Shown here: piece after piece, positions 1 through 64,000 of the stretch
How positions within the stretch are numbered: position 1 is the stretch's first letter
Layout: every line of letters begins with the position of its first letter
Assembly: GCA_010405405.1 (NCBI GenBank)
Contig: MU004230.1
Coordinates: 3,707,119-3,771,118 of the forward strand
DNA length: 64,000 nt
Direction: 5' to 3'
From: Microthyrium microscopicum
Taxonomy: Eukaryota; Ascomycota; Dothideomycetes; Microthyriales; Microthyriaceae
Notes under the pieces: model-generated
Databases searched by the model: none
Seen by the model: the letters and a program-made list of their open reading frames with translations, nothing else
What the model was told of the DNA's origin: nothing
Program-made: the position numbers and the translations under genes

Positions 1-1320
1 TTATTATTCTATAGTAGACTAAGGCTAACGCTAATAGTACTAAGTATTTTATAAAATAATATAAATCTATAATCTATATAATAGTAAAGACTAAGTAGCT
101 ATTAATAGTTAATTTCTTTTAATATATAAATTATAATAGAGATAAAAGCTAGATAGATAATAGTAAAGAAAGGCTAGTAAATAGAATTATAAAACGTAAC
201 TATACTAAGTGTAAAAGAATAGTATAGAGCAAACTATATAGCCTTTATTATTAAATATATATTAAGCTACTATAGAGACTAGAAAAAGATATTATTAAAT
301 AAGAGAAGAGTTTAAGATGCTAATAGGTATTCTAAACGAGTATTATTATAAAGTAAAGAAGAAAAGGAAGTTAAAGAAAAGAAGTACTATTTTATACCCC
401 TCTAAGGTACTAAGGTATTACTAATAGCTTATAGTTACTTATAAATAATACTAAGTACTCTAGTAATAATATTATTAAGAGCATTCTCCTCTTTTAGAAA
501 CTAAAGCTATTCTAATCTTCTATAAAAAAGTAAATATAAGTCTCTTATACTTCTAATAACGACTATTATTAATAGATAATATAGCTTATATTAAGTTAGT
601 AAGTAATTATAAAGTAAATAAATTAAATAAAGCTACTATATATAGTAAGATAACTCTTAGATAGAATACTATAGATAAGAGTAACGCTTATCGTTTTAAG
701 TTAAAAGATTAAGCCTAGTAAAGTTAAATAATAGAGACTATTTAACCTATATAGCTATTATTAGTATAATTTTAGATACGATTTACTAATAATTAAATAA
801 GACTTAAACCTATATAGTAGCTTAATTCTACTACTAATATATAAACATAATATTTCTTAATATTATTCTACTTAAGTTACTCTCTCTTTTAATTATAACT
901 TATTAGTACTACTATTAAGAATATACCTTATAATAAACTATATAGAATAATTAAAGATACTTAAAGTAATAGATAGAAATACTAACTATAAGTAATACTT
1001 TATATATAAAGGGTTATATAGATAGTATAGTAAGAATAAATAGAATAATATAAAGAAGAAAGAGTAAGCCTATAGTATTAATAAATTACAATAGACTTAA
1101 AACATTAATCTTTTCTTATTACGAAATATATTAGCTAAAATATATATATAGTTATTAAATATAACTACTCTTCTAAAAAAGGGAATCTATATAATTATAT
1201 TTAAAGTTAGTTAAGAAGTAGTATAAAAGAAAATAATGAAGGCCTTTAACTAAGAATATAAATAAGGATAATTATAAGGTTATATATAATAACGTAAAGC
1301 AAAAATCTATAAAAGGCTTT

Positions 1321-1420
1321 AAAAACTATTAAAAGGTGTTAAACGTTATTAGATATTATTAAAAATTGTTAAAAGTTATTAAACGTTATTAAAAGTTATT
1401 AAAAGTTATTAAATATTATT
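1321..1420. repeat. 10-bp tandem repeat, about ten copies
   Basis: Ten consecutive 10-base units with consensus AAAAGTTATT (variants include AAACGTTATT and AAATATTATT) lie in perfect register. Read on the other strand, the AAACGTTATT-type units contain the word AACGTTT that dominates the tandem tract near 10.5 kb, so the two tracts may be mirror-image subterminal repeats of one element. Confidence 0.8.
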
Positions 1421-4400
1421 ATATATTTCTAAACGTTAAGATATAGGCTCTTAAATAAAGTAAATAGTAATAAATACTACTAGACGCCTATATAAAGGAA
1501 AGTCTCTTAAAGCTACTATAAGAAATATAAGATTAAGATATAAAAGTATATAATATAGTTAGGATTTAAAAAAGGTAGGTAAACTAATTTAGAGCTATAT
1601 AGGTATCTATAGTAAAATGTTTAAAACGTTTAATATTCTTTGTAGTATATTTGCTAGTATACTAGCTATAATAGGACTTAGCTTTATTAATAATTATAAT
1701 ATAGCCTTATAAATAAGAGATCTAAGTATTTAATTACTTCTAGCTTAACCTTACTAAGAAATAATAATATAGCTACTTACTATAAATACTTAGTTACCTA
1801 TATTTAATAAATTAAGTTTTATACCTTAATATTACTAAACTCCTTTATTAGTATTATTTATCTTTCTACTAAATCTTTTATACTACTATTATAACTTAAG
1901 ATAATAAAATTATAAACTAGAGTATTATAAATAAATCTACTCTTAGCTATAATATATTATTTATCTTTCTTTTAAACCTTTCTATACTACTATTAAGACT
2001 TAGAATAGCAAAAGTATAAATTAGAGTATTATAGATAACTCTACTTTTAGCTATAAAGATTCTTTATACTATTATTCTCTAAAAGTTCTAGGTTTAATAG
2101 TACTAGTCTACTAAAACTATAATAATAAAAAACGTTATTAGAGGACTAGAAGAGCTTACTATTAAATATAATAGATATATAGAATACGTAAGTAATATAT
2201 TAGTAAAAGTAAAGAAAGCTATAAAAATATAAATATAGAGAATCTTAGACTAAGAGCTAGAAGGAAGTAATATAAAATTTATAATAACAAAGTATATAGA
2301 CTATATCCTTTATAGTAATAATTAGATTATATAATTTAGGCACTATATAATTTAGATTTAAATAGGATTTAATAGAAATATAATTATAACTATATAATAA
2401 GATCTATAATAACTATAATTTAAACTTAACTATTAATATAAGGAGAGAAATTAAACTTCTATTACTAGTCCTAGTAAAGGTAGTAAAGAAGGCTTTTAAT
2501 ACTTAGGCCTATAGCGATTAGAGATAAGGGTTTTAAGAGGCGTAACTTACTAACTATTATTATCCTTATTCTAATCTTTATTACTAAATTATTATTAGTA
2601 AGACTACTAAGCTTTTTTTTTATTAGCCTACTTCTAAGCCTCTTTACTTACTAAATACTTCTTAGTTTCCTTATTTTAAACCTTAATATAGCGTCCTTTA
2701 TTAGAAACGTAATCTACTAATAAGTAGCTATCCTTTTAGGATTTAAAGTAATACTAAGTATAACTATTAGTTATACTCTTAATAACTTTATAACCCTATT
2801 TAGTATAAACCTAATATTTATAATTACTTTCCTTATAATATGTATATTAATTATTACTATAAACCTAATAGCTAAGATTAGTCTCTATAATAGTTATAAT
2901 ACCTTAAAATTTATATTACTTAGTATTATCTTTATATATAGCTAAATCTTTATAATACTACTAGCTAAATTAAGTAGAGTTATACTAAGACAAACTATTT
3001 AGAGTCCCTACCTAAGGAATCCTACTTTAAAAGCTTTATTTAGACTCTTTAAATAATATAGTAATTAAAGTAGAAAGAATACTATCTATAAAATAAGATA
3101 GAGGAAGAAGTAGATATATAAGACTATAATTACTAATAATATAAGTATTATTAATAGAAGGAGTAGAAGTTAAGATATAAAATAGATAAGGAGATAGAAG
3201 TATAAGACTATAATTACTAGTAACTTAGATATTACTAATAAAAAGAGTAGAAGTTAAGATAGAGGTAATTAGATAAAAAGGGTTAATAAATATTAAGGAA
3301 ACTAGAGATAAAGTATTTATTACTAGTTAATTACTAGGCGCAATAAAGGTAACTAAAGCTTAGAAAGAAGGTAGATAATAAGCTATAAAAGAAGGATAAT
3401 AATTATTATTATTTATATATAGACTAATTAGCTTAACTAGACTTAATATATATTAAACTAATATAGGAGAATTAGACTATAAATTTAGAAATAGCTAAGA
3501 AAGAATTAGTATAAGTATATAACGTAGCTAAGCTAGTAGTTAAAAAATAGATATAGCTCTAACTTATAATTCTTCCTTAAGTTTAGTTATAATATAGTTT
3601 TTAGCTTTAGTCTATAGATATATAATTAGCTATAAAGGAGTAATAATCTAAGTTTTAATATTACTATCTTATTTATTACGCCTATTATTAATAAATAGAC
3701 TATTTATTTCCTAATTATTACTAAATAAGTTAAAATCCTTATTATTACTATCCTTATCTAAGGATCTAAATAAAAAAGATCTTATTAGTAGAGATAAAGA
3801 CGCTCTTAGTATAGTATTAATAGCTAGAATAGATAAAAAACTTTCTACTAATAAGATAATAGTAAGAAATAAGGAAATTAATATAAATATAGACGTAGCC
3901 TATAAAGAAGCTAAAGATTAATAATATAAAGAAGAACCTATAAGCTAAGAAGATAAGAAAGAAGAATAAGTTAGAGCTATAGAAGTAATAATAATATAAA
4001 CTACTAGTCTTTACTACTATAGCTAAGGTATATTTATAGTAATATTAGTATTAATAGCTTACTATATAGTAGTAGCAAATTATATATACTTAGCTTAAGT
4101 ATCTAATAACTAATATATATACTAAGTATTAGTAAATTTATGCTACTTTCTCTATACCTCTTCTATCTCTAACTAATACTATTAAGCTTAGTAGCAATAG
4201 TAAGCATTAATAGCTATATCTTAATAAGTATAAAGTATAAGAATAAGAATAGCCTCTAAACGACCTAATGCTTATTAACTAGTAATGCTTAAATAATCTA
4301 AAAGTATACTAATACTTATTAAACTTAGTAAAAGATAAAGATAGTAATAATACTCTAGTATATTAGAATACTAGTAAGCTTCTTTAATAAGGTATAACTT

Positions 4401-7400
4401 ATAATAATTAAAGTTAGTATAATTATACTAATTAACTTTAAAGATAATATAAATAGCCTTATAAACTATAGAAGCTAAATATAGTATAGATATAATATTT
4501 AATACTATAAACTCTAGATTATAAACTAGAGGTCCTCTAAATCTTAAAGTAAATATCTATAGTAAATATATAATACTTAGAAACTTAGGTAGGAAAGTAA
4601 TAAGTCTATACTAAGTAAAACTAAAGATACTATAATCTATTAGAGTAAAGAAAATATAAACTATATATAATTATACTAGTAAAAGAAGCTAATTAGTTAC
4701 TAAATTATAAGTAAGGTACTACTAGGTCTAATTCTCTCTAAGTAATAAAAGTTAAGAAATAAAAATAGACGTTATAGTTATTATAGGCTATAGAAGAAAG
4801 AAATATTAAGGTATAGAGAGATAAGGAACGTAATAAAAGAATATTTTATCTTTATCTAAATCTAAAATAGAAGACTTAGTTTTATAAAATATCTAAAGCT
4901 ATAGTTAACTATTTAGATATAGCTACTTATTACTATTATACTTAGAAAGGTCCTAATATAGAGTAAGAGCTATATCTAAAGTTAGCCTATTTTTAACTAT
5001 ATATTAGATAACCTTATTATTATTTAGTTAACTCTCTTACTTAGATAATATATTATTATTTTTACCTAATTTTATAGATATAGCTATATCTAATAGCTCT
5101 TAGGTAAAAGGTAAAAAACTATTATAATATAAACCTAGCAATCTTAATAGCGAAGTAATAAAAGAAGCTAAAATATTAATATAACCTAGCTTTTTATTTA
5201 AAGAAAATAAAGGATCTAGATTAAGTAGTATAAGTTTAAAAATTAATAAAAGTATCTTAATAGAAATAGTAAAGCTTAGAAGCAACAAAAAAATAAGTTA
5301 TAGGAAAAGTAGTAAAAGAAGTTAGGAAGCAAATAGTATATTTAGTTCTTAACTATATAAATATAGATTAGATAAGTTTAAAATAAAAGGTTAATTATAA
5401 CGCTAATAAAGAATAGTGTAAGAAATATAGCTACTATAAAGGCTAAAATTAGGCCTATAACCTAATAAGATTAACTAAGGTATAATAATATTAGAACTAT
5501 AAATTATTACTTAGATACTTAATAAAAAACCTTAAAAGATAACTTATAAAGAGTTTTAAAGGCAAAAGTAACTAGATTATAGCCTATAATAATAATAAAC
5601 GTTTAAGTAGAGAAACGTATAGATAGTACTCTTTTTAAAATACTTATTAATAAGTAAATAAACTAAGGATATAATAGAGGCTACTTAGAGGCTAAATAAT
5701 AAGACTTAAAGGTATAATAAGTACTAAATAACTTATAAAAATAAGTTAAAGCTAAAAGAGTAATACTTAAAAGAGAGAGAAAAGATATAGAGGGCAAGAG
5801 ATTTTATAGATAGTAGATTATATAGACTAAAGATATTTATATAAATAATACTATCTATTTAATTAATAATAGTTACTATTAACTACTTATAATAGTAACT
5901 CTTAAACGTTCCTACTATTTAAAAGGTTAGTAAACTTTAAAAATAATTTAATAGTAAATTTAGACTAATAAGAAGTTAAGTTTTAAAAGAAAAGGTAATA
6001 AGAGATATAATCTAATAAGAGTTCTAATCTTATTAATAGAATACCTTATAACGTACCTTCTAAGATCTATTAATTAAAATATTTAATAACGTTTAACTAT
6101 TAAATTATTTTAAAAAAGAAAGTACGTAACTAAATATTTAAAGATAAAATTTAATATATAATAAGGATAATAATAATATATAAATAATTAAGAATAAGAT
6201 AAAGTAATAGAGAGTAGTACTATCTAAGATAACTAAGGTAAAAGAAGGATATAGAGAATATTATAGAATTATAGTTTAAAATCTATTAAGATAAATATAC
6301 TATTAGTACTATATAAATAGCGTTAAAAGCATATATAAGGAAATATAGTTAATATTAATAACCTTTAATACTAATAAATAGGATTTATATAACTCTATAG
6401 ATAATAATATAATAATTAGTAATAGCTATATTATTCTAAGTATAAATATATAAAAAGTTCTTAAAATCTTAACTATTCTTTATAAAACCTAGTATATACC
6501 TAATACTATAAGATAAATAACCTAATAATAATTAAGGCTATTTAACAATATATAAAATATAGAAATATTATTAAATATATTAATAAGGAAATAAATTCTC
6601 TAGCGCGTGCCTAAACTAGTATACCTTTTAGCTACTTTTAGTTATCTCTTAATATACTAGTTTATTAATAAAAGTATCTAAATTAGAGGAATAGGATAAG
6701 TATATAGAAAGTAACCTATTTCTTAATATAGTAGTCTCTCCTAAACTATAAGGAAGTATTAGGAATAGATTAGTTACTTAGGTTTATTATAGAATAGCTA
6801 AGCTATATTATATCCTTTTATATAGTATAATATCTAGACTATTTATAAGAGGTAGGAATAAGAAAAGGTAGTAATTAAGATTATTATATAGAGACTAACG
6901 TTTAGTTTCTAATTCTTATTATTATTTTCTACTATAACTATTAGTTACTAAAGGGTAAGATAGTAAGCTTAATTAACTATTTTTAGTATTATAGAGTAAA
7001 AGGCTACTTAGATAGTTTAGTAGCTAATACTTTATAAGCTTATTTAGTAATAGTATATATAATAAGGATAAGTCTAGAAATATATTAAGTAAAAAAGAAT
7101 ATAAAGTACTATTATTATACTAAGAAGTAGTTAGTATTATAAGTAAAGGTTAAAAAAGATTATTATTAACTAAAAGTTTAAAAGCTAATCTAGGTTTATA
7201 AAGATAACCTCTTTCTTATTTCTTCTTTAGATTAAGAGATACCTTAGTTCTAGTTTAAGATAACGAACTAAGTATAGATAATACTACTAAGGGCTAAGAT
7301 AATAATAATAAAGGAAATACTAATTAAGAGGCTAAGATAGAGATAGCTAGATATATAATAGATAATAATTACTTAAACCTTAAAGTAATCTAACTTAGTA

Positions 7401-9884
7401 AATAGTCTACTAGTAAAGAACTAATAAGCTTAACTTTTCTAAAAGAATAGTAATAAGTATTAGAACTTAGAACTATAAGAGATAAATATAATAGTATTAT
7501 AGGACTAGCCTACCTAAAAGGTTTATTATACTTAAATGCTACTATATAGTAAGTTTAATAATTAAAACTAATAAGAAAGGTTAATAACTAGCTATAAGTA
7601 GCTATATTTATAATTCTTTACTTCTATAAAAGAAAATATTTAAGATATATCTAATTCTATATAATATTTAAGTCTATAGAATTATTTATAAGAGGTAGAA
7701 AGTTAGTAGAATCTTAAAAAGTACTTAAAGTAACTAACTTAAGTTAGCTTATATACTAAAACTCTCTAAACGAGAGCTATTAATAAGTAATTAGATACTT
7801 CTTATCTAACTATGTAGTAGCCTACTATTTTAAGCTATTAAAGGCATATTACTTTTACGTTTTTATATAAGAAACTATTAACTTTTTCTTTATAATAGGC
7901 TAAGGTAGTAACGTAATAAATTTATCTAGCTAGTATATATTATAATATTAATTATAATTAATAAGAGTACCTTAATAATATTTAACGTCTCTTAAGTAGT
8001 CTAGGATAACTTAATAATAATAGTAAAGCTAACTAAGGTTAGAATCTAATAATAATATACTATTAACTAACTTTAACTAGATAGAATTAACTATAGCCCT
8101 ATACCTAATTTCTATATATATCTAATCTAGTAGTCTATTACTTTTTAGGTTATAACTAGTAGAGGCTATAGTAGCTAGACTACTAAGTAGATTAATAAAC
8201 GCCTAAGCTTTCTAAGTAGCGACTAAAATACTTAGTTAAGTAGTAAAATTAATATTTTATATTATATAGAGTAACTTAAGAGCTAATAGTAAATAGCCCT
8301 TAGTATTAACCTTACTAATACTAGCCTAAAGAGTAGTTACTACTATATATATATTATCTACTTTCTTATAAAGAAACTTTAGTACTAGATACTACTTTTA
8401 AGTATTAAATAATTAGTATAGTAGAAAAATAATAACTAATAAATAAAGAGAAATATAATTAAATAGCCTAACTCTAAAGAAAGTTCTATTATCTAGATTA
8501 AGTAAGATAAATAGTAGTAAGTTTAAACCTATTTTTAGTAAAAAAGGAAGAATATAACTAGCTTTAGGATAACTAACCTAACTAATTTTCTAAACTAAAT
8601 TAGCTAATGCTTTACTTTATAGAAGACCTTATATTATAACGCAATATATATTTAGAATATTAATACCTATACTAAGGGTAGTTATAGTAACTATAATATA
8701 GTAAAATAAATTAAACTACTTAAGCTAAATATACTATAAATCTTAATTAAAATTCTAAGTTAGTCTAGTATACTATTAGATAATAGTATAAATACTAGCT
8801 AAGAAAAGCTAATTACTCTAAGTAAAGTTAGAATATAACTTTACTAAAGCTTATTATAAGTAATTAAGAATAAATATTATATCTAATAGCTTATCTAAGA
8901 AAATTATAGTTAATAATATAAACTTAAGTATTATAAACGAATCTCTATTAGTAGGATTCTAAATAGCCTAACTAAGGGCTATGTCTAATCTTAACTAATT
9001 GCTAAGCTTTCCTTTTAGAATATATAAGAATTAAAGACCTAAATCTAGCTTATTAATAGTAGTATAGATAAACCTAGTAGTATAAGTAATATCTTAGTAT
9101 TCCTTATATAGCTAAAATCCTTCTTTATTAAGTAAAAACTTCTTAGCTTCTACTATTAAAGTCTTTAAGTAATTAAACTAGATAATAAAATAAGGAATAA
9201 TATCTTAAAGTGTATAAAGCTAAGAATATTCCTTCTAAAAGGATTTTCCTTAGTTCTTAATAAAATGTCCCTTGTTAATAGTAACTAGACTAAGTCTATT
9301 TTAGAATTAAGGATCTTAAAGTAGTTTTTATATATACTTACTAATTAATTATTTAGGAGAAAGTAGATAATATATAATAGTACTATTAAGTAACCTATAA
9401 TAGACTTAAGTATATTTGTTAGGTATTAACCCTAAATAAATAACGGCTAGGTTTATATTAAAGAGCTATATAATATCTTTATACTACTCTAAATTTAATA
9501 AAGTAAGGAGAATAGCCTAGAGAGTAACCTTACTAGTAAGAATACTAAAAGCTTAGAAAATAATGCTTTTACTATATCTAATCTTAGTAATAAGCATAAT
9601 ATCTTATTATTTAAAAATTATATAATATAGAGATTCTACCTAACTTAGCTTAGTTTCTAATCTCTTACCTTCTTATATATATAGTAATCTTTTAAATAAA
9701 GCTTTTATGAGATCTTTATAATATTATTAGCCTAGAGAAGTAATATAAATACTAGCTTTATTATCCTTTTAGGTAAGTATATTAGTAAAGATAGCTAAAA
9801 GTATAGAAACTTTAATTATAATATTAAAATCTTATAAGTACTCTATCTACTTATTTAGTATAATAGTATACTATAAACTAAGTA

Positions 9885-10105
9885 GATATATAATAGGATT
9901 AATACTAATAGCATTACTACTACTAATAAGATTATTATTAGTTTTATTATTATAAGTACTAGTACTAATACTACTAGCTATATTACTAACTATATTCCTA
10001 CTAATATAACTACTAGTATTACTATCTCTATTACTATTGCTATTACTATAGATAGTACTACTATAATTACTAGCTATATTATTACCCTAACTACTAGTAG
10101 CAAAT
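9885..10105. repeat. Degenerate ACT/AGT trinucleotide tract
   Basis: A low-complexity stretch rich in ACTACT, ATTACT and AGTACT words lies inside the RIP block. It looks like a decayed trinucleotide repeat, perhaps once a Ser- or Thr-rich coding stretch. No open frame survives. Confidence 0.45.
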
Positions 10106-10505
10106 TTATTAGATTTAGCGGCTATAGATAGTATAAGGCTATAAAGAGCAGAATAAGTACGTCTATTAATAAAGCTAAGGAAAGATATATCCTACTTAGG
10201 ACTATTAGATAAATCTATCTAAGTTACCTTTATATTATAATAACGTTAATCCTTAGTCTAGCCTTTAGACTAACCTACACCCTTCTTACGCCCTACTTTA
10301 TATTTATGCTTAGTACTAAGTATAATAATAACGCGTAAGTCTCTAATTAACTATATCTATATTAGTAATGCTAATATATAGTATTTATATATAGAGTAGT
10401 AAATAAAGGTTAATATCTAATACTTTTATCTAGTATAGACGTTATAAAACGTTTAGAATATATAAAATATCTAATAAATAACTAGCTAAAGTTTTAATAC
10501 TTTAG

Positions 10506-10740
10506 AAACGTTTAACACGTTATAGAAACATTTAATACGTTATAGAAACGTTTAATACATTATAATAAACGTTTAATAAAATATAACTAACGTTTAGTAA
10601 GATATAATAAACGTTTAATATATTATAAGAAATATTTAATACGTCTTTAGATATATTTAATACGTCTTTAAATATATTTAATACATCTTTAAATACGTTT
10701 AATATATCTTTAAATATATTTAATATATCTTTAGTAATAT
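10506..10740. repeat. 20-21-bp degenerate tandem repeat
   Basis: About a dozen units of 20-21 bp begin with AAACGTTTAAT-like or ATATTTAATACG-like words. The distance between successive TTTAAT starts at 10635, 10656, 10677, 10698 and 10719 is exactly 21. The tract decays rightwards as CG words become TA. It may be a subterminal repeat of the mutated element. Confidence 0.75.
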
Positions 10741-11311
10741 CTAGCGCGTTATTTAGAATAGCTTATATATAGTTAAAATAGTTTAATATATTATATAATA
10801 TAATTAACGCGTATTTATATAATATAGACCTTAAGATTAAGATAAATACGTAAAGGGAATAATAAGAGTATAAAACTATAACTAACGCGAACTTACTAGC
10901 AGTATTACTACTAAAAGTAATAATAGAAAAGCTAATAGTATTACTAGCTAATAATATAGAATAAGGCGTTATAAATATATTTTATAAATATACTAAGTAT
11001 AGGAGAAGAGATAAAAAGATAGTATAAGTAGTAATAGTAGATAGTAGTTATATATATATATATAAAAGATTATATAATTATTAACTTTTGCTAAGCTAAA
11101 CCCTCTAGAGCAAGATAAAATAAAAAGATTTCTAGAGAATATAGTTAGTATTAAATCTTAAAATAAACCTAATTTTTATATATATAATTACTTACCTAGT
11201 AGCCTTTTATAAGAATATTTAATAATTTATACGTAGTAGTAGTATAGTTAAAAGATAAATAGAAATCTAAAAATCTATTAAGGCTAATATAGTATAAATG
11301 GCGAAAGTGTC

Positions 11312-11432
11312 TCTTAGGCTCTAATTCAGGGTTAGGGAGCGTAGCGACCGTTAATAATTAGACGCTAAACCTGAATCAGAGTCTAAGCACGCTGAGGTAA
11401 GGCGAAATGGAGCCGCTCTCCTAACTCCATTT
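11312..11432. repeat. Imperfect inverted repeat and hairpin at the edge of the AT-rich block
   Basis: The word at 11312-11335 (TCTTAGGCTCTAATTCAGGG onward) is the near-perfect reverse complement of 11366-11389, with a spacer of about 30 bp. Just right of it, AAATGGAG (11405-11412) pairs with CTCCATTT (11425-11432) around a 12-base loop. Both are much richer in GC than the block they border and mark the switch to normal DNA. A transposon terminus or a MITE-like remnant is the simplest reading. Confidence 0.5.
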
Positions 11433-12922
11433 TATATGCAGCATCTTAATCATAACCACGGCGCCTCAATATGGCTGGTTAAGCATTGCGAAAAGCTTGG
11501 TGAGCGTCGTTAGCATTGCCAAGTCTTTTTTGACATACCGTTCCTATGGCCAGGAGGACGGTAAAGAGATGATACTTGATGCCTGTCTCTGTCGGGAATC
11601 CTCCCGTCTTCTCCCAGGACCCATGTGTCGGTCGAGAAGACTGCTAGCAGACGTACGTTCATGCTTGTTTAACAATACGAGTTTGTCAAGGCAGGCCTGG
11701 CCTGCCGTCTCCTTTTGAGGCGGCAGAAAGGTGGTTGTGGAAGCGTCGTGCATTTGGAGTCCAAACAATCGAAGTCATTTCCATCCACCCCTGCCAGAAC
11801 GCTCTGAAACTAGTCGGGAATGATCGGCTTCTACTCTACGTTGTTGATCACCCGAGTATATGTATAGACAAGTATATCTTTGTACACACGACGCGATTAA
11901 AATCTATATTGCGTAGATCTTGCGATCCTGGTAAATGCAAGAAGATTTGGATCCTTTGCCAGATGTAGGAAACACTTGAGTTATATTGCTGCTTGCTATA
12001 ATTTCATGAACCAGTGAAGCATATCAGCAAGGTAATGAGTGATATCCTCAAAGATAATCAAAATCGAAAATGTCGTAAAAATAGACTGTCCCTTTTTGAC
12101 CGATGGAAACCAATCTTGACTTTGTCGCCCGAGGGGGCGGAGCGCTTCCGTCTGGGGTGTAGATCTATACAGATGTCTAAACAATGAATTACTTCAGACC
12201 CTTGTTTAAATTTCTGCTTACTTGTCCAATCTAAATGTGAGGTAACATCACAAAAGGGACCACATATCATAGGTATCAGAATTTTCTTGCGGATTGTCGC
12301 ATGTGGAATCTTCCTTATTATCGATATAGACATATCGTTGTGGGATCAAATACCGGTGTTATCAGCAACAGGATAGCATGAAATTTCCGCGGTGGTTGAT
12401 ATTTTATAGAACTCAAAAGATGGAGTAAAGAAAAAACACAGGATGAATCTGGGCCGTCATGTACGGGGATGAACAACAGTTCGAGGATGACTGGAAGAGT
12501 CAAGGTTTGACAGTTAACACAATAAAATATGGTATTCAAAAACCCCATGTCTTCTTCATGCAGGGGTAATGTGGAATACGAAGGAAGAAATAGTATAAGG
12601 TACCACAGCGTTTAACTATATTTAGAGCGCTATTACATACCGCAGATCTGTTATGGAACTAAAGTTATTGATTGATCGTAGCAGGCTGTTCCATGTCTTC
12701 TGTCTTCATACACTTCGGTATTCAAGTACCTAGAACTTAGGTAAATGGTTGTTCCTTAGATTAAACACCGAACCAAGTTTTCTGCTCACAAGATATATAT
12801 TTGACGGAAACCGGAATTAAACTGAACACTTATCAGCAAACGGACTTTTCACGGGCTGATGAAGTTCATGATCTATCTGACTCGAAAATCATATCTGAAT
12901 AGACAATCTGGACTGAGCGCAT
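11433..12922. other. Intergenic, no gene recognised
   Basis: Base composition is normal here, unlike the block to the left. Several open frames of 60-90 codons overlap on both strands but none shows a known motif or a sensible splice pattern. The right part is the 3' flank of the 2OG oxygenase gene. No tRNA was found. Confidence 0.5.
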
Positions 12923-14137
12923 CTATTGAATGTAATAGTCGACTACTTCGTCTCCATACCATTTACGCCCAACATCTTTGTGGCTTCGTATCCATTTCCT
13001 AAGTTGTGACTCGCCCAAATTATCCCATCGCGGATCCAAGAAACTGGAAACTGCATTCTCGGTAGCTTCCTGGCCATCTTCGTCTCGTCTCATTTTCCGA
13101 ACTGCTTCTGGCACACAGCTTCTGATTTCTGAGACGGTGAGGTTGGGAGGCAATCCCATGAAGAATGGAATAGAGTAACGATCTCTTTCTGTCGGTGCCA
13201 CTACACGATGCACAGTTGCTTTGACTGCCCCATCAGTCGCCGCTTCAAATGGATTTGCGAAATTCACGACGAAGGTACCAGGGATTGGGTTAGCTGCAAT
13301 CCAGTTTCCATCCTTGTCCAATACCTCAAGACCCTTTTCTTGTCCAACCTGATGTAGAAAAGTGAGAAGTCCACTGGAGTCCTTGTGAGGACCAACTCCC
13401 TGTCCAACTTCATCATTGGTGGCGGGGTATTTTACCAACTTGATACGATGTTGTGATGGTAGATATGTCTTTCGAGAAGAAGTCTGAGAATATGAGGTGC
13501 TTGATGTGATAGAGTCAGAGACCTGTCGAGAGGTGTCAATTCCGAAGATTTGGTCGAAGGTGCCCAATGGGATATCGAAGGCTTCTTCTACAAGGTGTAG
13601 AAAACGATAAGATAGGTCAGCCAGAGCGTTGTGATAACTGTTTGAACGTGTTATTTCCTATCACTATCACAACTTTTCAAGTCATACAGCTAATTACCTC
13701 TCCAAAGCAGATCTGAAGCCCGGGAGCTCCTCCTCAGTTGGCCATTGGTTTGGACCTCGCAACCACCAGTAAAGTTTGGAGAAATCTTTGCCCTCATGGA
13801 TTTCATTATCGTCCTTGTCATATATGACGGGCAATTCAGTTGCATAATCGAACTGTTCTCTGAGGTCTTGTTGGCCCAAAGTCACCTCTTCCGCAAAGCC
13901 ACTGTAGCCCAGAAAGTGCGGCGAATTTGATTTTGATAGCCTTGACTTGCTAGAGTTGGCAATATCGAAAAGAGAAGGAAGCTTTTCTGACAAATCTGAG
14001 ATGGTCTCTTCCGGTACACCATGACCTTTGATGTATAGGAACCCGACGTTGAAGAGACAATCCTTCAGCAGATCCAGAAGGGCTTGCTTCTGATTTGGAT
14101 CACTTGCCAATCGGAGATCTAGGAGCGGAATAGTCAT
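12923..14137 (-). CDS. 2-oxoglutarate/Fe(II)-dependent oxygenase (isopenicillin N synthase-like)
   Basis: The model is two exons, 14137-13698 and 13637-12923, joined across a 60-nt GTAATT...ACAG intron. It encodes 384 residues, a usual length for this family. The N-terminal third matches the DIOX_N fold (opens MTIPLLDLRLAS, then GFLYIKGHGVPE). The C-terminal half has the catalytic jelly-roll: H231 and D233 in GPHKDSSG, H290 in ATVHRVVAP, and R300 in RYSIPF for binding 2-oxoglutarate. All metal ligands are present, so the enzyme should be active on a small molecule in the cytosol. It sits with the SnoaL-like gene at the transposon side of the cluster, on the same strand. Substrate is unknown. 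Membership in the cluster is inferred from proximity. Confidence 0.9.
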
Positions 14138-14839
14138 AATGTAATTTCTTCCGTGTACGTTTCAACGTTGGACTGCCTCTGGGATGGTTGGAGGAAGATG
14201 CAGAAGTTAGGTGAAGGTGAGCCCACAAGGCGAAGATCTAAGAGGTTAGAGCAGTTTCTCTCCGCCCACGAGATCTCAATGGCGTCATTATGGCGAATCA
14301 TTCCATGTTTGAGAAGTCAATGAAGCTTCATAAATCATTCACGATAATAAAAGATCACGTCACAACGACCGGACAAGTGCGACTAAATTTTTTATGTTGA
14401 AGTATTCCAAGGTTGGCAGTGGAGATTGCTCAACCAGAATGAACATTATTCGAATGCAAATCCTATTAACCTGACAATTAAACCAACAAAGACAGGCCTT
14501 GCTGCTTCATATTGATGTATTGTGAAGTCATATCCTTACTTAGTATATTTCATGTTACGATAATGCAAAGAGGCTAAGGAGGACTGAAGTGCTCAGTGAA
14601 CAGTACCCTACGATAGATGTTGACCTCAAGATCACTAAAACGATTGCTCAGTAAGAGACAATGCAATGGACCATTACAGACGTGTAGGCGACAGATCATT
14701 GGGTACATTGATTTTTAATCTATAACAACAAACATCTGCTGCTTTCTTCTGAGGCGAACCCTGTTCCTGCCGCGCAGCTTCCTCGAGACACATTCGAAGA
14801 GAGTCATCGTAACGCCATTCCAAGTAAATCTTTTGCAAA
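14138..14839. other. Intergenic between the 2OG oxygenase and the SnoaL-like gene
   Basis: About 700 bp hold the promoter of the oxygenase and the 3' flank of the SnoaL-like gene, which is transcribed in the same direction. No open frame, repeat or RNA gene is evident. Confidence 0.5.
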
Positions 14840-15652
14840 TTACTCTGACATTTTAAGGCCTGCCAAACCAGCGAGAGCAGGGCAAGAGTACTCTTTGAAC
14901 AGAGAGACTGGGTCGAACCACGTGTCTAGACGCTTGATGCGGTACTCGTCGTCTAGCTCCGCAACTGACACGCCGAATATCTCGACCAAACCTCCGTGGG
15001 CTGGAATGATAACTTCCTTGCCTTCGCTAGTAAAGTAGTTAGCAGTTATAGAAGGCTCAACACATGGAGCAGTACTCACCGGTTCTTGCCCTTATAGTCG
15101 GCCTTCATTTCTCCCCAGTGTCGCCATTTGAAAGCAGCCTTTGGTGGTCCACTATAGACCTCGATAACCTCCCAAGCAAAGGTAGGCATGCATCGCTTGA
15201 AGAGCTTGTGAGATTCGACAAAGTCGATATGCTCGGGGCTATAGTACTCATTCGGGCTGATTAGAGCATTGTAGGTACCAGTCTTCGTCATGCTCTCAAC
15301 ATCTTGGAGCTTCTTTCCGTTGACGTAGAACTCGTACTCAGTTGGATGAACAGTACGATACTGTTTGGTGTCTGTCTTGAAAGAGGCCTCGATCTCCCAG
15401 TTCTTGACTAGATTCTCGACAAGATTGGGCAGACTTCCGATTTGATGGTCTGCGGTCTTTGCTACTTAGGAATCAGCTTGTGTGCCTGTATAAACTGAGC
15501 TTAAACTTACTGCGTGATTGGTATTTGCGAGTGTTGGAATAGTCTGGGGCGCGACCAATGCGCCATGTCGCTGTATCTTTGCAGACTGCATCAGGATCAG
15601 TCATGAAGTCGGGTAAGGCTGGAGAAGCCTGAGCTTTGTTTCCGCTGGTCAT
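14840..15652 (-). CDS. SnoaL-like protein of the plant 'pathogen-related protein' type
   Basis: The model is three exons, 15652-15511, 15461-15080 and 15026-14840, with introns of 49 and 53 nt, giving 236 residues. The centre and C-terminus read like the NTF2/SnoaL fold of plant 'pathogen-related' proteins. Visible blocks are TGTYNALISP, ESHKLFKRCMP, FAWEVIEVYSGPPKAAFKWR, HWGEM, and near the end VEIFGVSVAELDDEYRI followed by a WFDP motif. The N-terminal WRIGRAPDYSNTRKY block is also typical. The family has no proven reaction. SnoaL relatives are polyketide cyclases or small-molecule isomerases, so a role in shaping an aromatic intermediate is possible. It is not a close match to scytalone dehydratase. 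It lies 700 bp from the 2OG oxygenase on the same strand. Family call is firm, function is not. Confidence 0.8.
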
Positions 15653-16808
15653 GGTGATTGATTGTGGTTTGTTCTTCGTGGAGTTGGAGTTGGGTTTGCT
15701 TGTTACACAATCGGGCTAGGTTGTGTCTATGTGGAATGTTGGTTCGAGAGTTGTTTGTGGGTCAAGCAGTCAGCTACAAGAACTTAAATACTTTAGCTTA
15801 ACGAATTGGGTGGAAAGAGTAGCACGGTTTCAGTGAATGTTTGCCTAGAAGTCACCAGTAGAGCTGTCACCTTAGCGGCATCACTGTGGTTGTTGAGGTA
15901 GCTAACCTTCAAGTTACATGGCAAGTGCTTATAGCACTACCTAAAAGACTAAAAGAGAAGTTGAAGATTATGTCACCCTAGCATTAACAGATATCTGGTT
16001 GGAGCCTAGCTCATGCACGCTCTTTCATAGAAGTGAAGGTTTTGCTTTGCCTTCCAGTTACATATGAGGAACTATATATTCTTAGAGACTTGGTAGTGCC
16101 ATGAGTGAAGTGATGGTCTATATGAGCTGCAAGAATTGTCAAGCAGGTAGTAGAGGCGGCATTGTCGAATACAATATTTGCAAACATTTTGATATGCCAA
16201 TCCAAAGTCACTTGCAAACGAGCATTTGATTGCTTCAATCGATTCTGTTGTAAATTTCAAAGAGATCTGTATTCAAGTCAGTGAACTTTCGAAATCTCCA
16301 GAAGCTTGTTTAATCTGTTTCGTTGGAGCTATTCTGTGACTTTAGTTTCGTTCTTGGCGGGAGTAACTAGAATCATCTATCTTACGCCAAAGTATACCTC
16401 TTGACTGCTGCAGGAGGGCGAACGTGGCGAGTTGTAATGCGAAGATGTTATTATGGCGTCTAAAAAACTCAAGAACTGTAGAGATATATCTCAAACAAGC
16501 TTCAAAAAGAAGCTTTCAGAGCTTTGTGCAGTAGTTTATCGATCTATACCACAAGTGGATAAAGTCATTGATATGATTTGTTGGAAGGATGAGACCAAAA
16601 ATAGCCAAAAGGACCTGCATGAGATGTGCATGATCGTCCTTCCGACAGTACATCTATGCTGCTTTTGGAGTTCCCAAAGGAGGAATCCGCTGCCATGATA
16701 TTCATACGGCGCAATCTTGTGGGTTTTGCGCGTCGATTTCATTGCCGTTAAAGCCGTCATGGCGACGTCGTTTTCTTTGAAGCATTACACGCCACATACA
16801 GTGTCGAG
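15653..16808. other. Divergent promoter region between SnoaL-like and multicopper oxidase genes
   Basis: About 1.15 kb separates two start codons facing away from each other, so it should hold both promoters. Overlapping open frames of 60-81 codons at 16.0-16.8 kb show no motif. No RNA gene was seen. Confidence 0.45.
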
Positions 16809-18832
16809 ATGCGGCTTTTTCTATTGCTCTGGCAGACTATGCTGGCCTACTCAGTCGCGAGTGAAAATGTATCTTTTACAGTCAACTTAACATGGGAAGA
16901 TGCCGCCCCAGACGGCGTTAGTAGGAAAATGATACTTGTGAATGGTACTTCACCCGGTCCAACTCTCTTCATAAACCAAGGAGACAGCGTCAAGGTACGA
17001 GAGCTGCTGAATACTCGCGACTCCAGAGTTGTAGGTAGCGATTCCATGGCTGACAAGATCTGTAGTTTCTAGTTTACAACAATCTGCCAACCAACACCAC
17101 AATACATTTTCATGGCATCACCCAGCTCAGAACGCCTTGGTCTGATGGTGTCCCTGGTATTAGTCAAAAGCCCATCCTACCTGGGGAATCGTTTCTCTAC
17201 CAATGGACAGCTGATGACTATGGCACGGTAACTTGCATGCCAAGCTCATCTACATGCTTTCACTAAAACTTCTCAGTACTGGTATCATGGCCATTTCCTC
17301 TCCGACATAAGCGATGGCTTGTTTGGTCCGATACATATCGATCCTGATCCCAAACAACTCCTTCCATATAATATCATCGACGAGTCAGAGACCGAAGTTG
17401 CGGCCATGACAAAAGCAGCAACTCATCCTCAACTCGTCACGATTTCAGACTGGAGCCACGTAACTTCAGAGGATATCTTTCGAGCGGAACTGGACACCAA
17501 TCTGGATCTGTACTGCAGAAACTCGATTCTGATCAATGGACGAGGCAATGTCAATTGCCTGCCTATATCGACGTATATGTCTCTCGCAGCGCCCGCAACA
17601 CTGCAGGCTCTGATTGGGCAGAACATCACTGCGCAAGGCTGCTCACCCCCTGGCATCTCCCTAATCGAAGGTGACTTTAAATTCAATCTGAGTGCTTTAC
17701 CGCCCGAACTATCATACTCGTGTGACGCGACCACTGTCGCTCCGTCTATATTCCATGTCCGCAGCGCCGATCGTTGGGCCAGCTTCAATTTCATCCTGAG
17801 CGCGTCAGTGCAGACGCCCATGATATCAATCGATGATCACGAGATGTGGGTCTACGCCGCGGACGGGTCTTTCGTAGAACCTCAACGCGTCGATGGTATG
17901 CTAATCTTCAGCGGGCAGCGTTACTCGGCCCTGGTTAGACTGAAGGATAATCCTGCTTTCGACACGTACACTATGCGCTTCTCCAATGTGGGCGGCAACC
18001 AAATTATCTTCGCTACGGCTTTGCTCTCCTACAATTCAAACAGTACAAATCTAGTTGTTGCGCCAGACTCTTATGCCCTCTATGACCAGGCTGGAAACGC
18101 AACCAACAGCTCAGCCGTCACCCTCGACCCGAGCACTCTTGTACCATATCCTGCAATCACGCCGGCGCAGCAAGCCGACGCAACGCACATATTCAAAGCC
18201 GGCCGCGCCGGAGCTGCCTGGCGCTGGACCATAAGTGCAAGTCCCCATTCCGTCTACTCTACCGTAAACAAAACGCTCAAGCTGACCAAATAACCAGGGA
18301 AATGCCTCATATCCAACCACCATATCAACTGACAATCCCTTGCTCTTTAATCCCAATGGTTCCACAGCTATGAACTCAAATCTCACGATCCGCAGCATCA
18401 ACGGCTCCTGGGTAGACATCATCGTGCTCACCGACCCAGGGAGTCAAAATCCCACTCAGCCACCACATTCATTCCATAAGCATAGCAACAAGCTCTTTAT
18501 CATCGGCAGCGGAACAGGCGACTTCAACTATACATCCGTCGCGGAAGGGATGCAAGTACAGCCCGAGTCCTTTAACCTAGTCAACCCTCCCTATCGCGAT
18601 AGCTTCATATCCAGTCCAGCCTGTAAGTCCAGACATTTTATTTCTCGAATGAAGCTAATGAATACAAGCTCCCGATGCACCTACCTGGATCGCTATCCGC
18701 TACCAAAGCATGAATCCAGGAGCCTTTCTCTTGCACTGCCACATCCAGCCGCATCTTGCAGGTGGAATGGCGATGGTCATGCTTGATGGCGTGGACAAGT
18801 GGCCAACAATTCCTGCCGAGTATGGCGGGTAG
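16809..18832 (+). CDS. Multicopper oxidase, Abr1/ferroxidase-like laccase
   Basis: Five exons: 16809-16994, 17066-17227, 17277-18263, 18298-18622 and 18669-18832, giving 607 residues. A leader [18 protein letters not shown] suggests secretion. All four copper blocks are present: H76-F-H78, WYHGH (H120, H122), H502-SFH505-K-H507, and H576-C577-H578 with H582. The axial position ten residues after the cysteine is M587, as in lower-potential oxidases. It lacks the extended N-terminus and C-terminal tail of asco-laccases, so it is a different type from the second oxidase in this cluster. Likely role: oxidation or coupling of phenolic product outside the cell. The gap between exons 3 and 4 is only 34 nt. 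It keeps the frame and has GT and AG ends, but is very short for an intron, so a frameshift there cannot be excluded. Confidence 0.85.
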
Positions 18833-19051
18833 ATAGTCTTTTTCCATGTATAATAGCATGATGCAGCCACTCACTGTGGTATCATGAGTGGTGTTGAACC
18901 TTGAGAAGCAATCAAAATTATTCATTAGTCTAAGCGCCTGTGCGCTGTGGTATCGTCTGTACATAATCCATTGATTCGTTCGACGTCATGGCTTGAGTTT
19001 GTTTAGCTCTCCATATTTCCTTTCTCATGCGCGTGTAGACCAACCAATATT

Positions 19052-21355
19052 TCACGAGTCCCCAAAGCCCATGGTCATTGCATGTAGATCGGGTGTGTTG
19101 ATATGGGAGGAAGAGGTCAAGAATGGTGAGATGAGAGACCCGCTATAGAGATCATCGGAAGAGGGGACGCTCGAGAGAACAGTCGGCGATGTCTGCTGCT
19201 CTTCTAGCATTGACCCGAAGACATCCCAGTTCATAGGATCGTTGTTGACCACTGTGCATGGGGGCTGGGCCATCATACTCTGCAGATTGTTGGTGAGTGA
19301 CTGGGAAATATCCTTTGCAGCAATAGATGTTGAGGAAAAAGATTCAAAGACAGCCTGGGCACGTGTGAGGGATTCTAGTGCCCGTGGAACCTTGGAGCCC
19401 AGATTGTCGGAATGGATGTAAGCCATGATTGTCACGGTAGCGTTCCACAGTGGCTGTAGAATCTCTGACCAGCCAAAGAGTACGTCGGATACTGAGCAGA
19501 CGGTGTGGGCTGTGTCGACAATGATTATTGCGTGGTGGAGAGCGCTTGATATGTGTACTTCTACGTGTGGCTGTTTAGAGTCTGGAGGAGTGATCATGCC
19601 GCAGTTATCGCCGGCATTAGGATAGCGTAGACGAATGAATGGGCGTTGGATGAGCGTGTACACATTATGGAAATGTAGCTCCAAGAGCACCGCTTGTCGC
19701 TGCAACCAAGCCGGTTTGGTGAGGTCACGACCAAATTCGAGACTCTCACTGTTGTCAGAGGCATTGCCAGCACGGCTTAGCAATAATTCTGGAGGCAGCT
19801 GGTCGTGCCAGACCTCTAGATCTCCGAGAGCTGAGGAAATGTCAAGGGCGTGATGTTCGATAGCAACCGGACTACTGCCGCCGTCGTCCACAAGGTCTGC
19901 AGTGGAAGCGCATGCGCCAAGATCTGACACAATGACAGCTAGTTTGGCCAAATGGTTGGAATATGTGCAAGCATTCACACCTTCTTCACGGTGGCTGGCA
20001 GAGGAGACATAGCGGGCAAGTGCATCCTCGGCAGGAAACGGACATCTGATGAGGCTCTTCTGGCTGGCCGCCGGCATATCGAGCTGTAGCGAGCACTGAA
20101 TGTCCAGGGAGAAGAGCATCCACCACAATTGCATATGAGCAGTCCTTTCGGCCTCGCTTAGGTGACTCGCTGGCGGTCGATGAAGTTTGGCAATGTAAGC
20201 CTTGCGGACAGTGATGCCAAGGAGATTGTAGGCTTCCCTAAAAGCATTACCTTTCATAAGATAAAGTGCCATAAGAGCGTGGCATCGTAGAGCCTCTAAT
20301 GTTACGTCTGTGTTGGTCCTCATGCGCTGACGACAGCGATGGAAATATTCAAGGCCAGGCCATGTGGCTTCCACTGGTGATGCTAAAGCGGAGTACTGCT
20401 GGGTGGATGGCTGAAGACCTAGTATTCTCGTAGCCATACCAGTGGCATGGCTATGCTGCATCCCTAGAGCAATCATAGAATCAGCTAGGGGGCTTCCGTT
20501 CATATATCCATCAAACATTGCGGGTGGTGGCAAGGTATCGAGCTCTACGAATTCTGATTCGCTAATGATTTGCAGAAATGGGTGGCAAGCATCCCAGAAG
20601 ATCCGAAGATAATAGCTCCGCTGGCTCTGGGACAGAGGGTTTGAGGCGAGAAAGCGACCTTCCGAGGGAATAGCAGGATGTGGGAGCTGCGCGAAGAGAC
20701 TGCCAGAAAGAGTTGAGGTGCTTGAGTGCGAGAAGGCTGGCAACCCACTGGCAAAGAAGCTCTGCGCGTGAGAGGCAAGATTAAAGGGCTCCTTGTGATT
20801 ACTTTCTGGTGGGAGTACTGTGGCCCACCAGTTCTCCTGGTCCATGGTCATGCCAGAGGGAACAGTAGATGAACTATTCGGGCTAATACTGGCTATGGAG
20901 CTGCTGTTGCTGGCGCTATTGCAGCCGCTCGAGTCATTGATTGACTGAGGGCAGTTAGGGGAGCCGGCATGCTCGGTAGAGCGAGTTGGTGATGGCGAAG
21001 GCGATGTTGAGGGGACCTTTGACGACGATTCAGCGGTGGTATATTCGGGATCGCCATTGTGTGCTTGAGAAAAGCGACGAGTAGCGTAGGACACAATGCA
21101 TTTTGCTTGGATGCCGACGCAGTTCGCGCAGGGTTTCTGCTCGTCACACTTGATACGATGCAGACGACACCTGTCACAGGCCCTGGCTGTCTTGTGCCGT
21201 TTGGAAAGGGGTAGAACTGTGTGTTCTGGACTAGAGTTGGAGTTGGAGATGGAGGTGGTATGTGCGTTGCTATTTTTCCGAGAGGCCTTGGAACGAGCCG
21301 ACCCGGAGCCGGAGCCTCTAGACTTTGCAGGCGTGGCAGGAAACCTGTGAAACAT
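19052..21355 (-). CDS. Zn2Cys6 transcription factor with fungal-specific domain
   Basis: A single exon encodes 767 residues. The zinc cluster is canonical: C60, C63, C70, C76, C79 and C86 in the C-x2-C-x6-C-x5-C-x2-C-x6-C spacing, preceded by the basic stretch SKRHKTARA. A long Ser/Thr-rich linker follows. The middle region (FHRCRQRMRTNTDVTLEALR, then LHRPP and AHMQLWWMLFSLD) resembles the fungal-specific transcription factor domain (PF04082). It is a nuclear DNA-binding regulator. It lies between the first oxidase and the FAD monooxygenase, inside the cluster, and shares a 1.8-kb upstream region with the monooxygenase. It is the obvious candidate pathway activator, but its targets cannot be read from sequence. 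Confidence 0.92.
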   Translation of the reverse strand: MFHRFPATPAKSRGSGSGSARSKASRKNSNAHTTSISNSNSSPEHTVLPLSKRHKTARACDRCRLHRIKCDEQKPCANCVGIQAKCIVSYATRRFSQAHNGDPEYTTAESSSKVPSTSPSPSPTRSTEHAGSPNCPQSINDSSGCNSASNSSSIASISPNSSSTVPSGMTMDQENWWATVLPPESNHKEPFNLASHAQSFFASGLPAFSHSSTSTLSGSLFAQLPHPAIPSEGRFLASNPLSQSQRSYYLRIFWDACHPFLQIISESEFVELDTLPPPAMFDGYMNGSPLADSMIALGMQHSHATGMATRILGLQPSTQQYSALASPVEATWPGLEYFHRCRQRMRTNTDVTLEALRCHALMALYLMKGNAFREAYNLLGITVRKAYIAKLHRPPASHLSEAERTAHMQLWWMLFSLDIQCSLQLDMPAASQKSLIRCPFPAEDALARYVSSASHREEGVNACTYSNHLAKLAVIVSDLGACASTADLVDDGGSSPVAIEHHALDISSALGDLEVWHDQLPPELLLSRAGNASDNSESLEFGRDLTKPAWLQRQAVLLELHFHNVYTLIQRPFIRLRYPNAGDNCGMITPPDSKQPHVEVHISSALHHAIIIVDTAHTVCSVSDVLFGWSEILQPLWNATVTIMAYIHSDNLGSKVPRALESLTRAQAVFESFSSTSIAAKDISQSLTNNLQSMMAQPPCTVVNNDPMNWDVFGSMLEEQQTSPTVLSSVPSSDDLYSGSLISPFLTSSSHINTPDLHAMTMGFGDS

Positions 21356-23157
21356 AGTGGATCAAAGTTTGGACGTGTTTGAGATGCTGGAAAAATCCCA
21401 AAGGAGCCGCCGGAGCAATTGTTATACGCGTAAAGGGATTTGGCGTGGCAGTGATCGTGGCGATGAACTCAAGGCATATACAAGGTTGTAAGCTCAAGCA
21501 ATTAGCAGCAGCGCCAATCGAACTTTGAGATAGGTACAGGTGGGTAAGATGGAGGCCACGACCTGTATGCGTAAGATGGGATATGAGGTCAGACCAGCTA
21601 CGGTGCCGGTAGAAGATACAGAAGTTAGCGAGAAAGATCGGCGGTGCAGGGCCAGCACGGGACAAAAAGGTGCCTTCATATCATTCTATTGTTTGCCGTT
21701 GGCAGAATGGCATTGAACCCCTAGAGTAGGAGTTATATAGGGACACTTTCGGGCTCATAGCTTAAATGCTTGGACAGTTCCGACAGTAAAGCTGCGTACT
21801 ACGTAGTACAAGATATTCCTGGTCAGCCTTGAGGCGTACTGCAACGGCTGATGCACCGGTAAGAGATTGCTGTGATCATCCAAGGGCCAAGGGTGGTGGG
21901 TACACATTCACGAACAGGGGATCTGATGCTTATCATGGGTTGCTAAACTAGTATTGGTGTTTAGGCTGTAGTTAGGAAGCGGGAGGACGGGAGGATTCTG
22001 GTAAAGAGCCCCAACGGCAAAACCCAATTACCTGGGATCTCGAAAGCATCGATGATCTAGCAAGGTATATGCCGCTACGGAGTATCTCCTAAGGTTATCA
22101 GCTGTCAATATTATGTATGATCAGCATCCTTCTCAGTTTATCTTTAGATGCACATCAGACCTACAAGGCGCGACGAAGTTCAAGACTTGCATTCTTTCAT
22201 CTCCTGCCAAAGGACCTCGTAGTTACAGAGCCATTGCCGGATCTTCTTCGATAGTATAGTCGCAGCCAGTGATGAATCAGTTAGGAATGGACACCGTGTG
22301 AATAGTAAGGTACAAAACCAACACTAGTACAGTATGGTTATACTAGAAATGTAGGGATACTGCAGATAGATTTGCGAGCTCCCGTTCGTCCTGCCCGTTT
22401 CATATTCGTAGATGCCCGGTACAAGGTCGCTGCTGCATATGCCAACTTTGTTGTTGGTATGAGATGTACAACTTTTTGGATGGCAGGGCTCGTAAGGAAC
22501 CTGCTCGATGGAACCTGGAAGCAGGAGAGTGTTTTGGAGTAAGACAAACACATCTCGTACCTCCCCCACGCCCGCATCTTGATCTCCCCCACGTTTACCA
22601 CGCCCCCTTTCAGATCGACCAGGATCGACTTGAATTGTTCGTACAACACCACAGACACTTGCCATGTACCTGCTGTTTACAGCATCTCCGGCATCAACCT
22701 TTCTACATAGTGTACTCACACAAAAGCAATCGACTCAGATCTACTCTGCACCTCGGGGCCCGACTCTCCTTTTGAAATTTGAACGCTCCTTATGCACTGA
22801 GGCCGAGGCCTAACTTGCTGGACTGCTAGTCATCAGCACTACGCAAAAGTGACATCACAATGCATTCAATGCTCTCTGAACATACAAAGTGCTCCTCTTG
22901 GTTTCTCAGACTAGCCCGGAAGCATTATGCGGTTGCCTTGCTTGAATTACCCAAAGGAGGTCAACCTCCTGCACCTCCATCTGCTCAGCTTGTTCATTGT
23001 CTGCACAGTGCAACTCCCCAAACCGTAGAGGTAGGTACTGCCTGTCTAAGCAGTACTCAAGTGCGTCTCAAGCATTGATAGACAATGCTTGTATCCTCTA
23101 ATATCTTGGTTGAGCCCGATTCACTTTCGATTTTTCCCGCCGCTATCAGAAGCAAGT
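21356..23157. other. Divergent promoter region between regulator and FAD monooxygenase
   Basis: About 1.8 kb of non-coding sequence lies between two head-to-head start codons. Open frames of 61-131 codons overlap on both strands and show no domain. A CCGCTACGG word near 22,073 is an everted CGG pair with a 3-nt gap, weak as a Zn2Cys6 site. No RNA gene was found. Confidence 0.45.
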
Positions 23158-24849
23158 ATGGCTGACCTGCACGCAGCCGACGGGGACCTGAGCAAAGTCA
23201 GCAGCTCTGTCAGTCCATACCAACTTCATCTCGTTATCATTGGAGCCGGTCTCGCTGGTCTTTCAGCTGCCATCACTACCAGTCTCGAGGGCCACCGCGT
23301 CACCGTGCTTGAGAAGGTTTCGCAGCTCCAGGAAGTGGGTGCTGGTCTCCAAGTCACGCCAAATGCTACCCGCCTTCTGAAGCGTTGGGGGCTTTTTGAT
23401 GGCTTACGGAAACGAGCTGCTGAGCCTTCGTCCTTGACTGTCCGCAGGTACGATGGCACTGCTGTGCTCGCTCAAGAGCATAACTTCCAAGAGAAGATGC
23501 AAGAACGATACGACGCGCCGTTTTGGGATCTCCATCGGGCGGACTTGCAGAGGGCTCTAGTTTGTCGAGCGATCGAGCTTGGCGTTGAAATGCGACTCGA
23601 TTCTGAAGTAGTTGACATCGACTTCGCAAAGACGAACGTCAGGCTGAAGGGAGGAGAGTTGGTGCATGGAGACGTACTGCTGGCTGCAGACGGCCTATGG
23701 TCGCGCAGCCGAAGTCTTTTCATGCAGAAAGATCTCCTCCCGAATCCAACCGGCGATTTGGCTTGGCGTATCATTCTCGATCTTGATGATCTGAAGGACC
23801 CAGAGCTTGTGGAGTGGGTGTCGAAGCCAACCGTAAATTTCTGGATCGGTCCTTATGCGCACGTTGTGGGTTATTCTGTCAAGGGGGGGAAGCAATTCAA
23901 CTTGGTACTTCTCTCACCTGATGATCTTGGAAAAGATTTGAGCAGAGCGCAGGGTAATCTCGATGAGATGAAAAAATTATTTGCAGCATGGGACCCAATG
24001 TAAACAAACCCCTTTTAACTTGTTCCAGGAGAGAAGGAGCTGACCGCCCTAGATTAATAAAATTTCTTGACTGCGTACAAAGTGTGGACAAATGGAAATT
24101 AATGCACAGTAAGTCGCTGCTCAAATGCTACAAAGCTACATTTTAACAATTTTAAAGGTCCCACGCTTGACAATTGGAGAAACGAGGAGAGTAACTTTGT
24201 CATGGCGTGAGTCAACATGTCTTCGTTCCCGACGCAATTGACAACTCTCCAGAGGCGACGCCTGTCACCCAATGCTTCCTTATCTTGCTCAAGGGGCCAA
24301 TTCTTCTCTCGAAGATGGTGCTGTACTCGGACGACTCCTTGGCCATGTCAAAGTAGCCGCCGATATTCCAAACGCCATTAAATTGTATGAGGACTTGCGT
24401 AAAGAGAGAAGCCGCTCCATCGCCCTCGAAACATTCAAGCAGGTCTGTCCTTCCATTGACCTTTGATAATCGCATGGCATGCTGACATAACCATAGCGCG
24501 AAGCCTTTCACATGCCTGACGGGGAGGAGCAACAACAACGAGACGCCATTTTCGCCGCTGCGTTAGAGAGTGGGCCGGTACCTTCCTTCAGTAGTCGCTG
24601 GTATGTGCAAGATAATTCCCTAGTTGCTTGGTAACTCACATTCGTGGAAAATCGTAATGCTAACCAACAACTGTCAACAGGACGTGTCCGACCTTTCAGC
24701 CGTGGCTGTACGGTTACGATGCGTATGCTGATGCTGACCGAGCGGTCAGCGCGGTCAAGCCTGCAGTGGAAGGTTTAATGGGCCAACTGGCATCTATGAT
24801 GAGGCGACTGATCGAAGGATGGCACGGTTTTCTACGCAGACTATGGTAG
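23158..24849 (+). CDS. FAD-dependent monooxygenase, salicylate hydroxylase-like
   Basis: Six exons: 23158-23999, 24053-24108, 24158-24206, 24253-24442, 24497-24600 and 24681-24849, giving 469 residues. The start at 23158 is preferred because the Rossmann fold follows soon after. An in-frame ATG at 23089 would add 23 residues. The GAGLAG dinucleotide motif is at 29-34, the mid-protein DG motif reads AADGLWSRSRS, and the second FAD block G317-D318-ACHP is followed by MLPYLAQGANSSLEDG. Group A flavin hydroxylases of this type add a hydroxyl to an aromatic acid using NAD(P)H and O2, often with loss of the carboxyl. In a PKS cluster it may convert the released aromatic acid to a hydroquinone, as reported for the oosporein hydroxylase. 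The substrate here is inferred only. Confidence 0.88.
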
Positions 24850-25272
24850 ATAAAGCTACGCGGCCATATCACTTAATATAGCGGCAGAATGGACCCAGTT
24901 ATTGTCCACATGATTTTAATGAGTCAAATACTTTGCGCATAAATAATAGAGCAGCTGGCCTACAGCTTTGATATTAGATCATCACAGACTCCAAACGGTT
25001 TGCTGATAGTCCGCCTGATGGCCCAAAACTCGTAGGAGAAATCTAAGTACTCTTGTTCTCTTGAAAGTACCGAGCAGTGTTCAATACTATGGAAGTGTCA
25101 ATATCAACTTGCGTTGATGGTCAAGTTACATTGCACCATGAAAAGAGCACGACAGAGCACAATTCGTACGCTAGAGAAATGCATTTTTATCGTCAACATT
25201 ATACACAGAGTTTTCTCAGAATCTTCCTTTAGGTATATACACCAAAAGCACTCCACGGTCAACTCCTCCAAA
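24850..25272. other. Short convergent intergenic region
   Basis: The two flanking genes end here from opposite strands. Only 3' flanks are expected. The ORF of 148 codons starting at 25114 on the plus strand runs antisense into the laccase and is a shadow. Nothing else was seen. Confidence 0.5.
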
Positions 25273-27409
25273 TCAAATACCCGAGTCCTCCTCCTCAAAT
25301 GTCCCTGGCCCAGGCCAAAATTTATTCCACTTATTACACGTATCGCGCACATAAGCCTCATCCTGATGTATGGAAGACATCTGTCCCGGCTGTTCAATAA
25401 ACTGAATTCCCAAACTCTCGCTCGAATGCCACATAATATGACAATGAGCCAACCACGTTCCTGGATTATCCGTCTTGAAGGCCATCACCATATATCCACT
25501 CTCCGGCCACGTCCCCGTATCCCTACGTGGCGGATTCTTCAAATTGAGTTGAGACGTTGACGTAAAGTTTCCGGGCCCTGTACCGACAATCCAGTAGTCG
25601 TGGCCGTGTAAATGCATTGGATGGGAGCGGTTACGTGCTGATTGATCCTGCCAGATAAAGTACACCCATTTGTCTAGCGAGGTGGGATCGTCGTCTTCGA
25701 AGACCATGTATTCATCTGCAAAGCTGGTGACGTTGTCCAGGAGTAAAAGGTTGGTTGGGGCAGACCAGTCGACCCAGAGGTAGTTGTCATTGAGTGTCCA
25801 GAGGAATTCTTTGGGTGCTGGAGGGGTGACGAAGCTGAGATTGAGGAGTTGGACTTGATCTGGTGGGCCAACGTCGAGAGCGAGGTACGGGACTAAGCTC
25901 TCCATGGGCTCGTCGCGGCAGTTGGTTGGGTAGGTGTTGACGATGGTTTGGGTGGTTGGGTCGGCTGTTGAGGCGTTGTTGTAGCGAATTATGCCGAGGG
26001 TGTTGTTGGCTTGTTGGTTATCGCAGCATTTGGATTGCCAATTGCCGCTGCAGGATTATTAGTTGGAAATGTTTTGGAACAGATATGAAGACAGGTCTTA
26101 CCGGAGCCAGTATTGATCGAGATCTCCGTTTGCTTCAACAATGATATCGTATCGTTGGCCCATGCTGATAGCCACCTAGAAAATTGGTGAGTACAGAGCA
26201 TTGAGTGAATTGACATAGAGCCTACATTGTCTGTCTGGTATGGAACTATAGGCACAAAGTCCATGGCAATGACGGTCAAGGTATGATTGTCGATAGAAAA
26301 TCGCATATTTGAGTAGACGCCAGTGTTGATCAGCCGCATACGGTATTTCTTGCCCTTCTCAAAATTCCATTCTGGACGACTCGTGCCACCGACACATCGA
26401 GTGTTATTAGCCGGGCAAGGTATGACATTCTTGCCGTTGATAAGAGCACTATCAAGCGAAGGAGGTAGCTGCGGCGTCGGAGGAAGGAAAACACGATCAT
26501 ACCACCATAAGGCAAAAAATGACGTGTGAGCCCAATCTTGTAGGACAACAGTGCCCAGATCTTCATCATAGTTGGCTGTGGCAGGCCCATGGATGATCAT
26601 TGGACCTTGAAGTCCCACGGAGTACTGCATCGTAAAATGGGAATGATACCAGGTCTGAGAAGTGTGAGCAATGCAACTGCATGGGGAAAATGAAAATTAC
26701 CGTTCCATAGTGCTCGGCATAAAATTTGTAGGTATACGTCTCTCCTGGTGGCTTCAATGGGTTAGAGCAACTCATAAGTGAATGAGAGTGACATACTATG
26801 GGACACTGAGTAACACCGGGCACTCCATCTCCTGCGTTATTGTTGAGTTGTCGAAAGCCATGCCAATGAATAGATGTGCCGTTGTTTTCCATCGTATTTC
26901 TGACGTGAATAACGACTGCGCCATTGTCAGTACATCGTCTCGCTCTCGGAAGCAGGAAATCTTACGTTCATCACCCCAATTGGCCTCTATCAAGGGGCCC
27001 GGGATAGTGCCGTTGAAAGTGAGAGCGCCAATTTCGTAGCCCTGGTCGCTTTTGTCAATACTGTTGTATGTAAAGAAAAGAGAAATAGACATACATCAGG
27101 AGCTACCGTGCCATTAACCACATCAAGCCAGTATTCCCTTGTCACGCCAGTTCGTGGCGAATCCTCGTAGTAATTGGTGTCTATGGAGTAGTTTCCCCAG
27201 CAGCCTCGAGACTGAGGACCATGCTTGCAGCCCTTCGTCAGGTTTGATGGTGCTACATCGGGAGTAGTGAAATTTGAAAGAGGGTAAGGTAGGTAATCAG
27301 TGGCGTTTAGTAAAATATTAGCAGGACCAGGTACGTATGAACCACCTGGATCAACGGCTAGAGCCAACGGTGATAGACTTGCAAGCACGGACACGATTTT
27401 GAGCAACAT
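25273..27409 (-). CDS. Asco-laccase (multicopper oxidase) with C-terminal DSGI plug
   Basis: Seven exons: 27409-27095, 27041-26966, 26915-26797, 26751-26701, 26654-26226, 26175-26102 and 26047-25273, giving 612 residues. A signal peptide (MLLKIVSVLASLSPLALA) and many Asn-Xaa-Ser/Thr sites indicate secretion. Copper ligands are H147-W-H149, WYHSH (H191, H193), H497-PMH500-L-H502, and H556-C557-H558 with H562. The axial residue is L567, typical of ascomycete laccases. The last four residues are DSGI, the processing tail that plugs the active-site channel in this family. It oxidises phenols with four-electron reduction of O2, and in a pigment cluster would drive phenol dimerisation or quinone formation. 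It lies convergent to the FAD monooxygenase. The call is firm, the natural substrate is unknown. Confidence 0.92.
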
Positions 27410-28338
27410 GATTGAAAAGATGCTTGATTCTCAGCCTTCTCCGATTAGTACTCCGTACAGCCCTTTATGAAGGCTCCATGAACTACATGTACGCGGCATC
27501 GCGACAATGGATGCCATTCTCGCTGAGACTTTTGCGGGGGATTCTAACCGCAAAGGGAAGATTTGAGAGTTGTTGAGGATAATCAAGGATGGTCAATACC
27601 AGTGTCAACCTCATGGAGTTTGAATCTTAGACGATCGCAGATCAGGGTTCCTGAATCCTCCTTATGGCCATTCCGGGCGGACGGTACATGCATTGTGCAT
27701 AACGCAGAATCAAGCTTTTCTTAGTCTCCTTGGCCTACATATCATCGTCATAAGACATGACATTCCAGGACCCCCGGCAAATAATGCCGCATGCTCGAGC
27801 CGTGCCGTGTGCGTGGGTATACGAAGCAATGAGTGTCGATCGATGAATGCAGGGCAGATACAGTAGATAGGGTTCTACCTCTCTCGAAAATGGTTGGGTA
27901 ATGAGAACTTGCTACTGAATTTTAAAAGCTGTTCAACAATCTGACGGCGTTCGAGCTCGAAGCTAGATGTAACAGTTGGTCTGACGGTGTCCTGTCGTTG
28001 AGTTCATGTTGATATCGACTCCTTGAAATTTGTGATTCACATCAAATATCGTCAACGTCGTATAGTCGATAAAGCCCTATCTTTAGAAGCAAAAGTGAGA
28101 GCACACAAAGTAGCGGCACAGTAACTATTAGATGGACAAGAAAAATTGATGAAAGATGGAAATAAAATTATGATCGTGTCTAGTAGCTAATGTTGAGGAG
28201 GTTGCGTGTCCAACGCGCGGGACGCGACTTGACCCACTTTCGAAATCGGATCTGGATCCTTCCAACCACAACGCTTCCTTCTTTCTCTTCATCACCCGCA
28301 CCCACACAATTACTTTGACATCAAATCAAACTGGGACC
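27410..28338. other. Intergenic upstream of the laccase
   Basis: About 930 bp hold the laccase promoter and the 3' flank of the nitroreductase gene. At 27673-27684 the word CCGGGCGGACGG has the form CCG-N6-CGG, an everted half-site pair of the kind Zn2Cys6 dimers bind. Such a word arises often by chance. No gene was seen. Confidence 0.4.
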
Positions 28339-29130
28339 TCAAATCTTCGCGTTCGCTCCGAAAACTTGTAGTCGTTGCTCCAGTGGAAGCTTCTGCGGCT
28401 TCTCTCCAGGTGCGCTTCCCTCCTTGGGAACGCCAAAAACCATCTGCGACTTCAGCGCCCATTGCGATGGTACATTCCACGTCTTTTGAACTTCAGCATC
28501 GATGAGAGGATTATAGTGCTGTAGGTTCACTCCTAGGCCCAAGGCCTCGAGTGCAGTCCACATGTAGTATTGGTGCATGCCGCTGCTGTGCGCGACCCAC
28601 TCATCTGTCTTGTCTTTGTAGATGTCTGGCGCGTGCTCCTTCATTGCTTCAGCGCAGGACAGGTCATCCCAGAACAAGATGGTTCCATAGGCATTGGCGA
28701 AGTTGGTGATCCGATCTTTGGTTCCTCCTAGCCAGCGCTCCTCGCCAATCTTTGCGAGTAGCGCGTCGCCAGTGATGGACCAGAGCTTCTTGTGGTCATC
28801 CCCAAACACAATTGTTAGCCGGGTAGATTGATTGTCAAAAGCGGATGGGACTGTGAGGATTGCAGCCTCTGCAAGCTTGACAATGGTGCTGTCGGGCACC
28901 GTGGTTTTGGCGTCAAGAGCGCGGATAGTGCGACGCTTCTGCGTAGCCTCGCTGAAGCCCATTGTGACGATTGGAGACGCCATCGTGAGATTTCTGAAAC
29001 TTGCGAGACTTGTTGATGGTATCGGTATTTTGGTTGAGGCACGAAATGTGGAATGAATAATGAGAGAGTTGACAACTATCCCAGATGATTTTGGTAGCCG
29101 AGAAACGAGACCAACGAACCTCTTCAACAT
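28339..29130 (-). CDS. Nitroreductase-family protein, fungal HBN1/FRM2-like
   Basis: A single exon encodes 263 residues. From residue 50 on (MASPIVTMGFSEATQKRRTI) the sequence follows the small fungal nitroreductases: RRTIRAL near the N-terminus of the core, VPSAFDNQSTRL for the FMN-binding PS-x-N-Q block, HSSGMHQYYMW, and EALGLGVNLQHYNP. These flavoproteins reduce nitro compounds or quinones with NAD(P)H. The first 49 residues are rich in Arg, Ser and Leu without acidic residues, so they may be a mitochondrial targeting extension. Alternatively translation starts at the internal Met. It is flanked by the laccase and an MFS pump and could reduce quinone products back to hydroquinones. That role is inference. 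Confidence 0.82.
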   Translation of the reverse strand: MLKRFVGLVSRLPKSSGIVVNSLIIHSTFRASTKIPIPSTSLASFRNLTMASPIVTMGFSEATQKRRTIRALDAKTTVPDSTIVKLAEAAILTVPSAFDNQSTRLTIVFGDDHKKLWSITGDALLAKIGEERWLGGTKDRITNFANAYGTILFWDDLSCAEAMKEHAPDIYKDKTDEWVAHSSGMHQYYMWTALEALGLGVNLQHYNPLIDAEVQKTWNVPSQWALKSQMVFGVPKEGSAPGEKPQKLPLEQRLQVFGANAKI

Positions 29131-29569
29131 ATCAACCTTACGACTTCGCTACCTGCTAGCAGCGAGGTGAAAATGGTTGATAATGGTCCCTACCAGAAGT
29201 ACCTCCTAGGCGTCATCTTATTGGCTCAGTCTGTGCTGAAGGATGCGGAACGATGCCAAGAATTACTCCTTTGGGGAATTCACGCTAAATGATTGGCAGG
29301 GCAATTGCCTAATGCAGTAATATGTCACCGGAATGCTTAGAAAGAATCCAAGATCTTCACTTTTTTTGCTGGGAAATGTTTGTAAGTCCCGGACTCATGA
29401 CTAATGCAGGCACATCACCAACTTGCCTAAGCTGTGCAGCCGCGGAGATAATTCAGCACAAGATCTGTCCAGCAGAAGCCAAAGATCTCCACGAAACAAT
29501 ATGACCTCTATACAACTCGAGACTTATTGAAATCACGACTGTCATCAGCTTTGACAGACAGCAAGAGCA
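29131..29569. other. Divergent promoter region between nitroreductase and MFS pump
   Basis: About 440 bp separate two outward-facing start codons. A 60-codon open frame at 29322 shows no motif. No repeats or RNA gene were seen. Confidence 0.45.
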
Positions 29570-31117
29570 ATGAAGTTCGTCAGACGGAACTTTTCGACCT
29601 CCCCATCGACAGCTATCGCAAGGTCAGAGGAGAAGCTCTTTTTCGACAAAGATGGCTATCTAGAATTTGCACCAGACGACCCCGAAAATCCAAAGAACTA
29701 CTCATTTGGGCGCAAATGCTACATCACCGCTATCGCCATTTCCCTCGTCATGAATGCCACTTTCTCCTCATCTGCGCCATCCGGTACTTTCCAGGGTATT
29801 AGCGACGACCTTGACATCTCCGTTGAAGCTGCTGGCCTCGTCACTACACTCTTCCTCCTTGGTTATGTTGCCGGTCCGTTCTTTTGGGCACCATTGTCAG
29901 AATTTTATGGTCGCCGCTGGATCTTCTACGTCTCATTCACTCTCTACCTCGCCTTCGGCTTCCTTTGCGCCTTTACACCTAACTTCGCCGGGCTCGTGGT
30001 CGGCCGTTTTCTGACTGGCACCTTTGCTAGTGCTGCGTTGACAAATGCACCTGGCATCCTCGCAGACATCTGGGGACCTGTGGAGCGAGGCAACGCCATG
30101 ATTCTTTTTGCGACAATGACATTTGTAGGACCCGCACTAGGGCCAGTAGTCAGCGGTTTCCTTCAATTGAAGGAGACATGGCGTTGGACTTTTTACGTAC
30201 TGCTCTGGATGGCGGGAGCTACCGAGCTTCTGCTTGTGACTCTCCCAGAGACCCTCCCAATGATGGTTCTACGTAATAAAGCCCGCCGCATACGCAAAAT
30301 CCCTGGCAATGAGAGCGTCAAAGCCCCAGTCGAAGCATCGGATCGTTCTTTAGGTGGCATTTTCAAAGTTGCGTTGACACGACCTTGGAGACTTCTCATC
30401 GATCCAATCAGCTTCTTCGTCGCAATTTATTATGCAGTTGTCTATACCCTGCTTTACATGCTCTTCAGCATATACCCTATTGTGTTTCAGCAGAAGCGTG
30501 GTTGGAACAGTGGTGTTGGTGAGCTACCACTGATAGGCACTGTTGTTGGCGCGTGTCTAGGTGGCCTAGCACTGTTCATCAATAGCCAAGTACAGCAGAG
30601 AAAAGCCAAACCGGGCCACAAATCAGTCCCAGAAGATCGCCTTCCAGGCGCCATGGTTGGTGGAGTCATGTTTGCAGTGACGATATTCTGGTTTTCTTGG
30701 TCAGCCGAGTTCAACTCAGTGCACTGGGCTGTGCCAACTGTAGCAGGAACCTTCCTGGCAATGTCAATCCTGCTCATCTTCGTCGTCTTCATCAACTACA
30801 TCATCGACTCGTACCTGATGTACGCTGCCTCTGCCGTTGCAGCAAATACTGTTCTACGCTCTGCCTGTGCTGCAGCATCCCCCCTCTTCACGCATTATAT
30901 GTTCGACACGCTTGGTGTGGGTGGAGCTGGTTCACTCATCGGAGGCATAGGTGTGTTGTTGATGCCGATACCCTTCATCTTCTACAAGTATGGTGCTGCG
31001 ATCCGCGCGCGGTCCAAATTTGCGCCAACGGAGGAGACTATCAAGCCTGCTGTAGATGAGGAGAAGGCTATGGACAGCAGATCACACAGCAAGACCTCTG
31101 AGAGAGAGGATAACTAG
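29570..31117 (+). CDS. MFS multidrug transporter, DHA1 family
   Basis: A single exon encodes 515 residues, a normal size for a 12-helix drug:proton antiporter. The N-terminal cytosolic block FAPDDPENPKNYSFGRK is a hallmark of fungal DHA1 pumps. The loop 2-3 signature APLSEFYGRRWIFYVS and the helix 4 block VGRFLTGTFASAALTNAPG follow. A long cytosolic loop around residues 230-260 separates the halves. The C-terminus is charged and presumably cytosolic. It should sit in the plasma membrane and export the cluster product or protect against it. It lies between the nitroreductase (divergent) and the PKS (convergent). Confidence 0.93.
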   Translation: MKFVRRNFSTSPSTAIARSEEKLFFDKDGYLEFAPDDPENPKNYSFGRKCYITAIAISLVMNATFSSSAPSGTFQGISDDLDISVEAAGLVTTLFLLGYVAGPFFWAPLSEFYGRRWIFYVSFTLYLAFGFLCAFTPNFAGLVVGRFLTGTFASAALTNAPGILADIWGPVERGNAMILFATMTFVGPALGPVVSGFLQLKETWRWTFYVLLWMAGATELLLVTLPETLPMMVLRNKARRIRKIPGNESVKAPVEASDRSLGGIFKVALTRPWRLLIDPISFFVAIYYAVVYTLLYMLFSIYPIVFQQKRGWNSGVGELPLIGTVVGACLGGLALFINSQVQQRKAKPGHKSVPEDRLPGAMVGGVMFAVTIFWFSWSAEFNSVHWAVPTVAGTFLAMSILLIFVVFINYIIDSYLMYAASAVAANTVLRSACAAASPLFTHYMFDTLGVGGAGSLIGGIGVLLMPIPFIFYKYGAAIRARSKFAPTEETIKPAVDEEKAMDSRSHSKTSEREDN

Positions 31118-31671
31118 GTGCACGAGGATGCTGGCGGTCGGGAGAGTCATTGACTCGAGAAATTGAGCTGTGCTTGCTTCGTTACATAGGACAATCACGC
31201 CAGTCCATCTACTAAACTGTAATGTGCTAGAATAAATAATATTGGTAATTGAATGCAAACTTCCCAAACATGTCCTGTTTCTATATTCTCAGCCTGTGTC
31301 GATTTTGTGTTATCTTTGTTTACTGTCATGTGATCCCCCTATTTCCCTATGCCCAATATTTTAACGTCTGTATTGATTTTTCTCCTTGAGCAGACAATAC
31401 GTGAATTAATTGTTCTCGATATTGTCTGCTTATATGTGCGGTAAGAGGAGAAAATGGAGAACAAAAACACAAAATGAAAGCTAGTTGAAGGAAATTGCTA
31501 TTCAAAACAGATATACAAAGTCAGGTCATCATGAAAAGTATAACGTAAAATTCGTAAATCGTGCAAAATCTTCCTTCCAATCGAGAAAGCGCCGTGCCCA
31601 AATTCTTCACTGTACAGGAACCGAGTGAAGAAAACAAGTCAAAGTAGCAACAAAGTCACATACTTAACAAC
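31118..31671. other. Convergent 3' region between MFS pump and PKS
   Basis: About 550 bp where two genes converge. It holds the 11-bp inverted repeat described separately and otherwise only AT-rich 3' flank sequence. Confidence 0.5.
31389..31430. terminator. 11-bp perfect inverted repeat between convergent genes
   Basis: AGCAGACAATA (31389-31399) and TATTGTCTGCT (31420-31430) are exact reverse complements around a 20-base spacer. The position midway between the ends of the MFS and PKS genes suggests a 3'-end or transcription-insulating hairpin that would form in transcripts of either strand. Function is inferred from position only. Confidence 0.35.
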
Positions 31672-34600
31672 TCAAACAGACCCCTCCAAAATAGCACATG
31701 CCTTTACCACACTCTCCGACACCTCGCGAATATTCGCCGCATCAAAGACTTTAAAATGGTTGCCAGGGATATCAAAACAACGCACCGAAGATCCAATCAC
31801 CTCCTCCCAGCCCCACACCGCAGTCCTCGGGTCCGATCTATCCTGCAGCCAAGCATTCTCCACAGACTGGGGATTCATGACAGCCCGCGGATCGCTAGTA
31901 TCCCCATTCCGCCGCCAGCCATCTCTTGAGCGAAGCAAGATGGCAGGCGGTGATGGACGATGCGAAAAGTGCGTGGGCCTATGCGCGCCCAAAAGGTCTG
32001 CGCATGATAAAAAACTTTGACGTGTGAGTTCGCGGATGACATTGCCCATTGCGTTTGGTGAACTTTTCCCATTTCCAGTGACAGCTTCAATGATATCAGG
32101 GGAGAGAGGCTGATGGTCGAGTGGGGGCGGCGAGTCGATTAGAATGACGCCTTTGACGGCCTGTTCCAATGATGTTAGGATCCTTGCTACTTCAAAAGCG
32201 ACGACGCCACCAAAGGACCAGCCGCCGATGAGGCAGGGGCCTTCGGTGGTACGGCGAATTGTGTTTGCGTAGTTGGCAGCCATCTGGCGGAGGCTGGACC
32301 ATGTATCGGCAGTGTCAGTGAATTTGGGATCGTGTAGGGCGTAGGCTTGGCGGTGAAGTGACTGCAAGCGGTGGTATTGCATGCAGACACCGCTGCCATC
32401 GTGAACGAGAAATAGAGGTAGAGCGTTGGAGTCTGCAGCGGTGCTGGTTCTGATAACTTCAGGCTGCTCGGAAAGTTTAAGAGCACGTTCCACCTTTTTC
32501 AGCATTGCGGTATCAAGCTTGATATCGGTTTTTGGTGATTTCGGAATGTCGAAGTCGGCAGAAAGATCTATGCCAGAGTCCTTGCGGGAGCTGTTCTGTA
32601 ATGGAGACTCCGTTACTTCTTTGACTTGTTTTTGTGTGCCGTGCTATATCAAATGAGTGTTAGCCAAGCACGAACCTTTCAAAACAACGGACTCGGCTTA
32701 CACCTAGGAGATCTCTGGCAGAGCACATACCAGTCTTTCGACGTCGCCAACCGTGCGACATATCGAGAGGTTTGCGGCTGATGTAGACTTTCCATCCTTG
32801 TAAATCTCCTCCAGACGAGATGAAAGTTCAAATATCATAAGAGAATCAATTCCGAGATGCTGCAAATCTGAGCTTGAGGAGATAGCATCTGGGCTGATGC
32901 CACAGGTATCGGCGATGATGGCAGAAACGTCGCTCCTGCTGCTAAGGGTGCTGCTTGGGGAGCTTGGGGAGCCTGGGGAACCAGGAGAGCCGGGCGTGCT
33001 AGGGGAGCTTGAAGTCGTGAGGCCTGGAGGCGGAGTGATTGACTCGGATGGAGAGACTGAGGAATCGAAAAGTCGCTCAACGTCCCCAACTGTCTGGCAG
33101 TCCGCCAAATCTGAGATACTGGCCTGGGGAAACTGTGTTGCAAGTTCGGCTTGTAATTCGATCATCATGAGTGAATCAAATCCAAGACTGTCAAGGCTTG
33201 CAGCTTCTGATAGTGCCAATAAATCCATGCTGCAAGTGTTCGCAATCATGGCCCTGACCGATGGACCAGATGCAGCAGGTAGCAATCTCGGGACTGGAGT
33301 CCGAGCCGAAGGAGCATGAGACGATATAGTCACCGCGACTTCCGGCTTGCTGACTGAGCCACCCGAAAGCTTCTTTGCAGCAATGGCGAGAGCTCTGCCA
33401 ATCTTTGTGAGTTCAATTTGCTGAAACTCCATGCCTTTGAATACTGCCAGGACTCCTTGAGAGTCGAATGCATAGGCATCCGCAATTGTCAACCCCTCGC
33501 TTGCAACATTGTTAAGGGTACCTATAATGTTAGACTACTGCATAAACATTGGAAGCCGTGCTACTTACAATGTACTTCAAAGGCGTCCCCAGGAGCGAGA
33601 GACCTCTGAATAACAGTGGCAGACGCGACACCCTTACACATGCACAGAATCTGAGTACCAACTCTGACATTTGCAGCAAAGCCTGCCACATGCAACAAGA
33701 CATCCATGAAAATGGCGTTTGCAGCAGGTAGACTCGTAGTACCTAGGCGATTGTCTGGGTATTGGCATATGGCGTGGGTGTCTCCAGTTGCTTCGTCGAT
33801 GCGAATTGACTGCACGCGCTGATATGGCTCGGAATAAGTGACCACGCGTGTAAAGACCATTTCATACATGGCTCGCTTCATAAAGATCTCCTGCTCGGCT
33901 CTGTTTACATTTGACAGGATTTGCTCTGTTTTCCGAGATAGCATGGGAGCAATACGGGCGTATTTCGTCTGCAACGTCTGGTTTAACTTGCGCTTCAAGA
34001 CTCCCTTGCAGTGAGAAGTGGTGTGATGTGGATCAGATGTGTTGTAAGAGAGTATGTCAAATCCGTAGGATATTCGAGAGTCGTTGAGAGGTTTGAGAAC
34101 AACTCTGACCTGCAAAACTTTTAGTACGAAAGAACTTGTACGACCACAGCGACCAGAGAAAATCGGAACTTACCGTTATAGAAGCATCATGGTACAGCAA
34201 TGGTGCAACGTAGGCAATCTGAGACAGACTCCACACATGACTCTGTTGCGATTCTGGCTCAAGGTCCTTGACTGCCGACAGTGCAATCTCATGGTAAACT
34301 GAAGCGGGACATAGCGCATGTTCCGCAACGAGATGGCCTGTGATAAAATCTTTGAGCAGGTACAACGGTGTGTCGTATATCGCAGACCCATCATCCAAAG
34401 TCGGCTGGCTCACTGTTTCAGCGATGAAGCTATCACGTCGAATATCGGGCTGAGCAGCCTCAAAGTCGACCTTCTTTGTTGTGGCTTCCGACGGATAGTG
34501 AACGCCAAACTCTTGCTTCGAGAATGGGATGCCAGGGAGATCAACCAAGACCGGACTGGATTTGCCAGCAAAGGCATTTCGCCAATCACTACCACTGGAA

Positions 34601-37600
34601 GTTGTGTATAAGTTACACAAGAGCTGTGCCAAGGTGGTAGAAGGTGAAGTGCCTTTTCGGAGAGTAGGTAGGAGGCTAACCGACGCTTTGTCAACGCATT
34701 GGCCCAGCATAGGAAGTAACGAGGGGTGCGGGCCAATCTCAATCCATCTGGTTGCTTCAGATCCAGTGTTGGTAGTGAGAAAGTCTTGAACGCCTTTGTG
34801 AAAGTTTACCGTCTGTCGGCAGTGTAGTGCAAAATACTCTTTTGTAAAGGCAGTTTGACCAGCCTCAACAGCGCGTCCAAGCACGTTCGAGACAACAGGG
34901 ATCTTGGGCAGACCTAATTCAATAGTGGTAACAAACTGAGTAAGCTCATCGAGGATAGGGTCTACTGCCTTGGTGTGATAGGCCATAGGCACATCGAGCA
35001 GCTTGCTCTTGACCTTGAGGCTCTCTCGCAGATGATCCTTGAAAGTTTGGAGTTCCTCAGCTTGGCCACCAACAACGCAGTCATTTACACCATTGTCGCA
35101 TGATATTGATAGACTGGGGAAGAGCTTGGATGTCTGGACCAAGCCTTGTACAGTGGAGGCGCCAGTGTTGACAGCGAGCATGGAAGTCTTCTGAAGCTCA
35201 CATTTCTCCATCATCAATTGCGCACGACGAGCGACAAGACCAAGCCCGCTGAGTATATCGAGAACTCCAGCAGTGACTAGAGCAGCGTATTCGCCAAGGC
35301 TGTGGCATTACAGTTAGCAAAGGACTTGTTACACACCGAAGAGCCTCACCTGTGGCCTACAACGGCAGTGGGAACAATGTTCCAGGAAATGAGAAGCTCC
35401 GCAAGGGCAACCTCCAAAACATATATTGCCGACTGGAAGGCTTGTAGCTTTTCACCCTCTGTTAGATCCTTGAGAGCGTTTTCGGTCTCAGTAGCGGTGA
35501 TAATTTGGACACATCCAGGATAGTTGCGCTCTTTGAGATATGCGTCGCACTTCCAAACGGTTTTGGCGAAGCTTTCGTATGTTTCCATAAGCTCAGCACC
35601 CATTCCCAAGTACTTTGAAGTGTTAGCAATCAGGACTAAGACGAGAGGCAGTTTCCAAACTTACCTGTGATCCCTGTCCAGAAAATGCAAAGACGGCATT
35701 TGGCTCCTTGTTCGCCGACTCGGAGATGTGGTGAGGTATTGCTGCCCTGAGCTTCTCCGCCAAATCATCATAGGAGGTGGCGACTACTGCGATACGCATA
35801 TCGTATATTTGGCGGCGGCTTGTGCTTGTTGCACAAATATCCCGGAGCGAGAGACTTTTTCCATTTTCCATAATATATGAGACGAGGTCATCGCGAAGTT
35901 GTGTTAGAGAAGCGATGCTCTTGGTAGAGCATCCAAACACATAGCTGAGCGGGCTCTTGCTTCCTGCCTCAACGGGTGGTCCTGATGGGATATACTCTTG
36001 TAAAAGTACAGCTCCATTTGATCCTCCAGCACCAAAGTTGTTCAGCATTGCCATGCGTGGCTTACCATCGATTTGTGGCCACGAGGCTCCATCTCGGCTG
36101 ATCACAGCACCATCATCGCCAAGGTTTCGGATGCGTGGGTTCAACACCTTGAGGGAGATTTGAGAGGGGATGTGGCTGTGCTTCATCATCAGGACAAGCT
36201 TCGCCAGGCCGGCAGCGCCAGATGCGGCTTCACAATGACCAATGTTTGCTTTGATGGATGTCAAGTGAAGAAGATTTTCCGGTGATCTGTCCTGACATAG
36301 AACGCGCCGCACACTCTCTAGCTCCACTGGGTCACCAGCTTGGGTACTGTCCAAAATTAGATTAAATGCTCCGCATAGAGATAACGGCAAATACTGACCC
36401 AGTGCCATGTAGCTCAATCGCAGTGACCTAGCGATATGTCAGTAAAGGCGTCTACTTTGAAGGAATTCAATAGAGCTTACCATGTGAGGGTCAATTCTGG
36501 ATTTTCGGAACATGTGCTTGAATAACTCCTCTTGAGTAGGAACATGAGGATGCGTAATAGAGTGCGTGTTGCCGCTCTGATTGATTTCCACCGCCTTGAT
36601 GATTGCATGAATGCGATCGCCATCTGCTATGGCATCACTGACTCTCTTGATAACAAAAGCGCCACAGCCCTCAGCACGACAGTACCCATCAGCAGAGGCA
36701 TCAAACGCTTTGCACTGCCCTGATGGGCTCAGAAAGTGCGCACGGTCAAGGCCTAGATACATGTCGGGGCTGGTAATTGTGTTGACGGCACCAACAAGCG
36801 CAGAACGGCAATCTCCTGCAATAATTGATCTGGCGGCTTGATGTAAGGCGACTACAGAAGATGAACAAGCTGTGTCCAGGGTAATGGACGGACCACTCCA
36901 GCCAAAGACGTAGGAAATGCGTGCACTCTGAAATGTACGCAGTGTACCTGGGCTGTAATAAACATCGATATCGTCTTTCATGTTCGCAGGATAATCTAGC
37001 GTGGCGTTGCCAATCCAGCACCCAAAGGTATCACGGTCAGTGGAAGGCGTCGTGTCCGGCACGTAGCCAGAGTTCTCAAGTGCTCTGAATGCTGTCTGCA
37101 GCATCACGCGCTGTTGCGGGTCCATTGAGCGCGCTTCACGTGGGGATATGTCGAAAAGCGCATTATCAAACTGGAATGGATTCTGAAGAAAGTTGCCATA
37201 TCTGGTACCGAGGGTACGATTAGAGCTGCCCTTTTTCTCGCCCTTGGCGTGATAAAAGTCGTCGATGTGGAATCTTGACTCTGGTATCTATTTGGGTAGC
37301 AGATCAGTGACTGGACAATCAAAAGTGGGACAATATATTGCCATACCTCAGAGCATGAATTCACGCCGCCAACCAAATTTGCCCATAATGACTCAGTATC
37401 TGGTGCGTCTGGCAGATCTACCGCCATGCCAACGATTGCAATATCATCTGCGGCCAGCGTGGAAGCTTCGCTGTATGATTTTCGGGAGCCAGCGAGCGCA
37501 ATTACATCTAGGACTCTTACGTTCCTCGGAAATTTGAATGCAGATGTTGACATGCCATAACCGGGTCCCATGTTTAAAATTTCGATCTCCGCTCCTGCGG

Positions 37601-38636
37601 CAGATGAAGCAGAAGCCTTCTGTACATCAGCGAAGATGGAGTTTTGGACAGACACCCAGTCGACAGGCTCAAGCATGATCATTTCCAAAATGTCACTGAT
37701 TATAGCGCCTGCGTTCTGCATTAGTTTGTGAATAATCAACAATCAAAAGTTGTGCTTACCAAGTGGTTTTGTGTCTTTGTAGTTAATTTGTTTGCCATCA
37801 ATCGTGGATAGTAAAGGAGCAGCAGAAGTAATAGATGTCGACATTGAGGGACATCGCTGCATAAGATCTTCATATATGTTTTGCTTGAGAGGAGCTAGTT
37901 CATCGCGAACATGGTAGAGGGAAAGCACGTTGGTCGATCGTGTGCGGCACTCGGAGGGAACGTGTTTGGAAATGAATTCCTGGAGCTTTTCACCAGTCCC
38001 ACTCAGGGTCACACAGTTCGGCGAATTGATAGCAGTCACGAAGACTGTTTGATCAGACGTCGATGTCGAGGCAGCAATGATGTCTTCAGCACGCTTGGCT
38101 GTAATACCATCAATGACAATGCTCCATGGGCTGCTTGGAATACAGGCGTGGTGGCTCAAGTAAGATTTGCGATAACTTTCGCTGCGGATGCCGAGCCAGA
38201 CGGCAACGTAGAACAGGTCTTGAGCTCTCGAGAGGAGTTCAATCGAATTGCGAGAGGTCGAAACCACGGTGGCAGGGAGGAGTCCAGCGCAAAAGCCAGC
38301 GGCTTCGAGTAATTGGCCATGTTGTTGTGATTGGCCGAGGTATCTTAGGATCTGAGAGAGATAAAGGGTTGAGTGTTGTACCAGCACGTTTTGATAATAG
38401 CATTCCTTGGGGGCGAGGAGTTTTGAGGGAGTATCGAAATCCCGGAGGTCGACATCATGAGAGAGAATGCCGGACTGGATGGCATGGGAGATTTCAGTGT
38501 GGAAGATGTTATGGCAAGCTTGTAAGAGAAGTTGGGACTCTGGCAGCAAGGCATCGCGAGCTGAAGCGTCTAGAGATAGCTTGGAGAAGAGAACATCGGA
38601 GCCAAGGCCGGCAAAGACAGGGACGTGAAAAGACAT
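31672..38636 (-). CDS. Non-reducing polyketide synthase, SAT-KS-MAT-PT-ACP-ACP-TE
   Basis: Ten exons: 38636-37760, 37708-37347, 37287-36481, 36427-36399, 36346-35665, 35612-35350, 35299-34174, 34109-33569, 33521-32731 and 32643-31672, giving 2149 residues with the frame kept at every junction. Domains in order: starter transacylase with C116 in GFCAG; ketosynthase from about 381 with C554 (DTACSSS), H689 (HGTGT) and H729; malonyl transferase with S1007 (GHSLGEY) and H1115; product template with H1329 and D1518 ([10 protein letters not shown]); two carrier domains with S1679 and S1789, joined by a Gly-Ser-Pro linker; thioesterase with S1969 (GWSFGG), D1996 and H2122. All catalytic residues are intact. 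The enzyme builds an unreduced aromatic polyketide and releases it as an acid or ester. The double ACP plus plain TE is shared by orsellinic-acid, naphthopyrone and THN synthases. The TE opening (LFLVHDGSG) differs from what I recall of the melanin type. Exon 4 is only 29 nt. Confidence 0.95.
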
Positions 38637-38850
38637 GGTTCAAATCATTGGATGTAGCAGGCTGAGCTTTGTGCCTGTACCAATAGACAATCTGATGGGA
38701 GAATAAGGCTGGATTAAGACTTCAACTAGAATGTTATTATACTACCTACCTAGCATACATATGTAGCCGCAAAGGTTTGATACTTGCCGACAAGCATACC
38801 GAGTAAGCGCTGGCTTAGCTCAAAGGCATACCATAGTCACTTAGGAGACA

Positions 38851-38872
38851 TTTGCGCTCTTGACAGCGCAAA
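38851..38872. promoter_or_regulatory. 8-bp perfect inverted repeat upstream of the PKS
   Basis: TTTGCGCT (38851-38858) and AGCGCAAA (38865-38872) are exact reverse complements around CTTGAC, 215 bp upstream of the PKS start codon. The symmetry fits binding by a dimeric regulator. No protein is assigned. Confidence 0.35.
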
Positions 38873-39018
38873 AGGAACGATATAGAGAATTGCCTAAGAC
38901 GGTTAGATCGAGATCATCCTCAGTCGGGAGAGATCGATTGTGGCGAGAGACATGTTAGCACGCCGTTAAGGCGTTCCCCAAGGAGAAATAGTCCGGGAAG
39001 GTTTGGAATCCTTCTGAT

Positions 39019-39030
39019 CCGTCGCGACGG
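39019..39030. promoter_or_regulatory. Perfect palindrome CCGTCGCGACGG (CCG-N6-CGG)
   Basis: A 12-bp perfect palindrome has CCG and CGG half-sites six bases apart. Everted CGG pairs are a known site class of Zn2Cys6 dimers, and a Zn2Cys6 gene lies in this cluster. A second CCG-N6-CGG word is upstream of the laccase. Each alone could be chance. Confidence 0.3.
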
Positions 39031-39655
39031 GCCGGGCCTAACCACGTTGACGTTCAATTTCCATGAAGCTCAACTAACTGATAGGTGGGTGCGGCGTTCT
39101 GCATTTCGGCCTGCTCGAGCTGCGACGATGCGGCCTGATGTCATTTTGCTGGACTGAGATTAGTAATTGCTCGATTCAGACTCCTTGTGGACTCAGTCGT
39201 CTAATTCGGAAGCAGATGGTGATAGAAAGGTACGATATACAGTGAATCATGAAGTTAGGAGGTTGATGTTGTTTAGCCTCCTCCCACGCTACGAATGTGG
39301 GGGTTCCAGGGGGAAGGGGTAGTGACGTCCTGCCATCTTCCCTGGCCTAATTTCCTCCCATCTCCCTACTTTCTCTTGATTTATCGTGTTATTACCTGCG
39401 TATGGACATGAAGATATCGACAGAGCAAAAGCAAAAGCCATATGTCTCTCCAGTTGCTATAGATAGTTCTGAAGTGCTTGGCGCCTCCACTGTCAAATGC
39501 GGCCGTTGTCGGGCCTAGCCTTAACTACTAATAGTGAATTCTATGCACGTTCGAGTCATCTTGTCAAGGTCGGGTAGGGCGCGCCATGATGCGACCATTG
39601 ATACTGCCAATTGTTGCAATGGCTGGAACTTGAACTACAAAAATTCACCGCAAAG

Positions 39656-41369
39656 ATGAGTGTTCAAACGGTAACAGAAAGCGATGTCTACGAACTTCAA
39701 GATATTAGTGCTCATCGAGGCTATTCGAGAGCCAATATCGATGGACCATCGACCCCTGGAAATGAGATACAAAGAAGTAGACGCAGTCTCTCCTACGCAG
39801 AAGGCGACAATGCGGTACTTAATTCTACCTCGACGGCCAATTCTCAGCGAGCGATTGGTGACACCACGCCAACTAACTCAAAGAGGGCGATCTTGATTAT
39901 ACTCCAACTCGCCATGATCACTTCATTGAGCTCACTGTCCTCTGGTATCATTACCGTTGGCCTGCCGCAGATAGCCAAAGACGTGAATCTTGAAGAAAGG
40001 CTATACTTGTGGCCATCGTCTGTCTTTTCCCTGACAGCGGGTAGTACACTCCTGTTAGCTGGCGCTGTCGCTGATATCGTGGATACACGATTGATGGAAC
40101 TTACAGGGTGCACTTTACTCGGGATCTTCACTCTAGCACTTGGATTCAGCCAAACTGGTATCCAGCTTGTCGTCTTTCGAGCTTTGCAAGGCATCGCAAT
40201 AGCTATACACTGGCCGTGTAGCGTTTCGTTGGTAGCTCAATACATACCAAATGGAAAAGCCAGGAATATTGGATTCGCTTGTCTCGGACTGGCTATGCCA
40301 CTAGGATTCTCCGTAGGACTACTCCTCGGCGGCTTTCTTGTCGACTCGATTGGCTGGAGAGTGGGTTTCTACATCACTGGTGCCATTATGCTCGTGCAGT
40401 CGTTCACTGGGTATAGAATCGTCCCGGCAGGACCCAAAGCTCACAATATCATGTCTAGGCTCTTGAAAGAGCTTGATTGGATCGGCGCCATGATTGCCTG
40501 TTCAAGTCTTGCCATGTTCTCATATGTGCTTGCGATCTTGAGCGCAGACAGCGACAATATACGAGAGCCTTCCGCCATTACAATGCTAGTCTTCAGCACT
40601 GTGCTCATGATCAGCTTCCCAGTATGGATGAGATTTCAGGAAGGTAGAGGTCGGCCTGCTTTGGTTCCAAATAAGCTATGGAGGAATCTGCCCTTTACCT
40701 CCATTTGCGTCATGACAATTTTGACAACCGGTGTGCAAAATGCAAACGAACTATTTTCAAGCTTGTAGTAAGTTCGAAATAATGAAAATAACATCAAAGT
40801 ACCTACTAAACAATCGCAGCTTCCAAGAGGTACAAGAGCTCTCTGCTCTTCAAGCATCTCTTCGACTCATGCCTTCAACTGTCATCGCTATTTTCTTGAA
40901 CTTCACAACAGGTTCTCTCATCCATCGGACTCCAGTGTTTTGGCTTATGCTGATTTCCACTATCTTAACCGCTGGCTCTCCACTTCTCATGGCATTGATC
41001 AATCCAGCATGGTCGTACTGGAAAGGTGCATTCTTCGCCCAGTCACTTGCACCACTTGGTGGCGACATATTATTCACTGTCGGCTTACTTATTGTGAGTG
41101 AAGGCTTTCCAGACAAAACACAGGCACTTGCTGGCGCGGTCTACAGTACACTGTCCTTTTTGGGCGTCTCCCTGGGCACCAATCTAATGCAGGTTGTCTC
41201 ACTCTTGGTTACCAAAGGAACGCAATATCGGGACAAGTCTTCACCAGGCGCGCTCCTGCAAGGTTATCAAGCTAGCTTTTGGGCTATGTTTGCACTCACT
41301 ATGGCTTGCTTAGTGATCTGCTTTTGTGGTCTTCGAAATGTTGGGAAGATAGGTCTGAAGCGAGAGTGA
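39656..41369 (+). CDS. MFS transporter, 14-TM (DHA2-like) type
   Basis: Two exons, ending at 40767 and running 40820-41369, joined across a 52-nt intron whose donor splits the Tyr codon of the SSLYFQEVQ motif. From 39656 the protein has 553 residues. An in-frame ATG at 39611 would add 15. The N-terminal 85 residues are polar and cytosolic. Membrane helices begin at AILIILQLAMITSLSSLSSG. The VFRALQGIAIA block and the later YFQEVQELSALQASLRLMPS block are typical of fungal 14-helix pumps in secondary-metabolite clusters. It is divergent from the PKS and shares its promoter region, which suggests co-regulation and a role in product export. It is the last plausible cluster gene on this side. Confidence 0.88.
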
Positions 41370-41911
41370 AATCAAGTCGACAGCATCACAAGAGTAGGAA
41401 CTCGCATTGTCCTGAGCTTTGCCTCTGAGACCTTCAAAAATTTGCTTTTCGCTAAAGTCTAAGACGCAAAATACTGCGCTTAGCAGTGTGATCAAGCATG
41501 TCAGCCGGCACGTAAGGCTCGAACATTTCAGAGCGCACCATCAAAGCTATAGACAAAATCGGTCTGTCCTTGTTTTGCCGTCTCCTTGACCTAGTGAAAC
41601 TTGTTACGTCCAGTTCATCAGTATTTCTACAATCCAACACTCGACATCCACTTCAGCATTTCTAATTGTTCACGCGTGGTGCACACTTCAAATTTCACCT
41701 GTATATGATCACTCCATGAGTAATAGAAGTATGCGTAAATCGCGAACTTGGAACGACAAATAAGTCACTTCCTGAAAAGTGAAGTGTTGAATCTCATCCA
41801 TCTCCCTACATAAGCTGGTTTATTTAGTCGAACTCCTACTTTCAACGCTCTCCTCCCTCCCTCCACTAAAGCCTTAACTTAAGAATATCTCATCAGAATT
41901 CAGGATCCACC
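41370..41911. other. Intergenic, right border of the cluster
   Basis: About 540 bp between the MFS gene and the next gene, both on the plus strand. No repeat, RNA gene or long open frame. It separates cluster-type genes from conserved cellular genes. Confidence 0.5.
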
Positions 41912-42600
41912 ATGACCGACACAGCTGCGCCAAAGAAGGGCAAAGCTCCAATCAACCCGGTAGAAGAAGAAGAAGATACTGAAGAACCTTTCGACATTAC
42001 ATCTCTATATCCTCCTCGGAAAGCTACCCCGGAGCCATTTCGAACAGTAAGATTTCGGCAGCTCTTAGTACAAACACTCGCTGAGCACTTACAGTTTGGC
42101 CCTCTTGATCACAGCTATATCCCAGGCACCATGGTCCCCGCTGAACTTTCGAAGCTTCGAACACAAGCACTTGAAGCCATGAAAGCAGCGTGCGAAGAGT
42201 GGGAACACGAGACCTGGATGGAAAAAGATGTTTTCAAAGGGAGCAGGCTCGGCATCTTTGAAGAGTGCAAGCGCCTCAAGAAAGCTCATGTAAGTATAGT
42301 ATCATGCTATGAGCTTATAATGGGCTAATGAAAAATTCACAGAAAGACATCACCGGTCCAGTTGATTCGTCAAACTCACAAGAGAAACGTATGAGTAAAC
42401 GTATGTATGCTGAGATTCGTGCAGCCGAAAATTGCGCGGGAGTCATGCGTCATCATGTCTATCAAAAACAAGAAGTCGCACAAGACGCGCAAGACGAGTT
42501 GCCTTCCGAGTGGGATCCAGAATTCGACGTATTGTGGAATACGCTTTTTGACTACTGGGCGGAGCAGCGGCGGTTGGAGGTCGCGAAACCGACGAGCTAG
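41912..42600 (+). CDS. Unknown conserved-looking small acidic protein
   Basis: Two exons, 41912-42289 and 42343-42600, joined by a 53-nt GTAAGT...CACAG intron, giving 211 residues. The N-terminus is Lys-rich, then comes an acidic run (VEEEEDTEEPFD) and a helical, charged body with several Trp residues (EEWEHETWMEK, FDYWAEQ). No signal peptide, membrane helix or known domain is recognised. The frame is kept across a canonical intron and codon use looks normal, so the gene is likely real. Function is unknown. Confidence 0.65.
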
Positions 42601-42805
42601 TCACAAGGGATGAGTCTGGAATCAAATATCCTAGGCAGGTGACAGAACAAGAGATTGGTTAGTGAAGGATGATGTATTGGTTCCGAAATGCTGCTTCTGA
42701 TACGGATGCTTGAGACGAAGTCTGTAGTGTACACTAAGTTTTAAGTGTTACGAGTTGCCATAAGACGAAAGTACGCCTCAGTAAGGCAAATCGAAACACA
42801 AATTA

Positions 42806-44100
42806 CTATAATGCAGTATCGATGAATGTGCTCAACTGTGACAGCGTGATCCACAATGCCTCCTCAGTTCTGATGGTTCGACTTCCTTGGTTCGGGCAAA
42901 CATTAACAAAGAAATCGAACAAATCTCCGACATTGGATCTCGTGATACCTTTGCCGGACAGATCTGGATCTGCTTCAACTGCGACTTCTAATCCAGCAAC
43001 TCCTCCAAATACAAGCAAGACATGTGATGCTTCTGAAGGTAAAGAGCTGGAACTATCCTTGTCAAGTATATCTGCAAGTTTCTGGCCTCGTTCCGACGTG
43101 CCAATGCAAACATCATATCCGCCCTCAAATGGACATTCAGTGAACACGGAACTCAAACGGGATACGCAGCGCACTTGGTAGCCCCAGTAATAGCCGCCTT
43201 CGACTCGCGGGAGGGACGAGTCTACTTGTGTTCCGGTCACTTGAGGTTCACTGTATTCATCAACGACTCCTTCCTGCGCAGAGTAATATGGAAAGTCCTT
43301 TGGTTTTTGTGCGGAATCGAATTTAATTGTGACTCTTGTGTAAGGTGCGATATCTCCAGGTACTGACACTGCGAATCCGGCATCTACTAAAGTTGAGGTG
43401 TTGGATTTTGCTTGCGACTGGCTGGGTTTTTGTCTCTTATATGAGCTTGTATGGTCACTTTGCGATTGAATTGGGCCAAATGCGACCCCTTCACGGTATT
43501 GGCACCATTCATCTGGTTTCAAGTGATGTGGGAGATCTAATGATTGTAGGAGTCCACTTTTTCCCAGATCCGGAGTAAACTCGAATAGGTCCTTCCGGAG
43601 GTAGGGAGGGCATTCCGAGTACTTGAGTAATAGTTCCAGCAGTTCATCCGCATTACGCATTTGGGCTTGATCATCATTCCTGTTTTGATATCCGCTGTTG
43701 AATCCATTGGGTCTCCGATTTTGGGATCGTTCACGGGTCATCTCATTTTGGCCATCGTTGAAGATTACGATTTCGTCCACGCAGAATACGGAAGCTGCCC
43801 TTGCGATTCGTCCGGCAAGAATGGTCTTGAGATCAAGGCCGGGCGCACTGTAGGGAATGAGTAACAAGCATTACCTCATGATTGTTCACATACTTTGCAA
43901 TGATGCTTCCGGGTATAGCAATGCTTAATGTACCCTTCCGTCCTTGCTCTTTCCTTCGAAAGACATTGGTTGGTTTCGATGTGTCTGTAGCTTGCTGATG
44001 GAGCACCACAGCAGCACGTTTCCGCTTCTATACTGCTTGTCAGTGAATGCGAATAGCCTTTCCACCAAGAATCAACTACCTTGGAATTTTCAAAAGCCAT
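42806..44100 (-). CDS. SPOUT-family RNA methyltransferase (C9orf114/SPOUT1-like)
   Basis: Three exons, 44100-44080 (seven codons), 44027-43894 and 43847-42806, with introns of 52 and 46 nt, give 398 residues. After a basic start (KRKRAAV) the protein has the family opening TLSIAIPGSIIANAPGLDLK and the ILAGRIARAASVFCVDEIVI block. The C-terminal trefoil-knot region reads LLVFGGVAGLE, then DLFDFFVNVCPNQGSRTIRT, EEALWITL. This matches Methyltrn_RNA_3 (PF02598), the SAM-dependent RNA methyltransferases of eukaryotes. Expected site is nucleus or nucleolus. The region 170-260, between the two halves, is predicted to be the OB-like insertion of the family. An ordinary cellular gene that marks the right outside of the cluster. 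Confidence 0.9.
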
Positions 44101-44306
44101 AATGGAGGGGTTTGATAGTTGGCTTGTGTACACAAAAAAGTTATTTTTGTCTCTTCAGGATATATCGCCCCCCTTCGAGTCTCTTCATCCCGGCCCGTTG
44201 CATTGCCGCGCGTGTGACTGAGCCACTTAGTAGCCGCGATCCTCCTTGATCCCAACTTCATCTTATTCCCTCTTGAATAGAGTGAATAGAACAAAATCAT
44301 ACAACT

Positions 44307-44747
44307 ATGTCTTCATCAAATCAATCTACAATGGAAGAAACGATAACTAAACCAGTCGACGAAAAGGCACGTCCACAAGAGACAAGGAAGACCACTACTA
44401 ACGTCGTACAGCACCCCATCGACCATGAAGATACCAACTTAGAACCCTCCGAACCTCCATCTTCACTAAGAGATTCCTGCGTCCGCTTCTTCGTCCTCTA
44501 CTTCACAACACTCTTCTCCCTCGACACCATCACAGCCGCCGCAAACTCGCCCTTCAGCCAACCTGACCACGACTCATCCGCCCGCGCCACGATACGCGCA
44601 GCTCGACGAGTAGACTGGGGAGAAGGTGCTCGAGTGGGCATGAGACTTGATCCTGGCGGGCCCGCGAGGCGGAACGGTGGTATTAGAGGAGGAGGAAATA
44701 TAGACGTACCTACATGTGCAGCTTGCGCTATACCTCGGGTTAGCTAG
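44307..44747 (+). CDS. Hypothetical small protein
   Basis: A single open frame of 146 codons. Residues 1-50 are polar and charged. A hydrophobic stretch follows at about 54-75 (DSCVRFFVLYFTTLFSLDTI), and the remainder is Arg/Gly-rich. No domain is recognised. It lies about 200 bp from the divergent methyltransferase gene, so it could share a promoter. The Arg/Gly-rich end could be out of frame if an intron has been missed. Real gene status is uncertain. Confidence 0.4.
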   Translation: MSSSNQSTMEETITKPVDEKARPQETRKTTTNVVQHPIDHEDTNLEPSEPPSSLRDSCVRFFVLYFTTLFSLDTITAAANSPFSQPDHDSSARATIRAARRVDWGEGARVGMRLDPGGPARRNGGIRGGGNIDVPTCAACAIPRVS

Positions 44748-44844
44748 GCGGTCAAAGGGGACGTGGATGTATGATTATGGAACAATTTTGGAACAACTTT
44801 GGCGCGGGCGTTTTGATTCATCTATGGAAGGTTTGGGTATAATG

Positions 44845-47032
44845 CTAAATTAAAGATCCAGAGCTGGTAATATGCTCTGCCGCGGTTGCTGCGATTTCTC
44901 TCATCTCGTCTTTCATCTTTGTTGTGACTTTGCCTGCTTTGACTGCATCTTTCAACAGCTCGAGACGAGCGGCTGTCTCTTCGGTTATGGAAGGTTTCAG
45001 TTGTTTGAGGAGTTTTGGCGCAGACTTTCCCAGCGCATATAAGACTCCTTCATGTGATGATGCTTGAAGGACAATGATGGTGCTCAGAAACAGGCGTGGT
45101 GGATCCTGATCTTTTTGTATCACTCTCACCATGTCCTGTATTTGCGCCTTTTTCTTCTCTTGTAGCTCCGTCTCCGTGAAGTCTGGGATGCCGATCTTTC
45201 TGTTGAATGTTTCCAAGACGTCAAGAAGGCCTCGTAATGAATCGCTCTCCTCTTTTGCTGCGTGGAGCTTGGGTAACCGCGATGACAATTTAAGTTGGGT
45301 GCTTCTTATCAAATGCTTCTTCTTTGCTCGTGCTATGACTCCAGGCAGAAGCTCTGTCGCTATATGTGACCGAAGTACATCCTCCAGTTGTGTTTTTAGG
45401 GCCTCGTCCTTAAGGCTGTCAAGGCCTTGAACGTAAATTCTCGATTTGTCGACAACACGGCTAGTCCACAATGCCACAAACTGCTCATCGCAATCTGTTT
45501 CGAGGCTCTCCAGCCGAGTTGCAAAGGCTTCTTGCATAGCAGAGGAAAGGGACGGAGGTGTTTGTTTCCAGATAGTGTCCACGAGTTTGGGATCTGAAAT
45601 GAGCTTTGCGACCACAAGATCTCGCAGCCTGGTTTTGAGGGCAGAAGTTTTTGGCTTGAGTTGGGTGTCTTGCTCCCAGGTTTGATCCGCAAGATCAGAG
45701 GCTAGCTTGATGGCTTCGACTTCGATACGGGCCGTCCATTGACAATTCACAGCATAGTCCTCAAGAACTGATACTTGGTCTCCCTCTTGCTGAGTCAATC
45801 TGACTTTTAGGAGATCCAAAACGTCTGGTCTCAGAGCTTCAGGGAGTTCGGCAAGTACAGGCTATGATTACTTAGAAAATGCTATGGACAAAAAGGTCAA
45901 GGCTTACTTACTGGTATTGCCACAGCACCTTCTGACGACGAAGAGCGGATGAAGGCCACTTTCGAGTCTAAAAACTTGTTGCTGACAGCATAGCCAGAAA
46001 CTATCGAGATTCTGGGGTCATCTTGGCCTGAGGATATGGTGGAGCCATTGCTTGTAGCTTGATTTTGACCTGGCGATTTCGACAATTCCAGATACGAGTC
46101 GTCTCCACTAGCAACGCGCTCCAGGAGTTGACTTCTCATCTGCTCTGTGTAAGAGTCCGGCACAAAATGCAAGTCATTTCGTTGTATGCTGAAAGTTCCA
46201 TGAATGCTTTCCTTTTCCACAACTGGCTGGAGTATGAGCAAGCAGGTCTCAGGAGAAAGGCCACGAAATTTGTCCTTGGCTATCGTTATTTTCCTTAAAT
46301 ATGTTAGTGACTCGAAAGTATATGTACCACTCAGAACTTGCCGGTTATTTTGCTGCGCATCGCGGAGTTGAGCAGTGAGGTCGGACTCTAGGTTTTGGCG
46401 CAAAGTAGTGGTGAAATAGAACAGACCAAGAGGTTTTGCGCCAAAGTCGCTGGAATTTATGTCGTTGGATAACCTATCGCCCTTATGACGTGCAAGAATC
46501 GTCTCCAAGGTCCTTAAGTTGATGTTCTCTGATGCACTGAAGTCCGTTGCTGACACAAATGCTGATCCAGCTTTGCCCTGCAGTGATTCTATGACTCTCG
46601 CCTGTTCATTTCTGGTTTTCATCAGTGCGTGTGATGTGCAAATGGCGCCACAACTAACAGAGTGAGAAGATCGCTCTCATCGCTTGAATGAACGACCCAG
46701 TCTTGCGATTCAAGAAGCTTTCGGACAGTTTGTGGATCGAGATCAAAGCGGTCTCCCAGCGAGACATACGACAAACGTCCACTCTCTGACAAAAGTTAGT
46801 TCATATCACAAAGTTCACATCTGTACCAACCTGTATCGAGGAGTTGTTTGGCTCCCTGTACAACGCTTGCGGCCTGAAGAAGTCCATCTTTACTTTTGCT
46901 TGGAATCAGGTCATGACCCGCTCCATGTTTGCCGGTGTCTAGGGCAAATCTTTCAAGCAAGTCTTTGAGATCCTCATCAACAAATAATTCTGATTGCTTC
47001 CCAGCAGCTGATCCGGACAGGATATTAAACAT
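44845..47032 (-). CDS. Candidate divergent UFM1-protein ligase 1 (UFL1-like)
   Basis: Four exons, 47032-46831, 46785-46659, 46611-45912 and 45861-44845, with introns of 45, 47 and 50 nt, give 681 residues. No signal peptide or membrane helix is seen. The layout follows UFL1: short winged-helix-like segments in the N-terminal third (SGRLSYVSLGDRFDLDPQTV), a segment ending in FVPDSY at 259-264 (compare the FVPD-x-Y motif of UFL1), an ELPEAL block after it, and a helical C-terminal half with DPPRLFLSTIIVL followed by APKLLKQLKPSI. UFL1 transfers UFM1 to ribosomal and ER targets. Most ascomycetes are thought to lack this pathway, so the call needs a profile search. If wrong, this is a conserved helical protein of unknown role. 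Confidence 0.45.
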
Positions 47033-47309
47033 CGTCACTCATAGCATGTCAGTGCCGCCTTCTCCGTGTTTGTGGTTTCGAGGATTATGAGCAGTTATCG
47101 AAGGATTATTCCAAAAGAATGGATTTGGCAAATATATGATAGCGACCTTGGGAGAGTGACTGTGATTGAGCCAGAAAGTGGTGAACAAATATGTAGGTCA
47201 TGTGACAAGACTTTTGGTGATGATTTTTGGACCTCAAGACTTCAACCTCCGAAGTTGCTACAAAACCACAAGTTTGCGCAAGCCCATCCAGTGCACAGAA
47301 TTCGCCACT

Positions 47310-47777
47310 ATGCCAGTTCAATTCCGCGCGAAAAAACTCGATATCGGCAGTTTCATCAATAAATGGGTCATTCGAGACCACACGAAACGGAAGGTCTACA
47401 AGGAGTATGAACCTGAAAGGTCCGTTGCGCTCTCAACTCAAGCACTTCAATTGTCCACTATCCTCTCAATCTAACACATGGGAACATAGACAAGCACTTC
47501 GATATATCATACGCAATACTTCCCTACCCATGCGAACACGCGCCCAAGCACAATTAGAGCTCAGTCAGATGCACTGCTACACACGATCTACACAAATAAA
47601 CAATCGATGTTTGCTGGGTGGCAGAGGAAAAGGTGTTTTCAGAGCTTTCAGACTTGCTAGAGTGGGTACACTTGCTGACAATTGGGCTATTGAGTTGCTA
47701 ACTGGGTTTTGCAGTTTCAATTTCGAATGAATGCGTTGAAAGGCAATCTGCCTGGTGTAAGGAAAGCCAGCTGGTAG
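47310..47777 (+). CDS. MRP2: Mitochondrial small-subunit ribosomal protein uS14m
   Basis: Three exons, 47310-47419, 47490-47661 and 47715-47777, give 114 residues, the family's usual length. The sequence has the uS14 hallmarks RAKKLDIGSFINKWVIRD, LRYIIRNTSLPMRTRAQAQL, CYTRSTQINNRCLLGGRGKG and a C-terminal end in LPGVRKASW. It binds 16S-like rRNA in the head of the mitochondrial small subunit. The first intron has a GTCCGT donor, less common than GTAAGT, but it is fixed by the protein. Divergent from the UFL1-like gene with 277 bp between the starts. The longer overlapping open frames at 47066-47730 are shadows of this gene. Confidence 0.95.
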
Positions 47778-48358
47778 TTGGTCCGTTTTGGATACCAGGT
47801 TATCGAGATAACCGCTGTACAAATAATGCATCATATGGAGTATTGGGAGCGTGGCATGATACAACGAGACATCATAGCCTTGATGTCGGGAGATTCAGCA
47901 TTTGTCAAAAATGAATAATTGAGTAGAACATTCGGAATCGAGCTGTGCCACTCAGCTTGTTATCGATCATTCGTGAGTGACGTTGTTTAGAATAAGAAAG
48001 AGCCTGGCTATCAGCAACTTCTTTATCGGAACTCAAGAACGCTTTCATTGGAAAGAGCATGCGTGTTGACACCAGAACTGAAATTCCTACCGGCTGTTCT
48101 GCGACCTCGCGAACTACCTCCGTAGGTAGGTAGTGCGTGATCAAGTCAGCGATTGAAGCAATGAAGATTTGGGCTCAACATTTCGGCTCAGCAAATTAAA
48201 TTAGGTAGTGTGATGCTGGCAGCCGCGTTCCTTCCGCATCATTGCAAACCTCTTCGTCACACCAGGTATTTAAATCCTGCCACCCTCCCTTCAATCAACT
48301 TTCCGCAACATCTTCTCCTCTTACAACCTGCACGAAACTAACCAACACACTCAACAAC
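47778..48358. other. Intergenic
   Basis: About 580 bp between two plus-strand genes. The right part is CT-rich, as is common just upstream of fungal starts. No gene, RNA or repeat was seen. Confidence 0.5.
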
Positions 48359-49704
48359 ATGTTTCGCGTACTCCGTGGAGGCCTCTGCCTAGAATCAGAG
48401 TTCCCCGAAACTCTCCAAGGGCTTGGTTATGCCATCAACAAGAAAAATTTCCTGCGACCAGTTGACTCCATCACAAAACAAATAGAGCCAGAAGGCTTTT
48501 TCAAGTACAAAATTTCCAACAACGACAGATTCAATGATCGACACAAATTGAACTTCAACAGTAGGTCCATGCATTGTTCCACGCAGACGTCACCCTAACT
48601 TGCTCTAGGAGCCGTTCGTAAAGAAGTCGTGCAACAAATCGCAGAGAGTGGTCTCCTCGAACCACTGTACTTGCTAGGCAAGCCAGGCCTGACAACCACA
48701 AAGCCCCGCAAAGACACGCCCTTCGTGCCTATCTACTGTTCACCAAAGAAGAAGCTCCTTGCGGCCAAGCGAGTTGTTGTCATTGTCCAAGGCTCCGATG
48801 ACCAGTGGCTTTGGTGGGCTTGGAATGATATCGAGGGTGCCAAAAGTCTTACGGACTCGAGCGTTCTTGGCATCGCCGAAGAGCTTGAGAAGTACCCAGA
48901 TGTGGCCCTTGTGATGCTCAATCCGTGTCAGCTGCGTTACTCGTACAAGTCTCAACAGCCATGCAGTTTCGAAGACTGGGAAGGTCAGATCAGAGAGACT
49001 ACCAGTCACTCGTCTGCCACGGTCTTGGACAAGAATTTGATTGCTGGCCACGAAACTCCAAAGAAACATCTGGAATACATGTTCAACCACTTCATCAACA
49101 ATCCAGAGTACATCAATCCCAAGGCCAAGATCGACATCATCGGAGTGAACAGCGGCACTGACCTAGTTTGCCAATTTCTTAACAAGAATTGTAAGTCTTC
49201 TGTTGCTACATTGACACTTAAAGCCGCTTCTGACGGATCGTAGGGAATGACTACACGCCTGCATACGCTCGACTCTCCGCAGTGGCGATGGCCAACTTCT
49301 ACACGCCATACCCTCTCGATAAACCAGAGTGTGCCAAGTATCTTGGTAGGAAGGGAAGAGCATGGAACAAGACAGAATTCGCCAAAGACGAGATACAGGC
49401 TGTTCCTTGGGATGATCCGAAAAACAAGGATGTTGGTGAAGTTTTGTCTACAATAATCTCTCTTGGGCCCGAACTGAAAGAATCTCAATCAGCATTCGCC
49501 GAAGCTTACAAAGACATGCTGAAGTGGTTGAATAAGGTTGCACAAAATCCCAACTATGACGACTGGGAGAAATCCGAGCTCCAACCAAAGATGACGCGTA
49601 AAGGTGAGGCGGCGAAGGAGGCAGCGGAGCAGAAGGTCCGGGACGAGGAGAACGATGCAGCGGCAGCGGCAGAATGGAAAGTGTGCGATGATAAGAAGAC
49701 GTGA
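48359..49704 (+). CDS. Arb2-domain protein
   Basis: Three exons, 48359-48560, 48609-49190 and 49244-49704, with introns of 48 and 53 nt, give 414 residues. The opening FPETLQGLGYAINKK, then GFFKYKISNNDRFNDRHKLN, and later KRVVVIVQGSDDQ with a Trp-rich turn and the ALVMLNPCQLRY block match the Arb2-like alpha/beta hydrolase fold. Arb2 in fission yeast is part of the Argonaute siRNA chaperone complex, and the same fold occurs at the end of class II histone deacetylases. The C-terminal tail is Ala/Glu/Lys-rich and probably helical. A usual catalytic Ser nucleophile elbow was not seen, so it may be non-enzymatic. Family call moderate, precise role unknown. Confidence 0.65.
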
Positions 49705-50355
49705 AGGGTGTCTTGGCGTGAGATCAAAGATTGCTTCTCGGTCTTTTTACTTCTGATTCATGGGCGCGGATATGAGCAGAGCAACAGACAGCTCAGCGAG
49801 TTCCATGTTACAAAGAGCACATTTTGGGGATCGGGATGCTAGTTAGTCAATGTTGACTTTGGACTTTGTGCATAGCAAACACTACGGGTTAGTCATCAGA
49901 ATGAATTGCTTCTGTTTGCTGAGAAGGTGTCGCTGTGACCTAAGAATGGTTGGGCCGTCTTTGTACTAACCGTCCCGTCCACCATATCCTGATCGATATC
50001 AATATCTCATGTCACTGGGAGTAATAAAAATGGGGCTGTCGATGTCTGGTTGATATTGAGGCTAAAAGTTAGCTGACCCCCCTGTTGTAACTGCAACTCC
50101 ATCTTAAGTCTCCACCATCAACGTCAGCCCTGCTTGTGCTTCCTTCAAACGAGCGCCATCTTTCCTCTCTACCCCTCCTCAACCCTCTCCACTCAACGCT
50201 TTATTGATATTCTTCCCTGAACCGTGAGAGCTTCATACACACCCGTCGCAGCATGAATCTCCGGTCGTTCCGCCCTCGAACGTAGCTCCTTTGGCTTCAA
50301 GTTCACTCATACAATTCTCATCGCATTCGCGCAACTCAATCCTCAATCCCTCGCC
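49705..50355. other. Intergenic upstream of the acyltransferase
   Basis: About 650 bp. Pyrimidine-rich tracts at 50,100-50,220 fit a fungal core promoter and 5' UTR. A minus-strand open frame at 50233-50481 is a shadow of the first exon. Confidence 0.5.
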
Positions 50356-52774
50356 ATGGATGCCCACATTGATTCGAGCCCGCCGCTCAAGAAGCGTGGA
50401 CTGCCCATGAATCCGTTTGTTTACGACATAATAGTCTGGATCATAAACATCATTCTGGATCTCTTCTTTCGAGAAGTCCACCCACGAGGCTCATGGCGTA
50501 TACCTCGCGAAGGTCCTGTTATCTTCGTAGCTGCGCCTCATGCAAACCAAGTTCGTGTCTCAGAAAGCTTGATATGTGATGTTATACTGAATATGGCCTT
50601 GTGATAGTTTGTCGATCCCATCCTTCTCATGCGTGTTATAAGACGTGAAGCCAAACGTCGTGTCGCTTTCCTCACCGCCGCCGCATCCATGAATCGACCA
50701 TTCGTGGGCTTTATGGCCAGACAGGTCGGGTCGGTGCCCGTGAGCAGACCCCAAGATATGACTAAACCAATGGTTGGCAAGATTTATCTTCCCGACCCTG
50801 ATAACGATCCGTTACTTGTTCGGGGGTATGGGACGAATTTTGAAGATCCAAAGGTCCAGGAGGGTGGGCTTCTGATGCTCCCTACTGTGCACAACGAAGC
50901 TGCAAACGCGGAAATTGCAGAAGTCAAGGGCCCTGAGGAATTGCGACTTAAGAAGCCATTTTATGGGACCACCGCGATGAACCAACTCACTGGGCGCGAC
51001 AGAGTGATTCCAGATGGAAAGCACGAAGAAGATGTCCCCAAGCAGTTTGAAGGAACCCCGTTCAAGATTGCACCAAAGGTTGATCAGACTGGAGTGTATC
51101 ACTTTGTGACTGAGGTTCTTGGTGCAAACGGTTGTATCGGAATGTTTCCAGAAGGAGGAAGTCATGACCGTTCTGAACTACTGCCACTCAAAGGTATTCA
51201 TTCAGCAACACCCATCAGAATGTGACTAACAAGCATAGCCGGTGTTGCAATTATGGCTCTTGAAGCTCTAGCCAAATATCCTGACTGTGGACTAAAAGTC
51301 GTTCCATGTGGAATGAACTATTTTCATGCCCATAAGTTTCGGTCTCGGGCCGTTCTAGAATTTGGGGCACCTGTGCAAATATCGAGAGAAGACATCGAGT
51401 CCTACAAGAAGGGTGAACGAAGAGGTGCTATTGGCAAGACTCTTCTTATGATCCATGCAGCACTCAAAACAGTCACCATAAACACACCTGATTACGATAC
51501 TCTGATGGTGAGCATGAATTGAACGATGTGTTTATCAATTACTTACTTCTCTCTAGTTCATACAAGCCGTACGTCGATTGTACAAACCCAAAGGATCCAA
51601 GATCACTCTTCCACAAGTCGTCGAATTGAACCGAAGGCTTATCGAGGCTTATGCGGCTTACAAAGATGATGCAAGAATTACCACGCTCAAACGCTCCGTT
51701 GGAGAGTATAACGGACAACTTTTATCTCTCCAGATCAGAGATCACCAAGTCGAATACGCCAAAATGCCTTACCACAAGGCAATCTGGCTTCTAGTTTCAA
51801 GACTCGTAAGGCTAGGTCTTATGTCGATCCTCGTCATCCCTGGATTGGTTCTATTTGCGCCAATATTCATCCTCGGAAAACTGATCAGTCTGAAAAAGGC
51901 CAAAGCAGCTCTCGCAGCATCATCAGTCAAAATAGAGGCAAAAGATGTACTCGCAACCTGGAAGCTGCTTGTATCTCTCGCCGCTGCTCCCGCCTTTTAC
52001 GTTTTCTACACCATCATTCTGTCTACCTGGTACTCCATCAACCAAGTTAACGGCCTAATCTTCCGCGGCATCCCACTCTCAATCTTCATTCCCCTAGCCT
52101 TCTTCTTCTTCGCCTGCATGTCCTACGCCGCTCTCCGTCTAGGCGAAGTAGGAATGGACATGGTCAAATCTCTCCGCCCACTCCTCATAGCCCTCAGCCC
52201 CATGCACGGCTCCCAACTCGCCGCTCTCCGAGAACGTCGCCAAGAACTCGCCAACCAAGTCACAGAACTCATCAACACTCTCGGCCCAGAATTCTACCCC
52301 AACTTTGAAAAGAAGCGCCTCATCCACCCAGACAACTTCACCACCGCCGACGATGAGGACAGCTCAGAGGAATATGGCACCCCCAGTGAGCCCGCGACAC
52401 CAACGTCGCCTGGCTTTAACAGCTACCACATGTTTGGCAATTACTATGGCGACCACAGTCGACATCTGCCCCGCAATGAAAGTCTGCATAACATTTCGAA
52501 TATCGGCATGTTCTCTTCGCGCCCGGTTACGCCCCGTGGTCCGCGAAGTCGCAGCGGTAGTTTCGGCGGCGACAATAACCCCTTCAATGGGTTTTCGCCG
52601 CTCTCTAGCCATGGGAAACAAAAAGAATTCCACAAAAACGTGCAGAATTCGCTGCGGGAGCGTGGTAAGCGCCGTAAGAGTGAAGGTGGTAGTGGTTGGA
52701 ACAGCGGAACTAGTACTCCGAATAGTGAATATGACGGCCTTTCCATGTCACCAATGGGCAAAAAGAAGGCATAG
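50356..52774 (+). CDS. SCT1: Glycerol-3-phosphate/dihydroxyacetone-phosphate O-acyltransferase, Sct1/Gpt2 type
   Basis: Four exons, 50356-50550, 50608-51193, 51239-51507 and 51557-52774, give 755 residues, close to the yeast enzymes. It catalyses the first acylation of glycerolipid synthesis on the ER. The PlsC region starts with APHANQFVDP, whose His and Asp are the catalytic pair, and intron 1 falls inside this motif. FPEGGSHDRSELLPLKAG is the glycerol-phosphate binding block. A first membrane segment lies near residues 22-38 and three or more hydrophobic helices lie at about 430-570 (LGLMSILVIPGLVLFAPIFI and following). The last 130 residues are Ser/Pro/Gly-rich and disordered, probably a phosphorylated tail as in yeast. 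The gene symbol follows the yeast family name. Gpt2 is an equal alternative. Confidence 0.9.
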
Positions 52775-53206
52775 AAGCAACAAGGAATGGGATATCAAAT
52801 AGCATATGAGGGTTCTTTGTTTCTCGGAGCACACACAACAGGTATTGCGAGGAGTTCAGCGTTCTGCCTTCAATAAATGGGGCGGTATAGCGATATGAAT
52901 TTTTCGGGAACTATGAAGTTTGTGTGTATACGAAATGGTTAAATTCGTTATGAGTAAATCAATGCGTCGTTGCAGTAAAAGTTTGTTACTGTCTTTTCCC
53001 CTACTCATTAATCCCTTGGTGATAAAACGTCACCGGTCGCAAAAATAAAGCTCTCTTAGAGCTTTTCCAAAGCAATACAAAAGCGCTTCACAAAGCGATA
53101 TGCCAAATTGATTAAATCCCACAAACTCCTTTTTCGTCATCTCCGTCATTGCCGCTTGGAGATGTCGGCTCGATTCGCCGTTAGTCGATTCATGCATTAA
53201 GTTCGT
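52775..53206. other. Convergent 3' region with small hairpin
   Basis: Two genes end here. AAGCTCT (53047-53053) and AGAGCTT (53057-53063) form a 7-bp stem with a 3-base loop, followed by a short T run, a plausible 3'-end hairpin of the plus-strand gene. Nothing else was seen. Confidence 0.4.
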
Positions 53207-54118
53207 TCATATCCTCATGGCCTTGAGTTGCCAAATTATCGCCAACGCCATGATGGAAATGGCAATCAAACCGAGAATTCTACTGCTCTAGTTAGCCCAC
53301 TTGGCACTTTCTCCGCTATATCACTATCCAATCTGCAGTTTCTGACATGGAGTGTGAGCCTAGGTGCGCGCTGGGCGTTGGCGATCCTGCTTGGAACTAT
53401 TGAGTCATATTGTCAGCAAATGTACCCTCATTTCCTGTTCATAGCTTCCTTGTAAGGAGTTGTGGCACTTACATCCGAATCTGAACACGCGTCATAGTTG
53501 CTATGTCGCTCGCTCTCTGATGGCGCCCAGTCCGAGACTGAAGGCGCGTCAATCTCCGTGCCTGAATCGTCCTCGTACTGCTGGTGGTCGCGTGGACTCG
53601 CTGCTGGGCTCGGTAGTGCGGTCCGCTGGATCTCCGCGTCCGGGACGCTCGTCATCGCGGGTTCGATGTGCTCTGGCGGGGGTGTAGGAGGTAGTTCGGT
53701 CGGGATATCGAAGCGATTGTTCCAGCCACAAAAGCCATCATTTTCTAAACCATTCTCGTTAACATCTCACTCCCTTTTTCATTAATGCGTTCGGTGTGTA
53801 ATTACCGGTAGGAGCATTAGGATCCCAAGCCCACTGTCCATCACCAACCCGAAACTTGTAAACTATAGCAGACACTCCGCGGGGCACCAGAAGCGTGCAT
53901 TCGTAGATGGTATCGCGTGGATTGCCGTCTGAGCTGGCGCGCATCTCTTCGGGGACCCAATTATGGGCGCTCGACACGACGAAGACGGGCGGAGGCGTGT
54001 CGGTTTTTGGCATGCGGTAGGTTATGTTGACGAGCGTATGGTCTGGGCTCGATTGATGCGGGGCGAGAGATGCCATGACGTCGAAATGGTGGGTTGGTTT
54101 ACTGTCGTCGGGAGACAT
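53207..54118 (-). CDS. CBM48/AMPK-beta-like glycogen-binding protein with C-terminal membrane segment
   Basis: The start at 54118 begins a domain like the AMPK-beta carbohydrate-binding module: VFVVSSAHNWVPEEM, the IVYKFRVGDGQWAWDPNAPT block, then, across a 62-nt intron (53805-53744), ENDGFCGWNNRFDIP. An acidic Ser/Pro linker follows up to about 53,474. A GTAAGT donor there and downstream coding potential suggest two more introns. The last exon ends at 53207 and encodes a hydrophobic tail, ILGLIAISIMALAIIWQLK, followed by three residues, typical of a tail anchor. The exact last junction is uncertain (acceptors near 53,276-53,286). Without these introns the protein would end at 53428, lacking the membrane segment. 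Predicted to bind glycogen-like glucans at a membrane. This role is inferred. Confidence 0.65.
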
Positions 54119-55701
54119 GGAGGGCTAATGATCGATGGTCGATGAGGAGGAGGTAGGTAAGTTTCTTGCTGCGGTGGGAAGGCGCGGTGAGACGTGAGAT
54201 CTGGCAGGCGGTTTGGAGATCGGTTGCCTGTTATCGAGGGTGGATTAGATTGAGGCAGGAATGTCTCAGATGGCGTGGTCAGGCTGTGGTTGATGTGAGA
54301 TGGTGGTTAGGATCGTTGGTCACTACTTCCGGTCAACGACGAAGCCTCCTCCTTTACGATTACGATGACAGGTCTTTGGTGGAGTCCAACTGTGGAGTAG
54401 CGTCTAGAGCGCTCAAAAATATTGAAATCTAGCCGCAGCAACCACTACAGCGCCGACAGGGTCTTGGTAGAGTATAGTTTTCTCTTATCAGAGTAAGAGC
54501 GAGGGTTACTGGTTCAACGGCCGTGGGCTCTACACACCTGCAGAGGCCGGTTGGGGCTCCCAATCGTGCCAATCATCAAGCTACCAGGCCCATGTGGGCT
54601 AAATAGCTATTGATTACTGTGTGGCGCGAGCTTAGGATCAGGCCTTTGACTATTTCCACGGTTGCCAGGTCCAGCTAGGTGTGGTGTTGCAAGTACAACA
54701 TGCGGCAGTAGTTTGCAGCCGCTACGCGCAAGTCGTGCAGAGAGCCCCTGGGGGCCTTGGAGTCTTTATGGCCTGGACTTGGTGATATTCTCGTAATATC
54801 TGAGCAAGATGCCCCGGATGAGAGGCATTGATGGTTGAAAAGAAAAGGTCCAAAAGCACTAGAGTGATGTTCAGGGTCCCAAATGATCGTCACAACGGTC
54901 CTAGTCACGATCCTCCCGAAGATACCCTATCCATAACGGCAACCAGGAGATATCTACACTCGTATCCATTGATTGTTCGAATATCAGACTATCAATCACT
55001 GTACCATACCCCGCAGCATATTTCTCCACTGCTCCCGACTTCCGGCTACCATTTCCAATTTGAGGCTCAACTGTCAAGCATTTCGGAAGCCAAAGGGACT
55101 CTTCGTTCACTCCTTGGAGGATATTGTGCCTGCTTGCTAATTTTGGCGTAATAGTTCTCACTCGGAAGCCAAGGATCTTCCAAGAGGGCACATTCAGTGA
55201 AAGATCGCACGACATCAAGTCATATCTATCAAATTTTTGTAAGGTTATTGAAGTCCTCGCATCAGTAAGAAAAGCCCATCATCATAGTTATCCTTGCAAT
55301 CCATCTCTAACCCACTAAACCATCTGTGAGTCTTGCTATTTCCACTTTTCATTAGCGCTTCGCAAGGCTGACCCGCAAGGCTGAGCATAAGGCTGAATAT
55401 TGCTTTGGAATACACCTTGTTGGTCTGCCTCGGGCTCATCAGTATGCAAACATGACCTACTGCGGATTAGCTGCCGCATATGCAGTATGGTTAAACGACG
55501 CAGAGCTGAAGGTTTGCGGTCCCCAGCCCCCATAATCGTCATGCTGTTGGGCTGGAATTTTAGGCTGCGAGAAACGACCCAGTTTTCACTATAAAGAGAG
55601 ACAGAGCGAGAGCTCACTTCTCTTTTCCTTCGCAGTCTTTCAGTCTGTGATCCTAAACGTATCTCATATGTGCGCTCAACTAAGCACTGTCTGCACTTTC
55701 T
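54119..55701. other. Intergenic, divergent promoters
   Basis: About 1.6 kb between the CBM48 gene and the HET gene, transcribed away from each other. Short open frames on both strands lack motifs. A GGTTCAA word near 54,500 was checked for a tRNA T-arm and does not fold as one. Confidence 0.45.
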
Positions 55702-57867
55702 TTGCTGAGAACGCTCATGAATCACGAACAGGTGTATCCCGAATTGACGGGAAAACATTCCACCAGAATCCTCAAACTTTACCCCAAATACCGTAATCGT
55801 AACGGTCGCTTGGCTGGAGAACTCATCGTTATCGATCTCGACCATCCACTAGTATTTGATGCTGTGTCTTATGTCTGGGGCAAAAGAATTGACCAAGGCA
55901 AAATCTTCTGCAAGAGAACGAGCGGGGACGGATATGGGGAGATTCGTCTCACTGCCAACGGAGAGGATGCCCTCAAACGCTTTCAATATCGCACCAAAAG
56001 CCGTCTCCTTTGGATAGACGCCGTTACCATAAATCAAAAGAGTGACAAGGAACGCAATCATCAAGTTGCAATCATGTCTCAGGTGTATTCCGTAGCGAGA
56101 AGTGTTCTTGTTTGGCTCCCCAGCGATGATGAATGGGCAAGCGACAGATTTACCTCTCACAACGTTCAAAGACTCCTAGATGACATTGCAAAGGGTTTTT
56201 CTTGGGAGACCACGGGCAGCTCCCACCGGGTAGCTGCGGAGCAAGAGATGGCTGTCTTGAGTCAAGCTCCCTGGTGCTCTCGAGTTTGGACAGTTCCGGA
56301 GTTTGCGTTTGCTCAAGACTGTCTGCTTTATTCTGGTGCAGCGAAGCCTTTGGACGGGCTTTCTGTGTATAGACTCTCATACGAATGGGAAGCTAGCCCT
56401 TTTCACTACAGGACCACTCGATCGGCCGGACGCTCTTGGGTGAAGCACGGTAATTCTTTAGCAATCAAGGAATCCTACAGCGGGTCAAGATGGCAGAACC
56501 TAGAGAACATGATTCTGACAAGTCGAGAGCTTGAGGCGTCGTTACCAGTGGACAAGGTATTTGCTATGTATAGCCTTCTTAAAGCTTCGCCGTCTAGTTC
56601 GGACACGAGTTCGGACCCCCATATTGCGCAGGCCCCTGACTACTCGAAGTCAGAGCATGAGGTATTTCGTCAGATGACAGGAAGCTTCATAAAAACTGTG
56701 AAAAATCTGCTCATCTTGCGGCATGTACCAGGCATTAAACAATCATCAGGGGGCGCATCTTGGGCAATTGACTTTACGAATCCAGGAAGACGCATCGGCA
56801 TCAAGATCGCATCTAAAGCCGCTTTATTGCCACCAAGTACATTTGATATATCAAAAGACTGGAAATTCTTGACAATTTATGGCCAATTTGTTGATACTGT
56901 TCGTTCCGTTGCCGTTGAATCTTTCCGCCCACCAAGCTCAGCAAGTTACACAAAAGAACAGGCAAAAGATGCGCTAAAAGTTGTGCTTAAGTGGTTTCAT
57001 CTAGCTATGCAAACCGATGCATCAATCCACTGTAAGACTCGGCGCTTCTTCTCACTTCCGCTTCTTGATTCAGTCTCATACGAAGAGGAAAATCAGAGCA
57101 CCTACGAAGCGCTTCAGGAGAACGAGACCACCTACGGAACGATTCAGTTGGCCCGGTTAATTCTCGATCTGCTTCCAGCACGGTCAAAAGCCCCGGGAAG
57201 GCGACCGGAAGTCGAAGCCGCAGGTTCCAAAGGACTCAAAAGAGAACTCAGTATCATGTGCTCTGGGTTCAAAGGTCTACCGTTACGTGACGTCGCAGAG
57301 GAGGCAGCTATTATAACTTCTTTTGTACAAGGACGACCTTTTCTTGGTCTTTTGGGCCATCGAAATGTCTTTGAGCCTTGTGGTCTTGTAAACTATGAGG
57401 TCAATCGACGGTTTCTGGACCAACGGGTACGGGACTGCGAATGGTCAGACCGGAACGATGAATCCTACCGGCTTTGTCTTGAAAGATTCTCTGATCGAGA
57501 GTTCTTCACTACTGAAGGTGGCTATATAGGTCTTACCAATGGCCATGTCCAAGAGGGTGATCACGTTGTCCTGGTGCCCGCGCTACACAGTCCAGTCTTA
57601 CTCAGGAAGCACAAAATCAGCAGTGAATACAGCTTTGTGGGCGTGGCGACAGTGCCAGATATGATGCCTCCCCAGAAACCATCTCAGATTATGACATCTA
57701 CTAGATTACCACTTACACGGCCTGGAAATACTGCAGAGAGCACATGGCGGCCAGATGTCACAGAAGGACAGAAAATCAAGGGTATCGAAACCTCTAATTC
57801 AGATCCTTCAATCTGGAATTGGGACCAGTTAAGGCATTTATGCCTGGAAAAATTCATACTTTCTTAA
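55702..57867 (+). CDS. Heterokaryon incompatibility (HET) domain protein
   Basis: A single exon encodes 721 residues. The HET domain (PF06985) covers about 52-210. Visible blocks are FDAVSYVWG (52-60), LLWIDAVTINQ (102-112) followed by KSDKERNHQVAIMSQVYSVA, VLVWLP, and PWCSRVWTVPEFAFAQ. In most members the second block has Cys where this one has Thr109. The C-terminal 500 residues show no recognised repeat domain (no WD40, NACHT or ankyrin). HET proteins trigger cell death or growth arrest when unlike strains fuse. Many paralogues have unknown partners. A second in-frame Met at position 6 could be the true start. No TIR or pfs domain is next to it. Confidence 0.88.
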   Translation: MLRTLMNHEQVYPELTGKHSTRILKLYPKYRNRNGRLAGELIVIDLDHPLVFDAVSYVWGKRIDQGKIFCKRTSGDGYGEIRLTANGEDALKRFQYRTKSRLLWIDAVTINQKSDKERNHQVAIMSQVYSVARSVLVWLPSDDEWASDRFTSHNVQRLLDDIAKGFSWETTGSSHRVAAEQEMAVLSQAPWCSRVWTVPEFAFAQDCLLYSGAAKPLDGLSVYRLSYEWEASPFHYRTTRSAGRSWVKHGNSLAIKESYSGSRWQNLENMILTSRELEASLPVDKVFAMYSLLKASPSSSDTSSDPHIAQAPDYSKSEHEVFRQMTGSFIKTVKNLLILRHVPGIKQSSGGASWAIDFTNPGRRIGIKIASKAALLPPSTFDISKDWKFLTIYGQFVDTVRSVAVESFRPPSSASYTKEQAKDALKVVLKWFHLAMQTDASIHCKTRRFFSLPLLDSVSYEEENQSTYEALQENETTYGTIQLARLILDLLPARSKAPGRRPEVEAAGSKGLKRELSIMCSGFKGLPLRDVAEEAAIITSFVQGRPFLGLLGHRNVFEPCGLVNYEVNRRFLDQRVRDCEWSDRNDESYRLCLERFSDREFFTTEGGYIGLTNGHVQEGDHVVLVPALHSPVLLRKHKISSEYSFVGVATVPDMMPPQKPSQIMTSTRLPLTRPGNTAESTWRPDVTEGQKIKGIETSNSDPSIWNWDQLRHLCLEKFILS

Positions 57868-58154
57868 CGCCGTCAACGCAATATCTCCACTGCTCAATAA
57901 GAAAGTAGCACTCTCTCTTCAAGCATGATATCGAACCTTTCACTACACTTTTGTATTGATTGCTTTATTTCTTACTTCTGTTTTAAACCACCACGAACCC
58001 CTTGTTCAATACACTAGGATATGAAGTATCTCTCGTCGTAAAGTTCGATGAGAGACATTATAGGTGTTTGCAACCGGCCATTCATTTTGTCCAATCTATG
58101 ACAAGTATTGTAGCAGTAAGCATACTCGAAAGATTATTTCATATACATGAAGGG

Positions 58155-58870
58155 CTATACGTGCTGTTGTTGTTGTTCTCTCACGTACTGCTCTCTCGCT
58201 TGCAGCAATAGGTCCTGTTCTTTCATATACCGCTCTCGTCCCCGAGCAATGACTTGTTGTCGCTCTTCCATTGCCGCATCAACTCTGTCTCGATCCTCCT
58301 CGGAGCCTTCCACACAACCTCCCACCACTCGTTCATAATAGCATGCCCACAAAGCAAAGATGTGTAAGCCCCTAAGTCAAAGTAAGCAAACAATAAGTCA
58401 AAGCATGGAATACCAAAGCTTACGCTAGACATCCGCCGCCCAGGTAGTCCGCAAAGATCGACATCTCCGCTTCTAAATGCTCCAGTTGATGTGCTTTGCT
58501 TGTGAGACTTTCACTTATAGGGATATCCGGCTTCGCTGCGTCTTTGACACGCTCAGAAGCAATCATACTAGAGAGCAAGGCCAGAAAGATTGCGACATCC
58601 GAGAATATTATCAGTGGTGTGCAGGAAGACAAAGCCATGCCGTGTTTCCAGTTTCTTCCTCGGTCGATTAGATCTACTATACTCATGATAGCGGAAGTTG
58701 CGGTCTACCAAACATGTCAATATCAGGGAACTGAAGGTTGGTCAGTGAGTACATACAAGCGCTGTGAGAAAGATCTCCCAATCAGGTACCCAGGTTTGCG
58801 GAATAAAGGCTGCATGTGCGGCACAAAGACTTAATGCAAGACAGATTATGGGTATACGTATTTTCAGCAT
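58155..58870 (-). CDS. Small membrane protein with coiled-coil C-terminus, unknown function
   Basis: Three exons, 58870-58757, 58704-58424 and 58371-58155, joined by two 52-nt introns that keep the frame, give 203 residues. The N-terminus is a hydrophobic leader or anchor (IRIPIICLALSLCAAHAAF). A second hydrophobic segment (LIIFSDVAIFLALLSSMIA) lies near residue 63-82, and a short one (LHIFALWACYY) near 135. The last 45 residues are charged and heptad-like, rich in Glu, Arg and Gln, ending in a Gln run. No family is recognised. It converges with the HET gene, 287 bp apart. Confidence 0.55.
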
Positions 58871-60065
58871 CGCTCTCTGAGATATTCGAGTAGTTGGTAT
58901 GGCCTAGAGCCAAGAAAGGTAGTCAAGTATGAGGCGATTTGAGAATTGTCTAGCGATATGTGATACTGCTTTCTTTGACTTGTGAATTGATGGAACATAA
59001 GTCATTTCAACCATCGTCCTTCTTCGTTATTATGTTCAAAATTGCTATGCCATAATTAGAAGGCAACTAAAGTTGTTCAACCTGGTCGAGGATCTTGATC
59101 TCAAGGATGCGAAGGAGTAGAAGGATTCTAGCACAGCCCTGTAGCATTCGAACGTTACACATGAGAGTCTCTACGTTCTGAATACCCGAGATAAATTGCA
59201 GAAAAATGAACAAATGACAAAATATCGACGTGTTCCAATTTGCTGACGAGACAATAAGTTGGTCATGACCAGACGGGTATCTCATAAATACACATTTAGG
59301 CTACCATCGGTCGTGTGTCCAACTATCTTTACTGGAGTAGAATGTAAAGCCTCGGTCACTGATAGTATACTTGCTCAAAATTGTCGGTATCGAATTTTCC
59401 AGAAACAATAGTTGGTAGGCTTCGAAAACCGCAAAGCCTCGCGCTAATACCTGATCTACCTACCATCAAGTGGTGACTTCAAGACCATTGACCACTAGAC
59501 GAGTGTTCTGAGGCCACGATCCGGCAGGGGTTATTGACATTGCAATATAAAAGTAATGAAGAGCATTCTGCGCCACAGACAATCTCCTGTCACTACTATA
59601 CATCAACCTTAGAAGGCAGACAAGGCAGACTCACTGTTGGTCACGCCACAAGGAGAGACCGTAAGTGCTATGAAACCATGCGCTTGCAAATGTGACTCCA
59701 AGTCAAATCAGAAACCTTTTCCAGAGCTCAAAAATAAGACCTGAAAAGCGTCAAGCTCGGCTATTCTCTCTGATACTGCTTTGGATAGTTAGAGTATGTT
59801 GCGGAGGCGGATACCTTTCAGCCTTATGACAGCTGGGCTTGCTGACCAATGGACAAACAAGTAAATGAATTCCGAATCTGGTTGAAAGTACTTGATGTAT
59901 CTAACTTCTCTGATTAACTCTACGGGATAGAGCAATAGGCCATACCAAGAACGTTCATAAGATCTGCATTACACTGCCGTCTATTGTAAACTATGTACTC
60001 TTCAACCTACAACTTGTATGCAAGATCGCCCGCAGCCCGCCTATCCAAAAAACCACCTCTCTCAC
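58871..60065. other. Intergenic, no gene recognised
   Basis: About 1.2 kb between two minus-strand genes. It holds only short open frames without motifs. No repeats or RNA gene were seen. Confidence 0.5.
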
Positions 60066-62339
60066 CTACTTCCTCCCAAAAGAGCCAAACAAATCCCCCC
60101 TCCGCACCCCAAACCTCTCCTCCAAAAACTTCAACACCTGATCATCCGGCTCCTCCGCCGTACCCGGCAACCCCATAACCTTCAACCCTTGCAAACTCTT
60201 CGCCCGTGATAACGCTACGTATGCCTGTCCAGCCTCAAAGCTCTTGCTCAAATTCACCACCACTCGACTCAACGTCATACCTTGGCTCTTATGTATGCTC
60301 ATCGCCCACGCTGGGAGCAGCGGGATCTGCGTACGCCAGATGAGGGATGGTGGAGTGCGTGAATCGCCGAGGAGCTCGGTGATGGAGCATTCGGCGGTTA
60401 TGACGCGCTCGGTGCCGTTTTGGAAGCGGACGACGGGCCATTTGCGTTTGGCGGGGAGGCGGGTGTGGGCGAATTCACGGGTGGAGGATGCTTGGAGGTC
60501 GGCGTGGGTGCCGAATTTTTCGGTGGTGAAGCGGAGGCGTTCGGGGGTGGGTTTGGTGGGTTTGATTGTTGGTGGTGGTGGTGGTGGTGGTTTGGGCTGG
60601 GCAAGTGCTAGGGGTGGGTCGAAGAAGAATGATGGATCTGTGTCGTGAGAGACGTGAGAGTCTGGTGCATTGATGGCGGAGGCGGTGAGGGCGGCGGCGG
60701 CTGCTGCTGGATTCAGGCCAGCTGCTGGATTGAACGATGCTGTTGGTTGAAGTTGATGTGGTGGAGGTGGTGCTGGCAAAGGCTCAAAAGCGTCTTCCCA
60801 ACGCATGATTTTGCCTTGGCTGCCGTTGATGAGACCTTCAGCGACACTGATGTTGACAAGCAGAATGACGAGAGCGCCTGTCTTTAATGAGAGTTCGGCC
60901 TCGAAACGGTGGTCTTTGAAGCATGTGAGAAAGCCGCTTTGATCTCGATATGTCTTGGATTGCAGTTCTCTCACATGTTCGTCCTACTCGGCCTTAGCTA
61001 GATGCTCATAGGGGACTCTAGAGGGATGAGGAAGTGCATATGCTTTCTTAGCCGCTGTGTTGAAGCAGAGCCAAGTCCAACATCATATCTCACCACCCTC
61101 GAAAGAACATACCTGAATCCTAAGTCCATCAATCGCCTTGAAGTCCTGCCTCAAACTCCCCAACCGATTAAACTCAAACTCATTCCGCTCCTTAACCTCC
61201 TTCCTTGTAGCAAAAAGCTGCACCGCCCCAAAAGTCTCACACTCATGATCCAACAACAACGCCCTCTCCTTATTCGTAAACGGCACGCCCATCCTACACT
61301 TCTCCAGCAACCCAATAAAGGTCGGATCACTCTGTCTATGAATCGTCTTCAAATTTATACACTTGAAATTCGCCTCCTTCCAACAATCCGCCTGAAACGC
61401 CCACTTATCCTCATCGTAAAACTCGCCATGCTCTTTGCACTCATACACTCTTCCAGGCACTTTCTGGATCGTCGCCTTGCCACAGTCTTTACAATGCTGG
61501 AATGGCTTCACTGGCGGCAACTGGAAGAAATCGCCTAGAAACACACATTGTACGCCACCGAATGGAGTATCGGCCGCATCGCGATATGCATAGCCACGAC
61601 CTGCTTTCATCATCTCACTGACTCTTTCTAGTAGATGATTTTCTACCATACTGATCTCGTCAATGACTAATACATCCGTCTCCCTAAATCTCTTGCTAAT
61701 AACCTTGCCATGCGCGCGCACTCTCAGCTCTTGCAGCGGCAACTTGAGCGAATCTGGCGTAATCCCTGCGTATGCGTGCAACGTTTGTCCGCCAATGTCA
61801 ACAGCTGCGCGGCCCGTGGGCGCAACGATGCGAACATTGAGTTGGCGATCGCGTAGCTCGGCGACGGCAGCTTTCAGAACGGTAGACTTGCCGCAGCCTG
61901 CAGAGCCAGTGAAGAAGACGTTGTCACCGCGGAGGATCGTGTCGACGAGGTCGCGCTGTTCAGCGCAGAGCGTTGGAGGAGGATCGGGGATGGGCGCGCG
62001 GGGCTGTTGGTTGGCGGAGATGGATGTTGGGATCCCGGTGGGGAGGGGCGGGTCGTCTGGTATGTGGATGACATCTTGAGTGTCGGCGATGGTGGAGAGG
62101 GAGATGTATTCAGCGGGCGCAGCGGAGGCGAGCGATGTTATCGAGGTGCGTGAGGCTGGATTGCTGTGGATTTGTGGTTTGGGTTGCGGAGATTGGTCGA
62201 TGAGGTTCTTGGTCTGATTTTCTTGGTCGGGAGTGGGCTCTTGCTTGGTGATGGCGGTGGTGTTGATGCGTTTTGGAGGAGGTGGAGGAGAGCTTGTGAG
62301 GTCGATGACTTCGATGTCATCTCTGGCGCGTTTCGACAT
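60066..62339 (-). CDS. PIF1-type ATP-dependent DNA helicase
   Basis: Two exons, 62339-61113 and 60983-60066, separated by a 129-nt intron, give 714 residues. The helicase core starts near residue 122. Walker A is GSAGCGKST (145-153), the Walker B block is VLVIDEISMVE (DEIS at 227-230), and GDFFQLPPV (269-277) is the next motif. The C-terminal half has AWAMSIHKSQGMTLSRVVV and QAYVALSRAKSLQGLKV, the PIF1/RecD signatures. An insertion at 283-304 carries C-x2-C and C-x2-H pairs, a possible zinc ribbon. A Pro/Ala-rich insertion splits the second RecA domain. The N-terminus (residues 9-16, EVIDLTSS) matches a SUMO-interacting motif. It should unwind DNA at replication barriers, G-quadruplexes or telomeres in nucleus or mitochondrion. 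It differs from a Helitron helicase in lacking a Rep domain. Confidence 0.92.
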
Positions 62340-63229
62340 ATTTTCTGTGCTCTTTGCGAGTAGAGATCGAGTCTTTTATTGTCCTGTGGAAGGGACGTGT
62401 GGGTGCTATTTTTGGAGTTGATAAAGCTATGTGTGGTGGTGACAATTCTCCGAGTAAAGGAGAACGCGTCGTTAAGACGCGTAGCGCCACCAAACGTTGT
62501 GGGGTAAGAATTTCAGCCTTATAGCAACGCCATTCATACATTATTTTCCGCACCTCATCCAAGACGTGAATATTACATGAAATAGAGCGAAAATAGATCA
62601 ATTCGTTGCAGAGTTCAAGCTAAAAGACATCATCATCAACAAGCGTACAGTAACGGGCAATTTTCACATCACTAAACTCATAGACGATAACTTTGTCAGA
62701 CTTGATGAATTGATTCAAACTACACGTACAAGAACAAGTCTATAACGACCTGTTTCTGCCCATCCAGCGCCAACCCACTGTATACGTAAGACACGAGCTG
62801 CACCAGCAAGAAAATCATGTCCGACATGCACATGAAAAGCAATAGTAGCAAAATACACATTTCCCAATACGCGCTTCATCCCCGCCATACCCCGAGCTAA
62901 GCAGTAGTGCCTAGCGATAGTCGTCTAGGATGAAACGCAGGTATCCGAACAAATGAAAAGAAGACAACAGGCAAGTATAAACAGCCCCCAAGGCGTAGAG
63001 CGCCTCAAAGTTTTCGTCACCGTGCTGAAGCCAATGGGATGTTTCGCAATGACAGAAAGGATGAGAAAATATTTGTGCTGTTTTCGGAAGGTTTTGCGCA
63101 AGACATCCAAAGCTATCGTTGCAAGTCATGGGTCTCATGAGTCAAATCAAAAGGGTAGAAAAGAGTGGTCAGCAGTCAGGGGGGCTTGCTGCAGCACTCT
63201 GTTGGTACAATTGAATCGCAGGCGTTGCT
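62340..63229. other. Intergenic upstream of the PIF1 helicase
   Basis: About 890 bp with the helicase promoter on the left and the 3' flank of the edge gene on the right. Apart from the paired ACGCGT boxes listed separately, no feature was seen. Confidence 0.5.
62464..62482. promoter_or_regulatory. Paired MluI cell-cycle boxes (ACGCGT) in a 7-bp inverted repeat
   Basis: ACGCGT occurs at 62464-62469 and again at 62477-62482, as the arms ACGCGTC and GACGCGT around GTTAA, 125-143 bp upstream of the helicase start. ACGCGT is the site of the MBF (Mbp1/Swi6) G1/S activator in fungi, which drives DNA replication and repair genes. The match to a helicase gene makes it likely functional. Confidence 0.55.
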
Positions 63230-64000
63230 CTAGAACTCCCAGAAGCGGCCACCCTGATCAGTCTCTTTTGGCTTTTCCACTCGTCGCGGTGCTGGAGGCT
63301 CAGCAGGCTTGACATCGTCAAATTCCCAGATTGGCTGTGCGCCTTTGCGGCCGCCCATGCCGTCTCCGCCCGTCTTGATGCGGTACTGGTTCTCTTTTCG
63401 TGAGTCAGAGTTTGGGCTCTGGTCGTACATGTTCCAGTTGGGACCCATGCCTTTGACTACACGGGCGCGGTTAGGCTCGACGGGAGCGGTGGTGCGTGCT
63501 GGTAGTGGGGAGTTGTCGGCCATCTCAAAGTGGTGGCCAAAGTCCTTGTTGCGATGATCGAGATCGACATTGGTCACAGTGCGTAGAGGCTGCTTCTTGG
63601 TAGCAGTTGTTGGATCTTCCTCCTCTGTAACTGAGTTGCCCTGGGACACAGTGAGAGCGTCGTTGTGCTTGGATGATGGACGTTTTGGCTCTGGGGTGGC
63701 TTCGTCGGTGATGGAGAAATGGGCATGAGAATCTGGGCGTTCATGATGGACAACTGGACGTTGAACAGGTGACACATCAGCGCCCTCATCATCGCTCCAT
63801 GTCATGGTGCGTTGAGCATGAGGTTGGATCTTGGATGGGGCTTTGGCAGGAGTAGTAAAGTCTTCGAACCCCCATTGTGATGCGTGCTTTGGACGTGGCT
63901 GAACCTTGACCTCTGCAGCAGCCTCGCCGTCACCGAATTCAAAGTGATTATACTTTCTCGGGTTCGCGTTGGTCTTCACAGGAGATTTGGCAGCTTCTTC
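63230..64000 (-). CDS. Disordered protein of unknown function, cut by the window edge
   Basis: The frame is open from the right edge of the window down to a stop at 63230, about 257 residues, with the N-terminus missing. Composition is low in hydrophobics and rich in Pro, Glu, Lys and Asn. Short aromatic-acidic motifs recur: NHFEFGDG, QWGFEDFTTP, HAHFSITDEA, GHHFEMADNS, PIWEFDDV and a final GGRFWEF. The spacing suggests repeated short binding motifs in a disordered chain. No catalytic domain is seen. Function unknown. Confidence 0.75.
   Translation of the reverse strand, partial: EEAAKSPVKTNANPRKYNHFEFGDGEAAAEVKVQPRPKHASQWGFEDFTTPAKAPSKIQPHAQRTMTWSDDEGADVSPVQRPVVHHERPDSHAHFSITDEATPEPKRPSSKHNDALTVSQGNSVTEEEDPTTATKKQPLRTVTNVDLDHRNKDFGHHFEMADNSPLPARTTAPVEPNRARVVKGMGPNWNMYDQSPNSDSRKENQYRIKTGGDGMGGRKGAQPIWEFDDVKPAEPPAPRRVEKPKETDQGGRFWEF

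Follow-up and report, generated by a model that had tools for sequence, protein, structure and literature searches.

The closest described system is the oosporein cluster of Beauveria, for which OpS1 to OpS3 and four further enzymes have been described (PMC8952764). In that pathway, OpS4 hydroxylates and decarboxylates orsellinic acid to yield 6-methyl-1,2,4-benzenetriol (PMC5794859), and PacC-type sites have been described for the oosporein regulator (PMC9769838). Orsellinic acid synthases, ArmB and OrsA among them, show the domain order SAT-KS-MAT-PT-ACP-ACP-TE and carry no methyltransferase (PMC11088548). We analyzed a 64,000-nt stretch of Microthyrium microscopicum contig MU004230.1 (hereafter, the window), which most likely holds an oosporein pathway-like cluster with different finishing enzymes. 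We lean, with some reserve, towards an intact secondary-metabolite cluster whose product, predicted from sequence, is a quinone of the phoenicin or oosporein kind, formed from orsellinic acid and joined by oxidative coupling.

Gene content, extent and a shared promoter word

The gene models are computed predictions made without transcripts, from window position 9000 onward. Four of them (g1, g3, g5 and g6) were corrected; the Pfam search was run on the models as they stood before correction and covered 19 of the 20 window models, all but g15, which is short and lies opposite g14, overlapping it. Ten genes were modelled between positions 12923 and 41369 (Table 1); the coordinates agree with the gene set, and the span proposed in the initial annotation suits the modelled genes. 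Gene modelling and Pfam upheld eight of the nine labels given there: the non-reducing polyketide synthase (NR-PKS), FAD monooxygenase, asco-laccase, second multicopper oxidase, MFS pumps, Zn2Cys6 regulator, nitroreductase and 2OG oxygenase. The ninth, "SnoaL-like" for g2, was not confirmed: searches of Pfam (up to E = 10) and NCBIfam assigned this protein to no family. The best PDB chain for g2, an importin (E 0.068), is not meaningful; in its own genome g2 matches only itself, and a pattern search for relatives in bacterial and archaeal genomes matched 12 stretches, none of which was confirmed. The Pfam matches of g1 were DIOX_N (3.2e-22) and 2OG-FeII_Oxy (2e-17), obtained with a model whose C-terminus differed slightly, and g7 matched PDB entries 8cqv (2.5e-47), 2wqf (CinD, 7.6e-34) and 4urp (Frm2, 1e-23). 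This set of about ten neighbouring genes appears intact, and would most likely lead from a small phenolic acid through a hydroquinone to a coupled quinone pigment.

Table 1. Genes, g9 domains and promoter words of the cluster (window positions; domain spans include introns)
Feature	Position	Strand	Details
g1 2OG-Fe(II) oxygenase	12923..14137	-	384 aa, 2 exons; PDB best 9ovh 2.4e-25
g2 protein without family match	14840..15652	-	236 aa, 3 exons; initially "SnoaL-like"
g3 second multicopper oxidase	16809..18832	+	598 aa, 5 exons; Pfam Cu-oxidase domains (uncorrected model)
g4 Zn2Cys6 regulator	19052..21355	-	767 aa, 1 exon; Pfam Zn_clus 1.7e-9, Fungal_trans 5.2e-12
g5 group A FAD monooxygenase	23158..24849	+	469 aa, 6 exons; Pfam FAD_binding_3 4.7e-21 (uncorrected model)
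g6 asco-laccase	25273..27409	-	612 aa, 7 exons; Pfam (uncorrected model), PDB 3sqr 1.4e-192
g7 nitroreductase, Frm2/CinD kind	28339..28983	-	214 aa, 1 exon; Pfam 1.3e-18
g8 MFS transporter	29570..31117	+	515 aa; Pfam MFS_1 4.8e-38
g9 NR-PKS	31672..38636	-	2149 aa, 10 exons; Pfam, TIGR04532, active-site motifs, splice sites, KS tree
g9 SAT	37911-38525	-	
g9 KS	36151-37448	-	
g9 MAT	34642-35694	-	
g9 PT	33388-34389	-	TIGR04532
g9 ACP1	33070-33258	-	
g9 ACP2	32740-32934	-	
g9 TE	31690-32418	-	
g10 second MFS transporter	39656..41369	+	553 aa, 2 exons; Pfam MFS_1 7.1e-36
CCCAAAGGAG, g2/g3 promoter stretch	16673..16682	+	136 bp upstream of g3 start
CCCAAAGGAG, upstream of g4	21397..21406	+	exact 10-mer
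CCCAAAGGAG, upstream of g5	22950..22959	+	exact 10-mer
CCCAAAGGAG, g7/g8 divergent promoter	29266..29275	-	exact 10-mer
CCCCAAGGAG, g9/g10 divergent promoter	38976..38985	+	one-mismatch copy of CCCAAAGGAG; word search

The word CCCAAAGGAG is present in four of the seven promoter stretches of the cluster, and was discovered by searching those same promoters. A first pass over six stretches had found it in three (four copies); splitting the g4/g5 stretch gave the four of seven. Over 400 dinucleotide shuffles, no 10-mer ever occurred in four stretches, and a 9-mer did so in eight of the shuffles. Control draws of seven stretches each were taken from other intergenic DNA; 300 were tried and 52 passed a no-overlap filter, and the largest number of stretches sharing a 10-mer was two in 37 draws and three in 15, never four. 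The whole genome (36.9 Mb) contains 78 exact copies, four of them within 12.6 kb at the cluster, and 28.9 kb of other intergenic DNA contains none; four one-mismatch copies lie in the window outside the cluster. The shared word suggests co-regulation of the PKS, the FAD enzyme, the regulator, the second multicopper oxidase and the nitroreductase/MFS pair.

A wider form of the word, TCC-N4-GGA, was considered and is not claimed, because it occurs in the g2/g3, g4, g6 and g9/g10 stretches and is absent from those of g1, g5 and g7/g8, and because the window holds ten occurrences between 12 and 64 kb. Of the 78 CCCAAAGGAG copies, four outside the cluster were inspected in context (C5:1942494, C5:1943209, C5:2173612 and C2:995081), and all of these lie inside gene-model spans.

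The promoters of g1 and g6 lack CCCAAAGGAG, even when one mismatch is allowed. Position is thus what ties the laccase to the cluster, and the membership of g1, which is also an edge gene, is uncertain. It is therefore conceivable, if doubtful, that the neighbourhood is partly due to chance, with a laccase and a 2OG oxygenase that are just common secreted or edge genes and a cluster proper limited to g2/g3 to g5 and g7 to g10, an arrangement compatible with any of the products discussed below. Against this, g6 lies between g5 and g7, which both have the word upstream, and the cluster is flanked by an AT-rich block on the left and, to the right of g10, by genes of other kinds, with Pfam matches in five of the nine proteins scanned and no secondary-metabolism enzyme named among them. 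CCCAAAGGAG would be a cheap handle for delimiting the g4 regulon and for deciding if the laccase is part of that regulon.

Architecture and placement of the polyketide synthase

The domain order of g9, SAT-KS-MAT-PT-ACP-ACP-TE with a TE and no methyltransferase, corresponds to the architecture SAT-KS-AT-PT-ACP(-ACP)-TE described for group I/VIII orsellinic acid synthases (PMC5386248; PMC5591372; PMC11088548). The gene has no internal stop, and its nine introns (47-87 bp) have GT/AG ends; a stop seen in the KS match falls at the 59-bp intron 37288-37346, and we rejected the view of g9 as a broken PKS. Every domain carries recognizable motifs which we take to be those of the active sites. The PT domain scores 161.6 bits against TIGR04532, slightly below the cut-off of 168, vs. 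350-392 bits for the other three NR-PKSs of this genome. It has Pro at the position nine residues after the catalytic His, where PksA has Thr; this Pro is common to all C2-C7 groups (PMC5386248) and does not separate orsellinate synthases from THN/YWA1 synthases (groups II and III). The length of the TE lid loop was dropped as a marker of chain length, since the lid of g9 has roughly the same length as in the synthases on contigs C9 and C4 and is therefore uninformative.

The KS tree comprised ten sequences, among them PksA and CTB1 (both group IV) and the synthases of contigs C9, C4 and C12, of undemonstrated product; it included no orsellinate synthase (OrsA, ArmB, OpS1) and no named member of group II or III. 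In this tree the C9, C4 and C12 synthases form a clade with PksA and CTB1 (support 100/100) that does not include the g9 KS. AU tests reject joining it to C9 and C4 (p 2.7e-5), to C12 (p 1.5e-4) or to PksA and CTB1 (p 3.3e-5), and its identity to these five is 40-43%, vs. 40% to bacterial CurL. Groups II and III are described as near relatives, with IV nearer to III than to II (PMC5386248). The initial annotation had held that a KS grouping with a THN or naphthopyrone clade would speak against its proposal; since the g9 KS lies outside the clade above, no such grouping appeared among the ten sequences, and we rejected a THN or naphthopyrone assignment of g9. KS tree and domain order would place it in the group holding the orsellinic acid synthases (I/VIII), only by elimination because the tree contains none of these; g9 could conceivably be a group VI-like enzyme lacking the methyltransferase. 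A pattern scan of viral contigs for g9 relatives matched 13 stretches, none of them confirmed.

Hydroxylase, copper oxidases and candidate pathway

The PDB matches of g5 were 8gsm (4e-111, 43% identity), 8x38 (1.3e-87, 38%) and 8r2t (1.2e-81, 38%); those to TropB, SorC and AfoD were far weaker (2.6e-16 to 7e-13). Its best solved relatives with a named reaction, "4-hydroxybenzoate decarboxylase" (8gsm) and "Decarboxylative Vanillate 1-Hydroxylase" (8x38), are decarboxylating 1-hydroxylases, which supports grouping g5 with this family, the reaction type reported for OpS4. The assignment relies on identities and E-values, not on branching order in the g5 tree, where two rows are poor: own_L032 (wrong frame, 16% identity, branch 9.07) and own_L035 (long branch, 2.26). 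As the closest relative of g5 is a paralogue on contig C7 (52-54%) equally near to 8gsm (43%), the substrate of g5 could differ from the PKS product.

Both copper oxidases have the four Cu motifs, in g3 after intron correction. g3 has an N-terminal hydrophobic stretch, and its nearest paralogue in the genome (44% identity) adjoins another NR-PKS on contig C4; g6 is of the asco type and ends in DSGI.

Judging from its domain order, the position of its KS in the tree and a single PT residue, g9 would join acetyl and malonyl units into a tetraketide, with C2-C7 closure by the PT and release of orsellinic acid by the TE. By analogy with its relatives, g5 would then replace the carboxyl group by a hydroxyl, releasing CO2 and forming 6-methyl-1,2,4-benzenetriol. 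The secreted laccase g6, g3 or both would oxidize and couple this hydroquinone, by coupling chemistry of a familiar kind, to a phoenicin- or oosporein-type bibenzoquinone. More speculatively, g7 may be a quinone reductase, and g1 and g2 may tailor the product. Export would be through g8 and g10, and g4 would activate the genes, perhaps via CCCAAAGGAG.

A variant that we hold possible, though rather improbable, is an undescribed quinone: the hydroquinone from orsellinate would be coupled by the two copper oxidases, acting in sequence or at different sites, and subsequent reduction by the nitroreductase and modification by the 2OG oxygenase and g2 would leave part of the coupled quinone non-aromatic or with an altered ring. 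Unlikely, in our judgement, is an end product without a dimer, in which orsellinic acid or a near relative, decarboxylated by g5, would become a monomeric benzoquinone, epoxyquinone or reduced cyclohexenone, with g7 and g1 as tailoring enzymes and the oxidases just forming the quinone. Such a product would give roles to g7 and g1, which we judge unnecessary for simple coupling, fits a laccase without the shared word, and has a model in terreic acid, which shares the decarboxylative hydroxylation logic (PMC5794859). Against it, the cluster has two copper oxidases, one of which (g3) carries the word, and the 19 proteins scanned include no AtE/AtC-like P450 or GMC oxidase.

We give still less credence to a resorcylate or depside (a lecanoric-acid-like ester or diaryl ether) that keeps its carboxyl, g5 being non-decarboxylating, even if the reactions of FAD enzymes in this superfamily differ in their result. 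Cross-coupling is described for the TE domains of group I/VIII synthases (PMC5591372), but the two best reaction-named relatives of g5 decarboxylate. Nor is there a second PKS among the gene models of the window. Very improbable is a melanin-like, laccase-dimerized THN or naphthopyrone pigment, suggested by the multicopper oxidase and laccase beside an NR-PKS, typical of such clusters, and by a similar-looking locus on contig C4 (gene models, families assigned by eye) holding the closest g3 paralogue: KS placement, AU tests and the weak PT score argue against it, and none of the 19 proteins scanned matched a short-chain reductase or a scytalone dehydratase.

Relation to known clusters

The likeness to the oosporein gene set (OpS1-OpS7) proposed initially stands for five gene types recognized by Pfam and occurring together here: NR-PKS, MFS transporter, Gal4-type (Zn2Cys6) regulator, FAD hydroxylase, predicted to be decarboxylating, and laccase. 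It does not extend to the enzymes which we take to be OpS6 (a GST) and OpS7 (a cupin), OpS5 presumably being the laccase: no GST or cupin domain was found at E <= 0.001 in 19 of the 20 proteins modelled from window position 9000. Compared with oosporein, the second multicopper oxidase, the nitroreductase, the 2OG oxygenase, the g2 protein and the second MFS transporter are present only here.

In Aspergillus terreus, terreic acid likewise arises from a PKS-made acid followed by FAD-dependent decarboxylative hydroxylation (PMC5794859). Its cluster has a partly reducing 6-MSA synthase, P450s and a GMC oxidase, where copper oxidases are present in ours. THN and naphthopyrone clusters, with an NR-PKS, a laccase and an Abr1-like multicopper oxidase, have these three in common with this locus and differ in KS clade. 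Our search of an open-licence library of papers found no published cluster combining nitroreductase, laccase and NR-PKS, and no paper on phoenicin biosynthesis by title. In a phoenicin-type route, the product of an orsellinate PKS is hydroxylated with decarboxylation and then coupled, and the additional ring hydroxylation seen in oosporein is not needed; the PKS, hydroxylase and coupling steps predicted here would suffice for it. If our proposal is true, the locus is a natural variant of the oosporein pathway, alike in the first two steps and different in its finishing set, in which the diversification of bibenzoquinone pathways and the contributions of the nitroreductase and of an additional copper oxidase could be tested.

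Gene content of the cluster and its setting

An exon-chaining predictor was run from window position 9000 to the end and four of the models were then corrected by eye from the DNA; the Pfam scan used the uncorrected models. The ten modelled cluster genes, all with unbroken ORFs, encode a 2OG oxygenase (g1), a 236-aa protein (g2), a multicopper oxidase (g3), a Zn2Cys6 regulator (g4), an FAD monooxygenase (g5), an asco-laccase (g6), a nitroreductase (g7), two MFS proteins (g8 and g10) and an NR-PKS (g9). Pfam matches were obtained for nine of them, the exception being g2, which has no Pfam match even at E = 10, no NCBIfam match and no meaningful PDB match, matches only itself in its own genome and has no confirmed relative in bacterial and archaeal genomes. 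It may resemble the NTF2/SnoaL-type 'pathogen-related proteins' of fungi. Beyond g10, five of the nine scanned proteins match Pfam families (RNA methyltransferase, Arb2, acyltransferase, HET and PIF1 helicase) and the other four match nothing in Pfam.

The genome comprises 36.9 Mb in 20 contigs, and the window corresponds to C1:3707119-3771118. Its introns and gene complement are those of a filamentous fungus. G+C content is 20-22% in the first 10 kb of the window versus 43-54% from 12 kb on. Within the AT-rich block, window positions 1-8000 have a TA/AT ratio of 1.6 and a (CA+TG)/(AC+GT) ratio of 0.06, an extreme RIP-like signature; from 12 kb on, these ratios are 0.54-0.80 and 1.2-1.5, respectively. 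A search of the whole assembly for 5.8S rRNA, with a conserved 32-base word and with the Rfam model (scoring 39 of 1125 candidates), found none, and rDNA may be absent from it.

Coordinates of the cluster and of further features in the window and elsewhere in the genome
Feature	Position	Description
Cluster genes g1-g10	window 12923-41369	
AT-rich block	window 1-11000	CpA and TpG nearly absent; directly adjoins cluster start
Minisatellites	window 10493-10740	20-21-bp units
18-bp tandem repeat	window 32956-33008	inside PKS gene; encodes part of Ser/Pro-rich linker between the two ACPs
29-bp mini-exon	window 36399-36427	in g9 model; catalytic-His part of KS motif HGTGT, remainder after 52-bp intron
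C4 pigment-type locus (L022-L024)	C4:2160920-2180746	single-exon NR-PKS, g3-related multicopper oxidase, laccase, MFS
C12 NR-PKS (L020)	C12:376363-383069	PT 376 bits; AT-rich DNA next (18-24% GC from about 386 kb), as with the window's cluster
g5 paralogue (L052)	C7:2353856-2355277	52-54% identity to g5

Placement of the polyketide synthase

The g9 model encodes 2149 aa in 10 exons without internal stops, and its nine introns (47-87 bp) are all GT/AG. Its domains are SAT, KS, MAT, PT, two ACPs and TE; a methyltransferase is absent. PMC11088548 describes the same domain order for synthases of orsellinic acid, ArmB and OrsA among them. The PT domain of g9 scores 161.6 bits against a cut-off of 168, and that of three further NR-PKSs of the same genome, on contigs C9, C12 and C4, is strong (350-392 bits). 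In a ten-row KS tree these three enzymes fall, together with PksA and CTB1, on one side of a 100/100 branch, with g9 outside. KS identity among the five is 52-86%, the highest value being that between the C4 and C9 enzymes; the g9 KS is 40-43% identical to them and 40% identical to bacterial CurL. Trees joining the g9 KS to C9+C4 (AU p 2.7e-5), to C12 (1.5e-4) or to PksA+CTB1 (3.3e-5) were each rejected.

According to PMC5386248, NR-PKS groups II and III are closely related, with group IV standing nearer to III than II; a TE is missing from group V, a methyltransferase is present in most members of groups VI and VII, and OrsA and ArmB belong to groups I and VIII, respectively. When these features of groups II-VII are set against the KS and the domains of g9, the enzyme would by elimination belong near group I or VIII; it could still conceivably be a group VI-like enzyme that lacks the methyltransferase. 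Thr1354 is described in the same source as replaced by Pro in all C2-C7 groups, and at PT position His+9 g9 has Pro and PksA has Thr. Pro at His+9 is consistent with orsellinate, but is not specific to it.

FAD monooxygenase and copper oxidases

The family of g5 is apparent from its solved relatives: the top one is 8gsm, '4-hydroxybenzoate decarboxylase' (E 4e-111, 43%), and matches were also obtained to 8x38, 'Decarboxylative Vanillate 1-Hydroxylase' (E 1.3e-87, 38%), and 8r2t, 'FAD-binding domain-containing protein' (E 1.2e-81, 38%), those to TropB, SorC and AfoD being far weaker (E 2.6e-16 to 7e-13). Orsellinic acid, 4-hydroxybenzoate and vanillate have a para-hydroxyl in common. Fungal MNX1 is described as a 4-hydroxybenzoate 1-hydroxylase (decarboxylase) in PMC12915361, and the Beauveria oosporein enzyme OpS4 as converting orsellinic acid to 6-methyl-1,2,4-benzenetriol by decarboxylative hydroxylation in PMC5794859. 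As the g5 paralogue on contig C7, perhaps a catabolic 4-hydroxybenzoate 1-hydroxylase, is as distant from 8gsm as g5 itself, family alone leaves the substrate of g5 unfixed.

The g6 product is a full-length asco-laccase (PDB 3sqr, which we take to be the Botrytis aclada enzyme; E 1.4e-192), and g3 encodes another multicopper oxidase, distinct from it. The nearest own-genome relative of g3 (44%) adjoins, together with a laccase, the C4 NR-PKS, at a locus where families other than that of the PKS were judged by eye; thus, at least two PKS loci of the genome include a g3-type oxidase.

Shared promoter word and proposed product

As a proxy for co-expression of the FAD monooxygenase and laccase genes with the PKS gene, seven promoter stretches were compared, the long g4/g5 stretch being cut in two. 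The 10-mer CCCAAAGGAG is present exactly in four of them (g2/g3, g4, g5 and g7/g8) and with one mismatch in the g9/g10 stretch. In 400 dinucleotide shuffles the best 10-mer reached two stretches 342 times, three 58 times and four never, nor did a 10-mer occur in four stretches in any of the 52 draws that were accepted from intergenic DNA elsewhere; for 9-mers, four stretches were reached in 8 of the 400 shuffles. The genome holds 78 exact copies (32 of the word read backwards), four of them within 12.6 kb here. Elsewhere in the window the word recurs five more times with one mismatch, once within g8 and four times to the right of the cluster. The stretches of the laccase gene g6 and of g1 do not contain the word even with one mismatch, which counts against one regulon spanning all ten genes.

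The most probable product derives from orsellinate, by way of a hydroquinone that undergoes oxidation and coupling as for oosporein or phoenicin. We infer orsellinic acid as the PKS product, a decarboxylative hydroxylation in the pathway and the coupling, as well as the roles of g1, g2 and g7. The open-licence papers searched yielded no matching cluster with nitroreductase, laccase and NR-PKS, nor a combination of nitroreductase and orsellinic acid. By its gene set this is not an oosporein cluster, no GST or cupin (presumably OpS6/OpS7) being found among the scanned proteins; the oosporein pathway and that of the present cluster would be alike in their first steps.
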